Below are positions 1 to 64,000 of a stretch of 64,000 bases of DNA, one piece after another. This stretch comes from Bugulina stolonifera (taxonomy: Eukaryota > Bryozoa > Gymnolaemata > Cheilostomatida > Bugulidae): contig OW285190.1 of NCBI GenBank assembly GCA_935421135.1, positions 19,912,501-19,976,500 on the forward strand, read 5' to 3'. Below the pieces are notes generated by a model. The model searched no databases. It had not been told where the DNA came from and worked only from the letters and a program-made list of their open reading frames with translations. The translations under genes and the position numbers were made by a program. Each line of letters opens with the position of its first letter. Positions within the stretch are counted from its first letter, which is position 1.

Positions 1-24
1 TGTCACACCACCTCTATCACATCT

Positions 25-330
25 AACTACATGTACATACACATCACAGTGCCGTCAATACTAGAACAATCTAGCTACATGTATATACACATCACAGTGC
101 CGTCAATACTAGAACAATCTAGCTACATGTATATACACATCACAGTGCCGTCAATACTAGAACAATCTAACTACATGTATATACACATCACAGTGCCGTC
201 AATACTAGAACAATCTAGCTACATGTATATACACATCACAGTGCCGTCAATACTATAACAGTCTAGCTACATGTATATACACATCACAGTGCCGTCAATA
301 CTATAACAGTCTAGCTACATGTATATAATA
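25..330. repeat. 48-bp minisatellite, about 6 copies
   Basis: A 48-bp unit containing ATCACAGTGCCGTCAATACT is repeated about six times with few changes; the last copies vary at ACTAGAACA versus ACTATAACA. It lies just upstream of the first visible MAP1-family exon, so it is probably inside an intron of that gene. The 16-codon open frame through it is a by-product of the 48-bp period and not a gene. Confidence 0.9.
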
Positions 331-378
331 TGTAACATTATATGAACAGTTACTACTCCGTGTTGTTTTATTTGATAG

Positions 379-1142
379 CCCCTGGTCCGTTCTACGTAGA
401 TATAGCCTACATTCCTCACCATGGTGACGGCAAGTATGTGGGCCCCGAGTACTTTAACCGTATCCATGCTAGGTAAGTACAGAGTTTAGTCTAATGACGT
501 CTGTATCATAGGCCAGAGGAAAGCATCCCTAGGTTTCTTGCACAAAAGTAAGAATTTGGCGTTGGGCTCAGTTCGGTGTGTTCGCGGCACTTGTGGCAGA
601 AGTGAGTTGAAAAGTTCCTGAGCAAGTTGATCTGTGTCTGAAAGCTGGTCATAAAGACACTAAATGCAGTCAATACCTTCTGTGATATTACAGTCAATAC
701 CTTCTGTGATATTACAGTCAATACCTTCTGTGTTGCAGTCAGTACATATTCAGTGGACTCGACTACAATGCAGACCCATTTGAAGCTCTCTTGGTTGGCA
801 AGAAGTCTTGGCCCTCGGACCCGGTCACATTGATACCCACCTACGACGTTGGTGCTGTAGACCGCTGGCAGGCTGAACACAGGCAACAAATCGGTGCGTA
901 CAACTTTGTCTGCTTGTCAGAACTTCCTGTTAGATATTGGCTGTGTGTATGTAGCACGTTGTGTATGTACTGTGAGTGTACATGTATGTAACACGTTGTG
1001 TATGTACTGTGAGTAAATAAATATATGTAACATATTGATACTTGTAGCTGAACTGAACATCAAGGTAGCCACCAGTGCCAACCACTGCACCATAACCGTC
1101 TCAGAGGATGAACAGTTCAACGCTGTCAGACTAGAGTTCTGA
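379..1142 (+). CDS. MAP1: MAP1-family microtubule-associated protein, last three coding exons (partial)
   Basis: Coding exons 379-472, 739-893 and 1048-1142, flanked by AG and GT and phase-consistent (2+90+2, 1+153+1, 2+93). The translation contains GPFYVDIAYIPHH, YIFSGLDYNADPFEALLVGK, VTLIPTYDVGAVDRW and ends NAVRLEF. This is the conserved C-terminal light-chain block of MAP1A/MAP1B/MAP1S and fly Futsch, which in that family binds microtubules or actin. The gene enters from the left: exon 379 begins mid-codon and needs one base from an earlier exon outside the window. Intron 2 ends in a small tandem array that copies the acceptor of exon 739. A 3'UTR intron (about 1155-1608, GTATGC to TTTCAG) is possible but unproven. 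The gene is convergent with the next one. Confidence 0.87.
667..745 (+). repeat. 24-bp tandem array carrying copies of an acceptor site
   Basis: Units starting at 667, 691 and 715 (24 bp, 24 bp, then 21 bp) each contain CAGTCAATACCTTCTGTG. They run directly into the real acceptor CAG at 736-738, where the exon begins TCAGTAC. Each unit therefore offers a copy of the acceptor and of the first exon bases of the MAP1-family exon at 739. Confidence 0.8.
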
Positions 1143-1776
1143 GATACTCACCAGGTATGCGGGTGTGATGTCATATCCTGTGATTACATCACTTCCTTGT
1201 GGCTGATATAATCAGCTGACTATACACATCCATTAATAACATACTCTATACATATTTATAGTCTACTTTATATTACATTCTCAGAAATAACTACATGTAC
1301 GTTGTGCTTAACTTTAAAAAAGAAAAACGCATTCATTTTGTTAATATTCTTGTTTTTACAATTGTATTATTTTCCTACGTTGGCTTTATCTTGTATAATA
1401 TGTTGTGGCCATTTATATTTCTTCACTGGTGCTTTACCATACTGGAAAGAATGTGTTTATATATATGTTGTTACTTACTTTCTCTACTACTTACAATGAC
1501 TGATCAAAGGTCCAACTAATATACACACATATAATATATTATATTATACAATATTCTGAACAATCATTGGTTCTATTCTAGGAGTTGTCTAATCTTTATT
1601 CTTTTCAGGAAGGAGCCCACAACTCTTCATCGTAATGTAGTGTAGTTAAATGTACTAGGAAGGGGGCATCGCCTCACTATCATACTGTAGGTTGTTTATA
1701 TTATACTGCTGTTACCCCTTCTGTCTACAACCCTGCTCATTACTCCGTACTTTACTATAGTAATTCTGTTGTTTCT

Positions 1777-1782
1777 AATAAA
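1777..1782 (+). other. Poly(A) signal candidate, MAP1-family gene
   Basis: AATAAA lies 635 bp after the stop codon at 1140-1142 and before the convergent gene's own signal. Position and motif are seen; its use is inferred. Confidence 0.5.
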
Positions 1783-1954
1783 ATATCTGATATACCTAAA
1801 CTTGTTTTGAGTACTGCTACTACACAGTCTACTACTACTCCACAGTCTACTACTCCACTTATCTGTAGAAGTTTCCTCTTGCCTGATCTGAACCAACCGA
1901 CATGGTAAACATGGATGGTATTTCCACTACTGGTTAGATAAGAAAAGACTAATA

Positions 1955-1960
1955 TTTATT
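1955..1960 (-). other. Poly(A) signal candidate, minus-strand gene at 2729-7097
   Basis: TTTATT on the plus strand reads AATAAA on the minus strand, about 770 bp past the stop codon. Inferred use only. Confidence 0.4.
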
Positions 1961-2728
1961 TACTTCATAAAATATACTTGACAAAAATAATGGAGACTCT
2001 ATAATAATGCTAGTAGTGTCTTGTGGTAATGTATAGAAGATGAAGCAAGCAAATACATGAATCATAAATAGAAGCTACAAAGTAGTTGGTGGCAAACAGT
2101 AGTAGCTCTATTAGGCAAGACAAGAGCAGACAACTTCAGATGTCTTGTATGTAACAGTAATACAATACATAGATAGGAAGGCAGTAAAGTAATAATATAA
2201 ACAAGCTGGCTAGTGACTAGGCCCTGTCACCACTAATTACTATGAAATCCCTCTAATATCTGCCATTACTCACTAGAATACAATTTAGATGACTGGCTAC
2301 TAAATATTTTAATAAATCAACTATAATACACAATGTACATACTATTATGTGATCTTTCTCTCTGCAAGTAGTCACTAAAAAACCAGGGACTTGGTTCCAT
2401 ATCTGTGAAAATAACTCCCCCTGACTGGAGTTTGAGGCCTTGCAAAATGATCACATATAAAAAGAATAGCCAACATCCACATATATAATATTCACTTCAG
2501 CCTGGTGTTATGTTTGTGTAGTAGGGCTATAACATTCATGTATAACAGGCAGGCTATATCTGTTATATCAAGGATGGTGAGAACACACTTATGGTCAATA
2601 ACTTATATAGTCTGTGTTTCATACTAAAAGCTGGGTTAGCTGACTGATGCTCTCTGGTCACGGAGTAGCTAAAGAACCAAACAGAATTTCTATACACAAC
2701 TCCCGACTGCTATCAGAGTGACTATCAA

Positions 2729-5700
2729 TTAGGGACTACTAGCAGACGGTCTGGTCTTCTTGGAGAACGAGAATATCCTGGAAAGCTTCCTCCACGAGGA
2801 TCTGGTTGAGCTCCTTTTAGTCTTGCTGGTGAGAGAGAGGTTGCTGCTGTCATCAATCTGCCTGCTGATTGGCCGCTCAATCCAAACATCATTGTCTGTA
2901 AAAATAACATAACAGGAATGCTAAAGTGTTGTTGATTACTTGGAACAACAATTGGAAATAGTTTCACAGTTCAGAGTGCAAAGTAGTGGCAGCAGTAGAA
3001 GCTGAGTGTATGTGGTAGCCCTACTAGCTGCAATAATATCCGAGAAAGAAATAAGTAGAAATTTATACAACTTATACAGTTATTTACTGTGAGCCCTAGT
3101 ACCAGGCAGAACTCTAAAGACCACCCCCCCCCCCCCCCCCAGGTACCTCCTAGGCCAATTTGTGTTGCTCTACACTTGTTCTCTTACTGCTGCTGCAGTC
3201 CCTACCTAGCTGCATTATAATCATGTGGACTTGCACCTGCATGATTGTACTACTACATGTATAATTATTATAGTCATAGCCATAGTCGTACTCTGAGATG
3301 TTGATATTACTGAATGCTGAATGTATACTGCAGGTACAATAATAAAATAAAACAGTAGATAGTCACTTAGCTGTCCTGCTGGATATTAGGTGGAGTCAGG
3401 TATTTGTAATCACGAAGTAATTAGATATAATTATAGTTACAGGACTAAGATTTATAGTCTGAGATTCTAACAAATACATTAGATGGAGTCACACACCTTG
3501 ACACCCATCATGCCAATGATATGCTAAATAGGATTTGCTGAAGCTAAACAATTACAGAATCTCAGAAATGCAATCAAAATACCAGCTGATTGGGTACTTT
3601 CTAATAAAAGACTCCAAGACTGGGGGTGGGGGGGTAGGGACTCCACGACTGGGGGTAGGAGTACTATTTTCAGGGAAACTCATCAGCTTGGTCTAATTTT
3701 TATCAGATGTTTAAACATTGACCCCCTGATACTGGACTGTTCAAGGATACTTGTTAAATAGAATCAAAGTTCAATAGCATAAGGTATCCTATTGCCATGT
3801 CATCCAACAGATAGATTTTAAATTTTGCACCACTATTAGGTGGAAGGATAATGACTGTCTATCACTCCACAACAACCAGACTGTTTACAATCTCATACAG
3901 TGAGTGACCAGTGGTACCAGAAAGCACTCCCATGCCATGGTAGATGCACTCCACCACTCTACCATAGACTCATATTGTATCTATGGGTTACCAGCTGCAG
4001 TGTGATTCCCTTCCTACCCCTAAACATACAAATCTCATCAGATCCTGGTCTCTCTCAACTAGAAGACCCCTTGTTGGTGGGAAATATACCTAGGAGTGCA
4101 GGTAGGAGGATAACTATAATATTACAGTGTTCTGATAGAGTTACCCTCTCCTACATAGAACACCGCTCACATGCGCACTGTACCAATATGTAACATGTAA
4201 TGTAACATAGAGACTACTTACTGCTATCAGTTCTACGGAGACTATGTAAGGGCATGTTGTAAGTTGCTAAGTCTGGCCTGTGGAATGATATACTCCTCAG
4301 CAGGTTGTTCATCTGAGAGGACTTGTGGTTATCTCCTTGTCCATCGGTGCCGGTCAAGGTCATGGATCTACACAATCGATTCATCTCTTCCTCTCTTACC
4401 TTCTCTGACTTCTGCAGAAACTCGCAGCTCTTGGCAGGTGGTTGCTGCTCCACTAGCTGGTTGTGTTGTTCAGATACCAAATCCTCCTCGACCTCTACTG
4501 GATAACTATCCTCTGAGAACGTTATAATGTCCCTTAAACTGTCGGAGAGTTCAAAGTTTTCAGATTTATGATCCTCTATGCTATTGTGGTTGACAGTCTC
4601 ATTGTTGTTATTTAAGGATTTGGTAGAACTAGAGAACAGATCACCCGAGTTAGACAGACTTTTTTGTAGAATAATATTCTGAGTTGGGCGTTCATCCTCC
4701 ACTGCAGGACGAAGATCGGAAACTTCACTTTCTACTAGCACCGTCTTTGGGTGCTCAGCTGTTTCCGGTTGTGATAACGTTGTATCCTGATGTATGTCAG
4801 ACCTGCTACTGCTGTCTTCACTTTCTTTTAGTACTGCTTCAGCTTGATCCGCAGTGTCTAAATGTAATAACGTTGTGCCATTTTCTATGTCAGACCTACT
4901 AGCACCATTCTCACATTCTGTACGTGCTCCGCCTACTTGGTCAATAGTTTCTAGCTGGGATAATGACTCACCATCTTTCACATCAGACCTGCTGCTGCTC
5001 TCATCTCTCAAGTCTGACATGGCACAACGGCTGCCACAATTCTCTTCCGCACAAAGATGGGCGTCGTCTGCTGATGGCTCGCACCCTTTGAGTCGAGCAA
5101 TGATTTCATCAAACTTCTGTCCCCATACGGACCCAGATGGGGCTACTGGAGTGTAACTGCTTATTGAAGCCTTAGCTTTTTGCTTTCTTGCTGCGATTGA
5201 AAGTCCAGCCGACGCCGTTCTCCGTCTCCTCATTGTACCAGTTGAGAACAAATCAGCCACGGCATTCTGCATAGCCTGGGCCTCCTGCTGCAGGTCACAG
5301 ATGCTCCTGTAGAGTTTGTGTTTGTTGATGGTCATACGGTCCATGCTCATGTGCCGAGTGAGTCCCCTTCCCTGGAAGTTCTCTGAGAGCTGACACTCAT
5401 CGTGAGACAGATTGGATCCTGGGCTAGATAGCCCGCTGTCTGCTGAGTGGTCACGAGGCGGTCTTCTTACGACCCTCTCTGTCATACTTCTCTACAATTA
5501 CAATTACAACCAGCTAATTTACTAGAGTGTAATGATATGCCTATCCATGTCCTCTTACACCATTCTCACAACTGTCTAGTTGGTGACCAGCCACTGGCTA
5601 ATTCCACTAATACCTTCACTAGCTATGATTAATGACCTCTTGAAGTAGGCTGCAGAGGAATAGGTAAAACATACTAATAATCTGTGTGGAAAACCCCAAA

Positions 5701-7097
5701 TGAGCAAATTAAGTAATTTTTGCACATGTACTGTATTTCTAGTCATAACAGACAGGGTCTAATGATGCTGACAGAGAATCAATAGACTTAATATTATCAC
5801 ACAGGAAACAGAATAGATGTAGACAGGATGTATTATAATATTGTTGGCCTTCTGGGGCTATCTTTACTAATTATATCAGATTACATTCCAGTGTGATGGA
5901 GAGTACGGGAGCTGTCACCAACCCTCCCAGTATTTCTATAATAATAAGGCTGAAACTCACAGAGTTAGCTAAAGGTCAATTGATGGCTCTTTGCTCAACC
6001 ATGAATTGATTTATCCCATGATGCAGGAATTACTACATCTTATAATTAGACACTAGATAATCAACCATACAACACAAAAATACTAATTACAAGCAATGAC
6101 AGGCCTTTTCTTGTAACTAATGTCTATCATATCCGGCTCACTATGATGTCATTATGCAGTGTATATTACCCATTCATTATGCAATAATTACCATCATACA
6201 TGTTGTACCATATTATTATTAACTAATAGTATCTGTAGTAATAATATCTGTTGGTACTAGCCTACTCAATATGGGAGTTGTCTCCCATTGATCTCATCTC
6301 CTGATATCCATGCACACACCCTGCTGGTAATAAATAATTAACTAGCAAACAGGAAATGTGATCTAAACAATAACAGGATACCGATGTGTTGATATAGGAG
6401 TATAAGCTACTCACTTATATGGTAACAACACTGTATGAGGTTTGATGTGCGTGATTTACTGTGTCATACTACACTTTAGCCTGCGTTACCATAAATTCAA
6501 AGCACAGAATCTTATCTCACTCATATAGGTTCAGGCAGACTATTGCATACATGTGCCCATAACATGATAGTATTTGTCTCATTAAATCACATGAACTGAA
6601 ACGTCATACTGAGACTTAGAACTACATACCTTCAACTGCTGATATCCTCGCTGTTTCCGCTCCCCCCTAATATCAGAATAGAACTGCTGTTTAAGATGTT
6701 TGACAATCTGGCTACGTGGACTATGCTCAGGATAGTCCGGATTGAGCTCCCCACTGATGTCTAACACATCACCATCGATGTCTATTGTGTCCATGTCTTG
6801 TTTTACATCACGTCTTACTGAATCCTCTGCGCTATTCTCTGTTACACACTTGTCTCCATTTTCAAAGTCTGTAATCCCCGTGTTGATTGGTGAATCAGAT
6901 GGTTGAGTTATGATGTATTTTGTTGTGTCTTCACTCCACTTCTGTTCATCTGCATCTAAATCTGACTCCTCTCTGATCACCAGCTCTACCTCCTCCTCTA
7001 CCTCCTCCTCTACATAGACTCGTTCAACTGCACCTGCTTCAGTCTCACTCTCAAGCCCACAATCAGGGGCTTTAGACATCGCCCCCACTTGTTCCAT
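2729..7097 (-). CDS. Unrecognised 634-aa protein, three coding exons
   Basis: Minus-strand exons 7097-6630, 5491-4222 and 2895-2729 join in frame (468 + 1270 + 167 = 635 codons with stop). The junctions are AAG|gtatgt, attgtag|AGA, AGCA|gtaagt and tttttacag|AC. I do not recognise the family. The first exon is very acidic (VYVEEEVEEEVELVIREE at residues 28-45). Exon 2 has a short possible helix (HKLYRSICDLQQEAQAMQ), an Arg cluster (TMRRRRTAS), the motif ADSGLSSPGS resembling a DSGxxS phosphodegron, and three imperfect repeats of about 30 aa each built around SRSD and a following ET/DT-A/I-DQ. The tail is Ser/Lys/Arg-rich (SWRKLSRIFSFSKK). The first ATG was chosen because it opens the longest frame; further 5' non-coding exons are possible. 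Low complexity suggests a mostly disordered phosphoprotein; this is inference. Confidence 0.7.
3124..3140. repeat. Poly(C) tract
   Basis: An unbroken C run of about 17 bases in intron 2 of the minus-strand gene. Its length is likely to be unstable or mis-called. Confidence 0.8.
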
Positions 7098-9362
7098 CCT
7101 TACACCTGAGGTTTCTGTGCTAGTTATTTATCTCTATTGTCCAGCAAGCATCAACTACCTTCTGTCAACAGAAACCTGCTAATGAAGAGCAGATGAAATT
7201 GTAAAGATCAAAATATTTATACTTTGAGTATTCTTTGTTTACTTTATATTGTCAATTGAGTGAATGGATGCAATTGAGATTTTCAATCATTCAAAATTAG
7301 TGTTATTATCCACTTTGGTTCTGAGAATGTTAGAGTAGTAAATTAGAGAGCTATTCATAGGCACCCAGTGGAAGCTGCTACTAGTTCTAAGAACTTGGTC
7401 TACAATAGGACACCCCAGTAACATCTGCCCAGTGAAATCAATACTATAATATAGTCGATGCATACAGCAATAAAATGATGCCAATTCACACATTCCCTCC
7501 ACCTCCAATACAACCATAACAGGTGACAGGTAACAGATTACAGGTAACAGGTAACACATGAAACTAAGAAATATCTTTTTAACGGAAAAATAGTGTAAAT
7601 TTTCACTATTTCCACTATTTTCAACACATTGTGAGAAGCCTAGACCTAGACCTGGTGAAAATGTTTATATAATGATGTTGTCCAATAGTCATGGAGCCTG
7701 TAGATGTAGTGTGTGTTTTGATTAATAATACAAATGTACAGCAGTATAATGTAGTAATTACTGTCTAGGCTATCTATGTGTGTATGTATACAGTGTACAT
7801 GTAGTATTACACAATGTCTAACCTACCTACAATATATAGAATAAAGTAATACCTACTAATACCTACTACTTGCATGTACATATCACTTACCTACACGTAC
7901 TACTTGGGCTGCTGCTAAAGCTTTTCTGTAAATTCAGCTTTTAAAGAGTGTTGGATATAAATCAATATACATTGTTACATTAGAGCTTCCAGTGTGCATA
8001 TTATAGTGGAGCATGTCACGCACCTACCTACCCTGTCTAGCACCTACCTACCCTGTCTAGAAATAAAAGCCAATATACATGTAATATATACACTATGCAC
8101 TAATACATGTACCCGTCACTCAAGAATTGGCTACTAATAGCTGTACCTGTGTATAACAGCACTATTTAAATACAAGCCTCTAAATATTAGAAAGGTTTAA
8201 AGTTATATATGGATTACAGATATAGGTTAATAGTGTTATACAAGTAGATAATGTACCATTGCACCTGCATACAAATTAATAATCAATACAACATCTACTA
8301 TAAAGAGCTAAATAACATAACCTACTGTCTACTGCATTAACAAACTATGTTAACATCACTGTATATTATAATACATGTACATGTAAGTACATGTATTATG
8401 AGGTGACACTATGCTACCTTGATAACAAGGTTGGAATCCAGAGGAGCAGTTTATTGGTTATTACAGTTGACTATCTACGTAATGCACATGTACTTACCTA
8501 CATCGGTCTATATGATATACATGTACGTACCTACATCAGACTACATAATATACATGTACTTACCTACATCAGTCTACATAATATACATGTACTTACCTAC
8601 ATCAGTCTACATAATATACATGTACTTACCTACATTAGTCTACATAATGTACATGTACTTACCTACATAACATACATGTACTTACCTACATCAGTCTACA
8701 TAATGTACATGTACTTACCTACATAATATACATGTACTACATCAGTCTACATAATATATGTACTTACCTACATAATATACATGTACTTACCTACATCAGT
8801 CTACATAATATACATGTACTTACCTACATCAGTCTATATGATATACATGTACTTACCTACATTAGTCTACATAATATACATGTACTTACCTACATCAGTC
8901 TATATGATATACATGTACTTACCTACATCAATTTACATAATATACATGTACTTACCTACATTAGACTACATAATATACATGTACTTACCTACATCAGTCT
9001 ACATAATATACATGTACTTACCTACATCAGTCTATATGATATACATGTACTTACCTACATCAGTCTACATAATATACATGTACTTACCTACATCAGACTA
9101 CATAATATACATGTACTTACCTACATCAGTCTACATAATATACATGTACTTACCTACATCAGACTACATAATATACATGTACTTACCTACATCAGTCTAT
9201 ATGATATACATGCACACAAGCACTTATTTACTGGGTACTTACCTACCTATATGACCAGGATCATATACCCACTACCAAGATACCTACACTATATACATAT
9301 ACTTGTATATATAATATTATGTACAGTATATACAAGTGTATAAATACCAGTGTATATAATAT
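7098..9362. other. Upstream intergenic region with a minisatellite
   Basis: No coding exon seen. It is the 5' flank of the minus-strand gene at 2729-7097 and may hold untranslated exons. Its right third is the 33-bp array at 8470-9215. Confidence 0.6.
8470..9215. repeat. 33-bp minisatellite, about 22 copies
   Basis: The unit contains ATACATGTACTTACCTACAT followed by CAGTCTACATAAT. Most copies are 33 bp; a few near 8660-8760 are shortened. Read on the minus strand each unit contains ATGTAGGTAAGTACATG, a perfect consensus 5' splice site preceded by an AG. The long open frames through the array reflect the period of 11 codons and are not genes. Confidence 0.93.
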
Positions 9363-10025
9363 TGTGATGGTACGCCCAGTCGTATCTTACATCTGACACT
9401 CATTATTGCGTGCATACATGTATATATCTGCTTGTACTTTACTCTTATATTGTTGTATATAATTATATGATTATATCTAAGTCTTTTAATGCCTTTTATA
9501 CCCATGTACAGAGGCCCGACCTCTCAGAATCCATTGATATTCATTTTGTACATGAATTGGACCATTATAAGCAACTTTTGTAGAACCCGACCTATTTTGG
9601 GTCGGCCGTCGGGCTTCCGGCGGCCATCTTGTTGCGCAACTTCCGGACGACCACACGTCGTCTTTTCCCGACGTCACGTCGGCCGGAAGTCCTTATACTA
9701 TATAAAGGGCACTGTTTTACTGTTCATTGTCTCAGTCTACACTTGGCTTTCAATAAAGACACATCTATACTTGATACAGGGACTTTCTCTTCCTTTTACT
9801 AGGTCATTCGCTTTGCGAACCGCCTACTAGGTTGAACTACTCTCTTTCACTGTATAGTCTGAAGGTCGGACTTGAGATCAGATGGGTCGTCTTTGGTAGT
9901 ATTTGGGCTACTGAGACCGCTCGATCTTTCATGTAATGCGAAGTCCTATTACCACTCATAGGCACTTCATTTCTGGGTCGATAGTCGTCTAAGGACGACC
10001 GCACCAAATCACAGAAACCATTACA
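9363..10025 (+). repeat. 5' LTR (663 bp)
   Basis: Starts TG and ends CA, and matches the copy at 13824-14486 base for base as far as I can read. A TATA box at 9699-9706 and AATAAA at 9752-9757 place the U3/R border near 9730. An initiator-like TCAGTC lies at 9732-9737. Confidence 0.95.
9632..9706 (+). promoter_or_regulatory. LTR promoter with C/EBP, ETS, CRE and TATA motifs
   Basis: Within 75 bp there are TTGCGCAA (9632-9639, C/EBP palindrome), ACTTCCGG (9639-9646, ETS), GACGTCAC (9670-9677, CRE/ATF), CCGGAAGT (9683-9690, second ETS in the other orientation) and TATATAAA (9699-9706). These are consensus matches read from the sequence; factor binding is inferred. The same block recurs in the 3' LTR 4461 bp downstream. 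Confidence 0.6.
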
Positions 10026-10026
10026 T

Positions 10027-10046
10027 TGGTGGCAGCGGTGGGATTC
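10027..10046 (+). other. Primer binding site (tRNA-Leu)
   Basis: Begins TGGTGGCAGCGGTGGGATTC one base after the 5' LTR. Its reverse complement ends GCTGCCACCA, matching the usual 3' acceptor end plus CCA of animal tRNA-Leu. Confidence 0.85.
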
Positions 10047-10360
10047 TAAGGTCGTACTCTTACGATACGAAGCGAAGGAAGGTGACCTCGGCCTCGGGTA
10101 ACCCGACCGACCTCATTCTTCAATACTTCTACGGCGATTAAGGACTCGGACCCGGGAACCTTGGATACGAGAAGGTGACAAACGCTAAAGTGCACCCATA
10201 ATTCTCGTGGTTCCGCTGGATGTAGCCCGACCTACGCCGGATCTTCAATCAAAGACCGACCTCGGATCCAGAATAGATTGACGGTACTCAGTACGTCGAC
10301 TAGGCCGACACGGCCTAACAAACCAAAGCAGTTTTACTCACTACCCGACACCCTACCGAC

Positions 10361-13300
10361 ATGGACCAAATAAGGAACCTGCTACAGCAGGTGATGTACC
10401 AAGCCGAGCAGGACCTCAAAAGACTCAGCTACAACGGACAAGAGGACGTGGAACTCTTCATAGAAGACTTCACCGCTATGGCAGAGCGTTGCAACTGGAA
10501 TGACAGAGCACGCCTCATACGGCTTAGAGCCGCCCTACACGGGCCCGCACAAGAGTGCGGCCGACCCCGATCAGTCGAAGAGATATTTTCCCGACTGAGG
10601 GAACAGTATGGACTATCTGCCAGAGAAGCCCGATGGAAGCTGTCCACCCTGGAACAGCCAGCCCACATGTCACTCAGAGACTATGCAGCTCTCATCCGTA
10701 GACTGATGGCGACAGCCTTTGAAGGAGCACCCCCTGCATTTTTGGACGAATGGGCTGTAGAGAAGTTCTGCCTCACAGTCCACGACCACGGCCTACGCTG
10801 GTACTACACATGGTTACAGCCCGATGATATGGAGGAAGCACTGGAAACCGGAACAGCCTTCCAGAGTAACAAGGATGGCAAGGCCAACCCTCCAAAGCCA
10901 CAAGAGAAGCTTCCCGCCGACCTCCTACGGAAAGCCCTACATACCCTCCTACAGAAATGTCAAGACGCGGATGACGGACCAACGGTCACACCAGAACCCG
11001 TCCCAGTAGACGACCCCATTCCTACTGTAGCCGACACAGACAACAACCCAGGAGAAGGTGGACTCGACCACAATGGTCGTCCACAGAGGCCGACGGACAC
11101 ACCAGGACCCGTCCCAGTAGACGAACCCATTCCTACTGGAGCCCAGCAAGGAGAAGGTGGACCACCCCACATTGGTCGTCCACAAAGGCCGACGGATACA
11201 TCAAAACCCGTCCCAGTAGATGAACCCATTCCTACTGCGGCCAAACCCAAGAAGAGTGGACCAAACCACAATGGTCGTCCACTGAGGCCGACGGACACAT
11301 CAGAACCCGTCCTAGTGGAAGAACCTATACCCACTAAGCCTAAAGTCAAGAGTAGCCACTCCAAACAGAAAACCCCACGGGTAACTAGCCCATCACACTC
11401 CAGGCCGACGGCGTTACCTACACCCGTCACAGTGGATGAACCTATACCCACTAGGCCAACACCAGGCAAGAAACGACTCCACTCAAAGCCGGACACATCC
11501 AAAGTGACCACAGATCACCCCCCAAGGCTGAAAGGACGACTCATATGTCCCGCCCCGTCGGACCAGACCTCACAAGGTAACCCCGACCTATCCTCAACTC
11601 AGAAGGATCAACAGGATCTGGCCACGTCCAGACCCGACACTAATCAGCAATTGATTCCCGCCCAAATTCAGTATGCCCCGACGGACGACTTATCGTGTGT
11701 AGAACTGCCAGACACTACAGTCCAAGTCCGCGGCCTGAGGATCGACACGGAGCAAACCGTGCTGGACCAAACCGGAGAGCTACCTCTGAACCTCTCGAAG
11801 AATGTTCAAGTTTCAACAGCCCGACCTGATCCAGAGGACGCGAAATGTCGCGTAGCCGAACCTCAAGACATAATCCCAACGACGGAGATACAGTCTATAC
11901 TGCCAGCAGTTCAAGTACACGAAGCAAAACGCTCTTGTACGGAATCTAGCATTGCCGAACAGTTTCAGCCGAAAATACAGATTGCCGAACTCTCGAAATC
12001 CCCTAAAGCGGATAAGAAGCAATCGAAGGCAACTATTGCCGTGTTCCCGCGCTTATTTGACGAGTCGAACAAAGAAAATGTGCCTGAGGCATTGCCTACA
12101 ATTGAGCCAATTGCTCATCCCTCGGCTAGTATAAATACGACAGCTCACAGACGAGTAGTCCTTTCTCGTCCAGCACTTCACCGAAGCACATGTATCCCTA
12201 CATGTGGCAACTTCTGCACTCCTCGTGTCACTGGTGAAGCTAATAGCAGCACTCGTATCCTTTCTCATTCTCGTGCAGACGAGACGGCTACTCCTTCTAG
12301 TATGGATCACTCCAACCAGCCTGTCTTCACAGCTGAAGGTAAGCAAATCTCAGTGTTACCAGTAGGGAACGAATCAGAATTAGAGGAACAATCCACACCT
12401 GTGGGACTGTCAGGCATGAATTCTCTCTCCCTCCCCACTCGGCATAGACCAGTCGGGACAGAGGAGAATTCCCCTGAACATTCTCACAGGAAAGAGCATG
12501 AGTTAGAAGGCGGAGGATACACATCAGATGAATTATGTGTTGTAGATGCATCTCCTCTACGGAAGACGCTCACGCCAGACGGCACGCCTCCACCCACTCC
12601 ACCTCCTGTTGCCTCTACCCTGAAGTTAGCTACAATTAAGCTGCACAAACTCACTGACAAGCTGCCCATAGAGTCGTCCCAGCATTCCGGAGCCACTAAG
12701 CCATGGATTAGTACCTTCACTCAACAAGCCCGAGACGACTTGGCTAGAAGGAGTCAACCTAACCTCAAATGTGCAAAGTGTGGCTTCTCCGGCACCCTCA
12801 AGAGACTGAACATTCACATTTGGCAGCACTTTGCCCGCTTCTACTGTCGCTGCGGACGCAGCTCAGTTAGCCGTGATGCTCTAGGCCATCACTTCAGTCG
12901 GAGATCCAGTATCTGTGGGAAACGTCTCTTCCTCACGGACGGGCCCAGCTATGGGGCCCTCATGGAATGGTGGGGCGTAAAGGATCCCCCACCATTTCTA
13001 CCATGTCGTCCTACTATGGACGGACAGTCGGGGACAAATAAACCAGTCTATTTGCCTAGCTCCTCCTCCACAAGGAAGCGACCTCCCAAGAGACGGCACA
13101 GCCCATCTCCAGAACAGACCCCCGACTCCGCACCTTCTGATGCTACCTCCTCCTCTTCCTCGTCGCCTACCACTCCTGCTGGACCTTCTCCCTGGCGACC
13201 TCCTGCTAGTACCTCCGCTGTAAGTGTCGGCCCCCCTGGCCGACGCGGACGTCTACCCTCTTGGAAGACAAGGCCTGCTCCAAGGAAGAGTATGCCTGCT

Positions 13301-13810
13301 CCTCAGTCAGGCCCTCTCTACGAAGGCTCTCCACCCAAGGTCTCATGTGCAGCTTCTTGTACAGCTTCTCCGGCTCTACTGATCGAGCCACTGCAGTCCA
13401 GACCCACACTGGAGGTCTCACCGCACCGCTCTCCTTATACACCTGCCAGGGACCTACTCCGAGCCACTCCAGACTCTCCTGCCGTCCAGTCCCCACCTCC
13501 TGCATCTCCTGTACTAACTCAGCCGAATGCCACACGTCCTGCATCTCCGGATCCGTCGTTCATGCAACAACTTGCTGAACTCAAGCCACGGATTCACTAC
13601 CTTGCCAGCCGTCAACAGGTGGGGGACACTCTACGCCAACATCTGGAACCTCTCTATACTCGAGAAATAGCTCTTCGTGAACTAGCCAACCAGCATCTAA
13701 GCCACCCCCGACAACTCCAGCTTGTACAAGCAGACTTGGATATAGTATCCAGAGAATCTACACTGTACCGTACCCTTCTTAACTTGACACTAGAGACACC
13801 CATGACCTAG
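10361..13810 (+). CDS. Gag-like protein of the LTR element (1149 aa)
   Basis: A single uninterrupted frame fills the interior from 335 bp after the 5' LTR to 13 bp before the 3' LTR. Residues 1-160 resemble a Ty3/gypsy gag capsid region (EDVELFIEDFTAMAERCNW, IFSRLREQYGLSAREARW). Residues 205-370 hold five copies of a P-V-x-V-D/E-x-P-I-P-T motif spaced about 35 aa apart. Residues 804-823 form a zinc-finger-like CxxC-x11-HxxxH (CAKCGFSGTLKRLNI then HIWQH), followed by further Cys and His (YCRCGRSS, LGHH). The rest is Pro/Ser/Thr-rich, ending in a helical-looking tail. I found no DTG/DSG protease, YxDD or integrase motifs. The length far exceeds a typical gag and the intact frame suggests recent activity. 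Coat or particle formation is inferred from the family. Confidence 0.85.
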   Translation: MDQIRNLLQQVMYQAEQDLKRLSYNGQEDVELFIEDFTAMAERCNWNDRARLIRLRAALHGPAQECGRPRSVEEIFSRLREQYGLSAREARWKLSTLEQPAHMSLRDYAALIRRLMATAFEGAPPAFLDEWAVEKFCLTVHDHGLRWYYTWLQPDDMEEALETGTAFQSNKDGKANPPKPQEKLPADLLRKALHTLLQKCQDADDGPTVTPEPVPVDDPIPTVADTDNNPGEGGLDHNGRPQRPTDTPGPVPVDEPIPTGAQQGEGGPPHIGRPQRPTDTSKPVPVDEPIPTAAKPKKSGPNHNGRPLRPTDTSEPVLVEEPIPTKPKVKSSHSKQKTPRVTSPSHSRPTALPTPVTVDEPIPTRPTPGKKRLHSKPDTSKVTTDHPPRLKGRLICPAPSDQTSQGNPDLSSTQKDQQDLATSRPDTNQQLIPAQIQYAPTDDLSCVELPDTTVQVRGLRIDTEQTVLDQTGELPLNLSKNVQVSTARPDPEDAKCRVAEPQDIIPTTEIQSILPAVQVHEAKRSCTESSIAEQFQPKIQIAELSKSPKADKKQSKATIAVFPRLFDESNKENVPEALPTIEPIAHPSASINTTAHRRVVLSRPALHRSTCIPTCGNFCTPRVTGEANSSTRILSHSRADETATPSSMDHSNQPVFTAEGKQISVLPVGNESELEEQSTPVGLSGMNSLSLPTRHRPVGTEENSPEHSHRKEHELEGGGYTSDELCVVDASPLRKTLTPDGTPPPTPPPVASTLKLATIKLHKLTDKLPIESSQHSGATKPWISTFTQQARDDLARRSQPNLKCAKCGFSGTLKRLNIHIWQHFARFYCRCGRSSVSRDALGHHFSRRSSICGKRLFLTDGPSYGALMEWWGVKDPPPFLPCRPTMDGQSGTNKPVYLPSSSSTRKRPPKRRHSPSPEQTPDSAPSDATSSSSSSPTTPAGPSPWRPPASTSAVSVGPPGRRGRLPSWKTRPAPRKSMPAPQSGPLYEGSPPKVSCAASCTASPALLIEPLQSRPTLEVSPHRSPYTPARDLLRATPDSPAVQSPPPASPVLTQPNATRPASPDPSFMQQLAELKPRIHYLASRQQVGDTLRQHLEPLYTREIALRELANQHLSHPRQLQLVQADLDIVSRESTLYRTLLNLTLETPMT

Positions 13811-13813
13811 TGT

Positions 13814-13820
13814 GAGGGGG
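13814..13820 (+). other. Polypurine tract
   Basis: GAGGGGG sits three bases before the 3' LTR, the expected place of the plus-strand primer of an LTR element. Confidence 0.65.
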
Positions 13821-13823
13821 CTA

Positions 13824-14486
13824 TGTGATGGTACGCCCAGTCGTATCTTACATCTGACACTCATTATTGCGTGCATACATGTATATATCTGCTTGTACTT
13901 TACTCTTATATTGTTGTATATAATTATATGATTATATCTAAGTCTTTTAATGCCTTTTATACCCATGTACAGAGGCCCGACCTCTCAGAATCCATTGATA
14001 TTCATTTTGTACATGAATTGGACCATTATAAGCAACTTTTGTAGAACCCGACCTATTTTGGGTCGGCCGTCGGGCTTCCGGCGGCCATCTTGTTGCGCAA
14101 CTTCCGGACGACCACACGTCGTCTTTTCCCGACGTCACGTCGGCCGGAAGTCCTTATACTATATAAAGGGCACTGTTTTACTGTTCATTGTCTCAGTCTA
14201 CACTTGGCTTTCAATAAAGACACATCTATACTTGATACAGGGACTTTCTCTTCCTTTTACTAGGTCATTCGCTTTGCGAACCGCCTACTAGGTTGAACTA
14301 CTCTCTTTCACTGTATAGTCTGAAGGTCGGACTTGAGATCAGATGGGTCGTCTTTGGTAGTATTTGGGCTACTGAGACCGCTCGATCTTTCATGTAATGC
14401 GAAGTCCTATTACCACTCATAGGCACTTCATTTCTGGGTCGATAGTCGTCTAAGGACGACCGCACCAAATCACAGAAACCATTACA
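13824..14486 (+). repeat. 3' LTR (663 bp)
   Basis: The same length and apparently the same sequence as the 5' LTR. Its TATA box is at 14160-14167 and AATAAA at 14213-14218. Confidence 0.95.
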
Positions 14487-15179
14487 ATATTATAATAGAC
14501 AGCTGCACCATTCTAACTCTTTGAAACTATAAATTTTATATAATATTATTATCCTCTACTTTGTTATATTTGATAGTACAGCATAAGGTCAACCATCACC
14601 TCATAACAATCTTTCATCTCACACAGTTCAATGGTTCCGACACTCCACTGCAGGTGTCTCCCTTTATCTAACCAGATTTACACGTTTTTTCCAACGCTAA
14701 ACACCAGATTAATTTGTCACTTTACAAGGTTATTACTGTCAGGGCAGACTTGGAAAGTTTACTATAATTGTAAACAGCCACACCACACAGCACACACATA
14801 CTTTATCTTCATTATTTCTGGTCATAATATTATTATTTTAATTCTGGGCAGGTGCTTGTTAAGTTCCTTATAAGAGAGCCCCCCTAATTTGTTGTTTGGT
14901 GGATATTGTAAGGCTGTCCACCACCACTTTCCAAATATAAAGACAGATGTATGCGATAATAGAATATTTTATGTGTACCCTATCCCACTGATACTATAGA
15001 CTGTGTACCCTATCCCACTGATACTATAGACTGTGTACCTCATCCCACTGATACTATAGAGTATAGACTATAGACTGTGTACCTCATCCCTCCACTTTCA
15101 TTAGAATAATTGCTGGTCATCTCAGGCAATTATATAACCAAATATGCTAATTACTCTTCACTCCATGTCAGTGAGTTTG

Positions 15180-15440
15180 TGTATAGAGTATAGAGTATAG
15201 AGTATAGACTATAGAGTATAGAGCATAGACTATAGAGTATAGAGCATAGACTATAGAGTATAGAGCATAGACTATAGAGTATAGAGCATAGACTATAGAG
15301 TATAGAGCATAGAGTAGGCCTATAGAGCATAGAGCATAGAGCATAGACTATAGAGTATAGAGCATAGACTATAGAGTATAGAGCATAGAGTAGGCCTATA
15401 GAGCATAGAGTATAGAGTATAGAGCATAGAGTATAGTGTA
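15180..15440. repeat. Degenerate minisatellite of AGAGTATAGAGCATAGACT type
   Basis: A mosaic of 7-bp and 21-bp periods built from TAGAGTA, TAGAGCA and TAGACTA. Confidence 0.9.
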
Positions 15441-18400
15441 AGTAGTATTACTACACTATCTACATTGTGCATGTATATATAGGTCAATTAGTATAATAAG
15501 TTTCATATAAAATTTCAGGTTTTGATGGTCGAGAATTAAATTTTTTGATGATGATAATCTCACATAATCTCACACAATCTCACATAATCTCACATACCCA
15601 TGGGAGTCTCTACACAGACCTAGAGGCAGCCAATATCTGTTTACAGACTGTTTGATGAAATATTTTTATTGGACCATGTCAAACATTGAGAGGTTTCTGT
15701 ATCATAACTGTATACTATGCATATATGGTTACATACATGCATGTCTGTCAGCTAGTGATATAACGTACCTGTATGTATATATATCTGTCAGCTAGTGGTA
15801 TAACTTACTTGTATGTATACGTATCTGTCAGCTAGTGATTTAACTTACCTGTGTGTATACATAACTGTCAGCTAGTGATATAACATGAGTAGTGAAGTCA
15901 GCAGCAGCAGGTTAGGTTCTCAACAACCACACAGATTCTATTGTAACATAAACCAGCCAATAATAACACTCCATTTGCTAATGATAATTTACGGTTTTAT
16001 TATATAACACTCAAAAGAGAGGGAAGGCGTAAATGCCACCCCTCTAGCAGTATGTAGGGCGGGAAAAAAACAGACTATCCAATCTGGACTCTGACCAAGT
16101 TTTATTCCACCATGACTCAAAAACAATTACACACTTCTGATGTTTAGTGATCTGAGATAAAAGTAATAGTGAGGTACTACATGTATAATGTATTTATTAT
16201 GTAGATAGCATGGGTTCCACTACTTACTGCTCAACAAGCCAACAGTTGCATAGAGTTTTAAATATTACTATCTAAAGTGATGGGTAGACAAACCCCCATC
16301 CCCTGCTGATGACCATAATTCACATAAAATACTTTCTAATTTTCAACACCTAACCTGCATACATGACAAGTTGGGGTGACATCAAAGAGGGAGATTTTTA
16401 CACGCGTGAGACAACCCTTGCCGACTCTTTGACTGCTAAAATACCTAACATGTTTTTTAACAATGAGCACCACACTTTATGGGCTGTCTGCTTTGGGCAC
16501 AGTTCTCAGTTACATGTAGTTATGAACTAAGCTGATGAAAAATGTTTTGCTTCAAGTACAGGTACATGTACTAGGTTGCTAAAAACACTAGTACACGGAA
16601 TTGTTTGCCCGCACAAAACTAGTGAAGACAGGCTAGGTCTCAGACTAAGGCAACCACGATGTCTCATATAAGTGTGAAGATAATAATTATAAGATAAAAT
16701 AATATTAATTTAAATTGCTGCAATTAGTTTAGAGGCTGTCACATTACATATCTTGACTGTTTGTAACCAATCTGGTCACTGTTGTGTTTTGGGGTGGTTT
16801 ATAATACTGTGTACTACCACGAGATACTATCTTCTATCCGTTTACTATCCATTGCAAAACAAACAAAAGCTCTTCATTTGTATCATTGGAGAGACTAAGC
16901 TTGCATAGCATTAATAAACAAGATTACTTCAAAGCAAATTGTATCATATAAATATTAAATGTGTGAACTGCTAGCTTGGTAGTCAGCTTACATGTCCATA
17001 ATAGTCACCAAAATAGCAAATACAAGTTATTATTGACTAAAATCAAATCCTAAACCAGGAGTTTGGGAGTTTGCAGGAGATGGGTTCTGAAAACTGGAGG
17101 GTCCAGGTCTCACCGGGAGAGTTGTCATACATGCTAACCTGACCCAGAATAGTAACGTCTCCGACAAAACCTCCGTAATACAGACTCTGTATTACAGAGC
17201 ATTGCAAGGGTACAGGGAGAAGATAACTCTAGACTTACAGTGTACTACATCGTGTCTCATAACAACACTGACAGGTCCACTTAGTGGGTTGGTGGGCTAC
17301 TTATAGCTTTCACATCCTATATATAGAGTGTCTACTGATGCCATCTACTCTGCTGTGGCTCCACATAACCTCTGTTTAACTCTCTAATACTCCACCCATC
17401 TATTAGTCCCGCCACACTGTATAGGTTTGGTTTGGGCTCAGGAGCCACAGTACATGTATTCCATCACAGAATAAACTACCTCATTTTGGAGAAGCTAGTA
17501 GATAGCTGCTAGTAGGCTACACTGTGATCTACATTGTATATATAGCTAATATCATGGTGTTCCCCTTCCCTCTAGCTTCATCTAATACTCTCTCACAAAG
17601 TACAGTAGTAAGACCTACTACTAAACTAGGATACCAACTCATAGTAGTGTAGAATGTATTATTAGAAACATGTATAATGATATAATAGCTGTTTATAACA
17701 CGCGTAAACACTGGTAGGGTAAACACTGGTAGGGGAGATTGCCAAGTGAATAAACAGAAGGTGTATATGTTGATATATTATTACACTAAAAATGCTGCTA
17801 GAATTTGTAGCAGTTCGGTTCTAATGATATGTGTGCACATGTACTGCAGATACAGTATACCATAATACTATATAAGGCAGGTTTTATACCATTATACACC
17901 CCATATCATATCTCACAGACTATACAGCACATTATATATAGCCAAGCATCTGTTTTAGACTGGTTTATGCTGACAGGACAGCATGCTTTAGTGATATAAC
18001 TAACAGCAATATCTCATACTAGGGTACCTGCCAGGAGATGTCAGTGCTCTGATACCTGCTGTGAATGCCATTCATATTCTACATTAAACGGCTGCAGGTG
18101 TGTGACCTGGTGGGTGGTAGTGTATGCAGAGCATGAGAAAGAGTTTAGAAATATCTGACATTGGGATCTAAATATAAGTGAAGTGAATAACACAGGCAAA
18201 TGTATTGTTGACCCAGTCATTGGCTATATTGATCAAGTGTTTAAAGAGAGAGAAGACAACTTCTTACTCAAACCAGCTTGTGATGTGTGTCGGTAACTAA
18301 CAAGCCAACCGACCTATTTCTTTGGAGGGTATAGAACTCAAGCCAAATATAACTATTGCTGCACGGCCATTGCCTGAGTTCAGAGTAAAACTCTGGTGTA

Positions 18401-18812
18401 TATTCTCTATGAACTCAGGAGCTATATGTTATTTATGAATGCTACTAATGAGAGAATTTAATGTCAGTTGTAAATAACCTCTATTTGAATAGTATGTAAA
18501 CCAGGGTACAGTATAATTTTAATACAATAAACATATAAATGTATGATTTATAAGAACCAACACAAAAATAGATACGTAAATTTTATGAATACCCTGATAA
18601 TGAAAGCTGTTAAATAGTTGAAGAAAAAACCTGGTATTATTACACAATAATCTTGGATCCACACCGTATATAAATAGCGTTGTAAGGGGATCAGTAGACT
18701 ACAGCTACCTTAGATGCTAATCTAGTTATGGCGATTAATTAATTCTAACTTTGAGTTAAAAGTTTTATATGTTTACAGCCCTTAGCCATCCTGAATAGAA
18801 TAAGAGAACATC

Positions 18813-18925
18813 AGGTCAACATGATCAGGTCAACACGATCAGGTCAACACGATCAGGTCAACGCGATCAGGTCAACATGATCAGGTCAACGCGATCAGGT
18901 CAACGCGATCAGATCAACGTGGTCA
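18813..18925. repeat. 14-bp array of AGGTCA half-sites
   Basis: Seven copies of AGGTCAAC start every 14 bp (18813, 18827, 18841, 18855, 18869, 18883, 18897), followed by a mutated one. They are separated by A/G-C/T-GATC spacers. AGGTCA is the nuclear-receptor half-site core. The array ends at the stop codon of the TPMT-like gene. Confidence 0.85.
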
Positions 18926-18927
18926 GG

Positions 18928-19810
18928 CTATTTTTTCCACCTCATGATATAGAGATCCTCCACCACAGAAGAAACGTTCCTTGATGCCCAAAGCTTCATC
19001 TCCCTATCAGAACCGTCTGTGAGACAATTCCTGGAAGCCACATGCTGCACTGTAAGCAGACGCCCATAGAAGGCGAGGAGCCGAGGGAGGGCCACCATAG
19101 TCAGCCATAGAGTAGTTGTGGACAGACATTAAGTACATGCCATCATCTGCTAGAAAATCTACTACAAATTTGGAATACGCTTCCTTCTCATTTTCATTAA
19201 TCGCTTCAAATGAACCACGGTCCCAAATTATATCATACTTAGGAAAAGGAAGTGAAATTCCTCCAGGACCAAAGGAGTACAGATCTCCCTGGCCAATCAC
19301 CAGCTTCCTGTCCTCACTAATGGTGAATGGACTTGCTGTGCCATGTCTATTTACTCGAACACAGTTCTCTCTGAAGAAATCTTTAATGGGCTGTGGACAG
19401 AACTCTACACCGACAACAGAGAATCCTAGTTTGTAGAAGAAGTACATATCTACCGCTTTACCACACAGTGGTACAAAGATTTTCATGTCAGTACGTGATT
19501 TTGTTACTTCGCTCTCACTAAACTGCCCAGCTAATAATTCACTAAAGTTTCTTAATAGTAGCTGATTGCCAGCATGTTCATGAAATCCAGTAGTTTTGTT
19601 GGTCCACCTGTCAGCCCAGTAATCTAGGGTCAAGTCATTATTGATAGTAGAAGGCGATCTGGTGTTGGTGGATAGTGGTTTAGAGCAACTAACTGTGTTA
19701 AAAGGCAATTCCACCATTTGCAATAGATATCCAGCTCGCCAATAACAAGTGCTGTGTGAGTTAAGGCGTAATGCTGCACTATGACTAATTACCCTCAATA
19801 GTTGAAGCAT
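18928..19810 (-). CDS. TPMT: Thiopurine S-methyltransferase-like SAM methyltransferase
   Basis: A single-exon minus-strand gene from ATG at 19810. After about 60 residues of Ser/Arg-rich leader (possibly a targeting peptide) come LDYWADRWTNKTTGFHEHAG, MKIFVPLCGKAVDMYFF (SAM motif I), SVVGVEFCPQPIKDFF and YDIIWDRGSFEAIN, the ordered blocks of TPMT. The zero-frame ORF reaches a GGPP block near 19090, then drifts into non-homologous sequence and stops at 19007. The next frame from about 19090 reads LLAFYGRLLTVQHV and ends VVEDLYIMRWKK at 18928, like a TPMT C-terminus. So there is either a one-base frameshift (pseudogene, polymorphism or sequence error) or a 46-nt GT-AG intron in this stretch. 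The family methylates small thiols in the cytosol; the substrate here is unknown. Confidence 0.83.
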
Positions 19811-20551
19811 AACTCCTCCACTCAGAAACTTTAACCTGTTGTTTCTTGTCTGTATACTAAATGTTAATACTGCTTAGCCTATTCCTGGTTCGTATGGCTT
19901 GCAATCAGTATGAGTGATAAGGTATCAATGACTCAAACATATTTTACTATTAGCCATTATTGAATTGTTAGTGATACCATACTTATTGATACATACTCAT
20001 ACTATAACTATTATATTGTTATAATTTGTGTTGTCAAAAAGACACCAACAGGGAACAAATACTGCAGAGCCCAAACTGGTGCCTAGAAGTATGGCTTGCG
20101 CCTCGGTACAATGGTTATTTATGACACTATCTGAGTTTTACTTCCATGTCGATTTTAGTGTAACTACAAAGATACCCAGTACAAATAAAGTGAAAGTCCT
20201 TGATAACAAGGACTTCGGCTGTACCAAAGTGGTATATAGATATATGTTTATATACCCCTTTGGGCTGTACAACAATGACGACCTTGACACCAGCAACTTG
20301 GGTTCACATTCGCAAACTAGAATAATACGGGGGTCCCAAAGGAGTCGCCATCTGCAATGTTCACACCAAACTTTTGGTTATAAAATAGGAAATGCCCAAA
20401 CGCCATCGTTGGAAATTCCCACCCAGAAATGCTTTTGTTGAGGTTTGTTTCGTTATAGAGAGGACAACTGCGGCTAAGTAAACATGCACCTCATAGAGCT
20501 ATCTTCCCATATCTCTATGATGTACTCCAGATGTCCACTCCACATTGAGTC

Positions 20552-21858
20552 CAGGGCCGTAACTTTAGGGGCGGCAGAGCGGCATGGCCGCTCCTAAATT
20601 TCAAAACAAAGTGGACCAAAAATGGTGTTTTTGATTTCAGGGGTATCAACTCTACGGCAGCCATAGAGTTATCTTCTCCTATGGCTGCGGCGAAGGGTTT
20701 TCCTTACTACGCATTTCGAAGGATGTAGCATAGAATATAATTTATGCGACACGCTACTTTCTCTACAACCCAATCAAATTATCGGATTGCTAGAAATAGC
20801 CAATCAGTATCAACAATCAGGGCGATTAGCCCTAGGCTTGTAGCTACTGATAATTGCAATCAAATATATAAACTATAAAGCTAAGCCGGCTGTAGGAACT
20901 GCATTAATCTCAGACTACACAACTTGGAATTTTCCGAAGAGACTGAATAAGGCAGAACTTTTTAAGTTTTACTTACTTCTTTACAACCTCAACCCATGGC
21001 CTCCAATAGAAAGATGAACATTATATAGGCTTCCAAGTTGATTGATAGTATGTGAGCAGAGCTCATTGTTCGATTTCGTGGTTATATGAGTGAGATTAAA
21101 TATCAAATCATTTAATAATGTAATAAAATTATTATAATAATTAATTCTATTTCTATTCTAATTCTTGTCAGTGTTGGTGTAGGAAAGTGTATTTTTGAAA
21201 ATGAAAACACAAGTTCTTTTGGGGTTAGTATTACCAGACTTACCCTTTTATTATTTTCTTGTTTCCATATTGAATTGTTATTTTGTTTCATGATAGTTAT
21301 AGTAGCCTGGTCAGTAGTTTAAGTGGACTAGTCAGTACTAGTAATGTCAGATTTAGTGTGCTTAAGGAGGCCTATTTGAAATAATTATTATAATATAGGT
21401 ATAATTTATAGTTAAACTTTAGTAGTAAGGAATGATGATTTAGAAGATCATCATCATAATATACGACAATCAGTTTAGTCTATATTTTTATTGTGCTCAG
21501 ACTTATTCAATATCTGTTTATGAAAAGCTCAGTTTAGTCTTTTCCAAATGTATCACAGCATAAAAAAATGTATGTTGTTCTAGTTTTTGCTACTTTGGTG
21601 GCAATAGTACTACTAACACACATAATATCCAATTATTTTGAGCAGTGATTTTACACCATAAGGGTCCCAAAATTGCATATCTAGGTAGTACTTTTCCAAT
21701 TTTCTTCCGGGGGAGACCCCCGGACCCCCCTTGCGGGAGGGCGCTGCGCCCCTCCCGCACCCACCCCGCTCTCGCGCTCCGCGCTCGGGCGGGCCGTTGG
21801 CCCGCATCAACACCCACCTTCTAGCCACCCCAAAGATTTTTCAAAAGTTACACCCCTG
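20552..21858. mobile_element. Candidate non-autonomous hAT-like DNA transposon
   Basis: The left end CAGGGCCGTAACTT and the right end, read inverted, CAGGGGTGTAACTT match at 12 of 14 bases. The 1307-bp interior has no transposase. A GC-rich stretch at 21705-21815 (GGGGGAGACCCCCGGACCCC and following) stands out from the AT-rich flanks. I could not find a clear target duplication, so the ends are uncertain. Confidence 0.5.
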
Positions 21859-22214
21859 CATTGTACTAAGAATTGTATGCCGTGTTACATTTACATGGTA
21901 CTTAATCATATTATAATTTTGTGTTGCCAGGAATAATTACTTTGTGAGCTGAAACGTGCAGTATTTCTTTTAGAACAAGAGGTTGGTTAACAGCCTTCAG
22001 TTTCATACTGCATACTAAGTCTAAGTGGGGAAGAATGGTTGTGTATGCACTGACTACTAGGCTTCAATTATTTATCACAGTAGTTGGTTAAGATACATAA
22101 TACTATAGTCAGCGTGTGAATACGTGGATGCTAGACATGTTGTCTTAGAGGAAGCACACCATTCTATTGCTACTGGAATACATTGTGTAATCTATATAGC
22201 ATGAACAGAGCAAT

Positions 22215-22220
22215 TTTATT
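22215..22220 (-). other. Poly(A) signal candidate, CAND1
   Basis: TTTATT on the plus strand is AATAAA on the minus strand, about 300 bp past the CAND1 stop. A second copy is at 22223-22228. Confidence 0.45.
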
Positions 22221-22515
22221 CATTTATTTATGTTTTAATACATAACAACTTAATGTAAATATATCACCTAGTCATATAACAAGGCATAGTACCATCTGAG
22301 GAACAGTTTGTTCACAGCCAATAATATTTCAGCTTATATAGTGTATATATTCATTAGATAGATGGTAGATGCTTCCAGTACCAGTGAGTTGTACTGTGTG
22401 TCTAGAGCAAATACTTACTATGGTACTCTAGTACCAGTGTTCAACATGTTCTATCAGCTCTCAAAGAGTATATTAGAAGTTATTTCGGGCATAGCCTCAT
22501 ATCACTGGCATAGCC

Positions 22516-25500
22516 TCACATCTCCATCATACGGGGCTCCCCAGCTCCTGCTGAGGCACCACCCGCACCCCCATCCTTCTGCACAGTGGCGTAGAGTGTT
22601 GAGAGGTCAAAGTTTGACTTGATCTGAGAGATGAAATCGGAGAGTTGTTGACTCTTCTCTGCCCCCGGTACCCCCTGCAACGCGATGACGGCGCGTAGAG
22701 CTGAACGCTTCAACTCATCCTGCTTCTCGAATTCTTGTTTAACTGAATTAGACTTGACTTTAGCATTGCACGTCTGTTTGAGGGGTTCTATGAGCCTCTC
22801 CACCCCTGTAATACAATACACAGTAGAGTACACTGTAATACAATATACAGTAGAGTACACTGTAATACACCACTGTAATACAATACACAGTAGAGTACAC
22901 TGTAGTACACCCCTGTGATACAATATACAGTAGAGTACACTGTAATACAATATACAGTAGATTACACTGTAATACACCCCTGTAATACAATACACAGTAG
23001 AGTACACTGTAATACAATATACAGTAGAGTACACTGTAATACACCCCTGTAATACAATACGCAGTAGAGTACACTGTAATACAATATACAGTAGAGTACA
23101 CTGTAATACACCACTGTAATACAATACACAGTAGAGTACACTGTAGTACACCCCTGTAATACAATATACAGTAGAGTACACTGTAATACACCCCTGTAAT
23201 ACAATACACAGTAGAGTACACTGTAATACACCCCTGTAATACAACATACAGTAGAGTACACTGTAATACACCCCTGTAATACAATACACAGTAGAGTACA
23301 CTGTAATACACCCCTGTAATACAACATACAGTAGAGTACATATCAATGACATGTTATAACACAAACTACACTACAAGTGACACTGTACAACCATAAAGTG
23401 TCGCTAATATAAAGATCACCCCGTTGTTGAGAGAACAAAGGACACAAGATCAAAGGAATGGTGGCAGAAAGTAAAGACATGGTAATACGTGTAAATAGCC
23501 TAAGTTCTTACGTTGGAGTACTGGTCCTGGCGAGAGGTTAGCTAGTCGTACCACCATAAGATAAGTAAGCATCTTCACATCATAATGATCTTTCAGTCCA
23601 TCTTCTACGTGACTGAGGAACTCAAAAATGTCTATACGATCGAGACACGAGTCCAAGAGAGTGTACATACACTCAAAGGCAGCCTACAATACATACATGT
23701 ACATACACTCAAAGGCAGCCTACAATACATACACGTACATACACTCAAAGGCAGCCTACAATACATACATGTACATACACTCAAAGGCAGTCTACAATAC
23801 ATACACGTACATACACTCAAAGGCAGCCTACAATACATACATGTACATACATTCAAAGGCAGCCTACAATACATACATGTACATACACTCAATGGCAGTC
23901 TACAATACATACATGTACATACACTCAAAGGCAGCCTACAATACATACATGTACATACATTCAAAGGCAGCCTACAATACATACATGTACACTATATTCA
24001 AAGGCAGGCTACAGCACGTAATTACTACATCACTACATATAAAGGTAGGCTAGAGCAAGATTAGAAAAGGCAGGGTATTACAGTACATACACACCTTTCT
24101 AAGGTCCAGACCATCATCTACAGTGTGCTTGAAGGGTCCCATCTCTACTTCTCTGATTAGGTTCTTTCTGACCTTGGTCTCATTGTAGAGGAGAGGAAGT
24201 ACATGGGCAAGGAGATCTCTCACAAGTGTTGGCTTGTTATGCGCCGCTGAGTTAAACATCACCTGAGACATCATTGTATTATATTAGTGGCATATCATTG
24301 TATCATATTACATAAAGCCAAGAATAAGTGAGTATAGTGGAAATATTTGAACTCAGGTAAACCACTCTCCCATTCACTAATTACTGACTGACCAACTGAT
24401 CAACTGACTGACTCACTGACTGACCCACTGACTCACTAACTGACTAACCAACTCACTGACTGACTGACTGACTGACTTACCAAGGCTACTCGTCGCACAT
24501 TCAGGTCACCATCTTTCAATGTGGACAGGAAGTCTCCTATCATCTTCCTCAGGAGATCATCTATTGGCTGAGGCTGATCTGTGATGGTGAACTTAACGGC
24601 CGTTACAACTGTAGCCCGAGTTAGAGCAGAATCTGAGCCTGCAGGTAGAGTATATCTCAGTAAATAAGACTATGCAGGTAGAGTACATCTCAGTAAATAA
24701 GACTATGCAGGCAGAGTATATCTCAGTAAATAAGACTATGCAGGCAGAGTATATCTCAGTAAATAAGACTATGCAGGTAGAATAAATCCCATGTAGACAG
24801 TGTATGCACTAAAGTACATAAAAGATTAATATACCGTCATGTAGACAAGAAGATGCACACTGACCAAGCTGGTCCTTGAGCTGACCAAGAAGGGGGTCAG
24901 GTTGGAGTAGGGTGAGTTTACCCAGACATTCTGCCACCACATTCCTGGTTCCCTCCTCTGGACACTCACAATGTGTCATCAACATACTCCAGATGTTGGT
25001 GATGTGAGGTCTGAATGTCTCTATCACATGTGAGTTGGACTCACAGGATATTATCTCCTACAACAAAGACAGCAATAGGCCCTATCTGATTGAATAGTGG
25101 CATGTAAGACAGCACCTGATTGGATAGCGGCATGTAAGACAGCATCTGATTGGATAGCGGCATGTAAGACAGCACCTGATTGGATAGCGGTATGTAACAT
25201 AGTTGCTGATTGGATGGGCCTACCTTAAGGGAGTGCAGTAGTAAATATTGTCTCTTAGTCTGACTGTCTATCTCTCTCAGGACAAATGGTAGATATTTAG
25301 TCAAGTTTCCTACAGCTACAGCACCGAGGGCATACGAAGCAGCAGTCTTTATGTCCTCATTGGATGAGGAGAATGCACTCAGGATCACAGCTAAAATTAG
25401 AGGTGGACAGAGATAGCGTGAATATGTCTGCGATTTAGACAGTGGCATTGTTTGTATTTGAGTACATTACTTAGCCTTAAGTACAGAGAATAGCCAGATA

Positions 25501-28500
25501 ACCAGAGAGGGTGGGGTGACTCACGTTCCAACTGACTATGGGCACTGAGGTCTTTGTGTCGGCCGATCTCTCCAAGGGAAAGCAGACAGAACAGTTGGAC
25601 AGAGTCAGACTGTTTACCAGAACTTAGTCTAGAGAGGAACTCCTCAACGATATTGTCAGCATCATGAGCTAAGGCTAACTCCGCTACACACTTGGCTATT
25701 GAGTGGAACGCCTACATATACATACATGTATGTAATGTATATACACGTACATATATATACATTGTATGTCTATATACGAGCATATATGTGTGTAATGTAT
25801 AATATACACTGTACATGAAGATGTGTTACCTGTTTATGAACGGCGAGGTGCGTACTGCTTCCTCCAGTCTGAGATGTAGAGGAGGAGCTGGAGGCACCAC
25901 CCGTACCACTAGTGGGAGCTGGACTATACAGAGGTTGGGTCAACAGGTTCATCAGGTCGTTGAACTCTAGCCCGGCTGTCTTAGATGCAGCCAGACTACG
26001 GAAGAACTGTAGCATGGTGTGGAGAGCACTTCCTTGCAGTAGAGGAGACTTGACCTGTCATACCATATAGAAGTATGTTTATTAGACAGAGAGTGCAGAA
26101 CACCTTGGATAACAGGCTAAGTGGACATCGGAGAGGGGGCATAGTGGACTTGGATAACATACTAAGTGGACATCGGAGAGGGGGCTAAGTGGACTTGGAT
26201 AACAGGCTAAGTGGACATCGGAAAGAGGGCTAAGTGGACTTGGATAACAGGCTAAGTGGACATCGGAGAGGGGGCATAGTGGACTTGGATAACATACTAA
26301 GTGGACATCGGAGAGGGGGCTAAGTGGACTTGGATAACAGGCTAAGTGGACATCGGAGAGGGGGCTAAGTGGACTTGGATAACAGGCTAAGCGAACATCA
26401 GAGAAGGGGCTAAGTGGACTTGGATAACAGGCTAAGTGGACATGGAGAGGGCTAAGTGGACTTGGATAACATACTAAGTGGACATCAGAGAGAGGGCTAA
26501 GTGAACAGTAAATAGAGTGTGGAATATAAACATACAAGGAGTGAAAGTATATGGACTCACCAGTACAAGCAGTTGTGATATGATGTCACCTTTGACCCCA
26601 GACATAGCGGCTGGGTGAAATTTACACAGCGATGTCAACAGTGTCAAGGTAAGCTGTGATATATGAAGGTCAGACTCATTGATAAGTGGAGCGCATTCCT
26701 GGAGAATCTGTGAAACCTTATAAAGTAATAATAAGATGAATTACTATATAACTGAGAGTATAAGTAATATAGAGGACAACTCTCAATACATACAGATGGA
26801 GGACAACTCTCAATACATGCAGATGGAGGACAACTCTCAATACATGCAGATGGAGGACAACTCTCAATACATACAGATGGAGGACAACTCCCAAAATATA
26901 GCAATATAAGCGCAGACTACTAACCATGGGCAAACTAATCACAGAAGAATAGTTCCATATAAGCACATCCAGGCATTGCAGAGTTGTTAACTTTAGAGCT
27001 CTGTGATTCTTTCTCAGGAACGAGGCTAATATTGGAATAGCATCGGGCAGGTACGCTGACAGCTCCACCTGTGAACACGACCACCCAATGAGCATTAAGA
27101 TGGCAAACTTATGCTAGACTACCATGACATGCATGTCATAATGATTCTACCTGAACCAGTGGTGTGCCGAAACAGGTAACGGGAGAGCTACTACATTCAT
27201 ATATATAACCATGTTAATAGTTAGTTAGGCCTATATATTATACAGTAGTCATTGTACTACATTATGTAGGTGGTTAACAAAGTGGATACATACCTTTAGC
27301 GGGGAGGAGGCAATGAGTGTGACAGCCTTAATAGTAGTGAGTCTAGTGATTTCATTTCTCAACCTGTCTACGAATATTGGGAGGCATACCTACAAGAGAA
27401 GAATGTATAAAGTACTACCAGAGCACACGATGTACTGAACCAGTGCTATATTATTAATAGTTCTCTTCACATTAACACTACCAGCTATGTACTTAGCTTT
27501 AGTACCTACCGACAGTTCTGTAGTGAGGGTGTCTCCAACATTACACAGCAGACGTCCCATACAAGAGATGGCCCTTTCCTTCACCTCTTGGTCTATGTCT
27601 GCGGCTCTGAGTCTAATCAGTGTACAATCATACAGCTGCTTGACATAACCTAGGAACTCGGGGTTCAGAGGTTGGAGGGGTTCCAGAGGTCTCAACACCT
27701 GCACGAGTTGCTGGGAGACAAGCAGTGCTTCAGATACGATCTTGTAGAAGTTATCCTTCACTGCACTCACTACAGCTGGGATCAGCACCTAGTAATATGT
27801 GTGTAATAGACTATATACTATATACACCATGCACAGTACGCTTGATGCCTATAATCACATAATATAATACCTGTAATGTAATAATAATATAACTTAATAC
27901 TTACATTGAGATGTTGATGGAATATATAAGATGGATGGTTAGCCAGCAGAGTATTGAGGAAAGAGAGAGTGTCTATCTTCATAGTGGAGCTACTGTTCTT
28001 GTCTGTGAGAGAGAAGCTAACTCCAGGTATAATAGAAGATATATGGTCGGATAGGCAACCAGACAGTACTAGACTCAGCTCTGTTAGCAGCAGGAAACAC
28101 GACTACAAACAGGATATGGTGTCACTACGTGCTAGTAAGCAGCCCAATACTATATAATAATTATATACTAGGTAGCACATTAATTCCAAGCATGTAGATT
28201 AGTACTTGGTGATAGTACTTAGTGATAGTACTTGGTGATAGTACTTGGTGATAGGTACTTGGTGATAGTACTTGGTGATAGTACTTGGTGATAGTACTTG
28301 GTGATAGTACTTGGTGATAGTACTTGGTGATAGTACTTGGTGATAGCACTTGGTGATAGGTACTTGGTGATAGTACTTGGTGATAGCACTTGGTGATAGT
28401 ACTTGGCGATAGTACTTGGTGATAGGTACTTGATGATAGTACTTGGTGATAGTACTTGGTGATAGTACTTGGATGAATAAGCTAAGGTATCGATATCTAA

Positions 28501-31500
28501 GGCTAAATTGATCTCATACCTGTCTAGTCTTGAAACTTTTCTCCCTTAGCTGACGTGTAACACTCTTAACTATAGCTGGTACCTGATCACTGAGGAGGGC
28601 TACAGGGTGTCCCTCACTCACAGATTTATGGTTTGGCAGAGCAGAGGCTACGTGCTTTGTTTGACGTAAGAGTGAAATATACACTTGGAATATGTCTGAC
28701 TTTACATTCTCTTCTCTCTCCTTAAACCTCGAGATGAGTGTCTCTGATACACTGTAATTACGTACACATTGACATAGATATATACACGTACACATAGACA
28801 TAGATATATACACGTACACATAGACATAGATATATACACGTACACATAGACATAGATATATACACGTACACATAGACATAGATATATACACGTACACATA
28901 GACATAGATATATACACGTACACATAGACATAGATATATACACGTACACATAGACATAGATATATACACGTACACATAGACATAGATATATACACGTACA
29001 CATAGACATAGATATATACACGTACACATGGACATAGATATATACATGTACACATACACATAGATATATACACGTACACATAGCACATAGATATATACAC
29101 GTACACATAGCACATGTAGATATAGACATATACACATACATGTAGTACATGTAGATATCTACACTAGAATATTATACACAGACATAGACATGCTTACTTT
29201 GTATAGAGCTGTGTGAGTAGATTGTGTCTAGTGGTAACCACTGCATTCAGACATTTAGCAGAAGCTCTTCTCACCTTCCAACTGATGTCATCATCATCAC
29301 TAAACAGGAAGTAGAGCAGCTACCATGTACATGTATATATATATATATATAGTACAGTGTATATGCATGCTACCATGTATATATACATGATAAGAGCAAA
29401 ACTGCACCAAAATAGAACCTCCTGTGGACCAATAAGTGCATAAAAGATTCTGGAGCCTCAGCGCCTCTTTAACAACCACAATGGCTCTTTGGCAACCACA
29501 ATGACTCATTGACAACCACAATGACTCATTGACAACCACAATGACTCATTGACAACCACAATGACTTATTGACAACCACAATGACTCATTGACAACCACA
29601 ATGACTCATTGAAAACCCGCAGAGAGTTACTAACAAGTGCAATAACACATTGATAATCACAATGATTATCAATGTGTTACAATGACTCATCAAGAGTGGC
29701 AGTGTCACTGATAATGGTGATGTATGATAATTGTGAGAGATTGAAAATCAAAACTATTCATTAACAGTAAGACGGGATGGTTTCATCAGCTTACCAAAGT
29801 CACTCATAGAGACTTCAGTGATTTACTAGTAATACAGTCAATGTGAATAAGACTCATAGATGACTCCAGTGATTTACCAGTAATACAGTCAATGTAAATA
29901 AGACTCATAGACGACTCCAGTGATTTACTAGTAATACAGTCAATGTAAATAAGACTCATAGAGACTCCAGTGATTTACTAGTAATACAGTCAATGTAAAT
30001 AAGACTCATAGACGACTCCAGTGATTTACTAGTAATACAGTCAATGTAAATAAGACTCATAGAGACTCCAGTGATTTACTAGTAATACAGTCAATGTAAA
30101 TAAGACTCATAGACGACTCCAGTGATTTACTAGTAATACAGTCAATGTAAATAAGACTCATAGAGACTCCAGTGATTTACCAGTAATACAGTCAATGTAA
30201 ATAAGACTCATAGAGACTTCAGTGATTTACTAGTAATACAGTCAATGTGAATAAGACTCATAGACGACTCCAGTGATTTACTAGTAATACAGTCAATGTA
30301 AATAAGACTCATAGAGACTCCAGTGATTTACTAGTAATACAGTCAATGTAAATAAGACTCATAGACGACTCCAGTGATTTACTAGTAATACAGTCAATGT
30401 AAATAAGACTCATAGAGACTCCAGTGATTTACCAGTAATACAGTCAATGTAAATAAGACTCATAGACGACTCCAGTGATTTACTAGTAATACAGTCAATG
30501 TAAATAAGAGACTTACCTGTAATCATCGTCAATATCATCATCTTCCTCGTCATCTACTTCCATTCCCTCGGAGTCTTCATCATCATCATCATAGTTGTAG
30601 TTTGGATCATAAGACAAGTACTTGAGACACAGTGCTACAATCTACATAAGTCAAGTACTTGAGACACAGTGCTACAATCTACATAAGACAAGTACTTGAG
30701 ACACAGTGCTACAATCTACATAAGACAAGTACTTGATACACAGTGCTACAATCTACATAAGTCAAGTACTTGAGACACAGTGCTACAATCTACATAAGTC
30801 AAGTACTTGAGACACAGTGCTACAATCTACATAAGTCAAGTACTTGAGACACAGTGCTACAATCTACATAAGACAAGTACTTGAGACACAGTGCTATAAT
30901 CTACATAAGACAAGTACTTGATACACAGTGCTACAATCTACATGTACATAAGACAAGTACTTGAGACACAGTGCTACAATCTACATAGTTAAGTACTTGA
31001 GACACAGTGCTACAATCTACATAAGTTAAGTACTTGAGACACAGTGCTACAATCTACATAAGACAAGTACTTGATACACAGTGCTACAATCTACATGTAC
31101 ATAAGACAAGTACTTGAGACACAGTGCTACAATCTACATAGTTAAGTACTTGAGACACAGTGCTACAATCTACATAAGTTAAGTACTTGAGACACAGTGC
31201 TACAATCTACATAAGACAAGTACTTGATACACAGTGCTACAATCTACATGTACATAAGACAAGTACTTGAGACACAGTGCTACAATCTACATAGTTAAGT
31301 ACTTGAGACACAGTGCTACAATCTACATAAGTTAAGTACTTGAGACACAGTGCTACAATCTACATAAGTCAAGTACTACCTTGTCCACGTAGTCAGTGAT
31401 CTCTTTAGGGGACTTGAGGATGAAGGACTCAAATGCCTGGATGCAGTACTCTCTGAGCTCATCGTCATCATCGACGTTACAGAAGTGCATGATAGGAGGG

Positions 31501-34500
31501 ATAAACTGGGGGAGGTAGGGACCAACTTTATGACCAGCCTGTCTGCTTATACACCCTATGCACTGTAATACAAGCATATATACACCCTATGCACTGTAAT
31601 ACAAGCATATATAGATATTGTATATATATATGCATATACATGTATAGATATTGTATAACCTGCAGACCTGTAATAAATGAATATATGCATAGATATAGTA
31701 ATACAAGGGTACAGATACTATAATACAAATATATCCTGCAGACACAGCAGTACGACGTATAGCCTGTAGACACAGTAACACAATGTAGACCTACAGCATA
31801 TACATGTATGATCGGAATATAAATACACATACTGAACACAAACAGACCACAGGCATACCTGGATGTGACTACGCAGTATATACAAGACATGGTGACCTAA
31901 CAATTACTTGACCCACCTATACGCTGAAGCTCTCCTCTAATACACGTCAAATATACATCATTGGTCAGTCATAGAGTATATATTATATATACTACCTGTA
32001 TATACACGTACATGGAGGTCCTAGTCGACCAATGATAGAAAGGATACTACATACTACCTGTATATAGGTCCTAGTTGTGTCTTTGTTCTCCTGTAGACCC
32101 TTGAGAAGGAACTGGACGAGGTCTTCAAACAGTACGTTGTTACAGCAACAGACCAGGTGACCTATGGCTATAATACTCCTTTTACGAACTGCTAGTCTCT
32201 GTAACATATACAGTGGAACTTGGATAACTCAGACTTCAGCGGACCAGCAAAAATGGTCTGAGTTATGAGAAGTTTGAGTTAGGTGATCATATATAAAGAC
32301 AGTATTAATTCCTGCACAGCCACTTAGGAATACAGTATAGGTCTAATAAACAAATGATAAATGATAAATAAAAGATGAAAGGATCATGTAGGCCTTACAG
32401 CATAGACAAAACAGTAGTGAATGTGAAATTATTTAGTAAACAATTCGTAATAGTCATTGGCTTTCACTAGAAATATTGAGGATGTCTGCTTGCTTGTACA
32501 AGTGTTTAGCATAATTAGCTAAGCTAGGCCCATCATAGGTTTAAAAATAGCCATGACAGTAACCCAGAAGCTATAGGACATAATAATTTTATGGGTGACT
32601 GCTTTATAATCCAGTAGTTTATTACTATTCATAACCTGGAGTTAGAGCATAAAGTCTGAGTTATCTAAAGCCAATTATCATTGCCCAGGCTGGGACCTTG
32701 TGGGAGAGGCTGAGTTATCCAATTATCTGAGTTATGCGAGGCCGAGTTATCCAAGTTTCACTGTACACACTTAGCCTTAGCTCCTAATCTATTCCTTCCA
32801 CTAACAATAACTCAAAGTACTCATGATCAGAGGCTAGCAAACCATTATTATGGTAAGTTGGCACATAGCAATGGTGATTCTCGAGCTAGATGACACCCAC
32901 TATTATGCTGACCATGAAGACAGACAAAGCTATTATATAGCAGTGTACGCTGCACCTATCACATGTACCTATCACACGTACCTATCACACTACCTATCAC
33001 ACTACCTATCACATGTACCTATCACACGTACCTATCACACGTACCTATCACACGTACCTATCACATGTACCTATCACACGTACCTATCGCACTACCTATC
33101 ACACTACCTATCACACTACCTATCACACTACATATCACATGTACCTATCACATGTACCTATCACATGTACCTATCACACGCACCTATCACATGTACCTAT
33201 CACATGTACCTATCACATGTACCTATCACATGTACCTATCACATGTACCTATCACATGTACCTATCACATGTACCTATCACACGTACCTATCACACGCAC
33301 CTATCACATGTACCTATCACACGTACCTATCACATGCACCTATCACATGTACCTATCACACGTACCTATCACACGTACCTATCACATGTACCTATCACAT
33401 GTACCTATCACACGCACCTTAGATGCCAGTTGTGGAAGAAGAGCTGTCTGAATAGCTTGGTGGAAACCAATGAGGAGGCTGCCAAATCTGCTGAGCAGGT
33501 CAGCAAGTATGTCTAGAGCTTCCAGCTGTACTGAGACATCTTCCTGAGGTAAGTCAAGAAATTCAGGTAAAGTAAAGCCTATAGTAGCAATAAGTAATCA
33601 GTCGGAGCAGTTTTGAATACCTGGACCAAGTTGTTAGTCGTGTCAACTCCACCTAAATGACAGAGTTAGTGTGTTCAAATCTTAGTTATGCCTTTCAAGC
33701 TATAAAATTACACAGTGAACATATTACGTTGACTTGTAACAGTTAGCACCTGCTTTGCGACAGCATTGGTGAGTCTACCAGTGATCTTCCTAGATATTCC
33801 AGCCGCCAAAGTAGTGGCCGAGGGAGGCAACTCTACAATCACTGTCTTTAGTCCTATACTAGATATGTCTCTTAGCTGTTCCTTGCTTGACATCATGTTA
33901 GTGCACAGAGTATCAACTATAGTCTCTACCTGCACCTCTTTAACCTGCAACCATTATAGCAAGACTATTAAATGATATAACACTAGTAGTACTCTTTCAC
34001 TATAACAAGACTATTAAACCTATTTAGAAAAACTTCTTAATTTCAGCAGATAGCTTGCAGGTAATAGACGTGACGCACTATTCATTCATTTTCTAAAATG
34101 CCGGCCGAGCAAGGCCTGTAAAGAAATGGGTTCGACCAGTTAGCCCTAGGCTACATAAAAGTTGGTGAGCATACGGCACACCTCACCTTGGCTACCAGAG
34201 GTCCTAAGCATTTCACAGCCAGATTCTGCACCTCTCCATTTTGATCCTCAAGCAGCTTGAGCAGCATCTTCACCACCTTTTTCTCACTGTCATCATCAAG
34301 TTTAATAGAATCCTTCTGCAAATGGGCAGTCAATCAAGTTAAAGAACTAGTGAAAACCTGCAGAACTCCACAGAAAGAAAGACCACATTAAAAGAATGGC
34401 CAAACCCCTTGACATGCTATATATAGCAAGGTAGACATAGAAGAGTGCCTTGTGTGCAGTTGGTTCAGGTTCCACTGATCACCAGTGAAACTCTTTTTTA

Positions 34501-34949
34501 AGGGTGTAATGGTAACTGTTTTGTCTCGTGTGCTAGGCGATTAGGTGCTTTAGAGTCCCCGGGATTAGACCCCAGTAAAGGATGAACTATTTTCAGAGAT
34601 GTGAGACCGTGTCTCTGTCTGTTCAGTAATAAATTCCTTCCAAAAAGAACCTCACATAATATATCATTATTATGAAAAGAAGCAGAATGGCCAAACCCCT
34701 TAACACCCATAGATAATACATGTAGTTGAGAATAGAAGTGAAATACAACATGAATGTTAAATACAAGAAAAAACAGATATAGCAGTAAATTAAAGAAGTT
34801 TTACAAAAACCAAAAAATATAAAAATACTGTTACACCAACTTGCCTGCAGCTCCGTCATCAAATCATTTGTTGCCATGAATCTGAAGTCTTTGTCGGTTG
34901 ACAACATTTTCTCCAGCAAATTTGCTATGTGGTAGGACATGTTTGCCAT
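22516..34949 (-). CDS. CAND1: CAND1, cullin-associated NEDD8-dissociated protein 1 (complete, 22 exons, 1258 aa)
   Basis: Exons (5' to 3'): 34949-34845, 34315-34187, 33944-33750, 33543-33418, 32198-32058, 31562-31380, 30641-30517, 29299-29198, 28751-28520, 28102-27905, 27788-27510, 27389-27294, 27068-26925, 26716-26561, 26054-25830, 25711-25525, 25390-25224, 25057-24859, 24638-24481, 24262-24095, 23683-23512, 22805-22516. The sum is 3777 nt, an exact frame. The protein aligns end to end with animal CAND1, a HEAT-repeat solenoid that exchanges substrate receptors on un-neddylated cullins. Landmarks are [11 protein letters not shown] at the start, [13 protein letters not shown], the acidic loop near 308-338, [43 protein letters not shown] and [16 protein letters not shown] in the C-terminal TIP120 region. 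It is 28 aa longer than the human protein, partly through a Gly/Ser/Thr-rich insert at about 782-807. Intron 1 uses a GC donor. The donor at 24858 is the least certain. Confidence 0.97.
22806..23340 (-). repeat. Acceptor-bearing minisatellite in CAND1 intron 21
   Basis: On the minus strand the array repeats TGTATTACAGGGGTG with CAGTGTACTCTACTGT, in units of roughly 20-40 bp. The real acceptor, TGTATTACAG before exon bases GGGTGGAG at 22805, is the last copy, so the intron offers about ten similar AGs. Confidence 0.9.
23684..24055 (-). repeat. 36-bp minisatellite copying the acceptor and start of CAND1 exon 21
   Basis: Each unit on the minus strand holds the first 22 bases of exon 21 (GCTGCCTTTGAGTGTATG then TACA) followed by TGTATGTATTGTAG. 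About nine copies lie upstream of the authentic exon start at 23683; the outermost two are degenerate. Confidence 0.95.
24640..24790 (-). repeat. About 33-bp array next to the CAND1 exon 19 acceptor
   Basis: On the minus strand units read ACTCTACCTGCATAG then TCTTATTTACTGAGATAT, four to five copies. The real acceptor is ACTCTACCTGCAG. Confidence 0.85.
25066..25215. repeat. 30-bp array in CAND1 intron 17
   Basis: Four copies of a unit containing GATTGGATAGCGGCATGTAA. Confidence 0.85.
26105..26510. repeat. GGATAACAGGCTAAGTGGAC minisatellite in CAND1 intron 14
   Basis: Alternating units of TAAGTGGACATCGGAGAGGG and CTAAGTGGACTTGGATAACA, about nine pairs. Confidence 0.9.
26770..26895. repeat. 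27-bp array in CAND1 intron 13
   Basis: Five copies of GGAGGACAACTCTCAATACA plus TGCAGAT or TACAGAT. Confidence 0.88.
28195..28472. repeat. 13-bp array GGTGATAGTACTT in CAND1 intron 9
   Basis: About 20 copies with a few 14-bp variants (GGTGATAGGTACTT). Confidence 0.93.
28765..29120. repeat. 26-bp array in CAND1 intron 8
   Basis: The unit ATATATACACGTACACATAG followed by ACATAG is repeated about 13 times and is nearly perfect. Long open frames through it are artefacts. Confidence 0.93.
29465..29640. repeat. 20-bp array in CAND1 intron 7
   Basis: About eight copies of CAATGACTCATTGACAACCA. Confidence 0.9.
29790..30505. repeat. About 50-bp minisatellite in CAND1 intron 7
   Basis: About 14 units of CATAGACGACTCCAGTGATT plus TACTAGTAATACAGTCAATG plus TAAATAAGACT. 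Two length classes (CATAGACGACTCC and CATAGAGACTCC) alternate. The array starts within about 10 bases of the exon 7 donor. Confidence 0.93.
30642..31379 (-). repeat. 37-bp minisatellite filling CAND1 intron 6 and copying exon 7
   Basis: The unit equals the first 34 bases of exon 7 (ATTGTAGCACTGTGTCTC then AAGTACTTGTCTTATG) plus TAG. There are about 20 copies with minor changes (TTGAC or TTAAC variants, and some with an added GTAC). The array reaches from the exon 7 acceptor to within a few bases of the exon 6 donor. Confidence 0.95.
31551..31612 (-). repeat. 31-bp tandem duplication of the CAND1 exon 6 acceptor
   Basis: Two adjacent perfect 31-bp copies (ACACCCTATGCACTGTAATA then CAAGCATATAT on the plus strand). 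Each contains the acceptor TTGTATTACAG and the exon start TGCATAGGGTGT. Confidence 0.93.
32211..32763. mobile_element. pogo/Tigger-like MITE in CAND1 intron 4
   Basis: The 20-bp terminal inverted repeats CAGTGGAACTTGGATAACTC and (inverted) CAGTGAAACTTGGATAACTC differ at one base. TA dinucleotides flank both ends (32209-32210 and 32764-32765), as expected for the Tc1/mariner/pogo superfamily. The 553-bp interior has no transposase. It ends 13 bp from the exon 5 acceptor. Confidence 0.8.
32955..33417. repeat. 13-bp array CCTATCACATGTA in CAND1 intron 4
   Basis: About 35 copies with CATG/CACG changes. On the minus strand it begins exactly at the exon 4 donor, and units read TAGGTACATGTGA. Confidence 0.92.
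34393..34701. repeat. Direct-repeat-flanked segment in CAND1 intron 1, possible SINE
   Basis: AGAATGGCCAAACCCCTT occurs at 34393-34410 and 34684-34701. The enclosed segment has an A-box-like TGTAATGGTAACT (34505-34517) and a B-box-like GGGATTAGACC (34561-34571). A tRNA-derived SINE is possible but the boundaries do not fit neatly. Confidence 0.3.
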
Positions 34950-35624
34950 TGCGCACTTTCTAAAAGAAGCATTAATGTGAGAGTCAGCAGATATAAAAAT
35001 GAATTGGTCTAACAAATCGGGAAACACTGTTTTTTATGTATGGATTGCTGTACACTCTCACTTGTGTTTTTTTTTTTATTTTCATCAATAAATAAATAAG
35101 AATAAGAATATTAATAAATAACTGAAGATTATATATTATTTAGCCTACATATGTAATGAAAAGGAAAAATATCCAAAGGAGGTAATGATGCGGCTCAGGT
35201 GCGCTGTAGCAGAGCTAATGAAAGCGCCAGCCCAAAACAGTTAACAGTAGACAGCTCGTCCAACTCCCCAGCAAGAAGGCAAGTAACATCAACTTCCAAT
35301 TTTTCTCATAAATTTATCTCCTCGTACCTTTTAGGTCAAGGTCACTTCTTTTGGCACTGACGACTTTATCGAATGCGCCCAAGCAAAGATAGTGCTATCT
35401 TTGGCCCAAGTTTTTTACCACTACCAAAACCAAACGTCTTTGTTATCGGAATGCACTTCGACACTGTCAAGAAACTGCGCGAACTACTGAGGTGTGCTAA
35501 CATGGTCCAGTGGTGCGTGCCACAAATGCCGACCCAAATAGGCACGGAACTCTTATCAACAAATAGACCGCAACGGCCAAAGTGGTTATTGTGCTCATAA
35601 TATAATCATGCAATTTTAAATTTT

Positions 35625-35804
35625 TGCAATTCAGAACTGTAAAAAAAGCAGGAACAACCTCTGCACAAGGTGCCGCCATAGATGGTGCCGTTGCCAAAGT
35701 AGTACAAACCTACCTCTATGATTGTACTACTTTGGCAACGGCACCATATTTGGCGGCGCCTTATGTAGAGGTTGTTCCTGGTTTTTTTACAGTTCAAAAT
35801 TGCA
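35625..35804. mobile_element. 180-bp foldback element (long inverted repeat)
   Basis: Two arms of about 83 bp (35625-35707 and 35722-35804) pair almost perfectly around a 14-base loop. The arms include GTGCCGTTGCCAAAGTAGTA and its complement. It is a MITE-like structure; a transcribed RNA would fold into a long hairpin. Confidence 0.8.
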
Positions 35805-35822
35805 CGATTATTTAAACTTTTA

Positions 35823-36257
35823 CAGGGCTCTCAAGTTGCTCAGTCAAAAAATCCGAGCAAATTTACAATGTACGGCAGTGTACCAGTATTACTCTGCTAG
35901 CAATTGGTCAGATATATAAATAAAGCTGTTGGTCACCTACATTTACATATCTATTGCTCTAGGAGCTAGCCTAAGTAATTTCTGACAGCCTAATAATCCC
36001 AGTACATACATGTAATTCAGGCCTTGCTCTTGGAAAGTAATAAAATCAATAGCTTTTTCCTAAGCAACTCTCAAGCTATGGGATAAACTGAAGATTAATT
36101 TGGAGATTGTAAAGCATTTCAATTCAAAATACAGCTAATGTGAAAAAATCTCCCAAAATGCGAGCAGATCATCAATAATGGAAAACCTCCCGAGCTCCCC
36201 GAGCAGGCACTCAAAATCCGAACTGCTCGGGGAAAATCCGAGAACTTGAGAGCCCTG
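35823..36257. mobile_element. hAT-like MITE (435 bp)
   Basis: Perfect 15-bp terminal inverted repeats CAGGGCTCTCAAGTT, flanked on both sides by CTTTTA (35817-35822 and 36258-36263), a likely 6-bp target duplication. No coding capacity. Confidence 0.75.
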
Positions 36258-36555
36258 CTTTTATATACCAAAGCATGTGTTCAAAGCACGCATTCCAAGT
36301 AATTAACTAGACGATAAAATCTAACAGCACTCCTTTGTACTGTAAAATTTGCCGTTTTTCATGATTAAAAAAAGTATTTTCCAGAAAATCGACGTTGAAA
36401 TTTTGCTCAAAATCTTGGGCTATATAGTAGAGAACATTTTAGGATTTTAAAATTGAGCACAAAACACCTATGGCAACATCTGTGCAAAAGATTAGTAGGA
36501 TTGCATTATTGGTTGAAAAATTATCAAACCTGTCCTGGAACTTTTGGATCGACCC

Positions 36556-36615
36556 TTGTATATTGTGATATATTATTGTTCTCTCAGCTGTCAGGGTTTA
36601 TATCACAATATACAA
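36556..36615. other. 17-bp perfect stem-loop
   Basis: TTGTATATTGTGATATA (36556-36572) is the exact inverse of 36599-36615, with a 26-base loop. Function unknown. Confidence 0.7.
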
Positions 36616-37790
36616 TTGTCTCTTAGAGAATATTATATTTTGTTTGTCATTTTCATATACTTTCAAGTTGTCACCTCTCTATTTCTACCTGCCATATTCA
36701 GAGAGATTGCAACAATAGGGCGTTGAGCACTTTGTTAAACACTATGAAGCAGGCTAAATTGTGGTTATTTTCACAAGTCATGCATCAACAGCAATTATCA
36801 TTCTATTACATTAGCACTAAGGTGATATAGTTGCCTAATTCGTTGGACTTCTATTCCCCGTATTCATTGCTCTTTTTCCATATCACCTTTTTTACTTTTG
36901 TGATATTTCTCAGACCAACTATAGTGAGTCACCTAACCAGAGTATTGATTGTTTTTTAGCTGACTGCTGAAATTCTAAGACTCCATTTTAAAAACACCAT
37001 GAATACACTAGTTATACATTTACTCTGTAGCAGCTGGGGTCAGAAAAACTAGTGTAACATCCACTAGCCCAACTTTTGTTTTGAAACAGTTTTATTATTT
37101 CATAGCAGTAGTTTTGATCAGTGACTCTTAAATTTTTTATCACTTTTTTTAAACTGTCAATCAACAAGCAATACCATAGTACAGTACAATAGAGTGATCT
37201 CTTCGTACTGTGTGTATTGATAGAGGTACTTCCTATGTCTTCACATACAATAGTCATCAAAGCATCCCTAACATAGGCTACAATAAGGATCAGATGGCCG
37301 GGTTTAAGGTCAGCAAACAACCCTTAATGTTAATGGTTGTTTTGTCCGAGGAGCCACTCTATCATTACCTTAATGAAGCTCTACTTATAGTTAATATAAT
37401 AGGGTGCTCTGCGAGCCCGAGCTAGACCTGTTAGTAGCACCATACCAGAAATATGAAATATGCAATACAAGACAATTAGTATGGACTGATTGGATTGAAT
37501 CGCTATCTTTCAGCAGCTGTATAATGTTTTTGCCCTAGCACCAGTCAGCCTGTATACATTCTCTCAGCTTGCTGGTCTGATGAATACGTTGCGACCACAA
37601 GCTCCTGGTTTTCGTTCACTATAAAAATAATATAAATTCATACTTTAAACATGTTATTTTAGTGAGTGTAGCAACATAGAAAAGATCAAGGTGCTATGTC
37701 GCACACAGCAACACTGTTCTCATTATTGATAGAACTTACTCTTCATCGAGAGTGAACAGTAGACTGTATCAGACTGACTCAGATGCGAGG

Positions 37791-40700
37791 ATGAGAAGTG
37801 TTGCAAGAAGACTGTGTCAATTGCAGTCTCAATTGGTATGTGTTTTATTCCTTTTTTCGTCGGTTGACTAAAGCTACTTGAATCAGCTTTGGCAATGTTT
37901 GATTTCTCTTTTAAATAGCTTCTACAGGAAATATCTGCGCATATTTGTTGTCGATATCTTTCAACAGGATTAGTAGCTCTACAAAGGCTCATGTGTTCTA
38001 AAACTGTTCATCTAGGTTCGATTCAAAACAACATCAGCGAGTTTACTAGTTGCTGATGATGGTGAGGTCTTATTTGAAAGCATCAACAACAAAGGAGTTA
38101 TAACGTTAAACAAGCCTTCATCTCTTAATGCGATCAATCATAATATGACAGTTCGAATATATAACCAGCTCAAGGTAATTTACTTTTATGCACGCATTTC
38201 ACTTTGACAGTAAGACATGGGCACTACCTGATGCCTATTTAAATCTGCTTAAATTGTAGTACTTTTTATTGTCCATGAAAATTAAGTGGCTAACACCTTT
38301 CCCAATCTTCAGTCACTGAAAGACTGTGTGATTTTGATTTATGCAGTGGAACAGTCATATTGATCATCATCATTCTCTATTGTAAAAAGTTGACATTGTA
38401 ATTCTTTTTTAATTGGATAAACCCCATTACAATTTTTTTGTTTTGTAGTGTTTTCTAGCTTTTGTATACGAATGGGAGCCTCTTACTGAGGTTTTTGATA
38501 ATTTTACTTTTGGTCCACCTCTGTTATCAGAGTTCCTGCCTGTATTTCCATTAATTGTAGAAATGGGAAAAAGAAAAATCTGTGTCCCTTGTCATTTTGA
38601 AAGGAGTTGGTAACAAGGCATTCTCTGCAGGTGGTGATGTTAGAGGTTAGCCCTGTATTTATTTTCCACTAGTCATCAGTCACTTGGTAATGGGAGTGTG
38701 ATTCTCTGACACCTGATTGCAATGGCTAGGTACTTATGTTTAATGAAGCACTTCTTGTCACTAATTGTCTTTGCTAACTTATGAGTTTTGGTTTGCAGGC
38801 ATTTGGGTACGCTAACAGGAAACTCTTGCATAGTTCCAGGACATTTACAAATTGTAGTATTCTGCATTAATTGACTTCAAGGTTTTGTCACGAGTTTTGG
38901 CTTCTATTCAGTAACGTCTCCCCACTGTTGCTCATCTACATAACCTTTTGTCGGTCCAGATCTGAACTTTTTGTCTGTACTGTATATTTTGTATAAGTGG
39001 ATGAATGGTTCAGCAACGCCATGTAGATGTGCATAATATATATTTTTGTATTCCTTAGAGCTGGCCAACACTGCATCTAAGGATCACGATAGTGACAGCT
39101 CATTCCAGTTCTTACGGGATGAGTATAGAACCCAATATGCTGTCAACACATACTATGTACCTGTGGTAGCATTAGCTAATGGTTACTGCATGGGTGGAGT
39201 AAGTATACTACCCTACCTTGTAGTACTCCGGTCACAATAAGCTTCACTTCTAACTGTTTTATTACTCTTCATAATAATGTTGCATCTCAATCATGGAGAG
39301 GCCCTTTCATTGGCCACAAAGTCTATCGTTACCATGCACACTAAACTACAAGTTATACAATTTAGTTGTATTACATGTACTAGAAATTATTACAGGGTTG
39401 TGGACTGGCTGTTAATGGAAAATATACAGTAGCGACGGAGCTTACCACCATGTCTATGCCAGAGACTGCTATTGGTTAGTTATGGCTTACTCTTTTATAT
39501 CATGACTGGACATCCATGCTAAGCAATTTAACAGTCATTCTCCTCTGCCTGTAGTTGCCGACTCTCCAACTTTAATTGTATTTTAAAGCAATTTATACTT
39601 TTCCGTAGGATTCTATCCTGATAATGGAGGTTCTCATTTCCTGTCCCGTTTGCCAGGCGAGCTTGGCGTCTATCTAGGTCTAACTTGTGCCCAGGTAACG
39701 GGTGAAGATGCCTGCAATGTAGGATTGGCCTCTCACTATGCTACTTGTCATGATGGCGCTGTAAGTTTGCTTCATTGCTGCCAAATGTATTGGTTCACGA
39801 TTATCATTGGAGGTTCAGGTGGTGTACTGAACAGATAGTTCAACAGTGTACAAAGTTGTCTACTCTGACATAGAAATTATGGTTTGTTTTATACCAAAGT
39901 TGCAAGAGTGTAAAATTTAAGACAATCATTTACAATAAGCACTTTGTTCCACTATTTAACTATCTGGTGCACAATGGAGCAGTACTTGGTGTCAATCAGA
40001 TGTCCCTCCTGCGTGAGTACGGCCCCTAAACCAAATTTCGAGGTGTCCACCTGGAGCATCGTCACCTTACACACATTGAAATACTGCAATACTGGGTCAC
40101 TGGTTAGCGCTTGCTTGATCTGAGTCATTGCAGCTTCTTGTTTCGACTGCCAACTCCACCCAGCCACACTGGATTTACCTCTAGGTTTGCTTTGTTCATC
40201 GGTGTTTTGCTCTTCACTAGGTCATAGCAGCATTCTTTACGTCTGGATAAACTCTGATACATTGGGTATGAAACATCTTATATAGTTTAGCGTGCCCTAA
40301 GTTTTGGCATCTCTAGGACTGGGTATTTCATTGATGGCTTGAACCTTGTCGAGATCTGGGCAGAGCCCTTCCACGCATGCGATGTGACCAAAATACTTCA
40401 CTTCACTCTGCTTTAGCTGCATCTTCCCTTTGTTGAATCTCACATGGCATTCCGTCTCGGGTAGAAGTAGGTGTCACACCTGCACCTTCATCAAAATCCA
40501 ACTGGACCAGAACCTCAACAGAATCTTCCTCCATACAGTTTTGCATCTGCCTCCTCCATTTAGCATTATTCCCAGCCGGAAACACACCATGCTCATTAGC
40601 AGGCTGAGTAACAGAGTTTATAACCAACAAATAATTCCCGAAACTCCTCCAACGCCTCCAGTTCTCAGCGAAATTGCCATCTCTAGTACTTAGTGAGCTG

Positions 40701-42336
40701 TGAGAAACTGCTATCGCTGATTTTGCTAAGCTAACGTGTCCTGCGTGAATTCCAGTCATCAATTTTTTGGAGCAATAGATGGAGAATACCAAAAGGAGTA
40801 GATGTGGTTGTACTAGCACTGTACTAGCTACAAACAATTACCATGTCTATTCCCGCCTTGTCCTACAGTTGGTGTAGCCTTTGACTGCGAGTGTTGTAGG
40901 CCTTGACAGTGATTGGTGTAGGCGCCTGTAATGGTTGCTTCCACATTTTATCTCACCCGCTTGGTAGTTTCCTGAGATATAATACATAGTACATATAGTA
41001 GTGGAACAGGCAAATAACAATATACAGTGTAACTAATACCACGTAAAAAATGTTGTTAACCTTTTACCTCCATTTGTTAGACTGAGTACACTATAATGCT
41101 TTGGATAAATACTCTAGACTGAGCAACTTGGGAAATGTGTGTTTTCCGGTTATACATGTATTTGAAATGGAAACATTCGGATTGAGCATTTATATATGCA
41201 CCAATACAGAACTGGGACAGACAGAGTAGCTTGTAATTGTTAGTATGCACTCAACTGTGGTCAAGTTCTACTGCTAAGCTAGATCTTTGTATACACTGTT
41301 AGTAGTAATAGGTATAACCAGAGTGTGCCATCCATGTTGTCATTGTCTTTGTTTATATATAAAGTGTTATTCCTGTTCTAGCTGGGAAATCTGGAGAATG
41401 ACCTGTTGTCACTTGATGAACCTACGGATAGTAAAGTGTTGGATGTACTCGACTACTACCACAGCAAGGTGAGCCATCAGTAACCAATCACTGGTCAGGA
41501 TACATCCTACACTGAATACGACATTCATATATTGTATTATGTTGTTATATTACATTATATTATATGCCTATTACCTTATATTCTAGAATTTCAAACTACA
41601 TTTATATAGTGTATTCTATATGCTGCCTCATCTTATGTGGATGTTATTTTACAGTGCTACACCGGAGCAGCAAATAGCCTCTGCTCCCACCTATCTGCTA
41701 TAAACAGAGTGTTTAGTAAGGCAACAGTAGAAGAAATAGTAGAGGACCTGAAAGCTGAGCGCACAGACTGGGCTACATATAGTCTCAATTCTCTGCTGGC
41801 AAATGTAAGTCGAGCCACGAATCTCTCCTACTTTATTCACCCATATAAAGTAGTATAATTCAAGTCGTGTACATGTATTATAACCCAGGAAAGTGGTATA
41901 ATTACTACTATAATATAGTTAGTACACAGTTTGTACATCGTTAGTGGGTAGTTTGTACGCAGTTAGTGCACAGTTTGTACACAGTTAGTACACAAATTGT
42001 ACGCAGCCAGTACGCAATTAATACACAGTTCGTACACAGATGGAATGTCTATGTATGTTGCAGTCACCTACGGCTCTCAAGCTCACTCTACGTCTGCTAA
42101 GGGAAGCTAAGCACCTTGACCTCTTCAACTGTCTGTCTATGGAGCTCAGGCTTGGGAGAACGATATTACAGAACCCTGACAGTGACTTCTTCAGAGGTGT
42201 TAAAACTGTACTTGTAGACAAGGCTGGTGGAGCTCAGTGGTCTCCTGACAACCTGAGTGATGTCTCAGATAAACATGTTTCTAGTCATTTTCTTCCTTTG
42301 ACCCAAGCGGGTTATGAAGAGCTCCTAGTAAGCTAG
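37791..42336 (+). CDS. HIBCH: HIBCH, 3-hydroxyisobutyryl-CoA hydrolase, mitochondrial (complete, 9 exons, 389 aa)
   Basis: Exons 37791-37835, 38016-38174, 38561-38645, 39059-39198, 39396-39474, 39609-39760, 41382-41468, 41655-41804 and 42064-42336 sum to 390 codons with exact phase. The enzyme hydrolyses 3-hydroxyisobutyryl-CoA in mitochondrial valine breakdown. The N-terminus MRSVARRLCQLQSQLVRFK is a typical Arg-rich mitochondrial presequence. The crotonase-fold blocks are GVITLNKPSSLNAI, GNKAFSAGGDVR and ANGYCMGGGCGLAVNG (oxyanion hole), then SMPETAIGFYPDNGG. There E166 and D174 keep the eight-residue spacing of the catalytic Glu and Asp of human HIBCH. The C-terminal block SPTALKLTLRLL and FFRGVKTVLVDK is also typical. 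Human HIBCH is 386 aa. Intron 6 (1.6 kb) hosts a decayed retroelement. Confidence 0.97.
39949..40840 (-). pseudogene. Decayed Ty3/gypsy-type retroelement fragment in HIBCH intron 6
   Basis: Minus-strand pieces in two frames. At about 40450-40302 there is an RT-like block (QSEVKYFGHI, EGLCPDLDKVQAI) ended by a stop. At 40167-39952 there is an RNase-H-like block (DTSKFGLGAVLTQEGH). Upstream (to about 40840) there is a weak gag-like stretch (GNFAENWRRWRSFGNYL). Stops, a frame change and fusion of gag-like to RT-like sequence show an old internally deleted copy. Confidence 0.75.
41920..42045. repeat. About 20-bp degenerate array in HIBCH intron 8
   Basis: Units of GTTAGTACACAGTTTGTAC type, about six to seven copies, ending just before the exon 9 acceptor. 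Confidence 0.75.
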
Positions 42337-43217
42337 AGGTAGAATATATCTTACATGTATAATTAGCATGCTAGTAGTGCCTAGTAGTACATAAATATGT
42401 AAGGGAAAATAACCCCTGAACATAGCAATGTTTGTATCATCATGATTTTGTTGTTCCCTCCAAATAGGTCAATCTTCTTTTTTAAATTATGAACACTGTG
42501 TATACTGTAATTACATTCTTTTTTTATACAAAGTGCAATTTGTATTGCTGAATGTAGACTTTACTAGCCAGTTTTTTCTAATGCTTTGTGCTAATGACAA
42601 AAATATTCTCTTGTAACAATGTCGATTCTACATATCAATAAATGGCTAAACACAACAGTCACTCATTTCCAGTGAAATCTCATTATGATTATCATTAGAA
42701 ATACGTCATAGAGGATCATGATGGATGTTCCTAGTATTCTTACTCCACAGTAGCCTATTTCTTACACAGTACATAATTAGGAGTTATCTCCCTATTCGTG
42801 TTCCGAATCTACAATCATGACATTGTGCTCACATCATAGAGCTATAGAGTTATCTTCTCTATGCATAGACTAACTTGTAATTCTATGGCTCCTAAAAATT
42901 TTGTTTGAAGGCATCACCCAATCATAGAATTCTATGCACCCAATAGAAATTCTGCTGACGAATGACGATTGCTTAGCTTTTCCATTTTTTCCATTTGCAA
43001 AGAATAATAGACTAGGAACCTGCATTTAAGGAAAGAGCGGGCTAAGCAAATTCCTGCCTAACACCAGCCGCAGGTCCCACGCTAAAATTGCTCCCCATTT
43101 GAACAATCGTTGATTTGAAGAAAGTGCAATTGAGATTTTTATTATTGCCCATCCCACACTGAATTGTACCGAGTTTTTACGTTTAGTCTGTAATTATAAA
43201 ATCCATTATTCACCACT
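42337..43217. other. Spacer between HIBCH and GNPTAB
   Basis: HIBCH 3'UTR then the GNPTAB 5' flank. It contains AGGAGTTATCTCCCT at 42779-42793 and CTATAGAGTTATCTTCTC near 42842. No gene seen. Confidence 0.55.
42637..42642 (+). other. Poly(A) signal candidate, HIBCH
   Basis: AATAAA 301 bp after the stop codon. Confidence 0.6.
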
Positions 43218-46200
43218 ATGCATAAATTTATTCAAAGGAAGGTATACGATACTTTGTCTTCTAAAAACGGGATCCTCACTGTTTTTGTTAGCATCGTCTT
43301 GTTACTCAGCTCAGCATTTTACTTTGGGGAGGTAAGTCGTGTGATGCCTGCTATTGAATAACTTTAATAAAAATTACAAGGTTTTATTCACCGTTGCTGA
43401 ATTAATTTATCAAGTCATAATTAAGACTCATACGATGCTGTGCTCATGTACTCATTCATAAAATATTTTCATGCCTAGAGTCGTAGTTTGTAATGTGTGA
43501 GGGCCAACCATGTATATATGATATCAAACCAGTCATTGCAACACGTATAGTTATCTTGTTGCAACTAGAGACCACTATCACATCGTTTAGTCCGAGCTAT
43601 TACGATTGTATCCAAACTGTGCTAGGTGCGTCAAGTACTGATTCTTCTTAGAAACCCTAACCTGGAGACTTCTAACCAGCCCTAAAATCTATAAGCAGAG
43701 AGATCTTACTGTGTTGCAAATTTAAAGTTAACAAATAAGTACAAGAAAATTATACTGAAGAGTTTGACTATGGATTCTGTAGAGTTTCTGAGGTTGGAGA
43801 ATTTAGTTGGCATCATCTACTACTCAGTAAATGTGTCAACCTGGTGTTGTTTTAGGCGATAGTAGAGTGGAGCAGTGAGAAGTATGCAGTTGTATTCAAT
43901 TCTTTTAGTGACAATCTCCTTGGCAAGTCATATAGAACTCGGTAAGTAATCCTGCAGATTCATTAAAGATGTCCCATCACTTGACAGAGAAATAGAAGTT
44001 ATAGAAGTAGTTTTAAATTGAAACTAACTGCTAGTAGGGCCTACCCCTGCTCCATTTGAACGTTTAGCCTAGGTTTAAACTGACTCCATTAATACGCTTA
44101 GCCTTAGTGTAAACTGAATTTCCGTCTAGAAAACCAAACTAAAGGCCGTTTCATGACCCAGCTATTTACACCTTCTGATAGCATGTAGTGTAATTTTATA
44201 TAATATTCTATTGTCTCACCATTGTTCTACATGTACTTATAATACGTTGTTTTATATAGCCTGTGTCTCCCCGTCCCCATCGATGTAGTCTATACATGGG
44301 TCAATGGCACCGACCCTCAACTTCTTTATGAACTGCGTAAAGCTAAAGCAGAGTTAGAGGAAGCAACTAAACCAAAGTATGTCATCTATAGCAATGTCTT
44401 CGTTTAGATACCTTTTATATACACATGGTGGATGGTGTTGGATTCTTTAAGTGAAACTTTTAATCCTCCTAATATTTCAACACTTTTATGATTTTCTTAG
44501 TTTCTGTCTAGTCTACATTTTTTTTCTATACTTGTGTTGTAGCTCAAGTGTACAGAATACTACAAATAAGTAAGTATTTATAACTACCATTTTGTACAGG
44601 CTACTCTCCTCTACAGTGTAGCTAGTAGTTCACACCATTTTAGAGTTGTTCCCTCCACATATTGTGTTTAGAAAGCATATTGTTACTAGTCCAGGGTTCA
44701 GTCGCTCTATTACAGACTTGGGTATGTTGTAGCTCACAGCAGAAGTGTTCATATGCTAACTGTGTGAAGATAGCCCAGGCAGCATTTCCTAAACTTCTAC
44801 CTGCGCATATAAAGAGGCAAAGTCTGGAGTTGAAATCTCCTCTATATAAATCTTTAGTCAGACTAGAACCAATACAATCCGACGACCTGAGGGCCAACTT
44901 TACTTTAGCCTCATTTCTTAGTCTAGAAGATGGTAAGTGTTGGGTGGGTGATACTGTTTATCATTTAGTTTCAATAACTATATCATTTCTGTCTGCTATT
45001 ACCATATTGTTCCCTTCATCATGTAATTTGCAGCCAATAAAGCGACCAACCACACTCTTTATATTGATGGAGAATCATACAAGCCACAGCAAGTGTATTA
45101 TGTAAGTATACACCTCTATAGTAGTTAGTGTGTAATGCTATATATTATATATACATACAGTGTAGTACTATATAGTATATAATTATATACAGTGTAGTAG
45201 TATATATTATATACATACAGTGTAGTAGTATATTATATGCATACAGTGTCGTAGTGTATACTACTTGTAGACGTCTGACGTTACAATACCAAAGTCTAAG
45301 CTACAGCAGTCTGTGGTCCTCGTCTCTGGGTTTAAAAAGGAGTACAGCAGTGATGAGGTGCTCAAGCTAATACCAGCTCATGTGTCGGCTCATGTATTTG
45401 ATGTGAGTGCCTTATCTGTAATATCTCAGCGTATCTCATGCTATCGCACCGTATCTCATACTATCTCACCGTATCTCATACTATCTCACCGTATCTCATA
45501 CTATCTCACCGTATCTCATACTATCTCACCGTATCTCATACTATCTCACCGTATCTCATACTATCTCACCGTGTCTCATACTATCTCACCGTGTCTCATA
45601 CTGTCTCACCGTATCTCATACTATCTCACCGTGTCTCATACTATCTCACCGTATCTCATACTATCTCACCGTATCTCATACTAATTCACCGTATCTCATA
45701 CTATCTCACCATATCTCATACTATCTCACCGTATCTCATACTATCTCACCGTATCTCATATTATCTCATTACAACCCAGCTGATTCTCCCTCTCTCTCTC
45801 TCTCATATTGCAGGTGGAGATGGTGGGTAAAGTAGGTATATTCACCACTTCAACTAGCGCTGAAGCGGATACTTTGCTCGGATTTGGGTTTAACTTTACT
45901 CTGGATGGAAGATATCTACAGTTCAACAGAGCCAACCTTGTCTACGATCTCACATTTGTAAGCAAATATACTTTACTTTACCTCCACTATTCTATTCTAT
46001 AATATACTACTATTCCATAATGGAGGTAGATAGATGTGTATATAATGTACTATTTTATAGTGGAAGTAGAGAGATATGTATATAATATACTATTCTAGAG
46101 TGGAGGTAGAGAGATGGATCTTACTGCCAGTAGATTTGAGGACAATGAAGAGTTGAGGTATAGCCTCAGGTCCCTAGAGCAGTATGCCCCTTGGGTACGG

Positions 46201-49200
46201 CACATCTACATTGTAACTAATGGTCAGATTCCCTACTGGTTGAATCTGGATAATCCGAGGGTGACTATCGTCACACACGAGGTCAGTATAGTATACAGCC
46301 TATAAGGAAGCAATTACATGTATGTATAGATATTATATATCAATAAGTCAATCTTCTCTTCTTTGTAGGAAATATTCCTCAACAAATCTCACCTGCCAAC
46401 ATTCAGTTCTCCAGCCATAGAGAGTCACCTTCACCGCATCCCGGGCCTCTCAGACAAGTTTCTTTACCTCAACGATGATGTCATGTTTGGGGCTCAGGTG
46501 TGGCCTGATGATTTCTACACTCACAGCAAGGGTCAAAAGGTCAGTGAATCAATCAACGAGTCAGTCAGGTGGTCACCTAGTCGGTGAGTCAGTCAGTCAA
46601 CTGGTCATCTAGTCGGTGAGTCCGTCAGCCAGCTGGTCATCTAGTCAGTGAGTCAGTCAGTCAGCTAGTCATCTAGTTAGTGAGTCAATCAGTCAGCTGG
46701 TCATCTAGTCAGTGAGTCAGTCAATGACTGATTATGTGTACTTAGTTATAGTCTAGGAAAGTTGGCTACTTACTAGTACTATTTACAAACATTACATAGT
46801 AGATTATACATGTGAATTTAGTTGTGAACGCTCTGCTCTATCTCCATGTAAACTGTATGTTATCTGGTACTTGTCAGGTCTACCTTTCCTGGAACATTCC
46901 AGACTGTGCACCAGGTTGTCCTGGATCATGGATCAAAGATGGCTACTGTGACAAAGCATGCAATGTCAGTGAATGTGGTTGGGATGCTGGTGACTGTGAT
47001 GGTTAGTAGTAGCATGATTACAGTGAGTGTAATCCATAATCTGGTTAGCTCAATCCATGATATCTCTGCTCTTATTGGCTTGATATCTAGTTGCAAGTAT
47101 GATATACTATCTACTATATCTCTGAACTCTCTTTGACCAGGTGGAGTTCCTGCTTTCAATTCTGGAAACGACTGGATGAACAACCGGTGGAATCAAGACA
47201 ATGAGATTGATATGGGTAAGTTGGCTTTACTTGCACTACGTACTTACACTCTGTGTACTTACACTCTGTGTACTTACACTCTGTGTACTTACATTCTGTG
47301 TACTTACATTCTGTACTTACGTTATATACTTACACTCTGTGTACTTACATTCTGTACTTACGTTATATACTTGCACTCTGTGTACTTACATTCTGTACTT
47401 ACGTTATATACTTACACTCTGTGTACTTACACTCTGTACTTACGTTATATACTTACACTCTGTGTACTTACACTCTGTGTACTTACACTGTACACTTACA
47501 CTCTGTGTACTTACATTCTGTACTTACGTTATATACTTACACTCTGTGTACTTACACTGTACACTTACACTCTGTGTACTTACACTGTATACTTAGACTA
47601 TACACTCACACCATGCACTTGCATTATATGCTTACACTCTGTACTATTTGTATGTTACAGTAATGTGTGATCCTGGATGTAGCAATGCATGGATAGCAGA
47701 TAAATACTGTGACCAGGTAAGTACGGCCTGCTACTGTATAAGAGTAAGTACTACCTGCTGCTGTATAAGAGTAAGTACTTGCATTTACATAACAATACCC
47801 AGGATCCTTCTTCCACTTGCTGGGTGAATTCTTATCCTTTGTCAACCCCTTCTCTGACAATGATTATACCGTATGGACTGTGCATCCTTTTTAACTAAGT
47901 ATCTACCATAACTGTAGGCATGCAATACTAAATATCTACCACAACTGTAGGCATGCAATACTAAGTATCTACCATAACTGTAGGCATGCAATACTAAGTA
48001 TCTACCATAACTGTAGGCATGCAATACTAAGTATCTACCATAACTGTAGGCATGCAATACTAAGTATCTACCATAACTGTAGGCATGCAATACTAAGTAT
48101 CTACCATAACTGTAGGCATGCAATACTAAGTATCTACCATAACTGTAGGCATGCAATACTAAGTATCTACCATAACTGTAGGCATGCAATACTAAGTATC
48201 TACCATAACTGTAGGCATGCAATACTAAGTATCTACCATAACTGTAGGCATGCAATACTAAGTATCTACCATAACTGTAGGCATGCAATACTAAGTATCT
48301 ACCATAACTGTAGGCATGCAATACTAAGTATCTACCATAACTGTAGGCATGCAATACTAAGTATCTACCATAACTGTAGGCATGCAATACTAAGTATCTA
48401 CCATAACTGTAGGCATGCAATACTAAGTCATGTGGATATGATGCTGGAGATTGTGGTGTTGGTAACTTCCATCAGCTCTACTCTATTACTATGTATAAAG
48501 ATGTGCAAAGTTACTCTATACCTACAGGTATGTGTTATAATATAACTTCTCATATATGACATAACTCCTCATACATAACGTAACTCCTCATGTATGACAT
48601 AACACCTCGTATATGACATAACTCCTCATATATAACATAGCTCCTCATATTGACAGGTATCACAGAAGCGTACCTGAACTTTAGCTCAGTTTCCACCCAC
48701 AAAGTAAGCTCCGCCTCTTACGAACAGAGACCCACGCTGAGAATAGCTGCTGTCAGTAACAAGTACAAAGTCCTCACTTTAGTCCTGCTTAACAAAACGA
48801 ACCAGACGACCTTCTCAGTAAACATGACCTTTGGTGAAGGTCATCACAAGCTAGAGGTAAGAGCAGTGTGCGTTCAAATCGGAATTTTTAATCACAATGG
48901 AAATTTTTATGGTCGAGTTGGTAAAATAGAGAAAGCAAGATTCGGCGAATCTCTATGGCAACAGGCAGGTGCTCCTGGGTGCTTTGGGAGTCCAAGTCGT
49001 AGCTTGCTTTAGTCACAGAAACGTGACTCATTTCACACTTGCAATGTATCTACCAAAGAATGTATCAATTTACTCATATATACATTTATATACTCTTTGT
49101 TGTAGCTATCATTCACTGTGACTACAAACAGCGGAGCTACAGCTCTTAGTAAACCTTCCAACTCTTCCGATGTATCCTTGCTACAGAAAGCTGTTCCAAT

Positions 49201-52200
49201 TGCTGAGGAACCTCCCTTTATATTCAGTGATATACCAGAACATATCAGGTATTCATTCACCTTCATAGTTGGTGCTACTTATTGTTATAGTAACTAATGT
49301 TAGACTGTGATCTAACAGAATCATGCTGCCCTGTCCAACCCATCTTGATATCAGTTGAGTGGCTGAGGATATCACTATTACATGTTGTATGTGTGTGTTT
49401 AGGGTATTACATGTTGTACTGCACATGTGGTAATAGTTTACTGTGTATCATACACATAGAGGACCCAAGGTTCTGGATAGACAAGTCGGCGTGATGCAGG
49501 TACAAAATATTCCATTGGATAGAGGTGTAGAGAATTTACCTGCAGATATTTTGAAGCAGCTCAATGACCTACAGACACAGTTAGATGCAGGTGAGGGAGA
49601 GAGAGAGAGAGAATCAGCGATTTCAAATGTACTGTATATTAAATACACGTGTACAACACATATGTACATGTATACATATGCACACCTATACACATGTACA
49701 CATGTAGCAGGGAACCAAACCACTGGTTTTATGTGAGTAACTATTACTGTGTGCTGTAAAATTCGACTAAATACCTACTGCATAGGTGCTTTAAACAAGG
49801 GACTAATACCACGTGTATTGTAGGGGAACTAACAGAGAAAGGGTTTAATATGAAGAGGTCAAAACTACTGCAGTTTACACCTGGAGGTGAGACGATCCGG
49901 AAGGAGAAGAATCTAGGACAGCGTAAGCAAAATGTGAATGTAGCTTATCAGCCAATAGGAGGACAGGCTAGTGTTAAGCAGCAGCTAATAGGAGGACAGG
50001 CGAGTGTTCAGCAGCAGCCAATAGAAGGACAGGCTAACATTCAGCAGCAGCCAAAAGGACTGGCTGTTCAGCAACAGCCAATAGGAGAACAGGTCAATGT
50101 TCAGAAGCCAATGGGAGGACAGGCTGATATTCAGCAGCCAATAGGACAGGTTAACGTTCAGCAGCCCATCGGAGGACAGGCCAAGGTTCAGAAACCAATG
50201 GGAGGACAGGCTGATATCCAACAGCCAATAGGACAGGTTGACGTTCAGCAGCCAGTAGGAGGACAGGCTAACGTTCAGCAACAGCCAATAGGAGGACAAG
50301 CTAATGTTCAGCAGCAGCAGCAGCCAATGGGAGGACAGGGTAACGCTCAGCAGCAGCCAATAGGAGGACAGGCTAATGTTCAGCAGCAGCCAATAGGAGG
50401 ACAGGCTAACGTTCAGCAACAGCCAATAGGAGGACAAGCTAATGTTCAGCAGCAGCAGCAGCCAATGGGAGGACAGGGTAACGCTCAGCAGCAGCCAATA
50501 GGAGGACAGGCTAATGTTCAGCAGCAGCCAATAGGAGGACAGGCTAACGTTCAGCAGCAACAGCCAATAGGAGGACAGGCCAATGTTCAGAAGCCAATGG
50601 GAGAACAGGCCAATGTTCAGAAGCAAATGGGAAAACAGGCTAATGTTCAGCAGCAGCCAATAGTAGGACAAGCGAACGTTCAGCAGCAGCAGCCAATAGT
50701 AGGACAAGCGAACGTTCAGCAGCCAATAGGAGGACAAGCCAATGTTCAGCAGCAGTCAATAGGAGGACAGGCTAACGTTCAGCAGCCAATGGGAGGAAAG
50801 GTTAATTACACTGCTGGTGTACATGTGGGTAGACAACTCCAACAACTGGTGATACAAGATCAAGAGTTAGGATTCCTCCCCTGGGAAAACTCTGCTGAAT
50901 TCAAACATCTTATCAAGGTATACAAATAGAATGTAGATAGAGAAAGTAAGGCATGGCTAATAATATGTGCAAAAAGTATTGTTGAAATCGACACATGCTC
51001 CACTATTAGTGTAAAACGTAAACTGATGCAGTATGTAGATGTGTAATGCAGTATGTAAATGTGTAATACAGTATGTAGATGTGTAATACAGTATGTAGAT
51101 GTGTAATACAGTATGTAGATGTGTAATACAGTATGTAGATGTGTAATGCAGTATGTAGATGTGTAATGCAGTATGTAGATGTGTAATACAGTATGTAGAT
51201 GTGTAATACAGTATGTAGATGTGTAATACAGTATGTAGATGTGTAATACAGTATGTAGATGTGTAATACAGTATGTAGATGTGTAATACAGTATGTAGAT
51301 GTGTAATACAGTATGTAGATGTGTAATACAGTATGTAGATGTGTAATACAGTATGTAGATGTGTAATACAGTATGTAGATGTGTAATACAGTATGTAGAT
51401 GTATATTAGTACTACATGGCTACCCAATCACTGGTTGATATAATACATGTTTAATGTGTATACAGAAGAGAGATGTTGGGGAGAGAAAAGCAGAGTATGT
51501 CGCTGTGGGACCCCGTAACACCCGGCACCTGATGGACACGTTTGCTCAGTCTCTCCACCATGTCAATGATCTCTACAACAAGATGTTTGGAGTGAAATCT
51601 CGTAAAGTACCAGGTCACATCTCACATATGATAGACAGGGAGGTTATGGAAGATCTGTACAACACGTGAGTGTACCGCAATAACAGTAGTGCTATTGTGT
51701 ACTGCAATAACAGTAGTGCTATTGTGTACCGTAGTAATAATGACAGCTGACTAAAATGTATCACACATTTGGATTTGTCTTCCCTTTACTGTGATGTGGT
51801 ACAGCCATATTCTTTTTACACTGCGTTGTACTTGTTGGTATAGCAACAAGTAAAAAGGCTCGGATTCGCTAGAGGCCACAAAACAAACCCTTATAATAGT
51901 ATCCTGCCAATAATCAAAACTGATTTCTGATCAACTATATAATTGGAATCGTTGTATCCAATATTAACCAACCACAACAGCGCTGGCTGCTAGGGATTCA
52001 AAAGGCAAATATGGGTGACTTTGCATGGGCTACATCAGCCTATGTAAGGTCACTGAGCTTTACAAAGTCAGGGGCCATTGTAAAACAAATGAAAGGTGAA
52101 GACAACTCCAGGAGCTAACATTGAGTGTATATATATTATTGGAAAATACATGAAGGTCTACAGCAGCAGTAGCAGCAGCAGCAGTAGTAGTAGTAGCAGT

Positions 52201-52233
52201 AGTAGTAGTAGTAGCAGTAGTAGTAGTAATAGC

Positions 52234-52265
<32 letters not shown>

Positions 52266-55200
52266 TGGTAGTGATAGTAGCAGCAGTAGTGGCAGCAGCA
52301 GTGGCAGCAGCAGTAGTGGCAGCAGTAGTAGCAGTATGACGTTAGGTTATGTGTAATGCATAGTGGGGCTGAATGGGTTTGCAGCAACAATATTCTAGAC
52401 ACATGTGACAAGGGAACATAACTCCCTATAATCAGCATACTAATAATACACAGTTTTAGTAGTATCACAGTACAATAGTGACTGGTAGAACTAAAATGAT
52501 TTGGGGTATTAGTTGTGGACACAAGTTAAGTGACTTGCACCTTCTCTATAATGTATACCAGCATATATTCACATGTGTGTATAGAATCCACAGCATGTGT
52601 ACATATGACATCATACTCTACACTTAGTATACATTGAGTACTAATGTATATTTGTACATTTGATGTACTGATATAAAGATCAGACTGTTTTATAAAACCA
52701 AACCTGTATTAGTGAGGATAGGTTAATATACATGTATTATTAATTATGTTATAGCAAGTGCTACATGTGGAGGCAAACAGTGTTACTACTTGCATTCTTC
52801 CATTTAATTTTGTAATTAATATATTTGTTTGCTTGTGTAGTTATTAATACAGTTGTAGGATGTAGGAACAGTGTTATACTTAGATCATGATATCACCAGT
52901 TTATTAATTGTATCAAACATGTCCTATAATTATGTGGCCCACACTCACTAGTTTAGTGTGTATATGTATATGTATAATATACATGTATATTGGACTACAA
53001 TAGGAGAACGGAAGTAATAATTATTGTACAGATACATATTATAATTACTCTACAGTATTACTATTATATACTTAGATATTACACAGTGTATAATTATACC
53101 AGAGGACATGAAGTAGCTTGCCCTTGGATAGAATGGGGTCCAATATCAACGGATGGATTTATTGTTCAAATACAACCATAAACATTACATTTGACACCTA
53201 AACTTGGCTATAATAAGGTGGTGGGATCATTATTAGCTGTAATAGGCTATACATATTGTATATAATACATGTAGCAGGGAGGTGCATGTAGGCGGCTGCT
53301 CTAGTGAATTAGAGGTGTACCAGTTATATGGAGACGTGGGGAGTTGCTCCCTCATATCTCTTCCTTCCTGTTGGGGCAGAAGAAGTGCGAGTTCAACTTG
53401 ATTGAAACTAGTGAGATAACTCAGTAGAGATTATTACTATTACAATGCAACTAATATATGACCTTACGTAATTGTATGGGTGGAGTTTGTAACAACAGCT
53501 AAGAGTGGTATCTGCACAGCTCTAGGTCATCTAGCCTTCTGTAAGTGTGAGCTAGGTCAGCTGTACATGGGGACACACACCAGACCAAACAATTTATATA
53601 CTGCTATTATATAAATCTGTCAGATAAAGCTATGTTTAATTTAAAATAACAATAAGAGTAAACAGACAGGTTGAATGCTATACAGTGTGTTATTACAGTG
53701 TGTTATACAGTGTTACAGAATACAAGACAATAGCTATTAATACCACTTATAGTTATTCTCTGCTCTTGATAAATATTGTATCAGTTATATCTATCACAGC
53801 CTGAGCTGGGAATTAATAACTTTATGAATGGAACAGTTCCGCTTGTTTGCTGCTCAGCTAGGCTAATGTTTACTTATAATTGTGTTTGTTGGATATTGAA
53901 TGGAAAATGGGGCTCTGGGGTCCTGAGGCCCATTTCAAACTTGGCATCAGATCAATTGTAGCTGTTTGTATTAATTACTCTGTTAATTAGATAATTGTAG
54001 TCTGGCTACCTCTATAATTGTACTTGTGGGGCTGCAGCTTGTGATGAACTCATAGTATATAGTATAATGACTTGTGTATCTGATAGACTGTGTAGCTGTA
54101 TCAGCTACTAAATGTACATGTATACATATACATGTAATTATAATATTTATATTAGTAAACACTACATTGTGATACCTGACTACACATATGCATTGTAGAC
54201 TACTCCTAGATACAGATTTATCATCTAAAACCATTCAGTCTACATTTAATAGATACATGTACAATTATTATCTCTACTAGAGAAGTTTATTTAGGAGTTA
54301 TCTTATCATTGTCCATATTGCTATTATTGTTGTAGATACAGTTCCACTACTCATGTGTATTATATCACTAACTGTATAATATAATAATATGTGTATGACC
54401 TTATATAATATGTATATAACAGGTTCAAAGAGCAGTGGGAGATAACTTCAAGTCATAAGATAAGAAGTGGAAGTGATATGCAGTTTGCCTTCTCATACTT
54501 CTACTTTCTCATGGATAGCAAGAGAAACAACACGGCGTATGACTTTATAGATGATATGGATATAGACAACTCTGGGTACATACCTACACTTATATATACT
54601 CTAAGTTACTTACACGTACATACCTACACTTGTATTAGGGGTTTAGTCTTATTGACGTACTATAATGCGTTGTGCCATGGGTAGAGGGAGGCGGTACTTG
54701 AAACAGGAAGTAGAGTGTCTGCTTTCTTTGGTCTCTAGTCTACACCGTGGTACTACTTGCTGATAGTACGTGTACCAGGTACATGTATGTAATATATAGT
54801 ATGCCATCAGGGACTAATTAGTGTACCAAATAGATATAAAAATGTACATATTTTATTCATAACACATGTACTGTTAAAAATAGACCATTGATGTTTATTA
54901 TATAATGTGTCCTGTACATGAGATGTTATTGTGTTCTAGGACATGTGTACACTTTGTAGTACATATAGATATGTACATGTATGTGCTGTTATTGCACACT
55001 TATTCACATTATAGCACATGTATACAAGTTATAGCATGTTATGTATACAAGGTATAACATATTATGTATACAAGGTATAGCATGTTATGTATACAAGGTA
55101 TAACATATCATAATACTGTTTATAGAGTGCTATCTGACAGAGAACTCAGGACTATGGCCACCAGAATATTTGATTCCCCTCTGGATCTGCAGGTGACTAT

Positions 55201-58200
55201 ATTCTATATCTACATATATATTATATACTAACTATATTCTATATCTACATATATATTATATACTAACTATATTCTATATCTACATATATATTATATACTA
55301 ACTATATTCTATATCTACATATATATTATATACTAACTATATTCTATATCTACATGTATATTATATACTAACTATATTCTATATCTACATGTATATTATA
55401 TACTAACTATATTCTATATCAACATATATATTATATGCTAACTATATTCTATATCTATATTACACCTCAGAGCCTAACGTCACTGGAACAGCACATCATA
55501 AACTGTTCCAAACATCTTCCTGTGGGTAAACAGACTGCACCGACCTCCACCTACATTAGCCTACCCCCTGAGAGGTACTACGACCAGAATATGGTAAGAG
55601 ATCACTATACACTATACTATATACAATAATAATATAATACGGAAACTAATGGTTGTAAACAGATATAGTGACTGCACAGGTTTAGGTTCATTTCACTTTG
55701 ATGATGACATGGTAGCGTAATACATTGACTCAAATAGAATGGGGGAGGGGAGGGGGCAGGCTCTACCCGTATATGTGTACACATTTACTTCACACAGTCT
55801 ACTACACACTTACATGTACATACATTGATTCATGTATGCCGTCATATTTTTACTCCTTATTGATGTAATTATTCAATGATCACGGCTAACAGAGTGTGAA
55901 ATGTCAATTTATTAAAATAAATTATTATCAATTTAATATTCATAAACTTGAGCACTTATAAAACCTCATGTCATAGTATAATATTACATAATAACAACAA
56001 CTACGTATATTTATAAATCTTGACAGTAAATTTTTTATTACACAATAGAGTCACTTGTACTAAGATACATGTCATACATGTAGGTCGGCTCTAGGGCTAC
56101 TTATTTTTGTTGACCATCCTGTTGTCCTAGTTAGGATCTTGGGCTAGATGGCTGTTAGGACCTTAGCCTAAGGTCCTAACAGCCATCTTAGGTTAGGTAG
56201 TTCTGTAGAACTTGAGCTATGTAGCCTACTGCCCTCCCTCTCCCCAAACCAAATTTATTATGTCAAGTGATGACAATGTATACAATCATAGTACTACCTT
56301 GTGGAACATCAAAGTGCAAAGAGGAATAACTCCCAAGTCCAAGTATTGCCCGGTTTATCAAATACTGGGCATATTACTGGCATTTCTCCAACTATATTAT
56401 GCCCTTATTACTACCAACACTAATATTACGATTTTCGTTCTATTAATATAATTTATGAATTATCAAAATTCCAGAATATGGTCCATTGCTTCCTCTACTC
56501 CACACAATGTTGACTAGATAAACAACTCAATTACTTTCTCTCTCTAATCCTCCTCTATTCACAGTTACAGTTATGTAGTGACATACTCTCTCTTATGTCA
56601 ACCAATTATGTAACAGTAGACAGGGCTGGTTATTGTTTACCTATAGGATTTACTGATTGTAGAAGAATTTTATTATTGTATAGATATGAGGATTAACTAT
56701 GTAATTAATAATAATATTGTTACTATAGCAGTTTGTACACTGATAACACTGCAGTTACACCTTGCAATGGAATCCCTGCTTGCGTCAGATGCAAGTGTTT
56801 TTAGGGGAGTTTCTCATTTATTTTATCATCAAAAGAGAATAATAATAATATCCTTTGCCTGACGAACAGTAAAACATCTCTATATATTAGACTCTTATCA
56901 GTAAATTAGATGGAATGGGGCGTACAGTGTACATCCATGGTGTACATACACCTATAATACATGTAGATAACACAAGTATATTATACTGTACATACATTGT
57001 ATATACTGTACTGTACATGGTAATGTTACATATTTATAGTATCATCTGAACATATCCTAGACTTACAAACAATCCAGTTTAATATTATCTTTATATGACT
57101 TGTGTGCTACTGCTACTACTAATATATCGTACTACTACTAATATATCGTACTAATACTAATATATCGTACTACTACTAGTATATCGTACTACTACTAATA
57201 TATCGTACTGCTACTAATATATCGTACTACTACTAGTATATCATACTACTACTAATATATCGTACTGCTACTAATATATCGTACTACTACTAATATATCG
57301 TACTACTACTAATATATCATACTACTACTAATATATCGTACTGCTACTAATATATCGTACTACTACTAATATATCGTACTACTACTAATATATCGTACTA
57401 CTACTAATATATCGTACTGCTACTAATATATCATACTACTACTAATATATCGTACTACTACTAGTATATCGTACTACTACTAATATATCGTACTACTACT
57501 AATATATCGTACTACTACTAATATATCGTACTACTACTAGTATATCGTACTACTACTAATATATTGTACTGCTACTAATATATCGTACTACTACTAATAT
57601 ACCGTACTACTACTAATATATCATACTACTACTAATATATCGTACTACTACTAATATATCGTACTGCTACTAATATATCGTACTACTACTAATATATCAT
57701 ACTACTACTAATATATCGTACTACTACTAATATATCGTACTACTACTAATATATCGTACTACTACTAATATATCGTACTACTACTAATATATCGTACTAC
57801 TATTAATATATCGTACTACTACTAATATATCGTACTACTACTAATATATCGTACTACTACTAATATATCATACTACTAACTAATATATCATACTACTAAC
57901 TAATATATCGTACTGCTACTAATATATCGTACTACTACTAATATGTCGTACTACTACTACTAATGTATCGTACTACTACTAATATATCGTACTACTAACT
58001 AATATATCGTACTACTAACTAATATATCGTACTACTACTAATATATCATACTACTAACTAATATATCGTGCTACTACTAATATATCGTACTACTACTAAT
58101 ATATCGTACTACTACTAATATATCGTACTACTACTAATATATAAGTACTGTGAGTAAGTTACAGTATATACAAATACACATGCATATCTGATATCACGGT

Positions 58201-61200
58201 TCCTGTAAGTACAATCTCTAATGATACACTGATTCCCAGTTGAATACCGACTACAGGATAGTCAGTACCTCATAAGTGATTCTGTGAATGTATTTAAATT
58301 TTGACAGAGATAACTTGCTTAACGCTCTACATGTAGCCTCAGAGGGGTAGTTGCACATCTGCAGCCCTGCTCAAGGATCTGGAGCTAACAGAAAATGGAG
58401 AGGAAATAAATAAATATTAGTCATAAATAAATAAATATTAGTCATAAGCATTTAATCATTTTACTGTTTCCTCGAGGCTAGGCAAGTTTGAGCACATACA
58501 TTATACATATTACAGGCTACATGTACACATAATATGTATATTATACAAACATATTAGGTAACATTTCTCAGTCTAGTCTGGAAGGGTGTCTGTTTGTCAG
58601 AGCCAACCTTTTGAACCAGCACCAGGAGTGTGTGTACTTTCCCCTCTATTACTCCTTGATTTCATCAACACAAGTAATGATCTAATGCAGGCAATATACA
58701 TACACTGTACATGTATATCCGTGATATCACAGTGTTACCACATATACAGTTCTCAACACATACAATATAGTGTAATACGTTGTACTATTATAACATACAT
58801 ACTTCACATTATTTCCTTCTTTTATTTATTAATTATTTACAGTATAAACAGTGACCTTGTATATACTCTTGTTGTTTGCACCGAAAAACCATGTCCGCTT
58901 GGTGGCTCCTTTTATTTTATCTTTTCTGACAGATATTTAGTCATTTTATTAATAATCATTGAATGCATGCAGTTCAGCAGTGAATTCTATTACATCCATA
59001 GAAGTAACTTTATGGTTTAGTCTCTGTGAATGAACTTATAATAAGTGGGCATAACTCCTACAGCTATTCAGTCTCTTTCTAAACATTCACTTTTGTTGTA
59101 TACGTGGTTGGTTACCATGACTACAGTATTCTGTCTGTCTGTTTGTAGCCTCAGGTTACTGTGCCTTTGTTGAAGTACTGTGGGCCGGTGCTGACTCTGA
59201 TTAAGAACAAGGTGGCACCTAAGCCGAAATACAGGTAAGTATTGATTGCAGTTGTGAATCTAGTGTACTGTATGTTGTGTTTCAGTCATACTTAGTAAGT
59301 CATACTTACTGTGTGTGTATTTATGTTACACTCCATTATCGTGTACTGATGTTGTCCACTAGTCTACATGTAACTCTTATACATTTGAAACTCCCAATGA
59401 TGTCCAATACTACATGTTATACTACTACCAATGATGTCCAATACTACATGTTACATTCTATAGATACGAAGTGATGGGAGACGACGATATCAATTTTAAG
59501 ATGATCCGTACAAATCTGTCTTCAGTCGTCGGTCAGCTGGATGACCTGAGGAGGCACCCAAAGTATGTCAATATTTGAAGTTTTAATTCTCCATTTTCCT
59601 TGTTGTTACTAAGTTCTCTGTAGGCTTGTGTGAATCATACTGACATGTAAATGTTATGTATTTGTAGAAAGTTCATGTGTCTAAATGATAACATTGACCA
59701 TAGTAACTCGGAGGCCATTCAGGTGAGCTACTTCTTTAATAAATATATATCGGCTATGCCAGCGTATCACTAGTTTATCACCAGTATATCACCAGTATAT
59801 CACCAGTATATCACCAGTATATCACCAGTATATCACCAGTATATCACAAGTATATCACCAGTATATCACCAGTATATCACCAGTGTATCACCGGTATATC
59901 ACCAGTATATCACAAGTATATCACCAGTATGTCACCGGTGTATCACCAGTATATCGCCGGTATATCACCGGTATATCACCGGTCTATCACCGGTGTATCA
60001 CCGGTGTATCACCGATATATCATCGGTATATCATCAGTATATCACTGGTATATCACCGGTCTATCACCGGTCTATCACCGGTGTATCACCGATATATCAT
60101 CGGTATATCATCAGTATATCATGGTATATCACCAGTATATCATATAACCCCAAACCCCATGTCTCCACGTATATCACGTATATCATATATATGGTACAAT
60201 GTATCTCATGTATATATAGTACAAGGTATCCATGTATATCATATATATATAGTACAATGTATCCATGCATCTCATGTATATATAGTACAATGTTCACATG
60301 TATATCATATATATATAGTACAATGTATCCATGTATATCATATATATATAGTACAATGTATCTCATGTATATCATGTATATGTAGTACAGTGTTCCCATG
60401 TATATCATGTATATATAGTACAAGGTATCCATGTATATCATGAATATATAGTACAATGTATCCATGTATATCATGAATATATAGTACCATATTCCCATGT
60501 ATATCATGTATATGTAGTACAGTGTTCCCATGTATATCATATATATATAGTACCATGTTCCCATGTATATCATATATATATAGTACAATGTATCCATGTA
60601 TATCATGTATATATAGTACAAGGTATCCATGTATATCATGAATATATAGTACAATGTATCCATGTATATCATGAATATATAGTACAATCTATCCATGTAT
60701 ATCATATATATGTAGTACAATGTATACATGTATATCATATATCTCATGTATATCTCAGGTAAAAGCTCTGCTAGCCGATTTCTATGAAAGCATGTTTCCA
60801 ATCAGATCACAGTTTGAACTGCCTCCTGACTATAGAAATCGTTTCCTTCACATCTACGAGCTGAGAGAGTGGTGAGTCTGTACTGCAATACTAATGTATT
60901 GTACTGTAATACGGTATTATACTGCAATACTAATGTATTATACTGTAATATGGTATTATACGGTATTATACTGTAATACTAATTTATTATACTGTAATAC
61001 GGTATTATACTGTAATACTAATGTATTATACTGTAATATGGTATTGTACTGTAATATGGTATTATACTGTAATACGGTATTATACTGTAATATGGTATTA
61101 TACTGTAATGCGGTATTATACTGTAATATGGTATTATACTGCATTGCAGTATTACTGTATCATAATATAATACTAAATTACTGTATTGCCGTATTATGCC

Positions 61201-61675
61201 GTAATATTGCTGTATTATTTCTTATAATGATAATGCAATGCTACTGTGTTATAGCATTCTAACGTCATGTGATGTTACCGTATTACACATGTGTTATGTA
61301 CATATATGCAGGAAGAAGACGAGGGATTACATGAAATTGTTTGTGGAAGTTCTCTTAGTTCTACTGGTTCTATATACAGTATACAGTTACTATGAGGATC
61401 AGGTGTGTATATTACTATATTACATGGTATATTACATACAGTTACTATGAGGATCAGGTGTGTATATTACTATATTACATGATATATTACTATATTACAT
61501 GATATATTATATACAGTTCCTATGAGGATCATGTGTGTATATTACTATATTACATGATATATTACAATATTACATAATATATCACATTGCTGTATATTTT
61601 CTTATTGTTTTATATTAACAGATTAAACTAAGTCGTGAGAAGAGAAGAAGACCAGCTGGTGGTGAGAGTGTGTGA
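43218..61675 (+). CDS. GNPTAB: GNPTAB, GlcNAc-1-phosphotransferase alpha/beta precursor (complete, 28 exons, 1406 aa)
   Basis: Exons: 43218-43331, 43856-43941, 44260-44376, 44543-44569, 44733-44932, 45034-45101, 45271-45402, 45814-45957, 46099-46281, 46369-46539, 46878-47001, 47141-47215, 47661-47716, 48413-48527, 48657-48856, 49106-49248, 49460-49590, 49824-50917, 51466-51665, 54423-54575, 55126-55192, 55471-55593, 59149-59234, 59464-59562, 59668-59722, 60759-60871, 61312-61402, 61622-61675 (4221 nt, in frame). This Golgi enzyme starts the mannose-6-phosphate tag on lysosomal hydrolases. Seen: signal anchor at 19-37, Stealth block [12 protein letters not shown] (74-85), [14 protein letters not shown] and [11 protein letters not shown], two Notch/LNR modules (about 423-456 and 483-515), an expanded Gln/Gly repeat region (about 737-1020), the site-1-protease-like junction RHLM|D at 1083/1084, EF-hand loop D1173-E1184, CLNDNIDH, and a second membrane segment at about 1368-1386. 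The human protein is 1256 aa; the repeat region explains the excess. Confidence 0.97.
45425..45770. repeat. 20-bp array CTATCTCACCGTATCTCATA in GNPTAB intron 7
   Basis: About 17 copies, starting about 20 bases after the exon 7 donor. Confidence 0.93.
46015..46125 (+). repeat. Three diverged copies of the GNPTAB exon 9 acceptor region
   Basis: TACTATTCTAGAGTGGAGGT (authentic, AG at 46097-46098) follows two older relatives, TATTCCATAATGGAGGTAGA and TATTTTATAGTGGAAGTAGA, spaced about 42 bp apart. Confidence 0.7.
46540..46730 (+). repeat. Donor-like array in GNPTAB intron 10
   Basis: Four to five diverged units of GTCAGTGAGTCAGTCAGTC plus AGCTGGTCATCTA. The first bases match the real exon 10 donor GTCAGTGAATCA at 46540. 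Confidence 0.8.
47250..47640. repeat. GTACTTACACTCTGT array in GNPTAB intron 12
   Basis: About 25 copies with period near 15 bp and TTATATACTTAC variants. Open frames in three phases are by-products. Confidence 0.9.
47893..48429 (+). repeat. 33-bp minisatellite copying the acceptor and start of GNPTAB exon 14
   Basis: The unit TCTACCATAACTGTAG plus GCATGCAATACTAAGTA is repeated at exact 33-bp spacing from 47918 to the authentic exon start at 48413, giving 15 extra copies (15 x 33 = 495). Copies are nearly identical. Confidence 0.97.
48540..48650. repeat. 20-bp array in GNPTAB intron 14
   Basis: About six copies of AACTCCTCATATATGACAT, ending in the acceptor CCTCATATTGACAG. Confidence 0.8.
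49940..50800 (+). repeat. Coding minisatellite inside GNPTAB exon 18
   Basis: A 30-bp unit (CAGCAGCCAATAGGAGGACA plus GGCTAACGTT) with 24-36 bp variants encodes about 27 copies of [10 protein letters not shown]. All length changes are multiples of three, so the frame stays open for the whole exon. Confidence 0.95.
51025..51402. repeat. 20-bp array GTAATACAGTATGTAGATGT in GNPTAB intron 18
   Basis: About 19 nearly perfect copies. Confidence 0.95.
52160..52335. repeat. AGC/AGT trinucleotide tract in GNPTAB intron 19
   Basis: About 58 triplets of AGC, AGT or GGT/GGC. It is intronic, so the poly-Ser frame is not coding. Confidence 0.95.
55195..55465. repeat. 35-bp array filling GNPTAB intron 21
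   Basis: Seven to eight copies of CTATATTCTATATCTACATA plus TATATTATATACTAA. It begins three bases after the exon 21 donor and ends at the exon 22 acceptor. Confidence 0.93.
56146..56188. other. 43-bp near-perfect palindrome
   Basis: Two 21-base arms (left AGATGGCTGTTAGGACCTTA then G) pair exactly around one central C at 56167, inside GNPTAB intron 22. Confidence 0.9.
57115..58143. repeat. 19-bp minisatellite, about 54 copies, GNPTAB intron 22
   Basis: The unit TACTACTACTAATATATCG has single-base variants (CTGCTACT, ATATATCA, ACTAGTATA) that recur in blocks. Confidence 0.95.
59765..60140. repeat. 11-bp array AGTATATCACC in GNPTAB intron 25
   Basis: About 33 copies with CCGGT, CACAAG and CATCGG variants. 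Confidence 0.92.
60165..60757. repeat. About 33-bp array in GNPTAB intron 25
   Basis: About 18 copies of ATCCATGTATATCATGTATA plus TATAGTACAATGT. It abuts the exon 26 acceptor, which begins with the same CATGTATATC. Confidence 0.92.
60880..61145. repeat. 17-18-bp array in GNPTAB intron 26
   Basis: About 14 copies of GGTATTATACTGTAATAC or its ATATGG form. Confidence 0.9.
61383..61538 (+). repeat. Tandem copies of the GNPTAB exon 27 end and donor
   Basis: ACAGTTACTATGAGGATCAG with GTGTGT (authentic donor after 61402) recurs at 61438-61457 with the donor intact, and at 61513-61532 with the junction changed to AT|GT. Confidence 0.93.
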
Positions 61676-64000
61676 CCATAGGCTACACACAAGTAGGATC
61701 TCATGCTAAGCAATCTTCAATATCTACTGTTACTATAGCACACTCTCTACAGTGCACTATCACAGTGTAGACATCAGTTCACTATTACAGTGTAGACATT
61801 AGTGCACTATTACAGTGTAGACATCAGTGCACTGACACATTCATCTCATTCCCATGTGGAACTGAGGCTAAGCATAATATAACATACAACATTGGATATT
61901 AACTGCTGTACTACAATCTCACTAAGCCAAGTGTGTTTATACTGTATCTAGACATGTGTACACATATTCTCTACTGCATTTATCTGTACAATCACCTACT
62001 CATGTCTTTCCCTGTTTATTACAGTTTTGTGTATTCTTGTCTAGCTTAGCCCCAGCACCCTCTGCTGGTAGTCTATTGGAGTTTTTCATAATCTATGCAT
62101 TTACAGTATAATTGTAGCAGAATCTCTATGTAGATATATTAGTAGTTGGTGGAGAGCTTCATATGTAGTATTCCATAATGTATTGAAAGCACTCACTGTA
62201 TATAGGAAAGACAACTCCACTCGTCCATAACATTATTTATTCCATTAGAATTCAATCACTTTATTTATACATTCCTTTTATTATAACATAATACAGTAAT
62301 ATCATCATCAATAAATTATAATATCATTGTAACAAACTGAGAGTAAGTGGGTGCTGATTGCATAGAGAGGGGGCTTACAATTAAATGTAATTAAATAGTA
62401 TAAATAATGATATCTATAAAATAACATGATATCTGTTGTAGAGATATGTGGGCTGGACTGGAGATTCTGTTACATAGCATTGATGTCTATGTCTTGTTCA
62501 ATGAGCATAACATTGTATCTGTACATGTAGAGATCAATGACAAATTTATATTGACTAGAAATATAGCAGAGGCTGCCTGATTGAGCAACTAATTGACTTG
62601 GTGAGGATGGGGTTAGTAGAGACCCTTTCTGGTCACAGTAATTTCACTGGAACACCGCTATTCTTTAACAAGGTGGACAGTCTATACCTGTGGGTAGTGG
62701 TGGTGGTGGACTCTGTAGGTGCCCAGTCCTAAAACAGTATATATACAATGTATGTGTAGAGCTAAGAATATGTACACCACACCAGGTACTTACATATATG
62801 TACATGTACCACCTCTATATCAGGTACCTACATGTACCATCTCACAGTGTAGGCTATATTGCGTCCAGTCTCATTGTTTACACTGAATACTATTATGATA
62901 AGTTTACTTTATACAAACACCACAATTAATTATCAGAGCTGGGTAATTACTATCTATCCATATTATTTAAGTGTAGGATGCCCCCATGTACCACCCTCAC
63001 CAGCTGCAAGAACTCAGTCTGAACTGTCTATGAATGCTAATAGGCTCATCTATTAAGCATATTTATTGATTGTTGTGTTAGAAGCCAATTCTAGACTATT
63101 ATGATAAGTATTTAATAAAGTATTCTTGTTTACATGTTTATATTTGATAGGAAATATTCAAATTTAAGAGGCTGCCAATATTTTGTATGTCAGGAAATTG
63201 AATGCTCTCTAAGATATATATTGTCACTTAGTATATGTTATATACACAGAAGATAATATACATTATATGATTGTATATCATGATGCTATACAGCTGGTCT
63301 CTGTGGACCAATTCAGCAAATAAGTTTGCTTGCTTGCTTCTGGCAACTATGTAAGTTGTTCCCTGTCAGTAGCCGCTATCCATGACCTTTCTGAACTCTA
63401 TCAATTAGTCCTGATACATATGTATGTAGATATACATGTAGGTAGGTATACAATTTTGTAGGTAATGTATAGTTATGTAATTTATGTAATACTGACCAAA
63501 CCACTACGACTATGCCCTGCAGGGCAGCCCACACAAGATCTATATTTATATCTATTAATAGGTCACCAAAGTCCACTACTGTTTCATTGTAGCTATCTAT
63601 TTTATCCTAATGGAATGTGCACTTGTTCACACTAGATGGTTAGTGGCACAAGCTCACAGGTACCCCTTTGTAACAGTGGCACAAGCCACAGGTGCCCCCA
63701 TGTAACAGTAATACCTAATTAGCTCCTAATAACACTAAATATTCATCTTTAGCCTGGGTTCCCGCCTTTCTATAGAAATAGCATATACTGGTGTGTTTAT
63801 AGTGCCCATCCTTCCCCTCATATATTTAGGAGTTGAACTCCCTGGTTATAATATCGAGGTATTTGCTCAGTAAAAGATGATAGTTCACATTATTTACACG
63901 AACCTATAGCTAGCCACTTGAGAAGTGCTAATGCTGTGCTATGAATGTGACAGTGAGCTTATAGAATGGTACAGAAGAACACTATCCACTTCCTGTACGA
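61676..64000. other. GNPTAB 3'UTR and right-hand intergenic DNA
   Basis: No recognised gene. A minus-strand segment near 63582-63492 could be an exon (GDLLIDINIDLVWAALQG flanked by AG and GT), but there is no family match or second exon to support it. Confidence 0.5.
62310..62315 (+). other. Poly(A) signal candidate, GNPTAB
   Basis: AATAAA about 635 bp after the stop codon, followed by AT-rich sequence. Confidence 0.5.

Follow-up and report, generated by a model that had tools for sequence, protein, structure and literature searches.

Minisatellites that include exon-intron boundaries are known from lancelets as mirages. In amphioxus, they have been reported as minisatellite-like tandem duplications of these boundaries in the globin genes BflGb6 and BflGb9, Adh3, troponin C and PGBD5, and the titles cited in that literature add presenilin and retinol dehydrogenase genes. 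Splice sites are duplicated there without aberrant mRNA, as reported, and the amphioxus globin paper proposes intron gain from mirages. In human segmental duplications, minisatellite expansion at exon-intron boundaries (variable internal tandem repeats) has been linked to new introns (PMC2812944), although that report concerns recent human paralogues and, by its account, coding repeats make up half of the variable ones.

In this study, we analyzed a window of 64,000 nucleotides from the bryozoan Bugulina stolonifera together with genes outside it. Minisatellite-like units span predicted exon-intron boundaries in 12 of the 72 arrays sampled and, in addition, at the GNPTAB donor at 61402. Both acceptors and donors are affected. 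As in mirages, the units consist of an intron end and the adjoining exon bases, in many copies with AG or GT. The first-pass annotation took large arrays of this kind for a class not yet described; this does not stand, because the lancelet mirages, as far as their reports describe them, are the same thing. The host differs, a bryozoan instead of a cephalochordate, and the spanning units measure 23-67 bp here versus a reported 150-160 bp in the globins and 10-72 bp in Adh3. In scope, 17 genes were measured here, and in one intron, CAND1 intron 6, the array takes up nearly the whole length. Work on amphioxus looked at splicing and at length variation as well; the junctions here are predicted from sequence, and for B. 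stolonifera an alternate haplotype has been published.

Intron gain by tandem duplication (fruit fly, potato, ATP2A1) resembles our arrays in that tandemly duplicated exon sequence turns into intron. Classically, however, an AGGT-bearing exon segment is duplicated once, whereas here each unit holds one junction and is present in many copies, and most of the arrays lie beside ordinary-looking introns. A further case, reportedly confined to a single gene, is like ours in that donor sites, functional or potential, lie in its repeat units, but its copies are said to be used as alternative donors.

Arrays at the predicted junctions

Exons were placed by a custom spliced protein-to-DNA alignment, and all exon borders are predictions. 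Human CAND1 and human GNPTAB were the first references, followed by Watersipora subatra CAND1 (956 of 1227 aligned residues identical to the window gene) and GNPTAB (778 of 1181). The two genes are placed as follows.

22519..34949, minus strand: CAND1 coding exons (n = 22), Watersipora-based model
43218..61661, plus strand: GNPTAB coding exons, human- and Watersipora-based models

CAND1 exon numbers are identical in the Watersipora-based model and the first-pass annotation. Those of GNPTAB agree up to exon 17, and the later ones agree after merging of four false aligner introns in a coding repeat (model exons 18-22); exon 27 as used below is exon 31 of the Watersipora-based model. GNPTAB carries a coding array of 33-bp units (11 codons), and its model is approximate at about 49824-50917, where a coding tandem repeat lies. 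Identity to the window CAND1 was at most 77% among the 120 full-length relatives listed of 2658 and at most 64% among fragments (n = 66), too low in every case for a sequence of the same species; the best match was from a bryozoan, and a search with a 210-residue CAND1 fragment found no CAND1 transcript of the species itself. The third gene is presumably a MAP1, a name that we take from similarity; Pfam gave no match for it or for the other 5' ORFs.

Twelve junctions in these genes had been listed as lying, together with adjoining exon bases, inside a tandem unit. We regarded a case as clear when Tandem Repeats Finder reports a row that encloses the junction and reaches clearly into the exon. 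This holds for six of the twelve, with 15-34 exon bp:

30608..31377, minus strand: CAND1 exon 7 acceptor array, 37 bp x 20.4, 34 exon bp (junction 30642/30641)
23662..24013, minus strand: CAND1 exon 21 acceptor array, 36 bp x 9.8, 22 exon bp (exon start 23683)
31548..31613, minus strand: CAND1 exon 6 acceptor array, 31 bp x 2.1, 15 exon bp (exon start 31562)
47894..48428, plus strand: GNPTAB exon 14 acceptor array, 33 bp x 16.2, 16 exon bp (exon start 48413), with 99% likeness among copies
46008..46116, plus strand: GNPTAB exon 9 acceptor array, 40 bp x 2.7, 18 exon bp (exon start 46099)
61381..61490, plus strand: GNPTAB exon 27 donor array, 55 bp x 2.0, 22 exon bp (exon end 61402), with related 75-bp copies downstream

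Two cases are marginal. Copies of the first cross the junction and contain AG, but their match to the start of the exon has diverged; in one analysis this array was extended by hand to 750.

667..732, plus strand: MAP1-like acceptor array, 24 bp x 2.8 (acceptor 738)
22806..23150, minus strand: CAND1 exon 22 acceptor array, units of 67 and 40 bp (exon start 22805; at most 5 exon bp)

The remaining four are not as described. Three have an array close to the junction:

24640..24788, minus strand: CAND1 exon 19 acceptor array, 33 bp x 4.5 (exon start 24638), ending 1 bp before the acceptor, without clear exon bases
32954..33419, minus strand: CAND1 exon 4 donor array, 13-bp units holding TAGGTACGTG-like donors (exon end 33418; at most 2 exon bases), beginning at the donor
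46559..46723, plus strand: GNPTAB exon 10 donor-side array, 32-bp units (exon end 46539), beginning 19 bp inside the intron, with donor-like motifs and without exon bases

For the exon 5 donor of CAND1, inspection by eye showed a single additional, diverged copy 62 bp downstream and no array.

Frequency of spanning arrays and their decoy sites

The sample comprised 17 genes: CAND1, GNPTAB and the MAP1-like gene, chosen as striking, and 14 conserved genes outside the window, whose repeat content played no part in the choice. We kept 213 introns and left out 17, used arrays with a period of at least 12, and called an array spanning when it includes at least 8 exon bp across the junction. The TPMT model, the MCM-type loci L019-L020 and L023-L024 (without a good reference) and IBN_N (four matches only) were left out; the flanks L025-L026 and loci L001-L008 entered the repeat-cover figure only. 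Tandem repeats cover 21.1% of the window; in 34 other loci (258,692 bp together) the figure is 10.5%. Arrays are present in 64 of the 213 introns.

Our null places births uniformly over the placements that spare the mRNA. It expects 11.1 spanning arrays in the 17 genes, and 12 of 72 were observed (P = 0.44 for at least this number), eight at acceptors and four at donors. The GNPTAB donor array at 61402 is outside these 12; the strict rule took the overlapping 75-bp row instead. The 14 outside genes hold 7 spanning arrays among 37, in 6 of 160 introns, versus 4.7 expected (P = 0.16). A second null, on present lengths, expects 10.5 and 4.3, respectively. Raising the cut-off to 12 exon bp tilts the counts toward an excess, with 11 versus 8.5 in the 17 genes (P = 0.21) and 6 versus 3.5 in the 14 (P = 0.11; on present lengths 6 versus 3.1, P = 0.076). 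The recurrence in unrelated genes that had been noted in the window is confirmed on other scaffolds. A process that duplicates junctions specifically had also been proposed; the spanning counts match random placement and show no excess over chance, in a small sample with which a mild bias is still compatible.

Array edges 0-8 bp inside the intron exceed the null in the 17 genes at donors (11 versus 3.1, P = 0.0001) and at acceptors (7 versus 3.1, P = 0.03). The window genes hold most of the donor excess (8 versus 1.6; acceptors 3 versus 1.6, P = 0.22), and the outside genes gave 3 versus 1.5 at donors (P = 0.18) and 4 versus 1.5 at acceptors (P = 0.055). The idea that these flush arrays are decayed spanning arrays was rejected, since the bases past their edges are no more alike than background.

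The copies inside the arrays were described at first as decoy sites, and this description is upheld: they are largely intact, and in most arrays they score like the authentic site on a crude matrix, when counted by a fixed rule. AG or GT is kept in many, not all, copies of the spanning arrays. In CAND1 intron 6, 19 decoys score 0.6-1.9 versus 1.2 for the authentic site, and in GNPTAB intron 13, 15 decoys score 1.5-1.8 versus 1.8. In GNPTAB intron 8, which bears the exon 9 acceptor array, no acceptor copy passed the decoy rule. The nearest counted decoy can lie less than one unit away (21 nt at the donor of MCM3 intron 7, 9 nt in MCM6 intron 9).

The arrays are best explained as mirage-type minisatellites that result from random repeat birth in short introns, a reading to which we assign a probability of about 70%. 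Short tandem duplications with units of about 20-70 bp would arise continually at more or less random positions in genes. The unit would often straddle a splice junction, because introns are short (median 219 bp for array-free introns in the 17 genes). Such a duplication would survive because the exons can still be joined correctly at an outer copy of the junction, and the extra copies would become intronic. Consistent with this last step, spanning unit lengths leave residues 0, 1 and 2 on division by three in 4, 5 and 3 of the 12 cases; there is no bias toward multiples of three, and the extra copies therefore look intronic. Slippage or unequal exchange might then expand and homogenize the copies. 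Coding arrays would survive only in frame, intronic arrays would be unconstrained, and the decoy sites would be by-products. Both the survival through use of the outer site and the mutational mechanism are what we infer here.

A mutational process that prefers splice junctions (such as template switching at AG/GT microhomology, or breaks associated with splicing or with R-loops) is unlikely in our view. The edge excess in the full sample and the surplus of spanning arrays outside the window at both cut-offs point toward it. However, the spanning count is never significantly above the random-birth null at any cut-off tried, the edge excess has no independent significance outside the window, and the included exon stretch varies from 9 to 34 bp, with no single breakpoint. 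Many minisatellites and short introns suffice, so a process aimed at junctions is not needed. Regulation of expression by the decoys, through unproductive splicing with a frameshift or stop followed by decay, is less probable still. In most arrays the decoys resemble the authentic site in score. Among the 11 spanning arrays with a counted decoy (the twelfth is that of GNPTAB intron 8), use of the nearest one is predicted to cause a frameshift in five and to introduce an in-frame stop in four, the reading frame staying open in the other two (MCM5 and MCM6). Selection on the decoy dinucleotides was not detected, however: 2 of 166 decoy letters were mismatched versus 107 of 3108 elsewhere (P = 0.17, random adjacent pairs), and 0 of 134 in acceptor decoys (P = 0.076, not significant). 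Homogenization would give the same retention, and lancelet mirages are reported without disturbance of splicing. An artefact of assembly or gene models is the least probable of these explanations. Assemblers can mis-size long arrays of similar units, and the exon borders are predicted, but unit sequences vary within arrays, the same exon bases adjoin the arrays, and PacBio reads are reported for the published assembly. In addition, the human and Watersipora references agree on the junctions at the CAND1 spanning arrays, at GNPTAB exon 14 and at the 61402 donor.

CAND1 intron 6 and a possible growth of introns

The case that stands out most is CAND1 intron 6, whose body is made of copies of the adjoining exon. 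The array covers all of its 738 bp except 2 bp, together with 34 bp of exon 7. The intron reads as GT, then AGTACTTGACTTATGTAG (a partial copy), then 19 units, each of which nearly repeats exon 7 bases 1-34 and ends in TAG. It is the only intron whose body was found to derive from the adjoining exon.

This structure supports intron gain or replacement, in which an exon segment, alone or together with the final bases of an older intron, is duplicated in tandem, supplies splice signals and is amplified into the whole intron body. For eight arrays of the sample, moreover, the intron would measure 20-86 bp once its arrays are collapsed to one copy, below the shortest array-free intron (87 bp); these lengths come from the human-reference models, and 20 bp is the minimum that the calculation allows. 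Gain of introns through tandem duplication has been reported in fruit flies and in potato, and for lancelet mirages it has been proposed. On the other hand, the TAG of the unit is absent from the exon copy and resembles the last three bases of an older intron, and loss of an old intron body would yield an identical structure. Units short of the junction score no higher than 9 against the flanking exons, a value at the 99th percentile of background, so that no exon-derived array was seen away from a junction. As a general account of the arrays, intron gain or replacement is possible but clearly the less probable reading compared with random repeat birth. CAND1 intron 6 itself is a strong candidate for intron growth or origin, as judged from its sequence. 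More tentatively, junction-crossing minisatellites might be a standing source of introns in this bryozoan. Growing arrays would absorb the old intron until nothing but tandem copies of the neighboring exon is left, as in CAND1 intron 6. If so, thousands of introns could be at one stage or another of this process, each with rows of intact splice sites, and the spliceosome would have to choose the outermost one every time.

Mirages beyond the lancelets

The arrays of B. stolonifera extend mirages beyond cephalochordates, and these minisatellites are now known from a phylum distant from lancelets. A rate has also been gained, about 1 in 27 introns (6 of 160) in conserved genes chosen regardless of repeats. 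The arrays call for caution in gene annotation and read mapping in genomes that carry them. They also offer natural tests of splice-site choice, in which up to 19 near-identical acceptors precede the correct one, and in CAND1 intron 6 one can read a candidate for an intron made of exon copies, an origin of introns that has long been debated.

Junction-spanning arrays in the window and in a genome sample

Tandem repeats that cross a predicted exon-intron junction, so that their units hold the splice site together with exon bases (spanning arrays), are real and recur across the genome sample. The sample comprised 17 genes: CAND1, GNPTAB and HIBCH from the window, and MCM2-7 and eight CCT genes outside it, the latter 14 picked by Pfam family irrespective of repeats. 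The genome contains 234,951,659 bases in 27 contigs (the published tzBugStol2.1 note counts 30 scaffolds).

Genes of the window
MAP1-like gene, 3' end
TPMT
CAND1 (minus strand)
HIBCH
GNPTAB

The MAP1-like name reflects a similarity that we presume, and the Pfam search gave no family match for this gene end. Exons were placed with a purpose-written spliced aligner, using human references first and Watersipora CAND1 and GNPTAB second; MCM and CCT models were built on human reference proteins. Among the best 120 of 2658 matches, the closest to the CAND1 protein came from the bryozoan Watersipora subatra (77% identity), and the residues aligned identically with Watersipora were 956 of 1227 in CAND1 and 778 of 1181 in GNPTAB. 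The two sets of models agree on the junctions in question with two exceptions in GNPTAB, where the human-based model has a 6-bp false exon preceding the exon at 46099 and a different end for the intron after 61402. GC donors were modelled in CAND1 intron 1 (34844) and MCM5 intron 5; in the latter, four array copies carry GT.

The first-pass annotation had claimed 12 junction-holding arrays in MAP1, CAND1 and GNPTAB. Half of these stand, with 15-34 exon bases in the tandem unit; two more are borderline, and the remaining four touch the junction at most. Its expectation that such arrays recur beyond these genes was borne out in MCM3, MCM5, MCM6, CCT7 and CCT2.

Spanning arrays with at least 8 exon bp in genes outside the window
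MCM3 intron 7 (both ends)
MCM3 intron 9
MCM5 intron 5
MCM6 intron 9
CCT7 intron 7
CCT2 intron 1

No spanning array of this extent was found in CCT1, CCT3-6, CCT8, MCM2, MCM4 or MCM7, nor in HIBCH in the window; an array in MCM2 intron 17 includes 4 exon bp, below the 8-bp cut-off. By the repeat rows used, array density is strongly uneven, with many arrays in MCM2 and CCT2 and none in CCT1, CCT5 and CCT6. MCM2 intron 5 (5350 bp) is about 95% tandem repeat, and almost all of this belongs to a single array, 23 bp x about 220. Introns 5 and 6 of CCT2 carry arrays of 42 bp x 65 and 25 bp x 78, against few arrays or none in the remaining CCT genes.

Two other repeat features were observed in the window. 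GNPTAB carries a coding minisatellite (49949-50786; 33-bp, 11-codon units, about 26 copies) in a spacer ahead of the protein's conserved second half. Within the segment 9320-14490, direct repeats (identical ORFs 9368-9580 = 13829-14041 and 9471-9827 = 13932-14288) flank an open frame that runs for 1163 codons (10319-13807). The frame had no match in the Pfam search; we presume from its look that it is retroelement gag-like.

Frequency against random placement

The null model duplicated a unit of length p at any placement touching an intron with the mRNA left readable. A duplication then spans at least 8 exon and 6 intron bases with probability 2(p-13)/(L0-p+1+2(p-1)), where L0 is intron length with arrays collapsed. 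The test set comprised 213 introns, 64 of which carried arrays with a period of at least 12 (72 arrays in all); 17 introns with poorly supported exons or in the GNPTAB coding-repeat region were excluded.

The proposed process that duplicates junctions would predict an excess over chance, which was not found: 12 spanning arrays were observed vs 11.1 expected (P>= 0.44), with 5 vs 6.4 in the window genes and 7 vs 4.7 (P 0.16) in the 14 outside genes. Present intron lengths gave expectations of 10.5 for the whole sample and 4.3 for the 14 genes (P 0.11). At a cut-off of at least 12 exon bp, the counts were 11 vs 8.5 (P 0.21) and, in the 14 genes, 6 vs 3.5 (P 0.11) or, at present lengths, 6 vs 3.1 (P 0.076). 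An earlier run on human-reference models gave 11 vs 9.9. The test left out the GNPTAB donor at 61402 (row-choice rule) and MAP1; adding both would give 14 vs slightly more than 11.1. The frequency thus has an ordinary reason: in short introns a single unit takes up much of the length, and this is the main cause of the many spanning arrays. A slight preference for junctions may act on top of random placement.

Array edges do not fit the simple null. In the whole sample, an array boundary falls 0-8 bp inside the intron at 11 donors vs 3.1 expected (P 0.0001) and at 7 acceptors vs 3.1 (P 0.03). This excess comes mainly from the window genes (donors 8 vs 1.6; acceptors 3 vs 1.6, P 0.22) and remains a lead; the 14 unbiased genes gave 3 vs 1.5 (P 0.18) and 4 vs 1.5 (P 0.055). 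Loss of the exon part from former spanning arrays does not explain these edges, since similarity to the next copy beyond near-junction edges (0.34-0.41) is like that at edges far from junctions (0.41-0.43).

Decoy splice sites

Extra copies of the splice site within arrays (decoys) score about as well as the real site in most arrays by a crude matrix. Their dinucleotides depart from consensus at 2 of 166 letters, vs 107 of 3108 at other unit positions. Random adjacent pairs gave a mean of 6.1 mismatches (P 0.17), and 3.9 vs 0 of 134 for acceptors alone (P 0.076). Homogenisation without selection could explain this low rate. If used, the nearest counted decoy would cause a frameshift in 5 of 11 arrays, bring an in-frame stop in 4 and leave the frame open in 2 (MCM5, MCM6); the twelfth, in GNPTAB intron 8, has no decoy under the counting rule. 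Unit length is a multiple of three in 4 of the 12 spanning arrays, and this lack of bias argues that extra copies would normally be spliced out as intron.

A known class and introns filled by arrays

Junction-spanning arrays belong to an already named class, so the suggestion that they were undescribed does not hold. Two papers (PMC3087553, PMC3902484) describe lancelet "mirages", minisatellite-like repeats over exon-intron boundaries, from the genes for globins, Adh3, troponin C and PGBD5. In several of these, splicing is reported to be undisturbed, and a model of intron gain is proposed; two titles cited in PMC3087553 add retinol dehydrogenase and presenilin. Intron gain by tandem duplication is treated in PMC2891723, PMC4974935 and PMC3443670. 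Both "mirage" and "minisatellite" occur in further papers too, for example one on a nematode (PMC7960049). Our search, mostly outside subscription journals and hence a weak negative, found no report of bryozoan mirages among the papers listed (10 of 242 matches in one case) or in passages of one bryozoan genome paper. The arrays are apparently new for the phylum Bryozoa.

For eight arrays (in CAND1, GNPTAB, MCM2, MCM6 and CCT2), collapsing leaves an intron of 20-86 bp, 20 being the calculation floor; the shortest array-free intron kept (87 bp) is longer than all eight. These introns were either born with their arrays or had their original body replaced by them. CAND1 intron 6 (738 bp) consists of GT, AGTACTTGACTTATGTAG and then 19 units, each a near-copy of exon 7 bases 1-34 with TAG at its end. 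Some units carry substitutions, lack a base or have an additional TACATG; only the first 2 bp of the intron lie outside the array row. In the exon-versus-array control this intron scores 31 in its own background too, since exon 7 also flanks intron 7 on the upstream side. CAND1 intron 6 is the part most worth pursuing.
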